The notes under the pieces are model-generated. The model searched no databases, had not been told where the DNA came from, and was given only the letters and a program-made list of their open reading frames with translations. Positions 1 through 64,000 of a DNA stretch of 64,000 nt are shown piece by piece (the stretch's first letter is position 1; every line of letters begins with the position of its first letter). Location: NCBI GenBank assembly GCA_964019415.1, contig OZ025869.1:9022714-9086713 (forward strand), written 5' to 3'. The position numbers were made by a program, and so were the translations under genes. The stretch is from Ianthella basta. Its lineage: Eukaryota > Porifera > Demospongiae > Verongiida > Ianthellidae.

Positions 1-10
1 AGGACGTCAT
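1..10 (-). CDS. Third alpha-galactosidase copy, 5' end only
   Basis: Only the first codons lie in the window. The complementary strand reads ATG-ACG-TCC (Met-Thr-Ser), identical to the start of the complete copy whose ATG is at 3842-3840. The following ~45 bases, upstream of the gene, also match the region upstream of that copy, including an AAAATGGCGG motif. I infer that the tandem GH27 array continues to the left of the window. The rest of this copy cannot be judged from here. Confidence 0.7.
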
Positions 11-801
11 GTTATATGGCATATCAAGCAGCGGTCACGAGTTCAAAATGGCGGACATATACTTATACACGTTCGAAGCCAAGGCATATTCTCCATCTAT
101 GATCAAAGCTTGATTCGGTGCGTGATAGTTTCTAGGTAGCGCGTAGTTGATTGGACCCGCAGCCTCTGTCTCGCATGCTGAGTCCTCCTGTCATTTGTTA
201 CTACTCATGCATACAATTAGCTATGTGAGCAACTTCGGGCCAGTTCTAACTGACCTTTATAGAGAGGTGGCTTCTCTACAGAGATAGATTGCAATGCTTT
301 GGTGCTGTTTGGGTCCAGGGAGGCTGTCTGTCTTCCACTGTACTCAGCTAGCTGCCTCAGGCCATAGAGACCTATGCTCAGTGTCTGCACTGGAATACGT
401 CTCTAAGCAAGTTAATGGTACTGTCATGTTCCCATGTGCAGCACATCAATCTCCGTGCTTCACAAATTAACTATGAAGTTGATATCATTTAGTCAATATC
501 AGTTCACTCCATAGTTAGCTAGCTACTTGCTTACATCCTACACCAATTACACTATCACCATAGCAACACAAGCACAGCTCAGACATCACAAGAGAAAGCA
601 CTGTATATGTGCGCTATGTTGCAACTGCCTGAATTACAAGGAGGTACCCTCCTGCATGCAATATATATAAAAGCATTGCTGCAATTTAAGTTACAATATG
701 TACGTCACTCAGGAATGACCAATCCTTAAAATTATGCAGGACAATACTTGGCCACTGTGTACCTATGTCATTCAAATGGCTTAGACATGTTTCACTGTAT
801 G
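11..801. other. Intergenic spacer in the alpha-galactosidase array
   Basis: This is the spacer between the start of the left copy and the stop of the next copy. No coding potential is seen. Bases ~720-801 closely match ~4360-4458, the stretch just past the stop of the other complete copy, so the duplicated unit includes downstream DNA. A segment near 255-285 resembles ~7238-7275 inside an intron of the other copy, indicating a shared small repeat. Confidence 0.6.
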
Positions 802-2641
802 TTACTGTGGAGTAAGGCGGTAGAAGGCAACTCCGTGGGGGTCCACCTTAGCGGTCACACTCCCCTCGGCAGTGCCAATCTGCTTGTGCTGCCAAATGTC
901 ATAGACAAGAGCTTTGGGGGATGAGATGCCAATGTCCTTGAAGGAGCCTTCAACCACAGCAGCCTGGTCACCTATGTTGAGCAGAATCACTGCAAACTCT
1001 CCCTTGGACAGAGGTCCTGCCCACACTTCTTCATTCCCACTCTGGCTCTTTGCTACAACATGTCCTTGAGCACCTACCAGTGATCACAGTGAGAAGGATG
1101 GGCAATTAGACAATAAGTAAGGATTTTAGACACTTCATCTACATTACCAGTTTGACAGAATCATCAGAAACAGCATATGACATTGTAGATACCATCCAAC
1201 ACTTAAAGGTTGGTGAAGAAGTGTAGAATAGCAGAAACATCGCTGAAAATGAAAATCAGCCCAAACTCAGTCAGCATACATGAACAATCCTCAGAAAGCA
1301 GTGTGCGTGTGTAGGTACCTTAACTAATGTATGCATACAAATGTGAAGGCTACAAACTGATATGCACACATAAAATACACCAACAATACATGTTGTATGC
1401 ATTCTTCACCGCACCTAGACTGTCCTGGTTCACGGCAATGGCATCAGCATTGAGCAGTATGTCCAAGTACTCATCCTGGACAGTCCTCACATCACATCCA
1501 ATCAGAAGAGGTGCCTTGGCAATGCACCACAGACTGAAGTGCGTGGTGTACTCGGTGACAGTCATCCCTCCGTTCCCAACCTCCAGCATGTCAGGGTCGT
1601 TCCAGCCTCCTGGTCCCGCATACACCCACCATTCATCATTCAGGTGAATGCGACCTGAAAAAGAAACCAAACATCAAACTGTCAACAAGACATTTTCCAG
1701 AAAACCAAGTAGAAATGCAGTATCTCCAGAAATACACACGTCCCATGTACTAGCAGGAACATTTAGAAGCCAGTAGGAGCGATGCAGTGTATATGCCTAA
1801 CAGAACATTGAGGAAAAGACTATGAAGTGGGCTAGAGGGAATACAGAATCATACGGACGTGGCTGAGCATAATGTAAGGAGCAGTTGGCAAATAAGCAAG
1901 GTAGAAAGAAAGCTGCAAATAGTCAGTCTACACTTTACACATACCATACACACAAATTGGAGATACCGCATACCAAACAGCAACTTACTAATCATGCTGG
2001 CCCAGTTGTCCTTTATGTCTCCAGTGGTTCTCCAGCTGTTACCCACACTTGGGGCCCACAAAGCTGGGTACTCATTACCCCATTCACAGAGTGAGTAGAA
2101 GATGGGTCGCCCGGTTTTGTTCAGAGCATCACGCATGATTGGGTAGCGGATCTTTGGATCAATACCTACATGTGTGGTGTTGCACAGTGTAGGTAGGAGA
2201 TGTATCACTGTTGAAGCCAAAAAGGACATTAGCTAGTCTTGCATAGCCAACTCCGCCCACAGTCTGGGTACTAATGGCCTCTTTATTGCTATGGGAGTCC
2301 ACCAGAAGTAAGGACCACTGATAATCAATAACCCCATATTTGGGGTGTACTGGCAATAAATAACTCTCCCACTTCAGGAATAAGTCCATTTCACTGTGTA
2401 AAGACATCTACCCATTTGTCAAGACACTGACACAATGGCATGCATGTACACTCTCTCAGACAGTGCACTCCTAGAATACCATTGTCTTTACTCAGTCTTT
2501 TATGCACAGACACACATCAACCTACCTGCATTGTGGCAGTTGTCCAATTTGAGGTAATCCACTCCCCAGGAAGCATATGACATAGCATCCTTAGTTTCGT
2601 AGCCAAGGGAACCAGGTCGCCCTATGCATAATGATACATAC

Positions 2642-2677
<36 letters not shown>

Positions 2678-3842
2678 CGTAGAAACCAAACAGTCCATTT
2701 TACCCACAAGATGGGCTGACATGCTCATGAATTATCACTGAAGCTACCTGCACTGCATTTAAAGAAGTGTATAAATGTGTTTTTTCTTTGTCTTGCTAGT
2801 TTTTCCTGTCTCCTAGCAATGATCGCAATATTATTCTTTGCATATACATAGATACATAGCCACAGCTGTACAGTTTGCTGTTTCATAGCCTCTACTATAT
2901 TTGTAGTTGAACTTGTTCTATGAGTATATAAAATGACATATGAAAGGGTTACATGTCCGTTAGTAGTCCAGTGACAGATTGGCAGGTCAGTAGACCCTAT
3001 AGTACTCTGTGGCCAGTTAAGCTAAGACAATGCACAACACACACATGCGCTTACCTTGACAGGTATTGGTGCCAGCAGAGCTGTACAAACCAAAGAGCAT
3101 GTCCTTGGAGTGGATGTATGACGCCAGTCCGTGCATATCGGGAAACGTCTTTGGATCCGACTGGATGAAACCAGTCTCATTGCGGCTCAACTGCCAGCAG
3201 TCGTCAACATTCACATACTGGTAGCCGACTTTAGCAAGCCCCCTGGACACCTGGTGGTGGAAGACAGACGCTATGTATATGCTTGCTATAACGTGTTGTA
3301 CGGGAACTGCATGCAGTGCTTGTGGAACAAAATAACCACATCAAAGACTCTTGCTGCATCACAATGCAGACAACAACTGAGCTGCTAGACACCAAGCACT
3401 AAATATGAATTCATCCTGCGAGCTGCAGCCATTTCGATTGGACACTCTCTGAAGGGGACAGCTTCACACCTTCAGTGAACTTCTGCTAGAGCAAGCAAAA
3501 TGCATGGCGTCCTCCAGCTAGTAATCGTGGTTCCATTCCTTAGAACCTGCCTAGTGTGGACTATACGTTACATGGGGCTAACTGAATCACACACTCTCAC
3601 TGAATTCTCCACTACAAGTGACAAATGAAATGGCCACGCCATGATACACTGCTAGCTATAGCTACGTGCCTCGCTCTCACCATGGCATCAGCCGTCTGCT
3701 CCAAGATAGTGGCGTTGATTCCGCAGCCAAAATGGTTCCACGAGTTCCATCCCATCTGAGGAGTGCGTCCCAGACCGTTGTTAAGGGATGCAGCCCCCTG
3801 GAGCAGGGCAAAGGCTACAGCGAGACACACGAAGGACGTCAT
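802..3842 (-). CDS. Alpha-galactosidase (GH27), complete, six exons
   Basis: Predicted secreted or lysosomal exo-glycosidase that removes terminal alpha-galactose. Exons (minus strand): 3842-3681, 3250-3055, 2621-2526, 2165-1989, 1654-1415, 1073-802. All introns are GT-AG, and the exons join to 1143 nt, or 380 residues plus stop. Residues 1-19 form a signal peptide. GH27 hallmarks follow in order: MGWNSWNHF (30-38), NVDDCW (68-73), KLDNC with nucleophile Asp146, SLCEWG (176-181), NSWRTTGDI with acid/base Asp201, then [14 protein letters not shown] and [10 protein letters not shown] in exon 5. Glycosylation sequons occur at N43, N78 and N167. The residue before the nucleophile is Leu, where the family usually has Tyr or Phe. 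The start was chosen as the ATG directly before the hydrophobic leader; an alternative in-frame start 10 codons upstream is not ATG. A close paralogue lies upstream. N-acetylgalactosaminidase activity is an alternative. Confidence 0.93.
2643..2675. repeat. (CA)n microsatellite in an alpha-galactosidase intron
   Basis: About 33 bases of alternating C and A in intron 2 of the 802-3842 gene, a few bases upstream of the exon 3 acceptor. The paralogue has a far longer CA tract near its own exon 3, but on the opposite (donor) side. Confidence 0.9.
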
Positions 3843-4458
3843 GTTATACGGCATAAAACAAGCAGCAGTCACGAGTGTGTGCAGGAGTTCAAAATGGCGG
3901 CGATACGTACATAGTGTACATATACTATGTACATACAGTACACGGGCCTCATGCCGGCCAGTATGTATGCATATATGAGGTAGCTAGCTCTGTACAATTA
4001 TATAAACTTATTGCCAAGTACAGCTGCATGCAAATCTATAGCTAACAAAGTTAATACAATTACCGGTATACAGGTGTAGCTGGCCATTTTTATTGGACAC
4101 ATTCCTAAATAAACGTCATGGGTGTGAAGTCTGATGGTTCTGTCACGTTTCCATGTGTTATCTATGTACACAGTTGTTATGACATTGTTTTAGCCACCAT
4201 CAGTTCATTTTCACATGCTTAGCTATTCACCATCTACACCATCACATGACGAACACAAGCACAGGTCATCTGCATACATCACCGGAGACAGCACTGTGCT
4301 ACGTTACCTTCTGCATGAAAGCATTGATGAAAATTACAATCTGTTATATACTCAGGATGAATAGTCCTTATGCAGGACGATGCTTTGGTCACTGTGTACA
4401 TATGTCATTCAAATGGCTTAGACGTGTTTCACTGTATGGTCAATGTCACTGTCTTATG
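3843..4458. other. Intergenic spacer between alpha-galactosidase copies
   Basis: This contains the proximal promoter of the 802-3842 gene at its left end and the 3' flank of the next copy at its right end. The 5' flank shares ~50 bases with bases 11-60. No ORF with recognisable content is seen. The right part matches ~720-801. Confidence 0.6.
3891..3901 (-). promoter_or_regulatory. YY1-like motif upstream of alpha-galactosidase
   Basis: AAAATGGCGGC on the plus strand (GCCGCCATTTT in gene orientation) lies ~50 bp upstream of the ATG. The same core occurs upstream of all three array members (45-54, 3891-3901, 9583-9593). It fits the animal YY1 consensus AAnATGGCGGC, which is typical of promoter or 5'UTR positions. 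Function is inferred. Confidence 0.45.
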
Positions 4459-9519
<5,061 letters not shown>

Positions 9520-10955
9520 GTTGCAGCACAGTGTAGGATCTGCTTAAAATGAGTGCAGACGAATCCAATAATATATGACTTCAAGATGGCGGCTACGGCA
9601 CCTCACCGAACATCGCTGCATGCACAGCGAGTCAAGGCGTGTATGTTCTGGACAGCAGCTACTGTAAAGAGCCTCTAATGGAAAGACCGCCAAGTTGGAC
9701 GCTATCGTACGTATTGATCGATAGAGAAGACTGGGGAGTGGAGGGCAGCTAGCACGTGGAGCTGTTAGCATGCTGATCAGGTTAGTACACGAGGGCCTGG
9801 TTATTGACGGGCTTGCTCATGGAGCGAGTAAGTGAGATTTACCTTAGCTGGTGCGAAAGGCTGTGGCCGGCGAAATGCTCGCACAATGCAAGTGAGATTG
9901 AGAACAGCTGTGCTCGCAGCTATGTGTGTCTAATACGAGCCACATGTGTTGTTGCTAGTAAGCTGGCCTCGTACCCGGGGGCCTACGAGGCTACTAGCTA
10001 CGCTAACCCTGAGTTCTCAATGGATAACTGTGCTGCTTGATTGCACTGTTGAGGAATTGCTGGGTGTGGGAGGTGTCATTATCCTAGCACAGTGGTTTAC
10101 ACTAATGCAGGCAGAACCTTGATACACAGTGACACAGTGTGATGCATGCAATGCTACTGCCCACCCTACATCACTAGGGTACCCTTCAGACTGTGTTTAC
10201 ACTTTCACATTCCTCAGTAAGGGTTCACATAGCAGTGAAAGCCCATCAAAGCAGTCTAGAGCACTGAGCTAACACTTGGCACCTAGCTATGTTTTTGTGC
10301 TATAGCCAGCAAACAGTACACAGCTGTGTATATACAGTTCATTCCATGGCCTTGGTACATATATAGGCCTGATGCCTTGGTAATACACATGTCCAGACAG
10401 GAGTCTTCAAGAATACAATGTCATGTTTTCCTATCTTAGACTGCTGCAATGTGGAGCTGAGTGGGGTAGGTAACACTATGTACCGGCTGTTGACATGAAC
10501 TGTTGTGAGGTGTGGCCTAGCCTGTGCACTGATATTGTGGACTTGCTCACATCTACAGATGACAGCCTTTGGCTATGGACAAATCTGATGTTAGCTATGT
10601 GAACATGTGCTGGCCGGTGGTGGTGCAGTGTGGTTGTAGAATGGAATGCTGACCAATAGGATATAATGCCACAATCTATCATAAAAATTGGCACACATGC
10701 ACAGTGCCTGGTATAGGCCTATAAGGAATGGTACATTTCCTGAAAAAGAAAGGAACATGTGTAAAACACTTTTATGTGGCAATAGTGATAACACTGGGAA
10801 TAACTAACTGATGATGAACGGAGTTAGTTAGGAGTGATTGAACCTGTCCCTGACTGGATATGATGTCACATTCTTTGGGTAGAATGGAATGCGTAAATGC
10901 CCCATGTGATGTTGAAGAAAATTGCATCTCAATCTGCAGCGAAAAATGTGATGGG
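9520..10955. other. Intergenic region, no gene seen
   Basis: This begins with the promoter of the right alpha-galactosidase gene (YY1-like AAGATGGCGGC at 9583-9593, ~65 bp upstream of its ATG). Only short ORFs without family signature follow. I see no convincing gene. Confidence 0.5.
9583..9593 (-). promoter_or_regulatory. YY1-like motif upstream of right alpha-galactosidase
   Basis: AAGATGGCGGC, an exact match to the animal YY1 consensus, 64-74 bp upstream of the ATG at 9519. It is conserved in kind and approximate position with the other two array members. Confidence 0.5.
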
Positions 10956-12350
10956 TATTGCCTTAACCACTCCATTGTGATGCTGAATTCCACATGTGCT
11001 CACCTCAAGCCTAGTTCAAGGGGTCATGGTTTGACCTGCTGTCAGTCCACACCTTTGTAACTGAATCAGTGCCCTTGTAACTGGAGTATGCAGTGGCTTC
11101 TTTAGGGAAATTTGTCATCACCTGCCATGGACTCCTTAGATGATATCATGAACCCAAGGAGCCATACTTCTTCTACCTCTTTTGGTCTGTAGCTACTCTT
11201 CAGAAGTGGGTTGGCAGTGAAGGGTGTGGAATGATGACATGTTGTAACTGGAAGCCCCTTGAGTAAGGAGTGAGGGATCTTTTTGTGGTAGACCAAGAAC
11301 AAGGGAGTCCTGGGCATTAGCCCACAGTTCTGATCTCATTAAACCTGGTTGACTGTTGTGAAAGCTTTCATAAGACTAACTAGACCCATGTGGGTAATGG
11401 GGTAGTGTTGTGCAATTATAAGGTAATGTTGCACAATGATGTTATGTTATGCAAGTATTGGGTGTTGTGTCCATGTTGTGGTGGTTGAATAGAGGGCAGT
11501 GGTGTTGTGTAATGATGTGGTTGTGTTATGCAGTAAATCTGTCTCTGCAGTATCCATGCTGGTCCATGTGGCTCCAGTTTCCTATAGGTCAGGGGATGAT
11601 TGGGAGGATGCTACACTCAGACACTTACGCACTCTCATCAGAGACTACTGCAGAGCACTTGTGGAGATGACCTGGCTAAGTCCTTTAGCACATGAGCCCT
11701 AACTTTGAGGTAGATGGTATGTTTTTTAAGCCCTATAGCTGAAAAGGTTATTGCCTTAGCCACTCCATTGTGATGCTGAAGTCCACAACATCCAGTAGGT
11801 CCTAGTAAGCAGCTGATAAGTGACTTCTGAATCTGTGCTGTTTAATGTGTTCCAAGAGATCCTACCATTGTGATCCAAGAGTATTGCCTTTTCCTCTCCA
11901 TTGTGATGCTGAAGTTCATTGTGTGCTCACCTCAGGCCTATATAGCTCAAGGGGTCATGGTTTGACCTGCTGTCAGTCCACACCTTTGTAACTGAATCAG
12001 TGCCCTTGTACCTGGGTATGCAGTGGCTTCTTCAAGTAGGGAAATTTGTCATGACCTGCCATGGATTCCTTGGATGATATCATGAACCCAAGGAGCCATA
12101 CTTCCTTCTACATCTTTTGATGTGTACTCTTCAGAAGGGTGTAGAATGATGACAAGTTGTAACTGGAAGCCTTTTGATTAAGGAGTGGGGGATCCTTTTG
12201 TGGTAGACCAAGAACCAGGGAGTCGCAGCATTAGACCACAGTTCTGATCTCGTTAGACCTGGTTGACTGTTGTGAAAGCTTTCATAAGACTAACTAGACC
12301 CATGTGTGTAAAGGGGTAGTGTTATGCAATGATAGGATAATGAACAACAA
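10956..12350. repeat. Direct duplication of a ~460-bp block
   Basis: Bases ~10956-11430 and ~11885-12350 are near copies. Shared landmarks include AAGGGGTCATGGTTTGACCT, the stretch around TGATATCATGAACCCAAGGA, and GGTTGACTGTTGTGAAAGCT. Differences are scattered substitutions and short indels. A third, shorter match to the start of the block lies at ~11753-11790. No coding content is recognised; it is probably a duplicated transposon fragment or local tandem duplication. Confidence 0.75.
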
Positions 12351-12499
12351 TGATCAACAACAGTACAGAGCAAAAGGAAGTAAGCAACAGTAATAATTCA
12401 AGATCATGACATTATAATAATAATAATAGCACAGGATCCAATATATTATGTCAGTACAGTATATTCAGTATTCTAAGTAAAGATTATTAAAACCCAACA

Positions 12500-13455
12500 A
12501 TCAGACGATGTTCAAAATCAAATGTGAGTCAATACCCATTCCCCCAGAGTTGAAAGTAACCAGTCCAGAGCAAGCTACCCTCCTTGGCTCACCTGTGGAA
12601 ATGCAGAATCTGCTTCCAAAACCATTAGGGAGAAGACTGAGATGCTTGGGGTCATGGGAGACAGACTGCAGCACCTCCACGTTCATGATGCCATTCTCCT
12701 CCTTTGCCATGCTTTAGCCATCCCTAAGCTACTCTATACCCTGCGTACGTCTCCTTGTTTGCCTCCCTAGAGCTAGTGACATATGACAACATGCTGAGGG
12801 CCATCACTAGCAGTGTCGCTATCACCTGTTTGAGAACAAGATTTATCCTGGACACAAGCCTCCCTTCCAGTGAAGCATGGTGGCCTGGGAATTTTGAGTG
12901 CTGTGCAGCTCGCACCTTCTGCCTTCTTGGCTTCCGCAGCTGCCTTCTCTAATCTTGTTTGCCAAATTCTTCCAGACCGCCTCATGGGCACTGTGGACAC
13001 TGCCAGGGAGAAGGCTCTGGCCGCCTGGAGACAGGGCTCAGACCTCACCCCCCCATCGGAACCTGCCTCCCACCATCAAAGGAACTGGGACCTCCCCAAA
13101 GTTCTAGAGACCTATATGTGTCTCTACTGGAGGCTGCGCCTGATGTCCAGTTCCGAGCATGCTTGTTAGCAGCTACTAAAACAAGGAGTCTTGGGAGCAT
13201 GGCTGAACACCTTCCCAGTCTCATTACTGGGGCTGAGGATGGATGAAGATACCATCCGGGTGGCAGTGGGCCTCTGCCTTGGAACCCTCCCTGTGTCAGC
13301 CGAATGATTGCAGCCACTCTGGAGCTGAAGTTGACAAGCTAGCTACCCATGGTCTCAGCTGCAGATGGAGTGAGGGACGCCACCCTCGACACTCAGCTCT
13401 GAATGACATCATCCATCGCACACTGTCCTCAGCACACATCCCTTCTCAATAATAA
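12500..13455 (+). pseudogene. Non-LTR retrotransposon fragment, frame-broken
   Basis: Three reading frames each carry consecutive parts of a retrotransposon polyprotein of a type common in marine invertebrate genomes. 12508-12717 has VTSPEQATLLGSP. 12870-13110 has GGLGILSAVQLAPSAFLASA and QILPDRL. 13100-13246 continues in another frame. 13320-13452 has HSGAEVDKLATHGLSCR and ALNDIIHRTLSSAHIPS. At least three frameshifts and in-frame stops make it non-functional. The piece covers the part downstream of the reverse transcriptase core, including a C/H-rich finger, and lacks the catalytic core. Simple (AAT)n-like tracts lie on both sides (~12413-12430 and ~13448-13500). Confidence 0.8.
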
Positions 13456-13459
13456 TCTT

Positions 13460-14088
13460 ATTAGTATGATAAGTAATAACAATAATAGTAATAATGATAA
13501 TGGTTGTAATGGTAACAGATACCAATGAGAAGCGTTTAGCATCGTCTGCAGCTGGCCCTCTGCCATGGCGAGATCTGCAGCTCCCAGTTCAAGTCATTTT
13601 GGATAGCGTGCAGATGATATACAGCTACGGAGACACATGATCGAGGATTGCAGCAGGGCGAAGCTGAGGCGGACTCACAAGAACTCAATGATGGTGCTGT
13701 AGTTGGTGCGGTTCTTCTCTGACAACCTGTTAAGGGGGTTATATGCATGACATTGCACTGAGCTCACTCACACTTATAGATTAAAGCTGACATCACAGCA
13801 CATGGCATGGTGGGGGTTGCATTCAGGATTGTAGGGTATCTCCAGTTGCCCCCCTGCTGTGGATTGTTGCCATTCTACCAACGTCTGAACCTGGGAGAAA
13901 TTATGTTCAATCTGTGACCTTTAGACTGAGGGAAGTTCCATAAGGTATGTACATTAACCTTTTAACTCGGGTACGACCTGATAGCCAGCTTTGGTCCATG
14001 GCTAGTTAACGCTGGACATCCGAGATCGGAAGTGAGACGCATCTCTATTACAATACATACCACCGACCACCCTTGGTACGAGGTGTAA
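13460..14088. other. Upstream flank of the channel gene
   Basis: An (AAT)n-rich tract (~13448-13500) is followed by unique-looking DNA. No gene is recognised. The right end is taken as promoter of the gene starting at 14179. Confidence 0.4.
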
Positions 14089-14096
14089 TATAAAAG
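14089..14096 (+). promoter_or_regulatory. TATA box of the SPRY-ankyrin-channel gene
   Basis: TATAAAAG lies 90 bp before the first ATG (14179). This allows a transcription start ~25-30 bases downstream (about 14120) and a ~60-base 5'UTR. The ATG context (G at -3, G at +4) is favourable. Assignment rests on position and sequence only. Confidence 0.5.
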
Positions 14097-14178
14097 AACC
14101 CGCTGTTGTATTTTGGGTGTACGCATTTCGCTGAAGTGGATCAGTAGTTCTGCATTTGTCCATTCGACTTGGGTGGCA

Positions 14179-14295
14179 ATGGCAGAAGCTGAACCTCACC
14201 AGACTGTGGCAGAAGTGCACCTTAATCCTGAAGCAGTAGCTACAGCTCGCGCAAAGGAAAGCCGTAGAGCGGAGCAAGAAGGGCTAACTACACCT
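14179..14295 (+). CDS. Exon 1: start and charged N-terminus
   Basis: 39 codons from ATG: MAEAEPHQTVAEVHLNPEAV, then an Arg/Lys/Glu-rich stretch to LTTP, ending in phase 0 at a GTGAGT donor. It has no recognised domain and is predicted disordered or helical. It lies 90 bp downstream of a TATA box. Joining to exon 2 across ~7.8 kb is inferred from matching phase and the similar charged, Gln/Pro-rich composition. It could alternatively belong to a separate short transcript. Confidence 0.55.
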
Positions 14296-17200
14296 GTGAG
14301 TTGTGGTCAGCCGCCTCATGTGAGCGCTCCACTGGTTGTTTTGCTAGCTTCGTCTTGCTAACTGATATTGGTTGATACATACAGTGTGAAGGTGCAGTTT
14401 GAAGATGCCTCGCATAGCTAAGCCTGCTTGCTCGTAACCTAGCAGCCCCAGGTGAGCCGTGCGAACCGCTGGCTGTGCCGCCATTAACGGCGAACTTAAG
14501 ACGGTGGGCTTGGGAAGAAAATGACTTCGCTTACTTTCTAATCGGGTGCTTCGAGAGAGAGAAGGTGGCGCAGTCGACTCTTCCACGCCTGAAAACGTTG
14601 GTCCTCGGTGGCGTATGCAGCATTGGCTGTTGGCGTGGCCTTTAACACGCGCCATTCAGCAGCGTGTGTCGACATCGAAGTACCAACATGTTGGATAACT
14701 TAGCTCGTAGTTCACGATCCACTGATACGTTCCATGTTTCAAATTATCCATCTTGCTATAATCTAGGCACATACCCTTGGCGACCGTACGGGCTGTATGC
14801 TTCGCTCAAAGACGACTGAGTGTATCTTCGTGTGAGCGTTTCGTCACAGTTTAATCACATCGCTTACCTGCTATTTTGCTGATTGCTTGTAGCAAGTGTG
14901 GAGGCAGCAGCCGAGGAGCTGAAAGAAGGAACTTGTGTCTGCTGTTCAATCTGAGCAAGAAGGCTTGCAGCGAGCGCAGTCAAGGTGTTCTGGTCGGGGG
15001 GGGAGCATGAACAAAGTGGCGGCCATCGCGCTGAGATCATAGCCACGTCTTCAAACAAGATTCTTCAGCACAGTATCAGACAGCACGGTAGTGCTGTCTA
15101 TGTAGGGATGGTGGTGGTTGTTTGTATGCTGTAATACAAACGGAAAATAGCACTACTCCTGAACGGTAGTAAGAACCGACACAAGAAACCGCCTACAAGG
15201 AAGGGAGGTTGTACAGTATACAGAGCTAACCTTACTTCCCCCCGCGCGCGCGCCGTTGTGAAGAAAGCGTCGACGCCTTTTTCCGTGTTTCGTCTTCTTA
15301 TTCTTCTTCTTCTTCTTCGTCAACCGTCGCGCCCGCACGACAGGGAGTACGAGAATAGTTTACCCACGGTTCTACAGCGCTTTGGACCTGTAAGTGCCTT
15401 TTGTAGGTTAGATGACTCTGCGAACAAGTTCACAAATGGAGGTTTCCAGAAGTTATGGAGGCGTTCCTGAGTGAAAGGCACCATTTTATGGTGACGTCAC
15501 CACACGTTTCGGCATCTAGATTCGCCTAATCCTCCTTCAGTTTCCATTCAATACTTCCACAGCGCGGTCAGATGACTGTTCCAAGGTGAATACAAGGCAA
15601 GCTTCGACTAGCGTTCGTCTGCGTGCCGTTCGAAGGTCATTTGCGGACGTGCCATTTCTGACAGCCATTTGCAATTACTGTGCGGTTGCTTCCGGCCAGC
15701 GCTTTAGCTAGCTGCCACTTTCAGTTCCACTCCACAACCTACACGCGTCCGCCTATTTCTCATACACTCACCATCCAGTGGCTCCACATCGCGGTCAAAC
15801 GACTGTGCCAGGGTACATACTGGATATGCTTCGGCCAACATTCGGCCGCGCGTCATTTCGCCACGGCCGCGCACCCAGCCCCATGTGCTGCCCTAGGCTA
15901 TATAATGGCATAGCACAGCTAGCTGTACAACAGGGAAGCCTATCCAAACCGTCAGATGCCCGCTCTGCGGAGAAAGACGCCATTTTACACATTCGGACAC
16001 ACTTGATCGCCTAATCCTATTTCAGTTGCGATTCAATAGATCCACAACGCAGCGAGATGACTGTTCTAGGGCGCATACAGGAGATGCTTCGACCGACATT
16101 CGCCCGCGCACCGTTTCGGTGGTTATCCGCGGCCTTGCCATTTGGCAGCCATTTTCTTTTTTTTTTTCCAAGATCAATGAATACAATTATGGGCACACAT
16201 GCGCACTGCCCAAAATACAACAGGAGTGCATAAATTACAAAGAAATCAGTCAGAGACATGTACAGTCAGTATTGTAATAATTGCAATAGATTGAAATGGT
16301 TAGGGCCTGCACTCATTGTTGGCAAGGGTAAACGAATCAGGCTTGGCCGGTCTCCCTTGCCGGGATCTGTATCCTCTGATAGCATTGATTGAGGATCTGA
16401 GAAGGGCGAAGTTGATATTGATGCGAATCCATGAGATCGCTTGGCTGTATGATTCACTTCGCTTCACTGAAAGCAAGTCGGCCAGGCGTTTGTATGCCAC
16501 TGCCGTGCACTTGCTCATTCCACCGAAGATGGAGAAGACAAGGGGAGTGAAGGAGCTCATTTCAACTACGTTGATACGTTCTTCATATTGCCTTCGCTTC
16601 TCCCGCTCCTGTGATCGATACACTGCTTCCAGGGAGGAGTTACGGTAGCTCTGGGCGGTTGGATTGCAAATCCTTACATCGAAAAATGCCCTCTGGCTAC
16701 TATTCCCCCAGAAACCCTGGGCGCAAATGTCTGCCCGTGCATTGTCATCAGTGATTGCACTTGCATAAGAAAACTCCTCACCACTCAGGGGCTGCAGAGG
16801 TGGTTCGACAGCGACTCCCTTGCACACCTCTGTCATCAAGTTGGCTGTTATGTCACGAATGAGGTTGTGGCGTTTACTTGGGAATCCTCCTTTCGGGCAG
16901 TCCATGGCATGTGAGACATTGAATCCCTGTCCGCAAGCACACTGTGGTGGCAATCGAGAGGGTGTCCAGTTGTACCGGATACATAAAGCATCCCTGAAAT
17001 CCCCTTTGTGCAAGGCAAAATCATATTCTGCCCTTGGGATCACCGTCAGCCATGATGATGCACCCTTCTCCTGCACCATATCCATACTTCTCTTCATCTC
17101 AAATGGCATCTTCAGTTTTACATCAGCAGCTTCTTGGTCAAGCTCTGCTTTTCTTTTCATTTGTACTTCGTTCTTTGCTGCTTTCTGCTCTGCTTCAATA

Positions 17201-20200
17201 TTCACATCATATGTTGGCACCTTATTGATGATTGCTGAAACCAGAGGTTGAGTGACAATTCTTGAGGCATCATATTCACTTCTTGATTTCTGAGTAGGAA
17301 TAGAGATGCCAAGACCTCCCAGCCTTGCAGGCAGAGCCAAGAGCTCCCTGATCTCATCTGTAACCTCCTTACCAGTGAGTGCTGGAATAAAATCTTTCAC
17401 AATTGCTTTCTCAAGAGGATGCAACAAATCTTCCAAGTCAGGTGTTGTTCGCATTAGGTAGCACCATTGGTTACGGACTCCATGGACAAAAGCTGCATAT
17501 GCAGCATGTGGCTGAGTTTGGGCTATGTTTGATAGCTCCTTTATGCATTCTGACCACTTCCTAACTTCCCTCCTTAGCATATCTTGAACTGCATCCTCAG
17601 TGCCCAACACTGATCCAAGATATTTGCTAGCATCCGTTGTCACTTTCACTCCACTGCCGTCAAACAGAGCCTGTGCTTCATCAAATTTTTCCTTCTTCAC
17701 AATCAGCACAGTTTTTGATGGATTAGCATAGTAGCCGTAAGTTGGTCCAACCTCAACGATTCCATCCCACCATGAGCGAAGACTGTTCAAGGCTCCATTT
17801 GTGGATGCATCGTCAGCGAACCACACCTGGTGACGTTCTTCAGAGCCTTCTTGCAGTCTCCATATCAGGGGCATGATCGCAACAGCATAAATGGCCATAG
17901 CCAGAGGGTCCCCTTGAGTGACGCCTTCTCGTGATAGGAGTGTTTCACCATCAATGAACAAATTTGAATCTTCACGATATAGGTTGGTTACAACTGTTGC
18001 TAAGGCAGGGCAGATACTTGGAAAGTTGCGCAATGCAACCTGTCGGTTCAGGCAGTTAAATGCATTGCTTGCATCGACAAGTATGGCAGCATCAGTGGAT
18101 TCATCCTGAAAAAGTGTACGAACTGCATGAACAGCAGCATCAGCACCCGCCTCTTGGCCTGCGCATAGCTGCAGACTTCCTGTGACCTTCAAGATGTCGG
18201 ACTTTATCACCTTCAGTATTGCTTTCCCAATGATTCTGCGAGCTGCTTCACCAACTCCAATCGGCCGGACTCCGGGATTCTTGTTCAAGGCAATCAAACG
18301 ACAAGCTGTATATGCTGCTAGTCCTTCAGGGTCAACGTGCGAGGTGGCAATCCTTCGTGCCATGCGTGCAAGCGCACTACATAAGTCATCAGAGGCCGCC
18401 CCAAATGCAGTAACAAAACGCTTCCATGCCTGGGCATCCGCTCCAGATGGGCCAGCGGCACCAGTGACACGAAGAGCAGCCTGCTTTATGGCCAGAGCAT
18501 CAATGGATTCAAAAATCACCGGGTGGATGTCAGGACAATTCACATTCGCACTTGCAAGGATTGCGTCCTGGTGAGCTGGTTCACCATCGGGGTGTTTTTC
18601 TCTCAGAATGTCTCTCACTGACTTTGGGGTGTCTCTCTCCTCAACTAGATCATTCAATGACAAGATACCTGCACTGTTAGCCTGTTTGTTCAACAACCGG
18701 ATTGCAGCTCTCACTTTGCCACGAAACATGAGACTGGTGAAGACTTTGACAAACTTCTCATCACCTTTTTGACACCTCTCAGGTAGGCGCTGTTGGATGG
18801 TGCGCCCCTCATGAAGAAGATCCAGTATTTCTCCATTCTTCCATCTCTGCATTCTGCGATGGACAGCCTTAACATGATCAGCTGATCTCGATCTAGAATG
18901 AGGCTTCTGCAATATAAGACTGGGTAGAATCATGGCACACTTCAATGCAATTCTCTCAAGGGGGGAGCTTTCACCATATAGCTGAAACATTTTTGCCAAC
19001 TCACATATGAATGCCTCTCCTGCTTTCCCAGTTGGTAACATAAATTGGTTTTGTCTCCAGAACACAATTTCTTTATAGGCTTCCTCAACGCTGGCAATAA
19101 ATGACGCTGAATCTTCAACTGCTCCCCACTTGAACTCGCTATTGGACATCTTCTCAAAAGTCGGCAAAGGTGGTACGGCTGGATTGCTTTCCATAGCGCT
19201 AAGCTGTTCACTCCGATCTGGGATGTGATCGTGGTCTTGAGTCGCTTCGCTGATTTCGTTTGTCGCAGGCTGTTGATCTTCCCATTGATTTTGGTGATTA
19301 TGACAATGATTCCGTTTGGACGGTAGGCAGTTGGTGCATGTCTTATTTTTCACACAGACACAATTTCTACACTGGCCGCTGCTATTACACCTGCAACAAG
19401 CCATGATTTGAATCTGAGTCACTTCACCAAACTGCCACCATTGCCGCCATTTTTCAAAAGACTAGACGCTCCTATGCTATAGCCAATATCCATCCAGACA
19501 GTGAGTCAGCCATTTTCCCTTACTGCGCGGTTGCTTCCGGCCGACATTTCCGCTTTCGCTTGGCGATGAGAGCTAGCTGTCACTTCTGGTTCCTCTCCAC
19601 AGTCATCTTGCATTCAATGGTGTAGGTATGGTGCAGCTCTTTTGTGTGCATGTAGGGGCCGTACCTCTGGACCGCCTGTGGTGTGGGTAGATACGTAGCT
19701 ATAGCCAATATCCATCCAGACAGTGAGTCAGAGTGGCAGCAAAATATGATTGGGATTGTGGGAGTTACTCTGTGAACAAGCCAGTCTTGCCTACCACCAT
19801 GACTTCCTGGATAAGTAATTTGGGGGGGGGGGGGGGGGGAGGGGGGGGGGCTACAGCCCCCTAGCCCTCTTGTTATGCCATCCTAGCCTATAGCAGAGCT
19901 AACTCTGCAAAATGATAGGCTAGTCAAACAGAAGTAATACATCTTGCACCCATCCACCACAGACTACCCTAGGTTGCCCACCCAGTCACATCCCACAATG
20001 TGCTACACACCCTGCTATGCATTTGGAACACATTCCTTTGTTGCCACTGTTGTTTGGAAGCCTTTCAAGTAGATCAGCCGTTGCCCATGTGCAATTTGCA
20101 TTCCATAAAAAGTCGAGAAACAAGGGTGCGTAAAAATGTTTCCTTCAAAAACAAGGGCAGATGTAGGGATGGTGCAGTGTGTCTCTGAAGGGCAGGGCAA

Positions 20201-23068
20201 ACCACCTGGCGGAAAAACCACAGGAACAAGGAGGAGGGCCGGTCCATGCAAAGAGGGGGACCAGCCTGTCCCCGCAAAACCCATGCAGATCATTAACACT
20301 CACTGACTTGAATACATTTGCACCATCCCTACATCTGGCAACATTTTGACGCGCCTCCTACTACTGCACAACCATTCCGGCTATTCAGCTTCCCTTTTGC
20401 ACCTACAAGTACAGCCTTACCATTTACCTATCTCTCTGTTTTGCTGTGCTCTATCTTCCCTTTCCAGAAGGTTCATCCCTGCAAATTAAACTGCAATCTA
20501 CTTTGCTGTGCTAAGCTCAAATGCAGTGTCAATACTTACCATAGCTGCTCATTACATCGCTGCCTGCAAACCACCACACCCACTTTCATGCCCACACTGT
20601 GTAGCTCTAGGCCAGCACAAACATTGCACACTTCACTGCCAATGTTTGTGAAGTTCAACCTTCATACATCTATATCCAGGTAGCTAGTGTCTTACAGTAT
20701 ATCAGAACACATCTGTACATATGCATGCATCACGGTGTACCAGACTCTGCAATTGCTATACATATAGCTGTACAGCCGTTACTCATCAGCGCTTTAGTCA
20801 TGTACATGGGTGTATGCCTTCAGCTTGGTGATGTGTACATGGGAAGATGCATAGCTGGAATAGGCATGCAATCTTAATCGCATGCATATAGCAGCCCTTT
20901 AGCTTGTCATTGCACACTCACAATTGCATAACAACATGCAGGTGGAGAAATAAGGGATTGTAGCAAGACCACAAGCGCAGCAAAATGTTGCCAGATGTAG
21001 GGATGGTGCAAATGTATTCAAGTCAGTGAGTGTTAATGATCTGCATGGGTTTTGCGGGGACAGGCTGGTCCCCCTCTTTGCATGGACCGGCCCTCCTCCT
21101 TGTTCCTGTGGTTTTTCCGCCAGGTGGTTTGCCCTGCCCTTCAGAGACACACTGCACCATCCCTACATCAGCCCTTGTTTTTGAAGGAAACATTTTTACG
21201 CACCTAGTTGAGTATACGTATGCTCAGTCAAGAACTCTTGGCTCAGTGCAATCACAGCTTTGGGCGGAGCTACCAGTTATGACATCATCATAAGATCATT
21301 ATCACCCGGTGATTGACACCTTTACCACAACATCCCTTTCTGTATGAACAGACACCACAAAACAGAATCCAGAAGCAGTGTTAGCTGCATGCTGTTCTGT
21401 AAAGGGCACCTAGCTCACCTCTATTGCATGGTGTGATAACCAAACACTTTAACTATTTAGCTCAACTGCTTACTGGGAGCTTGTGAGTTAATGGACATTT
21501 GCAATGCCTATTAGCAAAGTGCAGTCCATAAAATGGCTGTGCAGACACCACCAGATGTACTATCTCTGCTGTGGAATCCTGCGCTGTGTTTCAGTGTTCT
21601 CCCCATAAAATAGTTTAGGAAGGCTGCACTAGACCATGACCCATGACCCATGTGAGGAGTGACTAATAGTTGGTTGGGCATGGGAGAGCTGCCCATGTCA
21701 TTCAGTGTAGTAGATGAATACAGGAAGAGCTTCTTGACAGTGTGTAATGCATGCAAATGCTACCTCACTAGACTACGCAGTACTGCCTTTCAAAGAGGGT
21801 ACAGTGCTGTGTTTATAGCCTCAAGGAGTGCTTTGAGGGAACAAGAAGGGTTCTGTACCCTTCAAAAACAGCCTAGGGAGAACACTGCAATATTGGACTC
21901 TTAAATAAATTGTCAGCTTCCCTTTTCCTGCTCATGACTTATTGGAGACTGCTGTGTGTGGGGTTCTTGGTGAATTACAACTATATATGTACTTGCATGC
22001 TGTCTAATGTTTCTGTTGATCAGTTGACAAAATTTTATCCTATCATTATGTACGTATAGGAATGGGCAGGTGGAACAGTTCCCAAAAAGGCTCCTGATAA
22101 GCACCAAGACAGTGCTGCTTCTGTGCCACAGCCATCTGCTGAGGGCACCAAAAAAACACAGAAAAAGAAGAGAAATAGAGAGGATAACGGTAAACAGCGA
22201 AAAGAGCCGCAAGATGTTCAAGAGCAGGTATGTATGTGTAATGCATGCAAATGCTACCTCACTGTGGCTCTTCCATCTTTGTAGGATGACTAGTAATGGG
22301 GGAGGGCGATCACTGGTTGCCATCAATAGGGCTCCGGCCCCCCAGCCTCCTGAAACACTTCGGTGTAGAAGGCTGGTAGGCGTAATATCCAGTGATTAGC
22401 CTTTGTTCAACCTAGCCCGGCCTGGCCGTTGCAGTGGCTTACTGCAATGAACTGACCTCTCAACAATCCCGCGCAAGTCACGCTCATGACTTAGCCTTCC
22501 CCCATTAATATTCACTCTTGTTGAAACCACAAGTGTTTCACTGGTGGCGGATACAAGAGTGACTAGTCATCTTGCATTCCATCAGTACGCCACACTGATG
22601 AGCCCCAATCAGGGCGAAACAGCTGTCTGTGGCTCTTCCATCTTTGTAGGATGACTAGTAATGGGGGAGGGCGATCACTGGTTGCCATCAATAGGGCTCC
22701 GGCCCCCCAGCCTCCTGAAACACTTCGGTGTAGAAGGCTGGTAGGCGTAATATCCAGTGATTAGCCTTTGTTCAACCTAGCCCGGCCTGGCCGTTGCAGT
22801 GGCTTACTGCAATGAACTGACCTCTCATGTATGTGTATGTTTGTGATGCAAAGTTCAAACTCAGCTAAAGGTATTGTCTTCCAGTGCTTATACCTATAGT
22901 ACTGAAGTGAATGAATGGCTTTGAAAGTGTACTGCAGCATTAGAATGATCTATAGCCAAAACCAGATCATCTGGATGATTTACTGTGAACCTGAGGCATG
23001 TTTGTGTGCTGCGCAGTTGTGTATTATGTGTATGTATTTGCATATTGTTCTTTAGTTCAAATATTACA

Positions 23069-23109
<41 letters not shown>

Positions 23110-26100
23110 ATGCGTGCGTGCGTGCGTGCGTGCGTTCAAGACTTATGTATGCATGAATATAAGCACTGCTTAAAGAGCAGTCATTGAAACAAGCAAGTAC
23201 TTTTTTTAGCAAGTTGTATTACAGAAAGCTGCTATTATAACTCGAAATGTATGTGGTAACCCTTTAGCCTGTCAGTTACCATGGAGATGACGTGGTCAAG
23301 ATTCTAGATGATGACAGTGATGATTCTGATGAACATGGACAAGCCAAAACAGGCACGAGTGCAGCCTCCAAAGGTGTGGAGATGTGTTATTGTGTAGTGA
23401 GAATGTGATGACTAATAAGGGTGGAATGGAAGGGTTGTGTGTGTGGAGCCTGAAATGGTGGATATTTGTGTTGGATGACAGTAAAGAAATCAGATGACGT
23501 GTGATTATGCAGGAACTGTAAGCCTCTGTTCCTCCTGCACCCTCACACCTCATCATGTACTCACAGTACACAATATCCGTATGCACTATTTATTATTAGC
23601 ATGACATGTTTCAATGGTACTAAAATACATACATAAGACTACTGGGTGAATAATATTGTTTGTAAGTAAGACAGATGTACAGACATCCTAGCAGCTAATG
23701 TATGGTATACATAAGAAAGACATTACTGTGCTACAGATGTGCATACATGTATGGATATGGATATGGCTAGCTTTAAACGCTGACTGTAGTAGCTCTGCGT
23801 CCTTCAGTCCAGTAGTGTGCAATTTCCATGTAAATCTTCACTAAACGCTGATGGTAGAGAGTCCTCCGCTTCTTTTAATTCGAGAGATTCCTCTGATTCT
23901 TACATCAATGTCAGGAACAAATTCGGAAAGCCAGCCGGCCACTTTTATACCCTTGTGATGAGGATCACAAGGGTATAATAAGTAAGATAAGTTTGTGCAA
24001 TTGGTACCTTCAAGCTGTATTCATTATGGGCATGCGATTTTAAGTACGTACTACGGGTTATGCATGAGTGTATGCAGGGGTGTGCTTCTGACTATGTACG
24101 GGTAGCCTTACTAGAGTGCACATGCCCCTAGACGGTAACTTCTGTCTTCCATGTACCACACTTGATGGTCATTGACTAGTAAATTGCCTTCTTCAGCCTG
24201 TTCCTAGTTAAGCCGTGGATATGATGGTAGTGGTGGTATGATACTGTTTTAGAGGATTCCTGACCACTAACCATGTTTATGATGTACGTACTATACATCA
24301 ATAATGATATGTTACCTGCTGTGATTGCTGCTAATGCATGCAGATGATGTGTCTGTTACCATCAGTGAAGATCCGTCTGTGAAGCAAGGTTTGTGAAACT
24401 AACTGAACTTCAATCATATTACTGTTTGGAGTGAACTTGAGTGGAACTATTTACCACTTTAGCTTCCTCATGTGACATATGCACTTAAGAAACTGTGCAT
24501 GTGTATGTAGCATTGTGAGTTTGTTGGTACTAAGCTGATCATAGGAACAGGACAGGAAATACGTAGGCCAGGCTTTAAAAGTTTCATGGATAATGGTGGC
24601 CATGCACCACCACCCCTAGACCCACAGTTAACCTAATCCTGATTTTTTACATAACTGATTGTGCATGCAAAAAATGCTCTGGTGTGCACAGAAAATCAGT
24701 ATTAATAATTTGTAATTATCACACTATGTGTCCAGTCTCTCACATGCACTGTTACTGTTGTGGAAAACGTCAATAGACTAAACTATGCATTTCTTTCTTT
24801 GACTGTGTCTTCATGTATTGTACAGAAAAATTCCAAGAACTCAAACATTATTTGGCTCTTTGTTATCTAATGCAGCAGTCACTAAGCTGAGGGAAAGGAT
24901 GAAAGGATTACTGCCAAGAAGGCCGAAAAGTAAGTCATGCACTTCAAATTCACAAGGGTATCCAGATTCATATTTGACCGTGTATGCCAGAAGTGTATTA
25001 TTTAGGCTTTGTATCCTGGCGCATGTACATATTTCAGCTGTGGCTATGCAACTGGGATGAGTAAGGCAATCGCAGATTTGCAATTTTGAACCCACCCTCA
25101 TGTCAGACATGTCCAGTTTCCTTTTCATAAGGAATTATATAACACCTGAAGTTGTGAATTCCTATGTCATGGCTATGCAAGCATTGTCATGTGACATGCA
25201 CATGTTTTGACTGGAAGTTGTTATCAAAATTGTCCTAAAACACGGTATTGAGCTAACTTGTGTTGGACAACTGCCTAGAAAGGCAGTGAAGGCTGAGCCA
25301 ACCAGAACCAATCCACCATTTCTGATGGCACCCTTTGAACCTCTGGTGACAGTGAATGATGAGATGTGCAGCTTTTTACTTTCACCCTAAGGAAGACCAG
25401 AGCATCTGGTAAAAGCATTGGCAAGGTTTCAAACCCTGTTAGATAAAGCTGGTATTTTGAGGACTAACCCCTTTTACAAGAATTATCACGTATCATCGTG
25501 TGTTAATATGTTTTCGCGTAGTGCTTTCTGGAAAACATTGGGTTGTAGTCGTTGAGATGGTTTCTGTCCAAAATCAAGACTGAATGATCAGTAAAGTAAT
25601 TTCCTAGCTTTTTCATGTGGGATAATGCTGTACATAGTTTCTACAGTATCTCGGACTGTTCAACCCAATATTTCTCACACTGACAAACAGTCGTAGTTTT
25701 CTTACGATAACTTCACAGCAGATTTATTAAAACAACTTATCCCACATGCAGAAGCTAGATAGTGCAGTTGGCATCAAATGATTGCATTCTCTATTCTCTG
25801 AGGCTTACCCTTGACTACAACATTGGCATTTACTGCTATTTTAGTAACTTCATAATTATTGGTGTATCTTGATGTTGAAACGAGTTTTAACTACAGAGTG
25901 AGTGCAGATGTTAACTTGGTTATAGAGGTGTTTTTGCTTTTGTTTGGTGCTTGCTTTGCTCTGAACCAGCTGAACTAGTGCAAGAAACAAGTGAAAATAC
26001 GAAGGTCAATATCAGCCGTTACAGAAGCCACATAGTTGACATAGGCCATGTCTCACTTTTGCCACCACTTTGACTTATTTGTACTGTCCATCGTGAGCGT

Positions 26101-27295
26101 TCAATACTGGCATGGGGATCACTGCGTTAACATGATATAGTCTCATACTTGAGCACAAACAGAACAATTGTGACAGCAGCTTTATATACCACACTGCAGT
26201 ACATGAAGGTGTAAAACAACCCCCCTCCCCCCCCCACACACACACGCTCTGCAAATGCCTAATAGTTTTTTTTATTATTTTCACTGCCAATAATGAGAAC
26301 TAGCCTAAACTGAGTCTATCGCCTACCATATCACCACTTGTGTTGCAGCCTTTGTGATGGTTCGTAGGAACTACCACACATTTTGTACTGTCGATCATCA
26401 GCACTGAATTTACACTGTTAGAAATGTGGTGTGATGTTCACACTGATAACTGGTGTGACTCATTTGCATCTGTGAGCACATCAACTATCAGTGTGATGTT
26501 GACTCCAACAGGATTTGGTGTGATGATCACACCTGTACCTTCACACCAGAATTTGGAGTGATTTCATTTCCACCATATGGCTAGTGGTTGCCATTCATGC
26601 CGCTATTTTCAAATAGTACATAGTCAGTTGGAATAAATCAATTGTAGCGCAGAATGGTGACAATACAAAAGTGACACAGTTAACTAGCTTGTTAGGTAGC
26701 GGTGGTCTTAATGTTATACATAGAAAACATAGAAAAAGTCTGTTCCAAACAGTCCGGTTCGACTTGCAGGGAATCTTGTGAATCTTCACTTCATTGAGTG
26801 TATGCCGAAAGCTGCCTTTAACTCCTTAACTTGTAGCACATTAGGATGGTGTGGTTGCTTGTATGCCAGCAAGGTGAGGCAAAAGGGTTTGACTGAAAGT
26901 ACCTGTACAAATGAAAATTGAAGACCACTCAATAGAGGAAGGAAAATGAAAATGTGTAGTGTTGCTGAACACTGTGAAAGACGTATAATAGTTGCATTTG
27001 CATATAGAAAGTAAAAAACTGACCTTCAGTCATTCAATTCATATGTAGATGTTGCCATCGACGTTGATTGTTGATTTATAATATAGCAGATCACAGCATT
27101 GTCACCCATGGCAGAACTGTAGCTGCAAGAATGTATACATACCACATTTAACTGTGTAATGTTACACACATGTACACTGTATCTTGAACAAAATGGATGT
27201 ATGCTAAATAAGGAACAATCCAGCTACCGCCTGCACAAAGACTAAGTGTGACAGAAGATTAAGTCTACACACACATGCACGCACGCACGCACACA

Positions 27296-27363
<68 letters not shown>

Positions 27364-29237
27364 GAACACATACTCGCGCATAAAGACCTGTGCTCACAAT
27401 ACATACAGTCCTTTTGAAGGGGTTTTAGTCCCGAGCGACTTTTTGTTCTGCCCTCAATCACACGAATAAAGCATTGTATCTAAGCAAAACATTTTCAACT
27501 TTCCCAATGCCAGACCTGTTGGCTGCAAATCTGTCACCCTTCTGGCATACTCACTCAGCTTCTGCCAAACACACACACACACACACACACAAGTGAATGA
27601 AATGCACACAACACACACACACACAACACACAGACTGCACACGCACAAACACACAGGCACACTACACACACTAAGACACACATGCATGCGCACACTCACA
27701 CTGCACAGCACTCACCTGAGCATGGTTAAGGGGCCTATACACTTCTTGATGTAATGGAGGTACGTAGTCTCTCTGCACCACAAGTTGAGAGGAAAGAGAG
27801 GGGAGGATGAAATGCACACACGCTACACACACACACACACAGGGCAGGACATTCCTTGTTAGTGAACGTTACAAAAACAAGGAAATGAAGTCATTGATAA
27901 AACAGTGCTTGCCAACATGCTGAGGGACACATGGTACAATTAACGCAACTGTTCCTGACTCAGTATATATAAATGCACAATTGTCTTAGCTACACAATGT
28001 AATATATGTACAGTAATATGCAAGGGTCTTAGGTAATGGTATGTAAACATGTATAGTTACTGGTTGCGAAGGGACCAGATACTGTGGGATTCTTCGATGA
28101 CGGCATTAAGTGACGGCTTTCTTGTTACAGAGGCCGGTTGAAGTCAAGGCGAAGAGGGGTTGTAAGCTTCTACTGTTGATGAAACCTCTGCAGCCGACTT
28201 GAATGGTGGATAAGGTAGCAGCCACCCCATTCCTGCAGGCTTCTTCAAGCAGGTGCAGGTACTTGCTCTCCTTTCTTTGCCTTGCACTCTCAAAGTTGGC
28301 CTCCCAACACACTGTTAGCTCAAACATGTGGATGCGTTTGGAGGAGTGCACTGTGATGTCAGGCCTGAGGTCTGTCGGCAGGGCTGATGGGAGGACATAC
28401 AGCTGCCCAGGCAGGTCAGCAACAACAGTCAACCCAGGTGGAAGGGATTCCTTGAGGTGGTTGCAGAGGATCATGCTGGCTGTTGAATCTGCCGTGCTGC
28501 ATGGCTCCCTGACAGTGGCTCAGGACGTGAGCAATGGTCTGCTTGTGTTGCTTCCCAATCTTGCAGCAGATGGTGCAGAGGTCTGATGAAATCTTTCCCC
28601 ATCTGCATAGGTTGGAGTTGTGTGGGAGTGAGTCCACCGAGGCAGCCATTGCGAAAGCAAAGTGGTTCTCAGGCAGCTTGGACACTGCTGAGCTCCATAG
28701 GTCATCTCCCTTCACCTTCAAGGTGAAAAGGTCACGTTCCTTGGCTAGCTCACTGGCATGGGAGAGGTGCTTCTATTCTTCACTCTTGTCAACCTGTGTG
28801 CGGGCTTCTGCAACCAGTGTGCTCCGTGCTGCTCCAGGGTGTTCTGTCATAACTGCGATCACTTCTGCTGTGGGCTTGAACCGCTTGTGGGTCCACTTGT
28901 CCCGTGCATGTTGGCGCTCTGCAAGGAAACGACAGGTGAGATCTCTGGACTGCATGAGCTGGCTGTATCTTGAGACTTGTGCTTTCTTGTAGCAGCTTGT
29001 GATAGTGGGGATGTTGAGTCCACCATTGGCTTTGGAGAAGTAGATGCGGGAGGAGTCAACAGGTCAGCTGAGACCACACCATTTCTTCAGCATTGTGGTC
29101 ACTTGGGGTTCAAGCATGCGCTCTACCCAGGATAGTGGCAGGTCAGCTAATGACAGGAGCCATGACAAGCAAGGGAAGATTGCATCTTTGTACAACACAC
29201 AAACACACACACACACAAACACACACACACAAACACA

Positions 29238-29318
<81 letters not shown>

Positions 29319-32300
29319 CAGAACAATCGCCTGTAACATGGCAATAAATAGGCTGATACTGATGATAGAACATGGCGCTGCTTCAACTGGCCATACTTCT
29401 TGATGTAATGGAGGTAGTCTCTCCACAACCACAACTGTACTCCTCATCTTCACAATTACATAATACTTACAATGCCAGTGAAAGGAAATATCTGATCAAT
29501 GTATGCGTCTTCAATCGTCTAAGGGCGGGAAAAGGGGGGAGGTTGTGGGGAGTTGAGAGGAAGGATAGATGGTGGATGATGCACGCACACACACTACACA
29601 CGCACGCTCATGCACTCGCTACTACAAGACTACCTAATACAGTGCACTTGCATGTGTGGTTGTCTGTGCTCACACTCGACAGACTTCTAGCAGGCTTAAT
29701 TAATAGCGATGGTGCATCATAAACTTATGCAAAACTTACATTCCTGGTCTTCAGACTGGACAAATTTGCTTCCAAAGTCGACTTCGCTTCTGTGGCTAGC
29801 GATTCTCAGTCTTGCAGTGCTGCTCCTTTATGCTCTAGAAAGGCTTCTTCGGACAGCACAAGTTGCCTAGGATACGAACAAGTGTGTTATGCAAGGACAC
29901 AAAATGGCAGTCGAACGGATGTGCAATAGCTTAAAGTGGCAGCGTAGGTGTGATTGTCACACCAACTGATGTGACTAATCACACCATAGGTGTGGGTGCT
30001 GATTGATGTGATCGCCACACCGTAGTTTTAACAGTGTAGGCATGGAGATCACTAAAAATTTGACAACTGCTAATGTACATAGGTTAGTCAGAAAACCAAG
30101 TTGTGTGCCAGGTTTAGAGCACAGAAATCGATTATGCATTGCCCACTGATAATTATCTATAATTATCAGTTTCCAAGATACTTTTATTTTTGTAGACACT
30201 TCAGGCACTGTCTGCCTATGTTGTTAGACTATTATCACAACTAGGCATCTGCATGGAAAAGAAGCAAAGTCATTCCTGATCAGTGTGATGACCTCAGCTA
30301 GAGAGCACAGACGTTTACACCATACTACATTCTTAAGTAAAGCTGATAATGACCTGCTCAAGGTACAAACCATAGTCAGTGTCCCACTCTGCCAACTCAC
30401 TCCACCGACCAAGGAAAGGTGACATGAACTGCATGACAATGACCCTGGAAACCGTGAAGCACCTCAGAATGGCACACAAGCAAGTTACACTCTAAGGTTG
30501 TCTCAGCTACACTGCCGAGAGTTTGTGTCATCAAGCACCAGTCTAAGTGAAATTAGACTATGATACAACAAACTCCTTTAATACAATGTTGGTTGAAAAT
30601 GGAAGTGCTCTAAATCGCTTACCTCACCTCTGATTCAACTTATACCACCTCTGGTATCTCCTAGAGCATTACGGTAAACTTTTGTCACTGTAGCTGCAGC
30701 AAGTATGGAGTGAGGTTAACTTGTGCACTGTTCCAAGGTACTTCATGGCAACTGGGCTTCACAGAGTCACTATCATGCAGTTTACACAACTGTTTACTGC
30801 TCGGCTATATTCTGTCATCATTTCTAGCTAGAACTCGCTAGCGTACGTCCTTTCCATATTAATGCAGGTTGCTGTCATAGCCTTAGACCAAAGCCGTCAG
30901 TGTGTACAGGAATAGAAAACCTTGGAAACCAAAATAAGTACCCTTGCACTTCACATGTGGGCCTCAATAATAATCAATTCTCCATGGTGTACTGAATCCT
31001 ATAGATACCTAGGACGTAGAATGTAGAAGAAGAGGCTCATTGCTACGCTGTTCAATATAGGCGAATACGTAGTTTGTGGGCAATACGTAGCAGATTATTC
31101 AACAACTGAATGCAGGACGTTTCGGCCCAAAGGCCTTCGTTTCGTACGCAGTTGACGAAGGCCTTCGGGCTGAAACGTCCTGCATTCAGTTGTTGAATAA
31201 TCTGCTACGTATTGCCCACAAACTACGTATTCGCCTAGATACCTAGGACCTCAGTCTAACTATTTAGAGGCACATGTCTAAAATATAGCAGTATGCCTTG
31301 ATATGTGACTAATCAGATTGCAGGGAGGAGAAATCTTAATTGCAGCAAGACATATAATTGTTAGAAACTGTTTCTGCTCTGAGGTGTGTTCATTTTATAC
31401 ATACCTCACAATGGCCTATTTAGTACAGTTGTATATATAACACTAACATACACTGCAGTGTCTATGACAGTGTGGTGTATGCTGCACAGAGAGTAACTGT
31501 TCATTCTGTGTCTATGCTGTCCACTGTTTTCTTGATTTAGGTGACAAAATGAATTTCATCTCAAAGTTTGGTGTTACTGACAAGGACGTGACTGTGGAGG
31601 AAACAAGCACTATAACATGCTGCACAAGTGATGGTTATAGTGTGGGTGGAATAAGAATGAAGCAGGCTATGAGTCCGGAGTGGAATTATTTTGAGGTGAC
31701 ACTCACATCTACACACAAAGATGGCGCAATAGGAATAGGGATTGGTCACGAGAGGTACCAACTCTCTAGTATGCCAGGCTGGGATGCTGGCAGCATTGGC
31801 TACCACTCAGATGACGGTGGATTGTTCCATGAAGCCGGATTTCCAAAGCTGCGTAGACTAACCTGCACAACTGGTGACAGAATGGGGTGTGGTGTTGATT
31901 TCTCCCCAAGTGATGATGGCCATGTTCGTGTGTGGTTTACTAAGAATGATGAGATGGTTATCAAGCCTCGAGTAGTGGAGCTTCCAGTCCGTCCATCACC
32001 CAAGTTGTACCCACTGATTTGCATGCGAAGGCCAGGCCAGAAAGCTGAATACATGGGACACTGGCAGAAACCACTTCCTACGGAGGATGAAAGTAAGCTC
32101 ACTGTTTTGTTTGTATGTATAGAAATATTGCTGGTCACCACATATATTGTGTATATGTGTGTATTGCACTCCTGTTAGTGTTATTAGCCCACATAGTATA
32201 TATACATCCTCGTTTGTATGAGCACACTATGTGTGAACTCTCTGTGCAGACCACTGAGCAGCACTACTGATAGTTGATGAATTTTATATTGTGCACATTT

Positions 32301-35300
32301 CATGATAATGTAGATAATAATTGTGCTAATTGTGTAGCTCTGACTGTAACTCTGACTGACAACTGTGAATTGTCGTAGTTGTGTAACTCCAGCCTGCTTC
32401 TTTTCCCTTTTCTTTTGAGGCCGCAGCTATAACTGTGCATGTTTTTTCCTCGAAACGTTTTGGCAGCGTTGGGCTCCCCCCCACCTGTCCCATGATGCAT
32501 GCAATTTCATGTACTTGTACTGGCTTTGCAATAATTATGGTGACAAGTTACTAACTAGAGCCCTTCACTGTCGAGCAACAATTTTGTAGCTTCGAAACAA
32601 ATGAATCTCAGCAGGCACATATTGTATTCATTTGTATTGTATTCACTGTGTAAGGCATGTGCATCATTAATATTCCAGATTCGTATGCCATCTAAATTTT
32701 CTCAAAGTGATTCATTGGAAAGGTGCTGGACTGCTTGATTAAGTCACTGCAATCTCATCCATTGTTGAAACTCTTTGTGTAGTCAAGCATGCTTGGCCCT
32801 CAAATGCTGCACCAACTTCGTAGTCCTGTAACTCTTAGAATTCTTACTGCTGTGCGATACTTTCTGGTTGAAGGCCTGGTGCACTATGAAGTTTGCGTCC
32901 TCAGCCATGGTGAAGTAGTCCCACACTGGTGACGTCTTCTTTTCTGGTGATTCCATGTGTAGCTAGATCCAGAACAAACCAACAGCAAGCACAACAAGGG
33001 ATCCACTCTTTACTCACAAACGTCACGTGCTTGCTGTGACGTGATTGGAAAATACATACGTAATTGGTATGAGGATGAAAGAAAAAATGATTACCAATAA
33101 GGTTAAAGAGGCCCAATATTGGCCAATACTAATTGCTAATCTGATGATTGGGGCAAATTTAAGAATAATATGCAAAACTGGTTGATAAGGTGCCAGTTGC
33201 CTGGTTATCCTTTCTACATGCTATTGTACTGGCTGCTAGTAGTGTGTTCATTGCATTGTGTGCATCATTAAACTTCTGTTATCCACTGTTTTCTCGATAC
33301 AGGTGGCCCAAGAAAGAAATTCCTCCCAGAGTCTTATATCGCTGATCAGGTGGAGGTGACTGGGACTGAATTCCCCACGATGCGATCCATTGGAGGCCCC
33401 AATAGCCACGGTGGTGTGAGAATCAAAGAGGCCATGAATTCAGAGTGCAACTATTTTGAGGTGAAAATTATGCACCGGGTTGGAGCAGGAGAATTAGCAA
33501 TTGGAGTGGGCCACAAGGATTATCCCCTCTACAGAATGCCAGGCTGGGATGATAACAGCATTGGTTATCATGCAGATGATGGTGGCTTGTATCATGAAAG
33601 GGGATTTCCTCTGCTGCATGGACCTACCTGTACCGTTGGAGATAGGATGGGGTGTGGTGTGGATTTTACCCTTAGTGAAGATGGCCATGTTCGTGTGTGG
33701 TTCACAAAGAATGACCAGATGGTTATCAACCCTCATACAGTGAAGCTTCCAGATGATTCTGGTCTGTACCCACTGATATGCATGAAATGGTCGGGCCAAC
33801 AAGTTCGATACATGGGACTTTGTGGAAAGACCCCTCCTTCAAAGGGAGTTGGTAAGCTTCTGTTATAGTCCTTCATATGAAGTGAAGGTTCGGGCATGAG
33901 AAGGGTACATAGTTCTCATTGCACCAGTTTTAAATCGGGTTGGATCCTTGCCAATATACACCTAATATTGAGATCTTCCACATGGTGAAATTGGAAGCTT
34001 CACCTTAAGGAAGTCTTCAAGACCAGAGCATCTGGTTGGAATGTTGGCAAGCGGTCTAACCCTGATTTGATGTGTTGGACTACTGTTGTCTTGTAGACAT
34101 CAGTTTGCTTACCAATTTATCTGTGATTCTAGGTCATTTCTCCATTGGCATCGGGGAAGAACACTCTGAATTGCAAGGTTTGTGCAGCCCACCCTATTTG
34201 TATGTGCTATCATAGTCAGACTGGAGTAGCGTATGTAACAGTGGAAGTACTTGTACGGTCACCTTATGTGATGTACGTATTTGTGAAACCTGCATGTTTA
34301 CATATGTATGTAGGTGTTGCTAAACTGATTTAAGGGAATAGGGAGGAGAAAGCCTGGTACTATGGCCTATATCTCTCTTCACTACGCTCATAGCTCAGTC
34401 TGTATTAACATCTGGACACTTTGTTGACTACTTCTGTATCCATGTTTGTATTCCATTCCCGTTGTACGGAAACCTTTGCTTTTGTGTACTGCATGTGGCA
34501 CTGATGTGTGAATCTGTGAATATATGTAATGGACAAAGTGACATCTTCACACTTCCTATTTGATGGTAGTTCACATACTGTTTGGAGTAACAACTACACA
34601 TGCACAAGTTTTGCATACAAGTATGTTGAAGTTACCCATGGCCCTAACCTAACTCATTGTGACATACGTATTACCGACAGTATGGTGTTTCTGCTGTGAT
34701 TGCAGATGATGTGGCTATTGCCATCCACGATGAACAGCCTGTTGCACAAGGTTTGTGAAGCCCACCCTAATTATTGTTTGGGTCACTATTCCATGTGATT
34801 TTGTGTAATACATAAGAAAGGGTATGGTTATGTAGTACTGGCATAATGGTCTTTTAACATATGTTGGAAAATGGTAGCTGTTAGAGAGAATGTATGCATT
34901 AGCTGTGTGTTCAAGTAACATTAGTATGTTCCCAATGGCCCTACATATTCTGAGCCCACTAACTTTACTCATTATGGCATTTAAGGTTACCAATGTTCTT
35001 GTGTCCACACTGTAATTGCAGATGATGTGGCACTTTCCATCCATGAAGAACAGCCTATAGCGCAAGGTATGTGAAGCTCACCTTAATTATATTTTTGCTG
35101 TAATTATTATTACTGTTTGGAGTAACATTTCAGTGGAACTATGATATGTTTGAGAAATGTATGTGTATGCATTACTCTTCCTGCCAAAGTAACCATTATC
35201 AGAGTAACGCAGGTGTCGCTTGACACCTTCCCACAATGGGGAAAGGTTCAAGTACTGTTGCATACATTGACTTCTGCATGGTGCAACTATATTTAGTTGT

Positions 35301-38300
35301 GTTAGCTCAGCAGACAGCTCTTTAACACCTGGACTGCATTATAACTAATGTTAAATGTTCAAAAATACTCTGTCAATTTTGATGGATAGCCCCAAACTTG
35401 TTAGGAATATGGATACATGTTTTGGTGTTGGAGCTGTTTTGTTTGAATACTAACTCATTCTAGTTGCAATAAATGCATTCAAGTGCAATAATTGCATTCC
35501 AGAGCAACAAGTCAAAGTTCGCAATGGTAACCGACCCTTTATCCCTTGTGGGAGGAGTCAAGGGACTCCTGACTACATCAGAGTGTGGTAGCAATATGAA
35601 ACTTCTGATGACCATAATATAGGTTAGACCGAGATCCGAGGCGTCTAAAGGATTTAGAACATCGAGGGAAACCAATTACTATAGAGGTGAGCATGCGAAG
35701 CGCAAGGGCCTCTATATTGGTTTCCAAGGTGTTCTAAATCTTGTAGATGCCGTCGGTTCTCAGTCTAAGGTGTTTAGACTAAGATAGCTACCAGCATCAA
35801 TATGGGAAAAGACTGCACTGACCAGTTCTACTGAGAAATGACGACAAAAAGATAGCCGAGTAGTCAAACAGCAGCATAAACTGCTAAGCAACGATCCTGC
35901 GTAGCCCAGCTGCAGTGAAGAACCTTGGAACAGAGCTAAAGTTTATTTCGCTCCCAGCTTGTCGCAGCTACATTGTTGAAAATTTGCCTTAAAGCACTAG
36001 AAGCTACCAGAAGTGGTATATTTTAAATGAGCGGTGGTATAAGTTGAATCAGAGGTGATATAAGCAATTTAGAACACCTCCGCTGAACCAATCAGATTAC
36101 AGCAATTGTTTGCATCATAGTCTAATTTTATATATTCGCAAATCTAATTTTGGCAAACTTTCCTAATCTTGTCTTCAGCCTCTCTAGAAAAAAATCAACT
36201 TGTGCTGTATAAGAAAGCTCGTCGTTTTCGCGTTGCTAAACGCTAAGCACTCCTAAGAATACAGAATGCGGATACTCAGGCTTAGTTCCATTATATATAA
36301 GATAGCAGGAAAGCCCGCCTTTGGCGGGCTTCCCTGCTCCGGCACCCGTATGACGGCTGCTGCACAATAGCTACTCCACGACAGTGTGGCTTATGATTGT
36401 GAGGGTATGCCAGCTGGTAGGCCGCAATCATAGCTATGCATGCATGTTGTAGGCGATACTGTGTAGCATGATGTGGACAGAGATGGGTATGACATAAAAA
36501 CAACTGCAAAATTTGTAGTCTAAGAATGGAACTGAAGAACAGTGTATGTGGGCATATCAAGTAAATTGGAAGCTTATGTATGCTTAGGGAAACATTATGT
36601 ATTAAGATGGTTTTGGACAGGTCAGGCATGGTACTGTTCCAGGTCAAAGTGTGATGAAAAGTCACTGATTGAGCTACTATATCTCACTTTGGCCTAGAAC
36701 AGCACTATGCATGTACTGTCCAAAACTATCAAGACATGTTGAGTGCACTTAAGCTCCAATACTTGATGTGCCCACACAGATATACAACGGTGGATAAAAG
36801 GTGCAAAATGTTGCCGACAGATTGTTAGCTATCACTGACTTGATGCAAAAGCGGCAATATGTTCACAGAAGGAAGAGGTCTATATACGATGCTGCTGCAT
36901 TGTAGACTCATATCAGAATGGTGTCATAGATAGTGTTGGCTGCAGCTCTGATGCTTCACAGAAGGAAGAAGTTTACCATTTTGCCGCATTTTAGTCTCAT
37001 ATTGCATCTGATTTACATCAGTATGGTGCCATAGATAGTGTTAGTTGCAGCGCTGTTGCATGGCAGAGCGCGAGCACTCTCCCTTTGGCATGGTGCTGCG
37101 TTTTAAAACGTTAAGTAACCAGAATCCCATATACGCAGACCGTAAACAGACAAAAACATGTCGTCTCTTCCCGTAACGGAGGGAAAACGTGCGGCGCTCT
37201 TCGCAGGCGCGGCGACTCATCTTTCGTCTACACCCTTATAACCATCACCATGCGGCGCTCTGTAATAATCTTGAGTTTCGTGTCGATTGCGCGCAAACTG
37301 TGTTAGAAGTTCGCAAACAGAGGATTTGAGCTGTACCAAAATATATAGAGATATGCACATATTCTATAAATGTTACTGTTGGCATATAAGCAATATGATG
37401 ATATGCATGCACTGAAGTACTTTGATAATCTGCCATACATCCCATATAGAGAGCTTTTTTAATGCTTATCTTATCCATTTTCCAATGTCATCTGGATTCA
37501 GGTGACGGCATGAACTTCATCTCAATGTTTGGTTCTACTGTGGAGGATGCAACTGTTGAGACTGAAGGAGAACTCACCACTATATGCAGTTGTAATGAAC
37601 ATGGTGGTATTGCCGGGGTATTGATGAAACATGCAATGGACAAGCAGTGGAACTATTTCGAGGTGAAAATAACAGACACAGTCGATGATGGGGAAATTGG
37701 AATTGGACTTGGCCACAAGAATTACTCGCTCTCTAACATGCCAGGCTGGCGTAATCGCAGCATTGGGTATCACGCAGATAACGGAGGATTTTATCATGAA
37801 TGTGGAGTTGCACAGCTGCATGGACCAACCTGTACTGTTGGAGACAGAATGGGATGTGGTATAGATTTCACCCCAAGTGCAGATGGCATTGTTCGGGTGT
37901 GGTTCACCAAGAATGACAAGGTGGTTTTTCACCCTCAAACCCTGGATCATCCAGTTGATTCAGAATCCATGTTCTACCCACTGATATGTATGCGAGGATC
38001 AGGTCAGAAAGTTCAGTATATGGGACATCAGCAAAAAAACTATCAACCTACTGAGAAAGTCGGTATGCCTACTGTTGCGCACATGCTTGTAGGGAATGAA
38101 TGTGTCCACCAAATAGTCTCTAGTTGGACAAGTTCATGTGTTTATTGGAGTTGTCATAGTCATGTGTGTATGCTGCAGCATGCTATATTATATTTACATC
38201 CTTAGCTTTTCTAGGTATACTTAACTACATGAAAGACAACATTCGGAACTACACATGGTAAGGAAAGAGGGGGGAAGGAAAACATGACAGTGAACTGGAC

Positions 38301-41300
38301 CAGCTTCAGCAACCTCCAGATCTTTAGCCAACCCTTTAGCAGCTGGGTTACTGGTCACTACCAACAGCCACTGGTCGGCTAAAGATCTGGAGAGTGCCAG
38401 TGCTGGTCTGGTTCATCGCCATTTTCCCCTTCCCCCCTCTTTCCTTACCATGTGTAGTTCCAAGCATTGTCTTTTCATTCATGTCACCATGGTACATAGG
38501 CCATCTTAATACTTAACTACATCAGAAATGATTGCGTGTCGGAAATAACATAAATGTGCATTCGTGTACTTGTGGGGAACGTTATATATTAAATGACAGG
38601 TTATCTATTGCAGCCTCCATTCCAAGGAATGATCTGATATTTCAACTTTTTGGGGGACTCTAAAATTTGGTGTAGCTCTCTAATTTCAGCCATGGTACCA
38701 GGGTACTGCATAATGCATCTAGCGAAACGGTATCTAGCAATAGTAAATATTGTCATCCAACATTGTAATTGTGGGATTTGAGTAGCACAAGTCGCAGCCA
38801 CAGCTATTATCATAGACATTTTCTTCCTCAGTGAAGCATACAAATGCATCCCCCATATAGGGCTCCATACCTTCTTCTAGATGTCAGACCAGCATGAAAT
38901 ACACATTATTATGATGGAGAGAAGCACCTATTCTATTCACATACCCGCCCAGAGAATGGCAGCATAGAGAATAGTTTCTATTTTGCAAGTAGCTCTGATG
39001 GTAGATGCAAGTGAAAATATTTCCTCCTAGAATGAATTTCCAAAAGTGAGAATTCTAAACGTTGCAGACCTATCAGCTGTACCTTCATGCCATAGTATAC
39101 CTTGCCCCAATGACTAATGTTTGACATTCTTGTGATGATTTATGTTGAAATTAAGTTCACATAAATGTGACATCTTAGTGACATTTTCTGTCTACTAAGT
39201 TACAGAAACAAACTCCTCCCACATGTACAGTCATTCGTGTATGTATGTAGGAAGATACACCTATGAAACGTTTGATTTAGTACCTACTACCCTTGTATCT
39301 GTAATCAGACTACTTTCTAAGTGCTATTGCAATGGCTATTTTCTTACCTTGACTCAGGTGACAGAATGAACTTCATCTCAACATTTGATACTACACATCA
39401 AGTGAATGTTAAGAAGGAAAGAGGGACAGACTTCTCCATAATACAATCCCTTAGAGGCCAAACGAGACACAGTGGTATCAGAATGGAACAGGCCATGAAT
39501 CAAGAGTGGAACTATTTTGAGGTGGAAATTATGCACACAGTTGGAGATGGAGAAATAGGAATAGGAGTTGGCCACAAGGATTACCTCCTGTCCAGAATGC
39601 CAGGCTGGGATGATGATAGCATTGGCTACCATGCAGATGACGGTGGTTTGTTTCATGAAGATGGATTTCCCATTTTGAACGGACCAACCTGCAGAACCGG
39701 TGACAGAATGGGGTGTGGTGTGGACTTCACCTCAATAGGCCATGTTCATGTGTGGTTCACAAAGAATGGTCAAATGGTTATCAGACCTCAACGAGTGGAA
39801 CTTCCAGAACATTTGGATTCTAATCTATACCCGCTAATTGGCATGTGGGAAGGCCAGAAAGTCCGATACTTGGGGCACTGTAGGAAACCCCCTCCTACAG
39901 AAGAATTTGGTAAGCTTACTGTTATGGTTCATTCATATTTGTATGGGTATATCTGTTCACTGATTTACCTTCAGTTTGAACTGTATAATGTTCTTTTCAT
40001 GCTGTTGTCCAGTCAGTGCGTAAATGTGAATGCTATGGGACATGTTTAAGTAAAATGGCTTCCACATGAGTGAATACTGACTTATTATTGACAATGTAGA
40101 GGCTTGTATGTATATACCTACCTTATATGTATTTACTGTGTCTTGTGTGGGCGGATCAAAGGATTTTGAGTACTTCATTTTGCGTAATCTTGCAGCGTGC
40201 TTTATGTCCGTTCTTTATGGAAGTTAAAGATTGCTAGTGTGCCATGAAGTATGCTACAAGAAACAAAAGCAGTCAAACTCCTTACTTACGCTTATAAAGG
40301 TATCCGGTGCAGTGTAGTCTACTGAGATCGCGAATTTCAAAACTTTGGCATCATTTCTACTGAGATATGACCTTGCCACTCCGTAAGTGAAAGCCTAGCC
40401 CACTACCCATCCTTCGTTTCTGAAAGGTGGCAACAAGTGCTCTAACAACAGACAGAGGGTGCTTCACTAGTCCCTTTTGGGTCTCTTGAACTGGCAGTCC
40501 AAGCAGGCATCTTCGCACTAGCTAGCTAGCTAGCCGAAGGGACAGCAACAACGGCGGCAATAGTTGTTCTTTCGCTATGATAAAAGAACCACGTGCAGCT
40601 TGGATCTGTTATATTGAGGCTCATTGAGAGTCTTCTCGCCAGCGAAGGAGCGTTTTCACGCACTGCTGCTACAGCTATTTAATTTGCTCTTCCTTCCTTC
40701 TGACCAGAATGCAAGGCAAGTTTGAATGGAGTCAACCAATCATATTAGAGATGACACAATAGAATCAACCAAATATGGCTTGCAGATGATGCAATCGGAA
40801 ATGGAAGACTGAAGGCCGACCGTCCACCCGCGCAATTCACAATAAACCACTTAAAGTTGGTTAGGAGTCCCTTATGGGATTTATCACACTCGAGGTGATA
40901 CAGGTTGTTGATACAGCACTTGGCTTTGCCTCGTGCTGTGTCAGCAACTCAACCTCACCTCTCGTGCCATAAATCCCACAAGGGACTCCTATCCAACTTT
41001 AAGTAATACATGCCTATATACCCATGCGTACATAGTGAAACCCAATGGTTTTGTCCACTTCTAACAGGAACATGGTCTGCTTGTATGACTTTGCAGGTAT
41101 GCTGTATGATGTTGATGCCGAAGAGGACTCTACCAGTGAGCCATACATTATATGTAGTGTCTAGTTTGGCGGCCCTTTATCTAAGATATTTGACATGAAA
41201 TACTGTGCTGCGGCTCTAGTTAATCAGTGCTGTCTATGTAGGGATGGTAGTGGTTACTAATCTCCTTCTTTATACAATCTAGCACACTAATGAATCACTT

Positions 41301-44300
41301 CAATAACTTCAATCAACGCATGTGGGACATATCCATATGTAAACAATATGGCTTATGTGAGGCCAATTTTGACCTTCCGTATTCCCTTCCCTTTCTCTGC
41401 CAGATTGGGCCCAAATTGTGCAAACTTCATTCAATCTGAGCCCCTATCCTTATGCTACAAAAGTGTGCTTACAAATAGTGAATAATCATTCTCTATTCTG
41501 AGATATAGCGGCATTAGTGACTACGGTAAAATAGCACAAATCATTTTTGTGGCAAGTGAGAAACAGGCTGAATTAGAAACAGAGGGTATGGGCCAATACA
41601 CAATCAATCACTCTGACTTTTCTATGTTAGCACTTTTCCATGCAAAGTTACATTGATAAATGTAACTTCTCTCCTGCCCCCCAAAAGTTGTGCACCGTAT
41701 AACTCATCTGATTGTAAGTGCTCACATGGAAAAGTTAGATCATTTACTTGCCATTCATAATCGATCTTCACCGTGTGTCAGTGCCACAAGCTCACTTGCC
41801 ACCAGAAGATTTGCTGAGAAGACTACGTAGTTGCCAGCTTTATGGGCAGCCATTGTCACGTGACTTCCTCGTGACACCCTGTTAAAATGGAGCTTTGGGA
41901 AATGACTACGTAACCATCTTAAAGCTGTGCGCCAATGTCTAGCTGCCAACAGGAACGATTAGCTTTGCAATTGAAGCAGATTTGTGTGACGGGTCCCACG
42001 TTGTTGTACAATTTGTCTTGCGCATCACGCGCACATCACACGCTGTCACAGCATAACCACGGTAATGTTGAAGAATGTGATAAAACTGCATGGTTCACAC
42101 ACTAAGATAAACAAACTGAGCTAGCAGCGGACATATCCCACATGCAAATTTTGCCAATTGGCCAATCATCACCTGTCAATTTGCAGTTGTAGAACATTTT
42201 TACCTGATGAAGCCCAAGATAGGCGAAACGTCGCAATGAAAGATTGATTGAAGTTATTGAAGTGATTCATTAGTGTGCTAGATTGTCCAACGAAGAAGAT
42301 TAGTAATTCACCATTCAGCATGCTTAACAATTTCCACTGTGATGGCAGTGGTTGTTTGTATGCTTTGTTTGCATTACATGTAATACAAACAAAAAGTCAC
42401 ATTACTCCTGCACAGGACCGAAAACTGACAAATGAAGCTTCCCATGAAGAAGTGGGGACTAAAGAGAGCATACAGCTAACCTTGCTTCCGAGTGAAGGTG
42501 CACCTACATGTAGAGAGCACCTTTGACTTCCCATGTTCCGTGCTACAGTCTTCTCTGGTCGAGTTACCTTTTCATTCGTTTCGACCCGCTACTGTAATAC
42601 AAACAAAAAGTAGTGTTATCGCCGTATAGGGCTGAAAACTGGCAAAGAAGGCTACCCAAGAGGAAGCCCCTGCATTCAAGGATGTAGGACTGACTGTACA
42701 TTGCAACATTTTTGCATGTAGGGACAATGATTAATGCTCCACTGTGTATCAGCCTGTACGTGTTTCTTTCCTTTTTATGCCATCCCTACATCCTTGCTAT
42801 TTTTGTAGTAAATGTTAATTATTTCTAGTAAGATTTGACAGTTTGAACGGGTTAAAGTGGTAGAACAATGCCTCAGCTACAAATTAATGTCTTGCACATT
42901 CCGCTCCTAGTTTTAGGGAATCTATAACTATCCATATGTCTATAGGTATGTACTTATCCCCTATCTGTAAAGGGCCTACACTACGCCACTCTACCCACCT
43001 ATACCCTTTACGTTGTTCTTAACCAGGGGACCAGCTTAGGGCTGGAACACTGGCTTGGTCTTAAAGGTGCTGGGCCTCCCCGTGACCTTCGACCTTTGAC
43101 AGCAACCTCTGAACTTAGGCAAGCGTTTTCTATTAGATCACGCCTGGGGAACAAGCCCACACACCCTTTCACACCCTCAGAGAGAGCAGAGAGAAAACAA
43201 AAGAAAGAAAGAAAAGCACGCTGCGGCACCATTGTAACCAACTAGCTAGCCACTCACCATGAGGCAACTGATTGCGCATGCACGGTGTAACCACATACAT
43301 TTCGAGCGGGAGCGGACCACGCATGCGTGGTTGCTGGTGGTTTCAGGTGGCGTTATTGGTTGTGCTCACGCCTTGTGTTCACACAAGTGCCTGTATGCGG
43401 GATACGCGCCTCACGCATTAGGGGCACCGCTCATGATGCTGCAATTAACCTTGCTTAACACATTAACCTCCAACTAAGGCACACAGAAAAGGAGAAGACT
43501 CCAGTGTTCTCTTATAGTTGATAGCAGTAATGAACACATTTTGACATGAAATCAGCAAAACACGGCTATGTAGATTAATTTAAGGATAATTGACTTTTGC
43601 ATCTAACAGTTTAATGCCATGCATTCTTCAATCTGACCGTTCGCTTTCTCTCCACAACTCACCAACACTGAGAAACGGTCACTCAGCCACTCACAGGAAG
43701 TGGCTGACAGCGAAACATTCGTGTCTCCTTGGCGTACAATGCCCTCTACAGGCAAAGCCAGCAGTCAAAGCATCTGAAGCAATGCTATCTGTTCGATAGT
43801 GGCCAGAACAGAGGCCTGAATTAGTTCCTTCATAGCGTCACTATGAAGGAATGATTCTGGTATGTTAGTTAGCTTTGGCAACAGTCGGCCATTTTGTTGC
43901 ATTAATTGCCACGTGCACATTTCTGTTTTCACCTAATTTGAGGTTTATGTCAGCAATGCTGTTGATGTGCCTGGAATGCGATCAAGCTGCATTGTACTAT
44001 TTACAGGTCCACATAAACAGCACTACCATGCTATCTGAATACCGATGTAGTTGCTGGGATGTGTACTGAAGTACTTTGACAGGGTGCCATATGTGATACA
44101 TAGTGCTAATGATCATTGCTAATGTTCTTTGTTTTCTGCCATCACCTTGTTTTAGGTGGCCATGTTAACCTCATGTCAAAGTTTGGTTACTTCGAGGAGG
44201 AGGTGATTGTTAAAACAGAAGGAGAAATCACCCGGATGCAGAGTTGGAATAGACACTGTGGTATTGCTGGTGTAACAATGAAACAGGCAATGAACGAGAA

Positions 44301-47300
44301 TTGGAATTATTTTGAGGTGAAAATTACAGCCACAGTCGAAGATGGAGAGATTGGAATTGGACTTGGCCACAAGGACTACCCACTCTCCAACATGCCAGGC
44401 TGGGGTAATCACAGCATCGGGTATCATGCAGACGACGGTGGATTGTATCATGAACGTGGAATTGCACGGCTGCATGGACCAACTTGTACCGTTGGAGATA
44501 GAATGGGGTGTGGTGTGGATTTTACCCCAAGAGAAGATGGCCATGTTCGTGTGTGGTTTACCAAGAATAGCAAAGTGGTTTTTTACCCTCACACATTGGA
44601 TCTTCCAGTCGATTCAGACTCCAAGTTCTACCCACTGATATGTATGCGAGGATCAGGTCAGGAAGTTCAGTATATGGGACATCAGAGGAAATGTCATCCG
44701 GACAAAATTGGTAAGCCTAGTTTTATTGTCTTGTGATACTTGTAGATTAATGTCTGTTCGCCAGATCAATTCAACCTGGACAAATCATGTGTTCTGTTGA
44801 AGTTGTTGTGGCTATGTTTGCATGCTGCATATCTGATGTCTGGTTGTCTGTTGCAGTTCCCATTTCCTGGTGGAGAGCAGCTGGTTTTGAGAGTGAGGAT
44901 ACTGTGCCTTTCTATACCAAGGAAGTGACACATAAGAAGTATGGTGAATGGAAGATAACACCAAATGTTAGAGGCAGATTTCCCCACATTCGACGCTTTC
45001 AGCGATCATTCTGTAAGCAGTTTGGTGATACTAGGAGTGCTTCAGAGTGCAAGCAGAGAGCAGAATTCTTTGTTGAAGAATATGCAAAAGTATGTTGCAC
45101 TGCATAATCCTAATATATATATATATATGTTATGTACAGTTACAAATGAGATGCATGGGTACAGAGGCTGCACAATCAAAGGAAAAGGCTACTGGTCACT
45201 GTTGTGATACACGGTGGTGACTATAATGACTACAAATTTTAGCAGCAACTCACTTTAATAGTTTGAACTGTCCAGGATTTTGTGGGTATACTAATTTCGA
45301 GGTTTGTGTGCATAAATGTTTGCTGGTACAAATTTCTGGTGGATGATTATAGCAACTTTTTTTCAAAGTCACTATCAGCGCTTCGTCAAATCATTCCTTT
45401 CAGTGGTCCATCATTTTGTGAAGGTAAAGTGAGAGTTACTTCACATATTAACCACTTTTTTAGAACTGAGCTGCATTAGTAGAGTTGCATTAGGTAAGAA
45501 ATGTTGCTTTCTGATGTGCCTAATTTGTAGGAAGTTGCATGTGTTATAGATTTTCATTCACCCGGTAGGAAGCACGTGATTTTAAAGAACTGAAAGCTCC
45601 AAATGGACGGACACTGGAGCCATGTGATCATGTTGCCCTCTTCTATGCAAGAATGTTGATCAGTGTTGTGGGTAAAGAGGATGCCCTTGAATTTTTCAGG
45701 TATATTGGAGGATTGCAAAACAACATTGTGGTAAGTGTGAATTTGACTAGTTGTTGAAGACAGATTCACAAGTAGCTTACCTGTGTATGATGCAACACTG
45801 GAGTTCAGCAATCCGTGCTATTGTTTGAAGTAGCTACCATATTTGTCCAAATAGAGGCCTGGGCCTCTATTTCTTTCACGGGAGTTTTGACCCGGCCTCT
45901 ATTTGAGCCCGGCTTCTATTAAAATATTTGTCCTAATACTTGTCCTTGTTTAATACTTGTCCTTGTTTCCAATATAAAACCAGTGGTGTATAGTATTGTG
46001 TCTCCGTGCATGGGGAGAATTACTGCAAGATTCGCACGTGACTAGTTCTGTCATGAAAAAGAGCATTGTTAGAGGCCACCACATGTATAAGGTGGCAGCG
46101 GCTTCCTTGGTCGTCTTCTCTGTGCACTCAACAGCTTTCAACTTGAAGGAGACATCCGCCACATCACATCGTAAGGTAAAGTAGGGGGTTTCCGAACAAG
46201 ATGGGGTTTCCGAACACTGCACCGCGCTCCATCTGCATTCGAAAAAACAGCTTCTCGTTGTGTCAGTTTATACATTGACTCTTGTGCTAACTGCATACAG
46301 AAACGGAAGCTGTTCTACTGAGTGCAGGCGAAACGCGGCACCCTGTTCGGAACCCCCCTCCCCTACCTTATGATTTTCTCTTAGACACCGTTCTTATAAC
46401 TCTGATGATCCTTGGCAACTGTTAAGTGTGACAAACGACTTGCAGTTGTTGTGGAGCACAAAAGCGTCGATCGAGAGGCATCCATGTCGATTGCGGCGAA
46501 GCTGCCGGCCACTATTCGGGACCAGGCCACTATTCAGGACCCGGCCACTATTCGGACCTGGCCTCTATTAATGAACTGGCCTCCTGACCCGGCCACTATT
46601 CGAGCCCAGCCTCTATACGGACAAATACGGTATATTGATTTCAGTGAAGGTACAACATGACCGTGTTTCTTCTGCATGGTTTAGGGTAGCAGATAGCTTT
46701 GGCACCCTTGTATATGTTTGTCTCATTTTAGGTATCCATATGGCTACATGCTCATATGCATGTATCAGACAGCACTGGTAGATGTTGTCTGTATACTGTA
46801 ATGCAAACAAATATTATCCCTATTCCTGTGTGGGACTGAAACTGGCAAAAAGGGCTAGCTGTGAAACATAGGCACTTGCATGCCAAGCAGATCTAACCTC
46901 ACTTCCAAGCAAAAAGTGTGCTCCTATAGAAAGCAACTACAGCATTTTCTGTACTAAGCTCATGCTCTTGAACAGTATTACGCAGCTCTCAGCTGGCTGT
47001 ATTCTTTTGTACTGTAGATAGCTCCACATGTGGTTCCACAAGTGGAGGCTTCCAGGCCTTTGGTTGTGACGACATAGTTACCCAGTTTGACTTCATTTGC
47101 TGCTACACAATGTAATCATATGACTGCTTAGTCTGTTCTAAGGTGTAGATGAGGAAAGCTGTAGCCAAAATTTGCTTGTAAGCAGGTCTGAATGTAGCAG
47201 ACGTTGACAGCCATGCCACTCATTTGCCATTTTCAATTACTGTGTTTTTGGTTGCTTTCTAAGTTATATTGTGGAATGTCATAAACTTCGTGCTAGCTGA

Positions 47301-50300
47301 TACCCACTGCAGAATCAGAAGTAACAGCGAATGCCTGCATTGATGCCCTGTAGCTGTGGCATAGCATGTGCAGCTACACACTATAGAAAGAAAATGTTAC
47401 GTATGGACCTTAATTTTCGTGGTACTAAACATCAACAAAATTTTAGTCCCCTGAAAACTTACACCAGCGCCTGAATGGGGCAGCAAACAACATCATAATT
47501 GCACAAATGGCAACCATGATTTAGGGTGCAGTGAACACCAGTGTGGCATGCCATCAAATCTGCTCTCTGGTGACTAATTCAGTCGTCGCCCGGGACTCTT
47601 TACTACGTAGACAGCTTTTGCACATCCCAGTAACTCTGAATGACTTCCCAGCAGTGGGTTTCCACACAGACCCTACAGATGAAACTTGATGTACTATGAG
47701 GGAGAAGTATGTAGAGCAGACTGGCGCTGAACAGCAACATTGCTTTGCTGGACCTAGTCGGACTTTGGGAGTGGCTCAGAAATGCTTTGTATGGCTAACA
47801 TTTTGTGACCATATGTTAGTACAGGTATAAAATGTATATGTTCAATATAATATTGTGAAACCTCTGTCTGCAAAAATAAAAATGCGAAAAATTTGAATCT
47901 GCGAAAGTTTAGTACCGCAAAATTAAGAAGGATGTAGAAATATGGCATAAGTGTTGGTGTTCATTGGCATGACACATGCCCTTCTTTGCCACATGTATGT
48001 CCAGGTACTGAACCACTTTAAGCCATCCATCCAGTGGATCTCTCAGCGATTTTTCTTGTGTCATCCTCCTTCCAGCTTCTCCCTGTGTGTGGATAAATTT
48101 CAGTATTGGGTCCCCACACCTCCTTGCACACATGATGTCTGTAAATTCTTGCAGTGCTGCAATCAATTAAAATTAGTGCAACTACTCAGCTAAAAAACCT
48201 TAAAATGGTAGCTCCAATTCCTGTAAAAAGGTAGTGAAGAAGGCAATCCCTCCAAATGTCAATAGGTATGGCAGTTGAAAATTGTGAGCAGTTTACGAAT
48301 GTTGAAGGACTGTGGTATTCAAAGCATGCAAGTGGATTCCACTTGGTCACAAGTAGGCTTGACCACAAGTAGGTCACAAGTTATTTCAACTCAATTAACT
48401 TGTAACACAGTTGGACAAGCATAAATAGCAAATAGTGTTGATCACTATATGTTGCAATGTGTGAGCTGCCTGCAAGATAATGCTTTTTCCTTTATTGTAT
48501 GCTTTGATTGGCAGGATAAAACTGTAGTTGGAGCCTTGCTGTACATGGGATGCATCCCTGGTGATCACTTCTTACAACTTCCTGCATATATGAAAATGTT
48601 TCTCAATTGGGGAACTGATCCAAATATGAAAGATGGTGATGAAAAAACTGCTTTGCACTTGCACCAGGGCAACGTGGGACCAGTGAAAATGCTTCTTGAA
48701 TTCGAAGCAGAGGTCAATGTGCAAGACAACTCAGGAGACACGCCACTTCACATAGCTGCAAGGAATGGTAGAACTGCAGTGGTGGAAGTATTGCTGAAGA
48801 ATGGTGCATCAACCAGCATAGTCAACAACAAGAATCAAACAGCCCTTGACACTGCTGCTGTACACGGTAATTTGGAATGCTTCAAAAACATGTTTGCCAT
48901 TGCCACTAAAAGTGCGATGAGTGAAGATCAGAGTGGCATTCAAAAGTGGGAAAAGGCATGCCAGGATCTTGCATCAAAACGAGGACAAGCACATCATGAG
49001 AAGATCGAAGAACTGTCACCAGTGCAGTAAGTGTTTTAAATTTGAAGAGCTAGTGCATATTAGATGATGACACAATATGGAGCATGGTTCTTCTACAGGA
49101 GTGCCTCCATCTTGTTTGTGTTTTGTTTTGCCTGTGCTTTCACAATCTCTTGTTATTTTGTAGTGGCCTGCCTGACATGCCTATTGCACACTATTGTGGC
49201 TAAGACTGCTACTTGCTTTGTATATCCATCCTGCTGTAGTGACGTTTGCTGGGGATTGTGTTTGTTGTGTATGTGGTGTATTGAAGTGCATATGACACAC
49301 ACCCAGTGTGTGTCTGGGCACTTTAAGGAGTACTGTCAGGACATAGAAGACATCATCTTCCTAGGAATTATGAAGGGAACTAGACCAGGTCTGCTGCCAA
49401 CCAAACACTCCGATGCCCACTTGGATCAGAAATATGGTACCTGTCACAAGTAACTTGCTTGATTCTGTGGACATGGATATAGGTTATCTGCTAATTGCGA
49501 ACAGCAAGATACAATCAGCTGTGAATCATCCAAGATATTTGCAGCCAATGTGCAGATACCTCACAACGGAGTTACTAACTCAGTGAGGAGGATATACTCA
49601 TTTGCAGCGAGGCATCAGCCTAATTGCTAAGAAGATCCTTCAAATTCATCTCAAATACTACAGACCAATGTATACATAAGGCACTTTTTCTTGCCTCACT
49701 ATGAACATTTTCGTATGCTAATCGCTTTGCAGATGTTCTGCAGATAGGGCACAGACACTTTACATTAAGCAGCATGGTAATTTGATAGTGCCGCACGAAT
49801 AATCGGCAGAAATAAGCAAACTTGTGTAGGTTACCTGTGACACGTACTGTAGATGCAGCAGGCTAACATGGCCAAACTAACTGCGAATGCTAACTCAGAA
49901 AGACATAAAATTATAGCTACAAGGTGGTTGCTTTAAACAACATTGTAAATTAATTCTGCAGCGAAGGTTTATGTGCTGTATTATATTGCTAAACTAGAGA
50001 GCATTCTATTTAAGTATATTCCTTCTTGTGCTTGTGTTCCTTCTTCAGGATTTACCGTGCAGCTGTTCGTACTACAGACCAAGATTCAGAAATTGTACAG
50101 TATCAATCAGAAGAAGCAAACCAAGATCACAAGACTTCAGTGCAACGATTGGTAGCACAGGCTGCAAAATCTGATGCTGATCTCACTGTAAGTGTGGATT
50201 GGTTGTGCTTAGTCTGGCTGGTCAAATCTTGTAGAGTAACTATTCTGTTATTAGATACAAAGTATTTAGTCAATCGTAAAACATATGTCATAAGTAAATA

Positions 50301-53300
50301 GCTGGCAAACTCTGGTCATATGGAACACTGAATACAGATGATTATTATGCTACAGTAACTATCCAGTTTGTTCATATTCCATTATTCTTCCACACCTAGA
50401 CCTGCTTGTGCTGGGTGTGGGGACGAAACCTTTGTTATTGCTCCCCTCCCAAACTCCCTCCTAAACACGCACACACACATACACACTCCACTCACATCAC
50501 GCTCCACTCACACACATCACATTCCACTCACTAACATCACACTCTACTCACACACATCCACTCTACTCACATCACACTCCACTCACTCACACACACTCCA
50601 CTCTCTCTCACTCACACACACACGCACATACACACACATTCACACACCATATACACATGCATGCGCACATGCACACACACAAGCACAGTGACATGTACTG
50701 CATGAGATAGAGTGTACTACGTATGTACCAATAGCTACATGTGTAGAGTGGCTCTGTGAAATGCTGAAGTGTACTTGTGTGTGTATGGGGGAAGGGGGCA
50801 GAATAGAGCCACACAATCTTCAAGGTGGGAGGGCAGTCACCCCTCCTCCCCCTTAAGCTTCAATTGATCCCTCCACGTCCTCTACCAATAGCCTGTTGGG
50901 TGCAGGGACAAGACTTGTGGTATACATGTAGCTGTCATTGCGTCGGGACATAAGATAGGATGAAGCTCTACTTTGGCGAGCGACAGAGGCTCTCTCGTGA
51001 AGTGGATAGTGGGTTGTACGGTGCCTTTCTCATTTTTCTCTGCGAGGAAACTGCAATTAGCTGCAGTTTTCATTCGAAGAAACATTTCTGCACGAACCAC
51101 TTCCATAGAGTTGTAAATAAACCCATTTCCCTTCATTTTGTTCCAACTTGGAACCATTCTGGGCAGAAGCTCACATCAGCAAGACTTGTTTGGGTACACG
51201 TCATCCGCCTTTTCATGTAAAAGAAATTGAAAAGCATCCCATTCCGATTCCCATCACGATTCCAGAGTTCCGCGTTTCACAATAGGCCCCGTTTTAAGTG
51301 TTGAATTGTTTTAATTGTTTAAATTTCGCACTCCTGTAGCTTCTTGACAAGGTACGCATGAATGACATCATTGCCGAGCCGAAAGGTGAGGCAGGTAATT
51401 GTGATGCATTGTCATCCCCCATTTGTGTATATGTATGTATATATGTATATCCATCTCAGTCAACTCGAGACACCTACATTGTAAAATAGCCCGGTGTTCT
51501 CCGCAGGTGCTCATGACAACAAAACGCTCTACTTGGCCACCATTGGCCATGAATCTACTCAACACTCCACTTCATCGCTGCATGCTGCGTTCAGATTGCG
51601 TTTAACGTCGTTAATTGCTCCAGCGAGGGCTACACGCCTGTTGGCGATTCCACCATATTGGCTGACGTCATTTGCCATGGCTGGGAACACTTTCATTGTT
51701 CCCTTGGGTGAAGCGCAAAACACGTACTATGTTAGCTAAGCAGGGACTGGCTTCCCTGTGCAGCTCCAAATATGTAGGTGTCAATGGGTCTGCTGCCATC
51801 CAGTGCTTCGTCTGGGTTGCTATCCTTCTTTCTGACAGCCAGTGAAAGCAGATTGCAGTTCTATTATTGCCTAAAATGTACTTGCCCTGGTCGAGTTACG
51901 CACATGCACTGTACTTTACTGAAATAGCTAGCTATATACATTCAAGCGAGGCTGGTTGCTATTTAATGTATGCCCTAGTATTACAATGATTCTTGCCCCT
52001 GCAGAGTGCCTGCAGATGCTTTTATGGGTTTTACAAGCACCCATGTTCTGCCCGCAAATGCTGAAATGGGATATATAAGCACCTGCACTCAGCCCACAAC
52101 GTACTATTATGGGATTTAGAATCACACACAAGGGATTTGGAATGCTTCTCAGAGATATAGAATCATTGTTAAGATGCACATTACCATGGCAACAGGATCT
52201 CTCTCTATATATATGTATACATACATACATATATTATCATATATATAATGGAGCTAAGCCCGAGTATCCGTGTTCTGTATTCTTAGTAGCATTTAGTGTT
52301 TTGCGATGCGAAAACGACGAGCTTTCTTATACAGCACTTCGGCCTACCTCCATTTGATTCAGCCGTGATGTGAAAACAGCCATGCATGATGCCTCTGCGG
52401 AGAGAATTGGGGAAATACCATTGTGGCAGCCATGTTTTCCGGATAACGACACCCTCTTTGCCAAAGGTTGCCAAGGAGCATGAGGTGGCAGTGCGACCGA
52501 ATGCAATGGTCTTTTTAGGAGAAGCTCAGCACACGGACGCCAGCAACTGGCAAAGCCAACCATGCCCAAGAGACAGGAATGGCGCTGCCCACAGGCATAC
52601 CCCGCGAAATGCCAGTGCTTCCTGATGACTTTGCGCTCTCCACCACTATGGGCGATCTCCAGGAGCGACTACACTGGATGAGCCGGTCTGTACAGAGAAT
52701 CCTCTAGACAGCTGTCAGCAGCAATTACAGCAGGACCAAGACTGCCTGTGGTTAGCTCCTTAGTGTTTTCTTGCCCAGCCTCAGCAACTTTACATGCTTG
52801 CTCATCATGTAGCTAGCTAAAGCCAGGACCAGACACACCATTGATATTTACTTACACAGGCCCCTGTTTTCTCATGGCCAACTGGATATTGCACTCAGTC
52901 ACGTAGGTGCACTACAGCATCTTAAAGTTAAAGACAACAAGCCAATGACCATGGCACATGTTAACTACACTGACAATGTTGTAACATTATCCTGAGAATT
53001 TTATGACAATTTACAGTCTATCTGTTTTCTTCTTTTCTTGACTTACCCTATATTATGGTCATATGAGGTTTGAATACTTCAGTCATTGTCAGTCTGTGTG
53101 ATGCACTGGTGTTTTTACATGCACACTATGTCAGATAGGCCATTGATGACTACTGGGCCCCAAACAGCTGTTGCCAACATGTTGGCCCCCAATTAGCTGT
53201 GCTGGCGTGGACATGCTGGCGTCAGGTAGCCTTCGTCGGTGCGCCATAGCAGGAAAGCCTGCCAAAGGCAGGCTTTCCTGCTAGTCATTATTAAAGTGAC

Positions 53301-56300
53301 AAAACAGCATATACAGAGCAGGGGCTCCTCAGCCAAAAGAAAGGCTTACTTGTCACTGTTAACTAAACACTAAACACTAATGGTGATAGTTATCTACAAA
53401 ACAGATGGGTATAATAAAAAGTGAACACAGCATGGTGGATATGGTACAAAGCTATTAATATACTAGAGGATTACCATAGTAGCCATGTGATAGAATTAAC
53501 TATACATGATATGTTGTCTATGTGAATAGAAACTAATGAGGTGGTTTACAATGTGGTTATCATAGTTACACAGAATAAACTTAATTTGTCCTATAAGGGC
53601 ATTTGATAGAATGTGTCTAAGATACATGAACAGTGGTTGTAAAGCTGCAATCTAAGATCATTCAAAACTGAGCAGATGGCTATAAAGTGTGACTGATCCA
53701 CCACCTCCCCCTGCCGCGCAACTGACACACCCTCTCCCTGTACAGGATGTAGGGATATCACCTGGTTTCCGCTGCCAGGTTGAGACAGCCCATGTGCCAG
53801 CCAGCCATCCCCCCCCCTGCCCCCAACTGTTCTAATATTAAGCGCATACCTCTCTGTCTGTGGGGTATCTTTCATTGTTCTACAGAGATTCAATCTTCCT
53901 CCAGACTCTGATTTAGTTCTAAGTTCATTAATTTCACCTCTTTTATAAACAGAGAAAACAAAGCCTGTTTGTAGCTTACTAAGCTTTTTATGCAATCAAG
54001 AGTTGGTGTGAAATGATTGTTGTCGTCATGCATATTCTGTAGTAATTTCTTTGTTGAATAAGCCTAATTTCTGTAACTCCTATCTGCTAGATGACATGAT
54101 TCTTTAAAACTAATATGATTTAATCAATTCGGTGATGTTTTGCTTAGCCTCAGGAAGAATCTGATGCAGGTGGTTTGTGCTAACATATATATGGCACTGG
54201 AAGTGTAATATGAATACATACAACAAAATTGCAATATATAAGCTGTATAGGGGTAACCGCTAAATAGATCATGTGTATAGAACTTGAGACTCCTCAGTGG
54301 TTTGCACAAACTTCCTTTGAAATACCTGTTATTGTTTTGGCTAGCTACAAATTAGCTAGAAATTGCTGTGAAGTGTTTACCCTACTGATTAACTTTTACG
54401 TTCTCCACTGTATTTAGCCGGAATTGCTGTTGAAGATCTTTGATGCATGTCTCTTTGGTGAAAAGCTGGTCATCACTGATATACTGGAAGCTGATGTAAA
54501 TGGCAACTTGCCAAGTAAGAAATCAGCTGCTGCCCAGGAAGCTACTGATGGGCCACAAGGAAGAGATGATAAGAAGGTTAAACAGCCGCAGACCTCCCTT
54601 CTTCCCTACCTGAGTGATCGCCCCAAATTGGTAAGTTTTTGTGATGAATAGCTTGTTGGGTTTGCAATTTCACTCACTGTAACAGTTGCAATGTTGAATT
54701 ATGATGCTCTGCATATTTGTGAATTGCAGTTTCATATGTAGTAGAGACACTGTGCATCACTACATACATTCATCTGTTTAACTCAATACCATATGGCGGG
54801 AAATGTTGGTGGTCCAAATATTTGGTGATTTCACCTTGAAAAAGGCAAAATAAATCTTGGCGCATTTTACAGTTGCCGCTGATAGGTGGTCTGAGGCTAT
54901 GACATCATAATAGACACACTTCCTTGAAGTCTCTGCCGTGACAGACATATGTTCCTGTGTCTGCTGAATCAAGTTAGCAATCATGACACTATCGTATAGG
55001 TAGTCAGACGTAGGTAGGCTTCACCTGACTAGTATTCAAGTGGGATGCAGTTTCTAGATACCTTTATTGGGGTACATTTCCTCTTGCACGTACAATCCTG
55101 CATAATACGCTAGCCCACATACTTTTCGCATAGTCATGCTGGAGCCTGACGAATTGGGTAGTGATCTGCTAGGATAGAACAACTGCAAATCAGTATCGCT
55201 AGTAATAACAACTTGAAGGCAATGATTGTCAAGAAGTGAAGCGTTCTGTGGAATTCGAAGCTACCAACGACAGAAAAAGCACGAAAGAGCCAACTGCCCG
55301 ATTGAATGATCGAAGTACAGCGTTTACACTTTAGAGCAGTGAGCGTGCACAGATTGGCAAGTATATGCTGCAAACTGAATGGTCCACAACTACTGAGCTC
55401 AAAATTTGACAGTTTAAAGTTTGTTGATTCGCACTAGACCACTAAATCACCAAACTTACTTCCTTGCCACTTTTTTGGCTATACGGTACATTGAAGTACA
55501 TCTGAGTAGTGACATGTAACTGGTATGCATAATGTGGCCTAAGCCATGTAGCTTGACGTCTACAAGATAACTGCAGTGACATGAACTTCGTTAAATTATT
55601 GTCAATTGTCAATTGTCTGTATTCAACAGTTCTTCAGGCTTGCCAAACACCCCACCTTGAAGACATTTGTGAGGGAACAATGGAAGGAGCGGGCCCGCTA
55701 TGTATTCTGGTATGTTTGTTAGTCAGACACTATGCATGTTTTCACTGCACTACTTTATACATAGGAGTCTGAATCAGTGTAACATCAAAGTGGATAGAAT
55801 GATTATACACCCTGAGTCAGCAAATACATGTATATGTTGTACGTAAGCTATTTCTGGGCATTGTCCACGAAATCGTGGCTTTAATTTTTCTGAGCTATGT
55901 ATAAAAATGTCCTTACTTTGTATTGGTTCGGCTTCATCTTAGTATGGATTCTTGTTTGTGACCCTGAACATAAGTTACTAAGTATTTAAGAAGTGTGTAA
56001 TAGACTTCTCCATAATAATAGTTAAAATAGTGTTGATACCATGCTATATAGCAAGTGGCTTTCCACAACCAAACTGGATCCATATGGCAATCTTGAGATA
56101 AGCAAAGAATTATGGAAGCTTCACTTTATGGATGTGTGACCTAGAAAGTGAAACCAGGCACTGACCAATCATTGACATTGTCGGAAGTGCAAATTAAGAT
56201 GGTCTATGTACCATGGTGACATGAATGAAAGACAACATGCAGAAATACACATGGTAAGGAAAGGGGGACCAGTGACCTGGCTGCGAAAGAGTCGGCTAAG

Positions 56301-59300
56301 GATCTGGAGTTTGCCAGTGCTGGTGCAGTTAACTGCCATTTTTCCCCTCCTCCCTCTTTCCTTACCATACTTATAAGAAAAGAATTGTGAATAGTTGTGA
56401 CAGGGCAGTAATCTTCTACCATACAGGTCCAGGCTTGTCTACTTCCTATTCAAGATGATTATTCTCACCATTGCCCTTGCCATTGCTGCTCGTCCAGAGC
56501 TGGCGGATGACCAGCTGAACAGATATCCCTACCCCTTGGACTATTTCAGAGGTATCTGTGAAGGGCTTTTGCTTCTCATGATACTGGCAAAGATTGTTGA
56601 AGAATTTGCTGAAGTGATAGTGTAAGTTGCAGTGTAATAGATAAATTCATAAATGTATTAAGAATTAGTCAGGTGTCGTGTGACCCCTCCTCATGGAAGG
56701 GTCAGGTTAAGTCTAATACATTGACTTGTCCACGCAGAATGCAATTATGCGCTGTGGAATGTAATTATTGCACAAAATTATGCCTCGTTTGTAGCCGCAA
56801 GTATGTGCGACGGCTCGCGACACCTGATCTTCCATAATAGCCATCAAAGGAGCGACAGTGAAGACTATCGATGTCCCTTTGACCAGCAACACCAGGACAA
56901 ACACTGTCGGCGGGCACGCATAGCACAGGCTCTTGCCGAAGCCGGTTGGCAAAACAGTGAAACATCTCTCACAGAAATGATGCCAGACACGACCTGAAGT
57001 TGCTCTTACTTCATGGTAGAATAACCAAGGTGCTGGATGGCTTCTGTCGCAGCGTATAACACTCTCTGGTCCATGCTCAGGTCTGCAATAAATATTTCAC
57101 ACCTTTCCTGCAATCTGATTGGGCACACAACCATTGTGGTGTGCTGCACAAGTCAATGTATTAGACTTAACCTGACTTAACCTTCCGCGAGGAGGGGTAA
57201 CGCGACGCCTGACTAATTAAGAATGTAATTGGAGTTGTTTTAAAATGTCGATTTTTTGTAATCAAGATGTATCCACTGGATTGTATGGGAGGAGGACAAT
57301 GCATAGAAGGTCTCACTATATTCATGTGTGACTGAGTGAATTGCAAGGCACTAGCATACCCCTAGCCAATGTTGCACATTGTAACAGGCTAGGCTGCCAT
57401 CTTGTGATGATATGTAACCCAAGGTGGTTCAGTGAAAGAGTGCTGAATGGGAGCATAAGATGTTTAGTTAGTTAAGTGTATAGAACATGTGGCATTGTTG
57501 AAAGAGAATTTTTTCCACAAGTCTTCCACTGAACTATGCATCCTGCACTCAATCTACCAGTGCATTGGTGGAGCAAGTACGCGACAGTGTACAAGGATTC
57601 GATTGGTTATGTTCACTACATATGCCAAATCTCAACTTAATGACCATATGTAACTGCCATAACGTGCATGTGTGTGAGACCAAAACCCTCTGTATGCATA
57701 CATTGTTTATGTCATTATTACGTATTGGGGCTCGCTCAGGCTCGCCCCACACTGATCAGTTGTACAGCGATTTGTACGACAATTTGTCTGTATGTATTAT
57801 ATATATATAGACCTCTTGAAGGGGCTATATGAGGTGATATATCACCAATACAGCCCCTTCAAGAGGTCTAAATATATAGTATATATACCGTTACCAAGGA
57901 AACCATGTCCAATTAGGAGTTATAGGCCTGAGAAAACATGTTGTTACTGACACTGGGTCAAAGTCGCTTCCTCTTAATAGCCTCTTCAGTTCAAGAAGGT
58001 TTTCCACCTCGGCGTATTTCTGTTTAGCCTCCAACTCGACTACTAGACAGTCTCACCAGAATATCGCATTTGAAAACCCGCCAAAATGGACTGTGCATGT
58101 GCAGACTTGACGTAGTAGTCAAAAATGGCAGGTGACTGCCAGCCATTCCTAAATCTCTTTTAATTCAAAAGGAATTTTTATACATTAGTATATATAAAGA
58201 GGAGTCGGGCGTGACCTTTGTCCCGATTTTTCTTGACCACCCTCCAACAGATTGCCACCAAACTTGCCCAGCACTGCGATGCCATGGTGTAGGCTGCACA
58301 ATATGGCTTTCGTTCTCTAATGCCCCACGACCGAGGAGGGGGAAGCGAACGAGTCAACGTGTAATATATAAAGAGTGGGCAGAACCTTTGTCCCCTTATT
58401 CTCAGCCGCCCTCGAATGAATTACCACTAAACTTGCACAGCACTGTGACACTGTGCCGTAGGTTGCACCGAAGTGTTGGCCTACCTTAATAACCTACAGC
58501 TGAGGAAGGGAAGGCGAACGAGTTTTTAGAAAATTTATCAACCAACCCCTCCTGCATCTGGTAGCAGTTTGCTACCAAACTTTCTCAGAAGCACCATGCT
58601 GCCAGGGGAGAGGTGTTCAGAAATGAGCTACTCTTGCAGCATACAAGAGGGAAGTTTTGGGCATGCTTGCAAACCAAACTCCACCGCCAGTAGCGGGTGG
58701 ATTGCTATCAAACTTTCCCAATCATCTCACCCGTTGCTGCTACGAATCAAATTGACCACCATTTTCAAAAGCAGGCCTATTCTGAGCAGTGCAACAACGG
58801 TTCTTCATTAACCGCTCCCGGTGGCCATATTTAATCAGAGAAGATAGCCATGCTCCCATGGAGAAGTTGGAAAGAACTTTGTCCCCACTTTTTCTCATGC
58901 GGCTGTGAACGAATTGCCACTAAATGTTCCCAGCACTACGGCGCCGTGCTGTAGGGTGCACTGAATCATCGGCATTCTCCAACAGCCAACAGCCAAGGAA
59001 GGAACAACGAAAGAGTTTATTAGGCCATATTTCATCCGCCAACCTCCCGCGCACGGCAACGGTTCACCATCAAACTTTCAGAGGCCCAGGGACACTGCAT
59101 TATGGCATAGAGCGTCGCAAAGGATGGGGAACAAGGCTAAATTTAGGGCTTGCCAAAGGCGGGCATCGCAGCTAGTAGTATATATATGATGTATATCAGT
59201 GTGGCAGTGTAGTTGACGCACTCATGTACACATTACACATTTACTTTGTGCTACCTTCCACTGTACAGGAGTGGCTGGTCCTATTGGATAGACTGGACTA

Positions 59301-62300
59301 ACTATGTTGAGTTGCTCAGCATTCTATTCACCCTTTCCATCATTCCCTTTCGAGTGTGGAATCACCCAGGACAGTGGATTGTGGCCTCCTTAGCCTACTT
59401 CTTCAGTGGATTTAAGATAATTGAATTCATTGCTCTCTTTAGGTAAGTTTTGTACATAATCTTAATCCATTGGAGAAGATTGCTTTCTACACACAACACA
59501 TAAGTACAGTCCATGCTTATGATAATGGAGTTTGAACTTTGCACCTACACAGTTGTTCTTTTTAGAGGCATAACAAAATGGTTAAAGCAAAAATCTCTTT
59601 TGCCATTACTGACATTTCAGTCTCCTTCAACTCTGTCATTTCCTAATTGATTATTTCATTTTTTATTATTTGGTTATTTGCCTATTTGATATTTCATTTG
59701 ATTCCTGTATAGATGGACTGGTGCATATGTGCACACTCTGTACATCATTGTTACAAGAGACATTGTGAGGTTCATGGCCGTGTTCCTCATCTTGCTGGTC
59801 ATATTCTCCGGAGGTTTTTACTTCTCCCTGAGGTATGATGACTCATTTGTCACACGTCCTGATAACAGTACTATGATGGGAGGTGGAGTAAACTCTGACT
59901 TACAGACATTGGATGGAGTGGCAAGGCTGCTCCATGAAGTGTACTTCACAGGATTAAGAGCGCTAATTGAGGCTGGCAGTGTGCTCGACTATTATGGAAC
60001 CGATGGCAGCCTGAGGTATGTGTTGCAGTAATAGAAAGGTTTAGCATAGCGTGAAACAATATTTTCATACAGTATATCTCCATTATGTATTTTGCAGAGC
60101 TGAAATCCTCTGTTCACAAACTCCTTCCACAGCTTGCATGTGATCAATGCAAAGTATTACAAGGCGCCGCATAGTGATGGTCATAGGGATGAAGGGTGAT
60201 TTGCTTCACCCATGAAGAGCGCCGCACAATTTCCCTCGATTACGGAAAAAGACACCATGTTTTTTGTACGTTTATGGACAGCACATACGGGATTCCGGTT
60301 ACTTAGCGTTTCAAAAAGGGTGCTATGCATAAAAGGGAGAGCACTCAGAGCTACAACTAACACTATCTGTGGCTCTATACTGATGTGAATCAGCTACTGT
60401 TATGACAACGGAAAGCAGCAACATGGTATACCTCTTCCCTCTGTGAGCATGTTGCTGGTTTTTGCTCCAAGTCAATGATAGCTTAGCTACGTAGCTAGCT
60501 AGCTATCTGTCAGCAATATTTGTATGCATTTGTTCTTACTTTGCCAAGCACTACTCCTTTCTAAATTTCTGTCCCGCACTGCAGTTTAATCACCTTCTTT
60601 TCACCTTTGTATATACTAGCTGTTCTTTGCTACCTTTCTAGCTACCAATTATGCAGTTGTTTCAGTGTCGTACCTATTGTCGGTGAATGCATGATTCTGC
60701 TTAGCTATTCCAGGCAATTCTCACTATTTGTTCACATCATGCTACACACAGCATAGCCTGCAACATTCATGGTTGCGATAGTGATGTAAATCAGCCACCG
60801 TTATGACACCAGAACGCTGCAGCTAGTAAACCCAGGCTTTTCTTTCTGAGAGCTTTTAACAACAAGTCAGTAGCTATCGTCAATAAAATTTGCATGCCGT
60901 TGTTCAAACTTTGCCCATCACAGCTCCTTTCCGAATTGCTGCGGACCCCTTACTACCACCTTCTGTCCACCGTTGTATATACTGCTCTTCACTTCCTTTT
61001 TACCAATTATGCAGTTGTTTCAATGCTGTCATATCTATTGTCAGTGCATGAATGCTTTCACTTATTCTGCACGATTCTCTGTCCACGTCATGCTACACAC
61101 AGCATCACCTACAACATGCATGGTTGTGGCCTACAGCTGGCATATATATCCACACCATTATATTCCAAACTGGCAATGCCTGGCCGTCGTGGAGTAGCTG
61201 AGAGTGACAGTGATTCCAATCCTTTTGCTGATATATTGATGAACAGTAGCTTGATCACTTGAACAATTACCTTGCGACTGGATGTGTTCCTGCATTATTT
61301 AAACAAGCATTAATATTTCAGTGACTCAACTTGGGCTGATTCACATTATTTTAACAGCACATATATTTCCCAATTACGGTAACCCCTATTTTACATGTTG
61401 TAAAAGCCATACACCTCCAGCACTGGCGATCATAATTTTGAACTAATTTTTTTAATTAAGCGTGTTATTTCTTTCTCCTCATCTCTCTTATTCAGGGCAC
61501 TGAGTGTTGTAATCTACCTGCTATTTCTGTTCATTGTTGTCATCATCCTTCTGAATGTACTGATCGCCCAGGTGTCCGACACTTACACCAAGGTCCTCTC
61601 AACTGCTGAGGGAATCTATCTGTATCATCAGTGTCGATACATAGCCCGGCTGGAGGCACAGCAGTTTTATCCTGGTGTGCTGTGCTACCTTTTCCCAAGG
61701 TGCTTCGAAAAGTGCTGTGGTGTTTACTTCCCAAAATGCTTCCTTAAATGCTGTGGTGTCCGCCTCCCAAGTTTCTTTCAAATATGCGGTCTTATCTGCT
61801 GCTTTGTCCCATGGTTTTTCTGCAAATGCTGTGGTAACTGTTTTCAGAGCTGCAAGTGTGCCAATATTGTAAGTTGAATTGCATGCAACTGTGCTGTTAC
61901 ATTGACTGTATTGCACTCATGGTTACTTACTACAACTGTGCCTAATTTCTGCATATAGCACAGTGTTCACAAGGTTATAGTGTACGGTTTACAGTGACAG
62001 TGTACCTGATTCCAAGTGCCCCTTCTTATATTGATCTAGTGCAAGTCAGTATTACGGCAAACGTTAGGTCTTTATACAACTTTACCAAATGCCCTTGAAG
62101 TTAAACTAGCAGAGACCATGCAGCCTTTGTAGGAACTGTTAACACAGTGGGTGTTGTATTGTGTATGTAACTATCAAGTACCTTCTGTCCCTCTGTTAAC
62201 AGTTCTCAAAGGAACGTCAGTGGCCTAATTTAATTTGGATTGGGAAGAAGCGCAATCAAGGAAACTCGCGTTGGGTGACATTCAAGAAAAAGGTTGTCTG

Positions 62301-63625
62301 GTTCTTCACAGTGTGAGTGGAGACACAGTTATAAATGAATTGCTTAATGGTTGCCTGTGGGATCTAGTTGGACTTCGGTATATATGCAGCTGAAGCCATG
62401 CCACCATAGGATATGTTTATGCTAGGGGCCACAGGGCAAACACATAGCTAAAGTCTGTAGCCGCAGCATCTTTTGGGGATGTACTTGGGTGGAATGCTCA
62501 AGTCCAGTACTATTGCAGGGCAATCCTGAGTGTCTACTCTGGGTTTGATTTAACATTAGGGGGCATAGCTACTCATACCCACCAAACACGCACAGTCTTA
62601 TGCAGATAGGTTCTTCGTATTTCTCCTTGTCATTCTGATCCAGCCCATACTAGTAGAGATAACATGCAAGTATGAGGTCAATATCAATTACAGTGGAAGT
62701 TTGCATGCATTGAATTGTTCTCAAACATGCAAGAGTTGCCAGTAAAAATCGAAAATTATTGCATTCTGGCAATTTGGAGATTCTCCAAGATTTAGGTAGC
62801 CACACGTCTTCATAGAACGTGTAGCAAGTTTGAGGTGAACCTGAGCTTCCATTGCCAGGAAATCATCAGTTGAATGTAGCCAACTCACCAGTTTGTTTAT
62901 TGTATGCAGGATAAAAATGGTAATTAAAATGGCCGCTGCCATTTAACTTTTGACGAATTCAGTCTCATTTTGTATCATATTGATGTTTAATTGAGCAATA
63001 AACTGTGGCAATCACCTACTGTAGTGAGAATCAAGCCATCAGCAGAGTGATGCTCATGTTACACTGGCCAAATGTTCCAGTCAGTGTTTTGCAAGAGGTT
63101 ATCTAAGTATGAAACCAAGGGCTTGCAGTTGAAAGATACCCTTGCTGGTGTAATCAGGATGATTTCATTCAGTTCAGCCACTCAGCGACCAGCCACTTTG
63201 TACATAGCTAAGCTGTAGCCATCTACACCAGTAAGACGACGAGTTCAACGGCAGGAGACGATTCTCTTACACTAAGCCCTTAAGCACATTGTTCTAAAAA
63301 TAGTAGCGTCTCTACCATGGAAAAATATCCAAAATGCAATTATTTGCGTGGGAGCTTCCCGCTCCTACCCCTTCCCTGTTTTTCTCAATATGCACTCCTG
63401 GTTCATGCCAATTTTTGGGAGGCAATTTTTGATTATAACAATTTGCGGTAATTTTCGATTTCTGCTGGCGACTCTCACGCATAGTAGATGTTTCACATGT
63501 ATTTGGTATAAAGTCAACTTTAATGCAGTGGCCAGTGACACAAGTACCGCTTCCTTGTACTGTTGCAGGTATGCCTTTGATGAAGATGATGACTCAGCTG
63601 CAGAGGAGGGCACTCAAAAACTGGA
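14179..63625 (+). CDS. SPRY x5 - ankyrin - TRP-like channel gene (24 exons, 3' end off window)
   Basis: I assembled one gene from exons 14179-14295, 22060-22227, 23268-23373, 24344-24388, 31541-32092, 33303-33851, 34133-34177, 34706-34750, 35022-35066, 37502-38062, 39358-39909, 44156-44710, 44857-45089, 45569-45730, 48515-49026, 50049-50187, 54418-54630, 55630-55709, 56427-56621, 59269-59442, 59713-60015, 61496-61868, 62203-62312 and 63569-63625. Every junction is GT-AG and phase-compatible, giving 5891 nt (1963 codons plus 2 nt). Order: charged N-terminus (1-146), SPRY 1-2 (146-513), microexon linker (513-558), SPRY 3-5 (558-1114), linker (1114-1245), ankyrin repeats (1246-1416), linker (1416-1560), six membrane helices (1560-1815), Cys-rich tail (1815-1908), acidic end. 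It is predicted to be a membrane cation channel with cytoplasmic protein-binding domains. Exon 24 ends in phase 2, so more exons follow. Exons 1-4 are the least certain; splitting into two genes is possible but the phases argue against it. Confidence 0.72.
14296..15060. other. Start of intron 1, no gene seen
   Basis: This is the first part of the 7.8-kb intron 1, after the GTGAGT donor. It has short ORFs only and no recognised protein. It contains a modest G run at 14996-15004. Confidence 0.45.
15071..16299. repeat. Repeat family flanking the retrotransposon ORF
   Basis: The left flank (3' side) of the antisense retrotransposon ORF. It begins with CAGACAGCACGGTAGTGCTG and TGTAGGGATGG (15101-15111). 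It contains three diverged copies of a ~95-bp unit at about 15540-15640, 15775-15870 and 16020-16120, with shared pieces such as GATGACTGTTC and CATTCG. A diverged relative of the same DNA occurs at ~46760-47290, without an ORF. The unit may be a regulatory repeat or degraded terminal region of the element. Confidence 0.55.
16300..19404 (-). mobile_element. Non-LTR retrotransposon ORF: CXC finger, RT, restriction-like endonuclease
   Basis: A single uninterrupted 1034-codon ORF, antisense within intron 1 of the channel gene. It starts at the ATG at 19404-19402; a slightly longer frame would begin with GTG. Residues 3-34 are a dense Cys cluster (CCRCNSSGQCRNCVCV...CTNC) like tesmin/TSO1 CXC fingers. 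RT motifs follow: A, VDASNAFNCLN near 444; B, TQGDPLAM near 500; C, FADDAS near 530. Near 821-836 comes a C-x-C-x7-H-x4-C finger, then RHNLIRDITANL, ARADI (~890) and FFDVRI (~908), resembling the PD-(D/E)xK-type endonuclease of R2-like retrotransposons, but with Ala for Pro. Such proteins copy element RNA at a nicked chromosomal site. The lack of stops or frameshifts suggests recent insertion. Naming the clade would need a tree. Confidence 0.85.
19443..19454 (-). promoter_or_regulatory. YY1-like motif 5' of the retrotransposon ORF
   Basis: On the minus strand, AAAAATGGCGGC lies ~40 bp upstream of the retrotransposon ATG. YY1 sites near the 5' end direct transcription start in vertebrate L1, so this is a plausible internal promoter element. 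Inferred from sequence only. Confidence 0.35.
19476..19731. repeat. 34-bp perfect direct repeat at the element 5' side
   Basis: GCTATAGCCAATATCCATCC (continuing to GAGTCAG) occurs at 19476-19509 and again at 19698-19731, 222 bp apart. The intervening DNA carries GTGCGGTTGCTTCCGGCC-like sequence that also occurs at ~15680 on the other side of the ORF. It may mark an internal promoter repeat or an element edge. Confidence 0.75.
19821..19850. repeat. Poly-G tract
   Basis: About 30 bases of nearly pure G with one A, right of the retrotransposon. Surrounding bases 19732-20120 show no gene. Confidence 0.9.
20125..21204. mobile_element. Large inverted duplication carrying a 176-bp TIR element
   Basis: Arms 20125-~20352 and ~20978-21204 are inverted near-identical copies separated by ~625 bp. 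Inside each arm is a 176-bp unit (20160-20335 and 20994-21169) bounded by the terminal inverted repeat GATGTAGGGATGGTGCA. The core TGTAGGGATGG also marks ends at 15101 and 41238 and, inverted, at 42780. No protein is encoded; ORFs here are chance. It is a non-autonomous DNA element, either inserted as an inverted pair or as a foldback. Confidence 0.75.
21205..22059. other. End of intron 1, no gene seen
   Basis: No recognised coding content. A 29-bp stretch at 21741-21769 (TGTGTAATGCATGCAAATGC...) recurs exactly at 22235-22263, directly before the ribozyme repeat. The segment ends in the TATAG acceptor of exon 2. Confidence 0.4.
22060..22227 (+). CDS. Exon 2: Lys/Gln-rich segment
   Basis: 56 codons, phase 0 at both ends, between ACGTATAG and a GTATGT donor. 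The reading EWAGGTVPKKAPDKHQDSAA leads into a Lys-rich stretch (GTKKTQKKKRNRE) that could act as a nuclear-import-like or acidic-partner-binding patch. A second frame is also open, but only this one joins exon 1 and exon 3 in phase. No domain is recognised. Confidence 0.6.
22262..22827 (+). mobile_element. Retrozyme-like element with hammerhead ribozyme
   Basis: Two apparently identical 201-bp direct repeats (22262-22462 and 22627-22827) are separated by 164 bp that ends in a hammerhead ribozyme. The repeat period is 365 bp, and each repeat begins at the ribozyme cleavage site. This is the arrangement expected if tandem ribozyme units are self-cleaved to unit length, circularised and re-inserted, as described for retrozymes. 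It encodes no protein. TGTATGTGTA occurs at 22231-22240 and 22828-22837 as a possible target-site duplication. It lies 34 bases inside intron 2 of the channel gene, in sense orientation. Confidence 0.8.
22561..22659 (+). ncRNA. Type I hammerhead ribozyme
   Basis: All hammerhead core elements are present in order. Stem I 5' strand GCCACA (22589-22594); conserved CUGAUGA (22595-22601); stem II GCCC/GGGC closing a CAAUCA loop (22602-22615); conserved GAAA (22616-22619); short self-complementary stem III ACAGCUGU (22619-22626); cleavage nucleotide C22627 after GU; then UGUGGC (22628-22633), which pairs exactly with GCCACA. Farther out, GACTAGTCATC (22561-22571) pairs with GATGACTAGT (22650-22659), extending stem I beyond an internal loop that could make the usual loop I-loop II contact. 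The loop-less stem III suggests cleavage as a dimer, as in other animal hammerheads. Confidence 0.9.
23071..23134. repeat. (TG)n and (CGTG)n microsatellite
   Basis: A TG dinucleotide tract passes into CGTG tetramers in intron 2. Neighbouring short ORFs are repeat translations. Confidence 0.9.
23268..23373 (+). CDS. Exon 3: acidic segment
   Basis: Frame PVSYHGDDVVKILDDDSDDS continues to a short Ser/Ala/Lys end, phase 0 to phase 1, acceptor CCTTTAG and donor GTGTGG. An alternative AG seven bases downstream would break the phase, which decides this border. The Asp-rich tract suggests a disordered linker. No domain is recognised. Confidence 0.6.
23945..23978. repeat. Perfect 15-bp hairpin
   Basis: TTATACCCTTGTGAT, a 4-base loop (GAGG), and the exact reverse complement. 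It lies in intron 3. It could be a tiny element remnant. Confidence 0.7.
24344..24388 (+). CDS. Exon 4: 45-nt microexon (copy 1)
   Basis: A symmetric phase 1-1 exon encoding DDVSVTISEDPSVKQ between a GCAG acceptor and a GTTTGTG donor. Three more exons of exactly 45 nt with the same pattern (Asp/Gly start, Ile near the middle, Glu pairs, Gln end) occur at 34133, 34706 and 35022. Such an exon can be skipped or included without changing frame. It joins exon 3 to the first SPRY exon. Confidence 0.7.
24389..28090. other. First half of intron 4, no gene seen
   Basis: About 3.7 kb with no supported exon. An open stretch at 24826-24929 is flanked by splice-like signals, but its phases do not fit. 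TACACTGTTA-type repeat ends occur at ~26410. CA/GC repeats lie at 27265-27361 and 27570-27850. Many short ORFs in this interval are uninformative. Confidence 0.45.
27265..27361. repeat. (CACG)n/(CA)n microsatellite
   Basis: CACG tetramers run into a ~45-base CA tract. A further short CA tract lies at 27570-27592, with CA-rich DNA to ~27720. Confidence 0.9.
28100..29190 (-). pseudogene. Non-LTR retrotransposon C-terminus, frame-broken
   Basis: Antisense in intron 4 of the channel gene. Consecutive pieces of one retrotransposon protein appear in shifting minus-strand frames. From 5' to 3': WVERMLEPQVTTMLKKW (~29130-29080), RFLAERQHARDKW (~28930), the finger LCTICCK...H...HC (~28590-28520), and the endonuclease-like part with TDLRPDITV, ELTV and RKESKY (~28380-28250), ending in QVGCRGF. 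The RPD...E...K arrangement is that of the restriction-like endonuclease of R2-type elements. The element differs from the intact ORF at 16300. Frameshifts (for example near 28470) and the loss of the RT core mark it as dead. Confidence 0.75.
29197..29317. repeat. (CA)n microsatellite
   Basis: About 120 bases of CA repeats with AAC interruptions, abutting the upstream end of the retrotransposon pseudogene. It may have grown from, or interrupted, that element. Confidence 0.95.
29318..31058. other. Second half of intron 4, no gene seen
   Basis: No exon is recognised. At ~29950-30038 there are repeated GTGTGAT/ATCACAC motifs ending in TTTTAACAGTGTAG. This is the inverse of the TACACTGTTA end near 26410, and may be the other terminus of an old element. 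Confidence 0.4.
31059..31236. mobile_element. 82-bp foldback element with hammerhead-like core
   Basis: Arms 31059-31140 and 31155-31236 are reverse complements with only two mismatches by my count, around a 14-base loop. The inner part of each arm reads GACGAAGGCC...GGGC(C/T)GAAACGTCC, which resembles the hammerhead pattern CUGANGA-stem II-GAAA. The first core base is altered and stem I is not formed, so activity is doubtful. It lies in intron 4, 300 bp upstream of SPRY exon 1. Confidence 0.8.
31541..32092 (+). CDS. Exon 5: SPRY domain 1
   Basis: 184 residues, phase 1-1, between GATTTAG and GTAAGC. It starts GDKMNFISKFG. SPRY signatures are WNYFEV, GIGIGHERY, MPGWDAGSIGYHSDDGGLFH, GDRMGCGVDF, VRVWFTKND and YPLICM, ending KAEYMGH. 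SPRY domains are beta-sandwich protein-interaction modules. The pattern is nearest to the SPRYD3/RanBPM type by eye. It is the most divergent of the five copies (for example ERY where others have KDY or KNY). Confidence 0.88.
33303..33851 (+). CDS. Exon 6: SPRY domain 2
   Basis: Phase 1-1. It starts GPRKKFLPESYIADQ, unlike the (M)NFIS/NLMS start of the others. Signatures: CNYFEVKI, GVGHKDYPL, MPGWDDNSIGYHADDGGLYH, GDRMGCGVDF, VRVWFTKNDQMV and YPLICM. A Cys replaces the Trp before NYFEV. It resembles SPRY 4 more than SPRY 3 or 5. Confidence 0.88.
34133..34177 (+). CDS. Exon 7: 45-nt microexon (copy 2)
   Basis: GHFSIGIGEEHSELQ, phase 1-1, between TTCTAG and GTTTGTG. It has diverged from the DDV-type microexons, but length, phase, the donor and the following CAGCCCACCCTA match the copy at 34706, so it is a duplicate. 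Whether it is still used in transcripts is unknown. Confidence 0.55.
34706..34750 (+). CDS. Exon 8: 45-nt microexon (copy 3)
   Basis: DDVAIAIHDEQPVAQ, phase 1-1, acceptor TTGCAG, donor GTTTGT. It is nearly identical to the next microexon and similar to the first at 24344. It forms part of an acidic linker between SPRY 2 and SPRY 3. Confidence 0.72.
35022..35066 (+). CDS. Exon 9: 45-nt microexon (copy 4)
   Basis: DDVALSIHEEQPIAQ, phase 1-1, acceptor TTGCAG, donor GTATGT. It joins in frame to SPRY exon 3. Flanking intron sequence is also similar to the previous microexon, so the duplication is local. Confidence 0.72.
35625..35770. repeat. Degenerate foldback element
   Basis: An imperfect inverted repeat: GGATTTAGAACA...GGAAACCAAT...TAGAGG on the left mirrors CCTCTATATTGGTTTCC...TGTTCTAAATC on the right. 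It is an old MITE-like insertion in intron 9. Confidence 0.6.
36202..37290. repeat. ~1-kb dispersed repeat, forward copy
   Basis: Segments match, in reverse orientation, 52242-52340 (matching 36202-36296) and 60140-61200 (matching ~36350-37290), all in introns of the same gene. It contains a ~100-bp tandem unit (GTTCACAGAAGGAAGA and GCTTCACAGAAGGAAGA, ~36857 and ~36954) and the hairpin at 36304-36338. No ORF is recognised; it is probably a non-autonomous element. Confidence 0.65.
36304..36338. repeat. GC-rich 16-bp hairpin
   Basis: AGCAGGAAAGCCCGCC, a 3-base loop TTT, and the reverse complement with one mismatch. A twin with AGCAGGAAAGCCTGCC is at 53248-53282. Compensatory C/T and G/A changes keep the stem paired. 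Confidence 0.85.
37502..38062 (+). CDS. Exon 10: SPRY domain 3
   Basis: Phase 1-1, 187 residues. It starts GDGMNFISMFG. Signatures: WNYFEVKI, IGLGHKNYSLSNMPGW, SIGYHADNGGFYHECG, GDRMGCGIDF, VRVWFTKNDKVVF and YPLICMRGSGQKVQYMGHQ. It is closest to SPRY 5 (both have the GIAGV segment and GQ(K/E)VQYMGHQ). The frame stays open past the GTATGC donor for ~50 codons, but the donor position agrees with the other four SPRY exons. Confidence 0.9.
38225..38508. repeat. MITE-like hairpin element, copy 1
   Basis: Arms around CACATGGTAAGGAAAGAGG and CCTCTTTCCTTACCATGTG fold back over a centre with GGCTAAAGATCTGGAG. A related element with the same ends (ATGGTACATAGGCCATCTTA, seen inverted) lies at 56195-56369. 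Confidence 0.75.
39358..39909 (+). CDS. Exon 11: SPRY domain 4
   Basis: Phase 1-1. It starts GDRMNFISTFD. Signatures: WNYFEVEI, IGVGHKDYLLSRMPGWDD, SIGYHADDGGLFHEDGF, GDRMGCGVDF, VHVWFTKNGQMV and YPLIGMWEGQKVRYLGH. It lacks two residues found in the others between VDFT and the GHV strand. It is closest to SPRY 2. Confidence 0.9.
40849..41004. repeat. ~155-bp foldback element
   Basis: Left arm ACTTAAAGTTGGTTAGGAGT continues through GTGATACAGGTTG; the right arm is its reverse complement with a few mismatches, ending CAACTTTAAGT. The centre is CTTGGCTTTGCCTC. It is MITE-like, in intron 11. Confidence 0.8.
41237..42791. mobile_element. Nested TIR elements with hammerhead-like motif
   Basis: The outer ends are TGTAGGGATGG (41237-41247) and CCATCCCTACA (42780-42790). 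Inside, a ~1.05-kb element has ~61-bp terminal inverted repeats (41257-41318 and 42245-42305; core CTAGCACACTAATGAATCAC). It is flanked by GATGGTAGTGGTT and GATGGCAGTGGTT, a likely target-site duplication. Next to the right repeat is CUGAUGA-AGCCC...GGC-GAAACGUC (42204-42232), a hammerhead-like core with weak stem I. No protein is recognised inside. Confidence 0.65.
43008..44110. other. End of intron 11, no gene seen
   Basis: No supported gene. Short ORFs lack signatures. Confidence 0.4.
44156..44710 (+). CDS. Exon 12: SPRY domain 5
   Basis: Phase 1-1, 185 residues, between TTTTAG and GTAAGC. It starts GHVNLMSKFG. Signatures: WNYFEVKI, IGLGHKDYPLSNMPGW, SIGYHADDGGLYHERG, GDRMGCGVDF, VRVWFTKNSKVVF and YPLICMRGSGQEVQYMGHQ. 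It is followed after only 146 bp by exon 13, which joins it in phase. Confidence 0.92.
44857..45089 (+). CDS. Exon 13: linker, Trp/Arg-rich
   Basis: Phase 1 to 0. VPISWWRAAGFESEDTVPFY leads to TPNVRGRFPHIRRFQRSFC and ECKQRAEFFVEEYAK. No family is recognised. Its position between SPRY and ankyrin repeats, and its helical look, suggest a cytosolic scaffold segment. Confidence 0.8.
45569..45730 (+). CDS. Exon 14: helical linker before the ankyrin repeats
   Basis: 54 codons, phase 0-0, acceptor GGTAG, donor GTAAGT. EARDFKELKAPNGRTLEPCD and YARMLISVVGKEDALEFFRY, ending IGGLQNNIV. It may contain a divergent first ankyrin-like repeat, but no signature is clear. Confidence 0.8.
45836..46631. mobile_element. 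TIR element rich in GGCCTCTATT/GGCCACTATT motifs
   Basis: The ends ACCATATTTGTCCAAATAGA and its near reverse complement (TATACGGACAAATACGGT) bound a ~796-bp unit in intron 14. Near both ends GGCC(T/A)CTATT is reiterated. A second element is nested inside at 46172-46370, with inverted ends TAAGGTAAAGTAGGGGGTTT and ...CCCCTACCTTA. No protein is encoded. Confidence 0.75.
46760..47320. repeat. Diverged relative of the retrotransposon flank
   Basis: ATCAGACAGCAC...CTGTAATGCAAACAAA and later CATATGACTG...GTTCTAAGGTGTAGATGAGG correspond to 15071-15150 and 15540-15625. It indicates a second, decayed copy of the repeat that flanks the intact RT ORF, without coding sequence. Confidence 0.5.
48515..49026 (+). 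CDS. Exon 15: ankyrin repeats
   Basis: Phase 0 to 2, 170 codons. At least three consecutive ankyrin-type repeats: DPNMKDGDEKTALHL...VKMLLEFEAEVNVQD, then NSGDTPLHIAARNGRTAVVE with VLLKNGAST, then NNKNQTALDTAAVHGNLECF. The first ~45 residues look like a degenerate repeat (LNWGTDPN ends it). Ankyrin repeats N-terminal to a six-helix channel are typical of TRP-family channels. The frame ends four bases before an in-frame TAA, and the CA|GTAAGT donor decides the border. Confidence 0.92.
50049..50187 (+). CDS. Exon 16: polar helical linker
   Basis: Phase 2 to 0. IYRAAVRTTDQDSEIVQYQ leads to SVQRLVAQAAKSDADLT. It is Gln/Asp-rich with no recognised domain, probably the segment between the ankyrin region and the membrane-proximal part. 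Confidence 0.8.
50465..50690. repeat. CACTCCACTCACATCAC minisatellite
   Basis: A degenerate tandem array of CACTCCACTCACA/ACATCACA-type units running into CA repeats, in intron 16. ORFs here are repeat translations. Confidence 0.85.
50691..54417. other. Intron 16 interior
   Basis: No coding content is recognised. It contains the reverse-oriented repeat 52242-52340 (kin of 36202-36296) and the hairpin at 53248. The rest appears unique or too decayed to name. Confidence 0.4.
53248..53282. repeat. Perfect 16-bp GC-rich hairpin
   Basis: AGCAGGAAAGCCTGCC, loop AAA, exact reverse complement. It is the twin of the hairpin at 36304-36338. Upstream flanks are also related (CTTCGTCGGTGCGCCAT versus the inverse of GCACCCGTATGACGG). 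Confidence 0.9.
54418..54630 (+). CDS. Exon 17: membrane-proximal segment
   Basis: 71 codons, phase 0-0. PELLLKIFDACLFGEKLVIT opens a helical segment, then a Lys/Gln/Gly-rich disordered stretch, ending SLLPYLSDRPKL. No domain is recognised. It lies just before the membrane module. Confidence 0.85.
55630..55709 (+). CDS. Exon 18: pre-TM1 helix
   Basis: Phase 0 to 2. FFRLAKHPTLKTFVREQWKE continues to RARYVFW. It is an amphipathic basic helix directly before the first membrane segment, as in TRP-type pre-S1 regions. Confidence 0.85.
56195..56369. repeat. MITE-like hairpin element, copy 2
   Basis: Starts TAAGATGGTCTATGTACCAT. ACACATGGTAAGGAAAG faces CTTTCCTTACCAT. It is the same family as 38225-38508 and sits ~60 bp upstream of exon 19. 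Confidence 0.7.
56427..56621 (+). CDS. Exon 19: membrane helices 1 and 2
   Basis: Phase 2-2. TM1 LVYFLFKMIILTIALAIAA, then a short loop (RPELADDQLNRYPYPLDYF), then TM2 GICEGLLLLMILAKIVEEF. It corresponds to S1-S2 of an ion-transport domain. Confidence 0.9.
56653..57226. mobile_element. TIR element carrying a RecQ-like helicase fragment
   Basis: ~75-bp terminal inverted repeats (56653-56733 and 57146-57226; GACTTAACCTGA and GTCAATGTATTAGACTTAA on the right mirror the left) bound ~570 bp in intron 19. The minus strand between ~57074 and 56780 reads AATEAIQHLGYSTMK, then LPTGFGKSLCYACPP (Walker A type) and VAPLMAIMEDQVS (DEAH-like region of RecQ helicases, with the acidic box absent or beyond). 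A stop after GYSTMK and a frameshift before LPTG break it. It is a captured, dead helicase piece. Confidence 0.75.
57808..57870. repeat. Perfect 19-bp foldback
   Basis: TAGACCTCTTGAAGGGGCT (57808-57826) and its exact reverse complement (57852-57870). The interior continues to pair imperfectly (TATATGAGGTGATAT / ATATCACCAATACA), and AT-rich arms extend outward. A small MITE in intron 19. Confidence 0.85.
58195..59180. repeat. Degenerate tandem repeat, ~4 units
   Basis: Units near 58214, 58380, 58560 and 58868 share CCTTTGTCCC, GAATTACCACTAAACTTGC (variants), CAGCACTG and GCCGTG..TAGG(T/G)TGCAC. It ends GGCTTGCCAAAGGCGGGCAT, a half-match to the hairpins at 36304 and 53248. Non-coding repeat in intron 19. 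Confidence 0.6.
59269..59442 (+). CDS. Exon 20: membrane helices 3 and 4
   Basis: Phase 2-2. YWIDWTNYVELLSILFTLSI (S3) and WIVASLAYFFSGFKIIEFIA (S4), joined by a short loop PFRVWNHPGQ. S4 lacks the regularly spaced arginines of voltage sensors, as in most TRP channels. Confidence 0.92.
59713..60015 (+). CDS. Exon 21: membrane helix 5 and pore region
   Basis: Phase 2-2. An S4-S5 linker-like stretch (WTGAYVHTLYIIVTRDIVRF) leads to S5 MAVFLILLVIFSGGFYFSL, an extracellular loop with sequon NST (TRPDNSTMMGGG), and a pore-helix-like segment ARLLHEVYFTGLRALIEAGS. No canonical GxGD/GM-type filter is obvious, so ion selectivity cannot be read. Confidence 0.92.
60016..61495. repeat. Intron 21 filled with dispersed/tandem repeat
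   Basis: 60140-61200 is a reverse copy of the ~1-kb repeat at 36350-37290. Within it, ~60375-60780 and ~60781-61130 are a diverged tandem duplication; both contain ACCAATTATGCAGTTGTTTCA and CATGCTACACACAGCAT. No gene is seen. Confidence 0.65.
61496..61868 (+). CDS. Exon 22: membrane helix 6 and cysteine-rich tail
   Basis: Phase 2 to 0. S6 is LSVVIYLLFLFIVVVIILLN followed by VLIAQVSDTYTKV, matching the N-x-LIA...(D/E)TY/V end of S6 in TRP channels. After a helical QCRYIARLEAQQFYPG comes a stretch with ~17 cysteines in imperfect repeats (PRCFEKCCGVYFP, PKCFLKCCGVRLP, FFCKCCGNCFQSC). These could be palmitoylation sites, a metal-binding cluster or a re-entrant hydrophobic hairpin. I know no named domain for it. 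Confidence 0.92.
62203..62312 (+). CDS. Exon 23: cytosolic segment
   Basis: Phase 0 to 2. FSKERQWPNLIWIGKKRNQG continues to WVTFKKKVVWFFTV. Basic and aromatic, predicted inner-leaflet-facing. No domain is recognised. Confidence 0.85.
62313..63568. other. Intron 23, nothing recognised
   Basis: No ORF with family signature and no clear repeat structure is seen. It ends in the TGTTGCAG acceptor of exon 24. Confidence 0.4.
63569..63625 (+). CDS. Exon 24: acidic C-terminal segment, gene continues
   Basis: VYAFDEDDDSAAEEGTQKLE, phase 2-2, donor GTGAGT. Because it ends mid-codon with no stop, at least one further exon lies beyond 64000, or possibly within 63627-64000, where I found none. Confidence 0.75.
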
Positions 63626-64000
63626 GTGAGTTAACTCAGGTTTCAGTTTTGATGAAGTATAAAATTTGTGGGTGTGTGCATTATTTGGTTGCACACTTCA
63701 TACCTATCAAATCCATCAAGGAAAGGGAATACATGGAAATTATATTGAATAATAATAATGAATGTCTCTCTCCTGTCCTTCCTCACAATGTTTTGCATCC
63801 AACTGCATGATTACTTTAGGGGCATTATGATGAGTAATGTTAGGGAGACAGTATCCACAGGTACTGTAGTTAGCAATGTGTCTAAGATCTGGTAGTGTTG
63901 TGTGCTACCCTTGATGGCTGCAAGGCCAACAGCTGTGCAATTGCCATTTTTCTGTGATGCATGAAATCATACACTGGCGGCATTATAGGTGTTTGAAGGA

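What the first reader, a model, noticed from the sequence alone, without database searches (positions are those of the whole stretch)
14179..63625. SPRY x5 - ankyrin - six-helix channel: unusual architecture
One phase-consistent exon chain joins five tandem SPRY domains, ankyrin repeats and a TRP-like ion-transport module. TRP channels with ankyrin repeats and ryanodine receptors with SPRY domains are known, but I do not know a described family with this combination and order.
Basis: partly seen in the sequence, partly recalled or inferred. Interest (0 to 1): 0.85.

Follow-up and report, generated by a model that had tools for sequence, protein, structure and literature searches.

The report
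TRPV-like channel with five SPRY domains
This stretch of an unidentified, probably animal genome appears to hold one gene for a TRPV-like, ankyrin-repeat ion channel whose inner end carries five copies of a protein-recognition domain called SPRY, a combination I did not find described.

Summary
Read by hand, the window gives a 23-exon, phase-consistent chain, 14179-63629 (+), coding 1981 aa without a stop. Pfam finds SPRY x5, Ank_2 and Ion_trans above cut-off; hydropathy fits six helices and a pore loop. Nearest solved channels are TRPV-type; nearest solved SPRYs are SPRYD3 and RanBP9/10.

One gene rather than two is supported by three same-strand paralogs: B aligns over all 23 exons with the same phases, C has four SPRYs, D has one; each runs SPRY-Ank-channel. 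The exon after the last SPRY is 146 bp away and has no Met. SPRY and channel exons are under purifying selection. SPRYs cluster by position, so the array predates the A/B/C duplication. Of 54 S6-exon rows in this genome, only those of A-D have SPRY rows within 150 kb.

No transcripts were available; exons 4-6 are uncertain; whether all five SPRYs share one mRNA is unknown; the species was not identified. Six paper searches joining SPRY with channel terms listed no such architecture. Verdict: new variant of a known kind.

The parts
14179..14295 (+). exon 1, start codon MAEAEPHQ...; phase 0 out
   Evidence: in-frame stop upstream; TATAAAA at -90 of the ATG in both A and B; conserved in B. A-B dN/dS 0.86, not clearly constrained. 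In C the exon has lost the ATG and has a stop, read by eye
22060..22227 (+). exon 2, charged/low-complexity N-terminus
   Evidence: conserved in B and C; splice sites; A-B dN/dS 0.38
23268..23373 (+). exon 3, acidic stretch; phase 1 out
   Evidence: conserved in B and C; A-B dN/dS 0.44
24344..24388 (+). exon 4 (uncertain)
   Evidence: phase fits, similar DNA in B and C, weak donor GTTTGT
24545..24626 (+). exon 5 (uncertain)
   Evidence: weak donor GTTAAC; in-frame stop in B
24826..24929 (+). exon 6 (uncertain); phase 1 out
   Evidence: good splice sites in A; A-B dN/dS 0.50
31541..32092 (+). exon 7 = SPRY 1, phase 1-1
   Evidence: Pfam SPRY; A-B dN/dS 0.42
33303..33851 (+). exon 8 = SPRY 2, phase 1-1
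   Evidence: Pfam SPRY; A-B dN/dS 0.35
37502..38062 (+). exon 9 = SPRY 3, phase 1-1
   Evidence: Pfam SPRY; A-B dN/dS 0.28
39358..39909 (+). exon 10 = SPRY 4, phase 1-1
   Evidence: Pfam SPRY; A-B dN/dS 0.20
44156..44710 (+). exon 11 = SPRY 5, phase 1-1
   Evidence: Pfam SPRY; A-B dN/dS 0.30
44857..45089 (+). exon 12, SPRY-to-Ank linker; starts in phase 1, no Met
   Evidence: 146 bp after SPRY 5; conserved in B and C, partly in D; no Pfam family over cut-off
45569..45730 (+). exon 13, linker
   Evidence: conserved in B and C; dN/dS of exons 12-13 0.64-0.92 in the pairs of A, B, C
48515..49026 (+). exon 14, ankyrin repeats (about 3-4 by eye)
   Evidence: Pfam Ank_2 97.9 bits; dN/dS 0.17 A-B, 0.40 A-C, 0.46 B-C
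50049..50187 (+). exon 15, linker
   Evidence: phase 2-0; conserved in B and C; A-B dN/dS 0.84
54418..54630 (+). exon 16, linker domain before the membrane
   Evidence: phase 0-0; conserved in B, C, D
55630..55709 (+). exon 17, pre-S1
   Evidence: 80 nt in A, B, C, D and in the SPRY-less C17 paralog
56427..56621 (+). exon 18, S1-S2
   Evidence: hydropathy; 195 nt in all five genes
59269..59442 (+). exon 19, S3-S4
   Evidence: hydropathy; A-B dN/dS 0.09
59713..60015 (+). exon 20, S5, turret with NST site, pore loop
   Evidence: A-B dN/dS 0.17; pore segment identical in A-D up to the residue after GSVL, a few changes in C17
61496..61868 (+). exon 21, S6 (LLNVLIA), post-S6 helix, Cys-rich tail of variable length
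   Evidence: hydropathy; 373/337/361/271 nt in A/B/C/D
62203..62312 (+). exon 22, cytosolic C-terminus
   Evidence: conserved in B, C, D
63569..63629 (+). exon 23, acidic C-terminus and stop codon
   Evidence: aligned in B, C, D; stop at 63627-63629

Best explanation
One gene codes for a roughly 220-kDa subunit of a TRPV-like cation channel. From the N-terminus: a charged tail, five SPRY domains (one per phase 1-1 exon), a fast-evolving linker, three to four ankyrin repeats, a pre-S1 linker, six membrane helices with a pore loop, and a Cys-rich tail. Shown by sequence: the parts, order, reading frame, duplication history and selection. Inferred: four subunits assemble as in other TRPs, placing about twenty SPRY domains on the cytosolic side. 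As SPRY domains of the SPRYD3/RanBP9 type bind partner proteins, the array most likely recognises or scaffolds cytosolic proteins, and binding is passed through the ankyrin layer to gate, position or turn over the channel. The array probably arose when a SPRYD3-like SPRY exon joined an Ank-TRPV-like channel gene and was then copied by tandem exon and block duplication.
For: Open 23-exon chain with consistent phases. Pfam SPRY x5, Ank, Ion_trans above cut-off; TIGR00870 trp at 4e-16, though below its curated cut-off. TRPV-type channels rank first in the PDB profile search (Inactive 8.4e-13, TRPV4, TRPV1). Paralogs B, C, D keep SPRY then Ank then channel on one strand. The intron between SPRY 5 and exon 12 is 146 bp in A and 162 bp in B; exon 12 has no Met. 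Purifying selection on SPRY exons 9-11 (dN/dS 0.26-0.34) and on the TM core (0.15-0.18) in all three pairs of A, B, C. SPRYs group by position, S2 with S4 and S3 with S5, with the first SPRY of a two-SPRY frame on C15 as nearest outsider (86/90); that frame's best solved match is SPRYD3, 6.6e-32. TATAAAA at -90 of the start codon in A and B.
Against: No transcript. Exons 4-6 doubtful; C has lost S2 and its exon-1 ATG and has a stop in exon 1. The TRPV filter motif (GMGD, recalled) is absent. Linker exons 12-13 show dN/dS 0.64-0.92, and wrong frames scored lower than the true frame there and in exons 1 and 15, so coding of those exons is not shown by selection. Hydropathy also marks a further hydrophobic stretch, 1886-1917, in the Cys-rich tail, so six helices is a reading, not a proof. 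D's N-terminus could not be modelled. The SPRY function is by analogy only.
Confidence: 0.6

Rival explanations
1. The five SPRY exons are alternative cassettes: each mRNA includes one or a few, giving channel isoforms with different recognition domains, in the style of exon arrays in other genes.
For: All five SPRY exons are phase 1-1 and 549-561 nt, so any subset keeps the frame; the copies are kept distinct by position since before the A/B/C split and each is under purifying selection in A-B; in the part of D that could be modelled there is a single SPRY, so one may be enough.
Against: No splice-regulatory evidence was found or sought; tandem symmetric exons are equally expected for a constitutive repeat array.
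Confidence: 0.2
2. Two neighbouring genes: a cytosolic poly-SPRY protein and an Ank-TRPV-like channel, wrongly chained by phase.
For: A SPRY-less Ank-TRPV-like channel exists in the same genome (C17 paralog); the linker exons 12-13 evolve fast; a Met conserved in A, C and D lies in the Ank exon (LLYMG; also in B).
Against: Same linkage in four genes, including D at 57% identity in the Ank exon; a 146-162 bp gap after the last SPRY with a GTAAGC donor and a phase-matched acceptor; each of exons 1-22, read past its donor, meets a stop within 2-141 nt; no polyA-like word shared at that place.
Confidence: 0.1
3. The SPRY array is chiefly a ubiquitin-ligase handle: as for SPRYD3 with MYCBP2, it recruits degradation machinery and sets channel number rather than gating.
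For: Nearest SPRY relatives are SPRYD3 and RanBP9/10; human SPRYD3 is reported as a substrate-specificity factor of the MYCBP2 ligase (PMC12664034, abstract and introduction seen).
Against: The match is of sequence family only; no ligase-binding site was tested; five copies are not needed for such a role.
Confidence: 0.1
4. Assembly artefact or decaying gene cluster.
For: C is 5'-damaged; B has a stop in doubtful exon 5; a 2.2 kb piece of D lies at 99.6% on C12 and a stray S1-like SPRY exon lies on C12.
Against: A is fully open and constrained relative to B, C and D; paralogs are diverged, not haplotype copies.
Confidence: 0.03

Closest known systems
TRPV channels (Inactive, TRPV1, TRPV4)
   Same: ankyrin repeats before six helices, pore loop, S6 LLNxLIA, helix after S6; best PDB matches (that Inactive is a TRPV is recalled)
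   Different: SPRY array and fast linker before the ankyrins; only about 3-4 repeats visible; no GMGD-type filter (recalled); Cys-rich tail; modest E-values, and in the single-sequence search algal TRP1 ranks second
Ryanodine receptor
   Same: several SPRY domains in the large cytosolic part of a cation channel (domain list as in PMC3194816, passages seen)
   Different: no RIH, MIR, RyR or RIH-associated domain in the Pfam list; SPRYs are contiguous and SPRYD3-like; pore is TRPV-like; has ankyrins
SPRYD3 and RanBP9/10
   Same: nearest solved SPRY sequences (SPRYD3 2yyo 3.2e-25, RanBP10 9.1e-20, RanBP9 2e-19); a SPRYD3-like frame on C15 is the nearest outsider in the tree
   Different: soluble proteins without ankyrins or a channel (recalled)
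Diversified TRPs of the sponge Ephydatia muelleri
   Same: large TRP diversification in one genome (PMC7385117, passages seen)
   Different: there grouped with TRPA and TRPML; no SPRY in the passages seen

Membership tests
TRP superfamily | six helices with a pore loop between 5 and 6 | tested here: met
   hydropathy stretches 1574-1603, 1616-1644 (three overlapping peaks), 1654-1672, 1678-1699, 1708-1742, 1795-1832, pore at 1774; one further stretch 1886-1917 in the tail; Ion_trans 30.2 bits over cut-off 25
TRP superfamily | match to a curated TRP model | tested here: inconclusive
   TIGR00870 4e-16, 58.3 bits, but below its cut-off 498.75; only the 385-aa channel part was scanned
TRPV | closest sequence relatives are TRPV | tested here: met
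   the first 27 of the 60 rows shown (of 135 matched) are TRPV-type, row 28 is algal TRP1; with A alone algal TRP1 is row 2
TRPV | six N-terminal ankyrin repeats (recalled) | tested here: inconclusive
   Ank_2 in two stretches, best one 72 residues; about 3-4 repeats by eye
TRPV | GMGD-type selectivity filter (recalled) | tested here: not met
   pore reads HEVYFTGLRALIEAGSVL
TRPV | cation current and its gating | not testable with these tools
   needs electrophysiology
Ryanodine receptor | RIH, MIR, RyR domains with SPRY | tested here: not met
   Pfam scan of the whole protein lists none among 10 families at E up to 10 (filters drop most above about 0.1)
TRPA/TRPN | long ankyrin array (over ten repeats, recalled) | tested here: not met
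   only one ankyrin exon with about 3-4 repeats
SPRYD3 | soluble protein of two SPRY domains (recalled) | tested here: not met
   five SPRYs plus Ank plus channel; only the SPRY sequence is shared

The most novel reading that the evidence does not exclude
A new TRP subfamily in which a TRPV-like channel carries a cytosolic array of SPRY recognition domains, each on an interchangeable exon cassette, so that splicing can give one gene many channel isoforms with different recognition sets: a combinatorial intracellular sensor channel.
Probability: 0.2. Interest if true: 0.82.

Novelty: new variant of a known kind. Interest (0 to 1): 0.6.

Why it matters
TRP channels are known with ankyrins, kinases or hydrolases, and SPRY domains on channels are known from ryanodine receptors (recalled; PMC3194816 passages for the latter). 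A TRPV-like pore with a SPRYD3-like SPRY array would be a separate meeting of SPRY and cation channel, with steps of its making (a single-SPRY paralog, paired SPRYs, SPRY-less relatives) still visible in one genome. It gives a direct test of how a recognition domain is grafted onto a channel and coupled to its gate. It is also a tandem TRP cluster, whereas one review suggests that large receptor genes such as TRP may be less prone to tandem duplication (PMC11526382, passages seen).

Tried and rejected
Ryanodine-receptor kinship: rejected, no RyR domains listed. Separate genes: disfavoured. Chance chaining: rejected by paralogs and dN/dS. SPRY in other TRPV-like genes of this genome: none of the 25 rows outside A-D lies within 150 kb of a row (compared by eye; nearest, C12:814 kb against C12:626 kb). 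The fetched C17 stretch (about 6 kb before its ankyrin exon, 200 N) and the C2:5.302-5.312 Mb stretch gave no SPRY hit in tblastn with SPRY 5, but the latter ends before that locus's ankyrin match, so it is a partial test, and its spliced model was poor. C12:626 kb holds a 2.2 kb, 99.6% copy of D's channel exons. C12:814 kb holds an S1-like SPRY exon with no Ank or channel match in 10 kb. Relatives in viral contigs and genome contigs: none in four scans (57, 10, 40 and 37 pattern matches, none confirmed); these are collections of viruses, bacteria and archaea, so this says nothing about animals. Naming the species through COX1 or 18S: not completed. The same order in other animal genomes could not be searched.

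Exon 5 and the N-terminal exons of D are not trusted. Exon-level dN/dS for short exons is noisy. Tree of SPRYs: 7 of 17 inner branches are open and the outsiders are long branches.

Full report
What is there. The window is G000:C2:9022714-9086713 of an unnamed 209-Mb genome in 96 contigs. I built the gene by hand from open frames and splice sites: 23 exons from 14179 to 63629, phases matching at 22 junctions, 1981 aa, no internal stop. Pfam on the spliced protein gives SPRY with five stretches (244.7 bits), Ank_2 (88.1), Ion_trans (30.2, cut-off 25) and a sub-threshold PKD_channel. Kyte-Doolittle hydropathy fits six helices, with a pore loop and an NST site between helices 5 and 6; a further hydrophobic stretch, 1886-1917, lies in the Cys-rich tail.

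Anatomy. Exon 1 carries the start codon; a TATAAAA lies 90 bp before it in A and in B. Exons 2-6 code a charged, low-complexity stretch. Exons 4-6 are uncertain: two weak donors, and copy B has an in-frame stop in exon 5 and a GC donor; without them exon 3 (phase 1) can join SPRY 1 (phase 1) directly. Exons 7-11 each hold one SPRY domain, 549-561 nt, phase 1-1. Exons 12-13 match no Pfam family over cut-off. Exon 14 has the ankyrin repeats; exons 17-21 hold the membrane part; exon 21 ends in a Cys-rich tail whose length differs between copies.

One gene or two. The same order recurs on the same strand in B (C2:9099505-9124768, 23 exons, same phases, 1607 of 1962 aligned residues identical), C (SPRY 1 at 9152862 to 9192077, four SPRYs, S2 missing; exon-1 to exon-4 relics further upstream) and D (SPRY at 8827632, end at 8836374, one SPRY). 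The SPRY 5 to exon 12 intron is 146 bp (162 in B). Exon 12 has no Met. Each of exons 1-22 read past its donor meets a stop within 2-141 nt. PolyA-like words in introns 11-14 are 0, 0, 3, 0 in A and 0, 1, 1, 0 in B. Against: no transcript; linker exons 12-13 have dN/dS 0.64-0.92; the aligner forces AG at acceptors and GT or GC at donors; C's exon 1 has lost its ATG and has a stop, read by eye; D's 5' part could not be modelled and its forced model has a stop there.

Selection. A-B dN/dS: overall 0.34, SPRY 0.30, channel exons 17-23 0.26. Exons 1, 12, 13 and 15 give 0.86, 0.75, 1.29 and 0.84, and in each of them a wrong frame scored lower, so selection does not show these four to be coding. TM core 0.15-0.18 and SPRY exons 9-11 0.26-0.34 in the three pairs of A, B and C; A-D 0.34 for the TM core and 0.27 for the ankyrin exon. 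So both the SPRY half and the channel half were kept as working protein.

History. In a tree of 20 SPRYs the copies group by position, not by gene; S2 goes with S4 (95/95) and S3 with S5 (99/99); D's lone SPRY lies beside these (89/88, open); the nearest outsider is the first SPRY of a two-SPRY frame on C15 (86/90), whose best solved match is SPRYD3. Seven of 17 inner branches are open and outsiders have long branches. The simplest reading is one captured SPRYD3-like SPRY, tandem copying including a two-exon block, then gene duplication.

Relatives in the genome. With the channel part as query, 131 rows were listed; 54 of them (counted by hand) cover the S6 exon, so there are about 54 TRPV-like loci or fragments, some of them near-identical copies; 125 of 229 candidates were scored. 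Of the 40 SPRY rows, 15 lie in A, B, C and D (5, 5, 4, 1); none of the other 25 lies within 150 kb of a row, judged by eye. The C17 paralog, read by spliced alignment, is an Ank-channel whose exons 17-20 are 80, 195, 177 and 306 nt, as in D (A: 80, 195, 174, 303), with no SPRY hit in the 10 kb fetched. SPRY is thus special to A-D in what was searched.

Compared with the known. Profile search of PDB puts TRPV-type channels first: Inactive 8.4e-13, TRPV4 5.7e-9, TRPV1 3.3e-7; algal TRP1 is row 28, though row 2 with A alone. NCBIfam trp matches at 4e-16 but under its cut-off. The TRPV filter motif (recalled) is missing and fewer than six repeats are visible, so I call it TRPV-like, not TRPV. Ryanodine receptors share SPRYs on a channel but none of their other domains is listed (PMC3194816, passages seen). 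The SPRYs resemble SPRYD3 and RanBP9/10. Human SPRYD3 is reported as a substrate-specificity factor of the MYCBP2 ligase (PMC12664034, abstract and introduction seen). Ephydatia has a large TRP diversification, grouped with TRPA and TRPML (PMC7385117, passages seen). Nine full-text searches were made. Six joined SPRY with TRP or channel terms (15 of 106 papers listed, complete lists in the others); three were on TRP evolution or SPRYD3. No listed title or abstract start describes SPRY on a TRP channel. Subscription papers and domain databases such as InterPro were not searched.

Likely working. Shown: parts, order, frame, constraint on both halves, history. Inferred: tetrameric cation channel; cytosolic SPRY arms that bind partner proteins and act on gating, place or turnover through the ankyrin layer. 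Whether all five SPRYs are joined in every mRNA is open; phase 1-1 cassettes would allow any subset.

Limits. The species is unknown: requests for COX1 and 18S did not complete (and repeats). That it is an animal is inferred from gene content; a sponge is only a guess.

Noticed in passing
G000:C12:814775-815332 (-), L038: Stray S1-like SPRY exon of the channel clade, 57% identical to S4 of A, beside an open frame with a GTPase-like P-loop (by eye); no Ank or channel match in the 10 kb fetched.
   Followed up: partly
G000:C12:626001-635500, L037: A 2.2 kb piece 99.6% identical to the channel exons of paralog D, bordered by repeats: a recent partial duplication or an assembly duplicate.
   Followed up: partly
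whole genome; clusters on C20, C10, C5, C18, C3, C21: 54 of 131 listed matches to the TRPV-like channel cover the S6 exon: a large TRPV-like expansion, with SPRY nearby only in A-D.
   Followed up: partly
G000:C14:107110-112872, L034: One open frame of 1921 aa with at least four Pfam SPRY matches, divergent from the channel SPRYs.
   Followed up: no
window 61660-61868: Cys-rich, hydrophobic, repeat-like tail in exon 21; the exon differs in length between paralogs A, B, C and D (373, 337, 361, 271 nt).
   Followed up: no
window 16300-19461 (-): Minus-strand open frame of 1053 aa inside intron 1 with a sub-threshold reverse transcriptase match (RVT_1 26.5 bits, cut-off 29.6): probably a retrotransposon.
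   Followed up: no
window 1852-5422 (-): Two minus-strand frames matching alpha-galactosidase A (Melibiase_2, 68.1 and 30.4 bits), upstream of the channel gene.
   Followed up: no
L039, L040 (G000:C3): Other SPRY exons lie beside open frames that look by eye like RING plus TRAF-type zinc-finger proteins.
   Followed up: no
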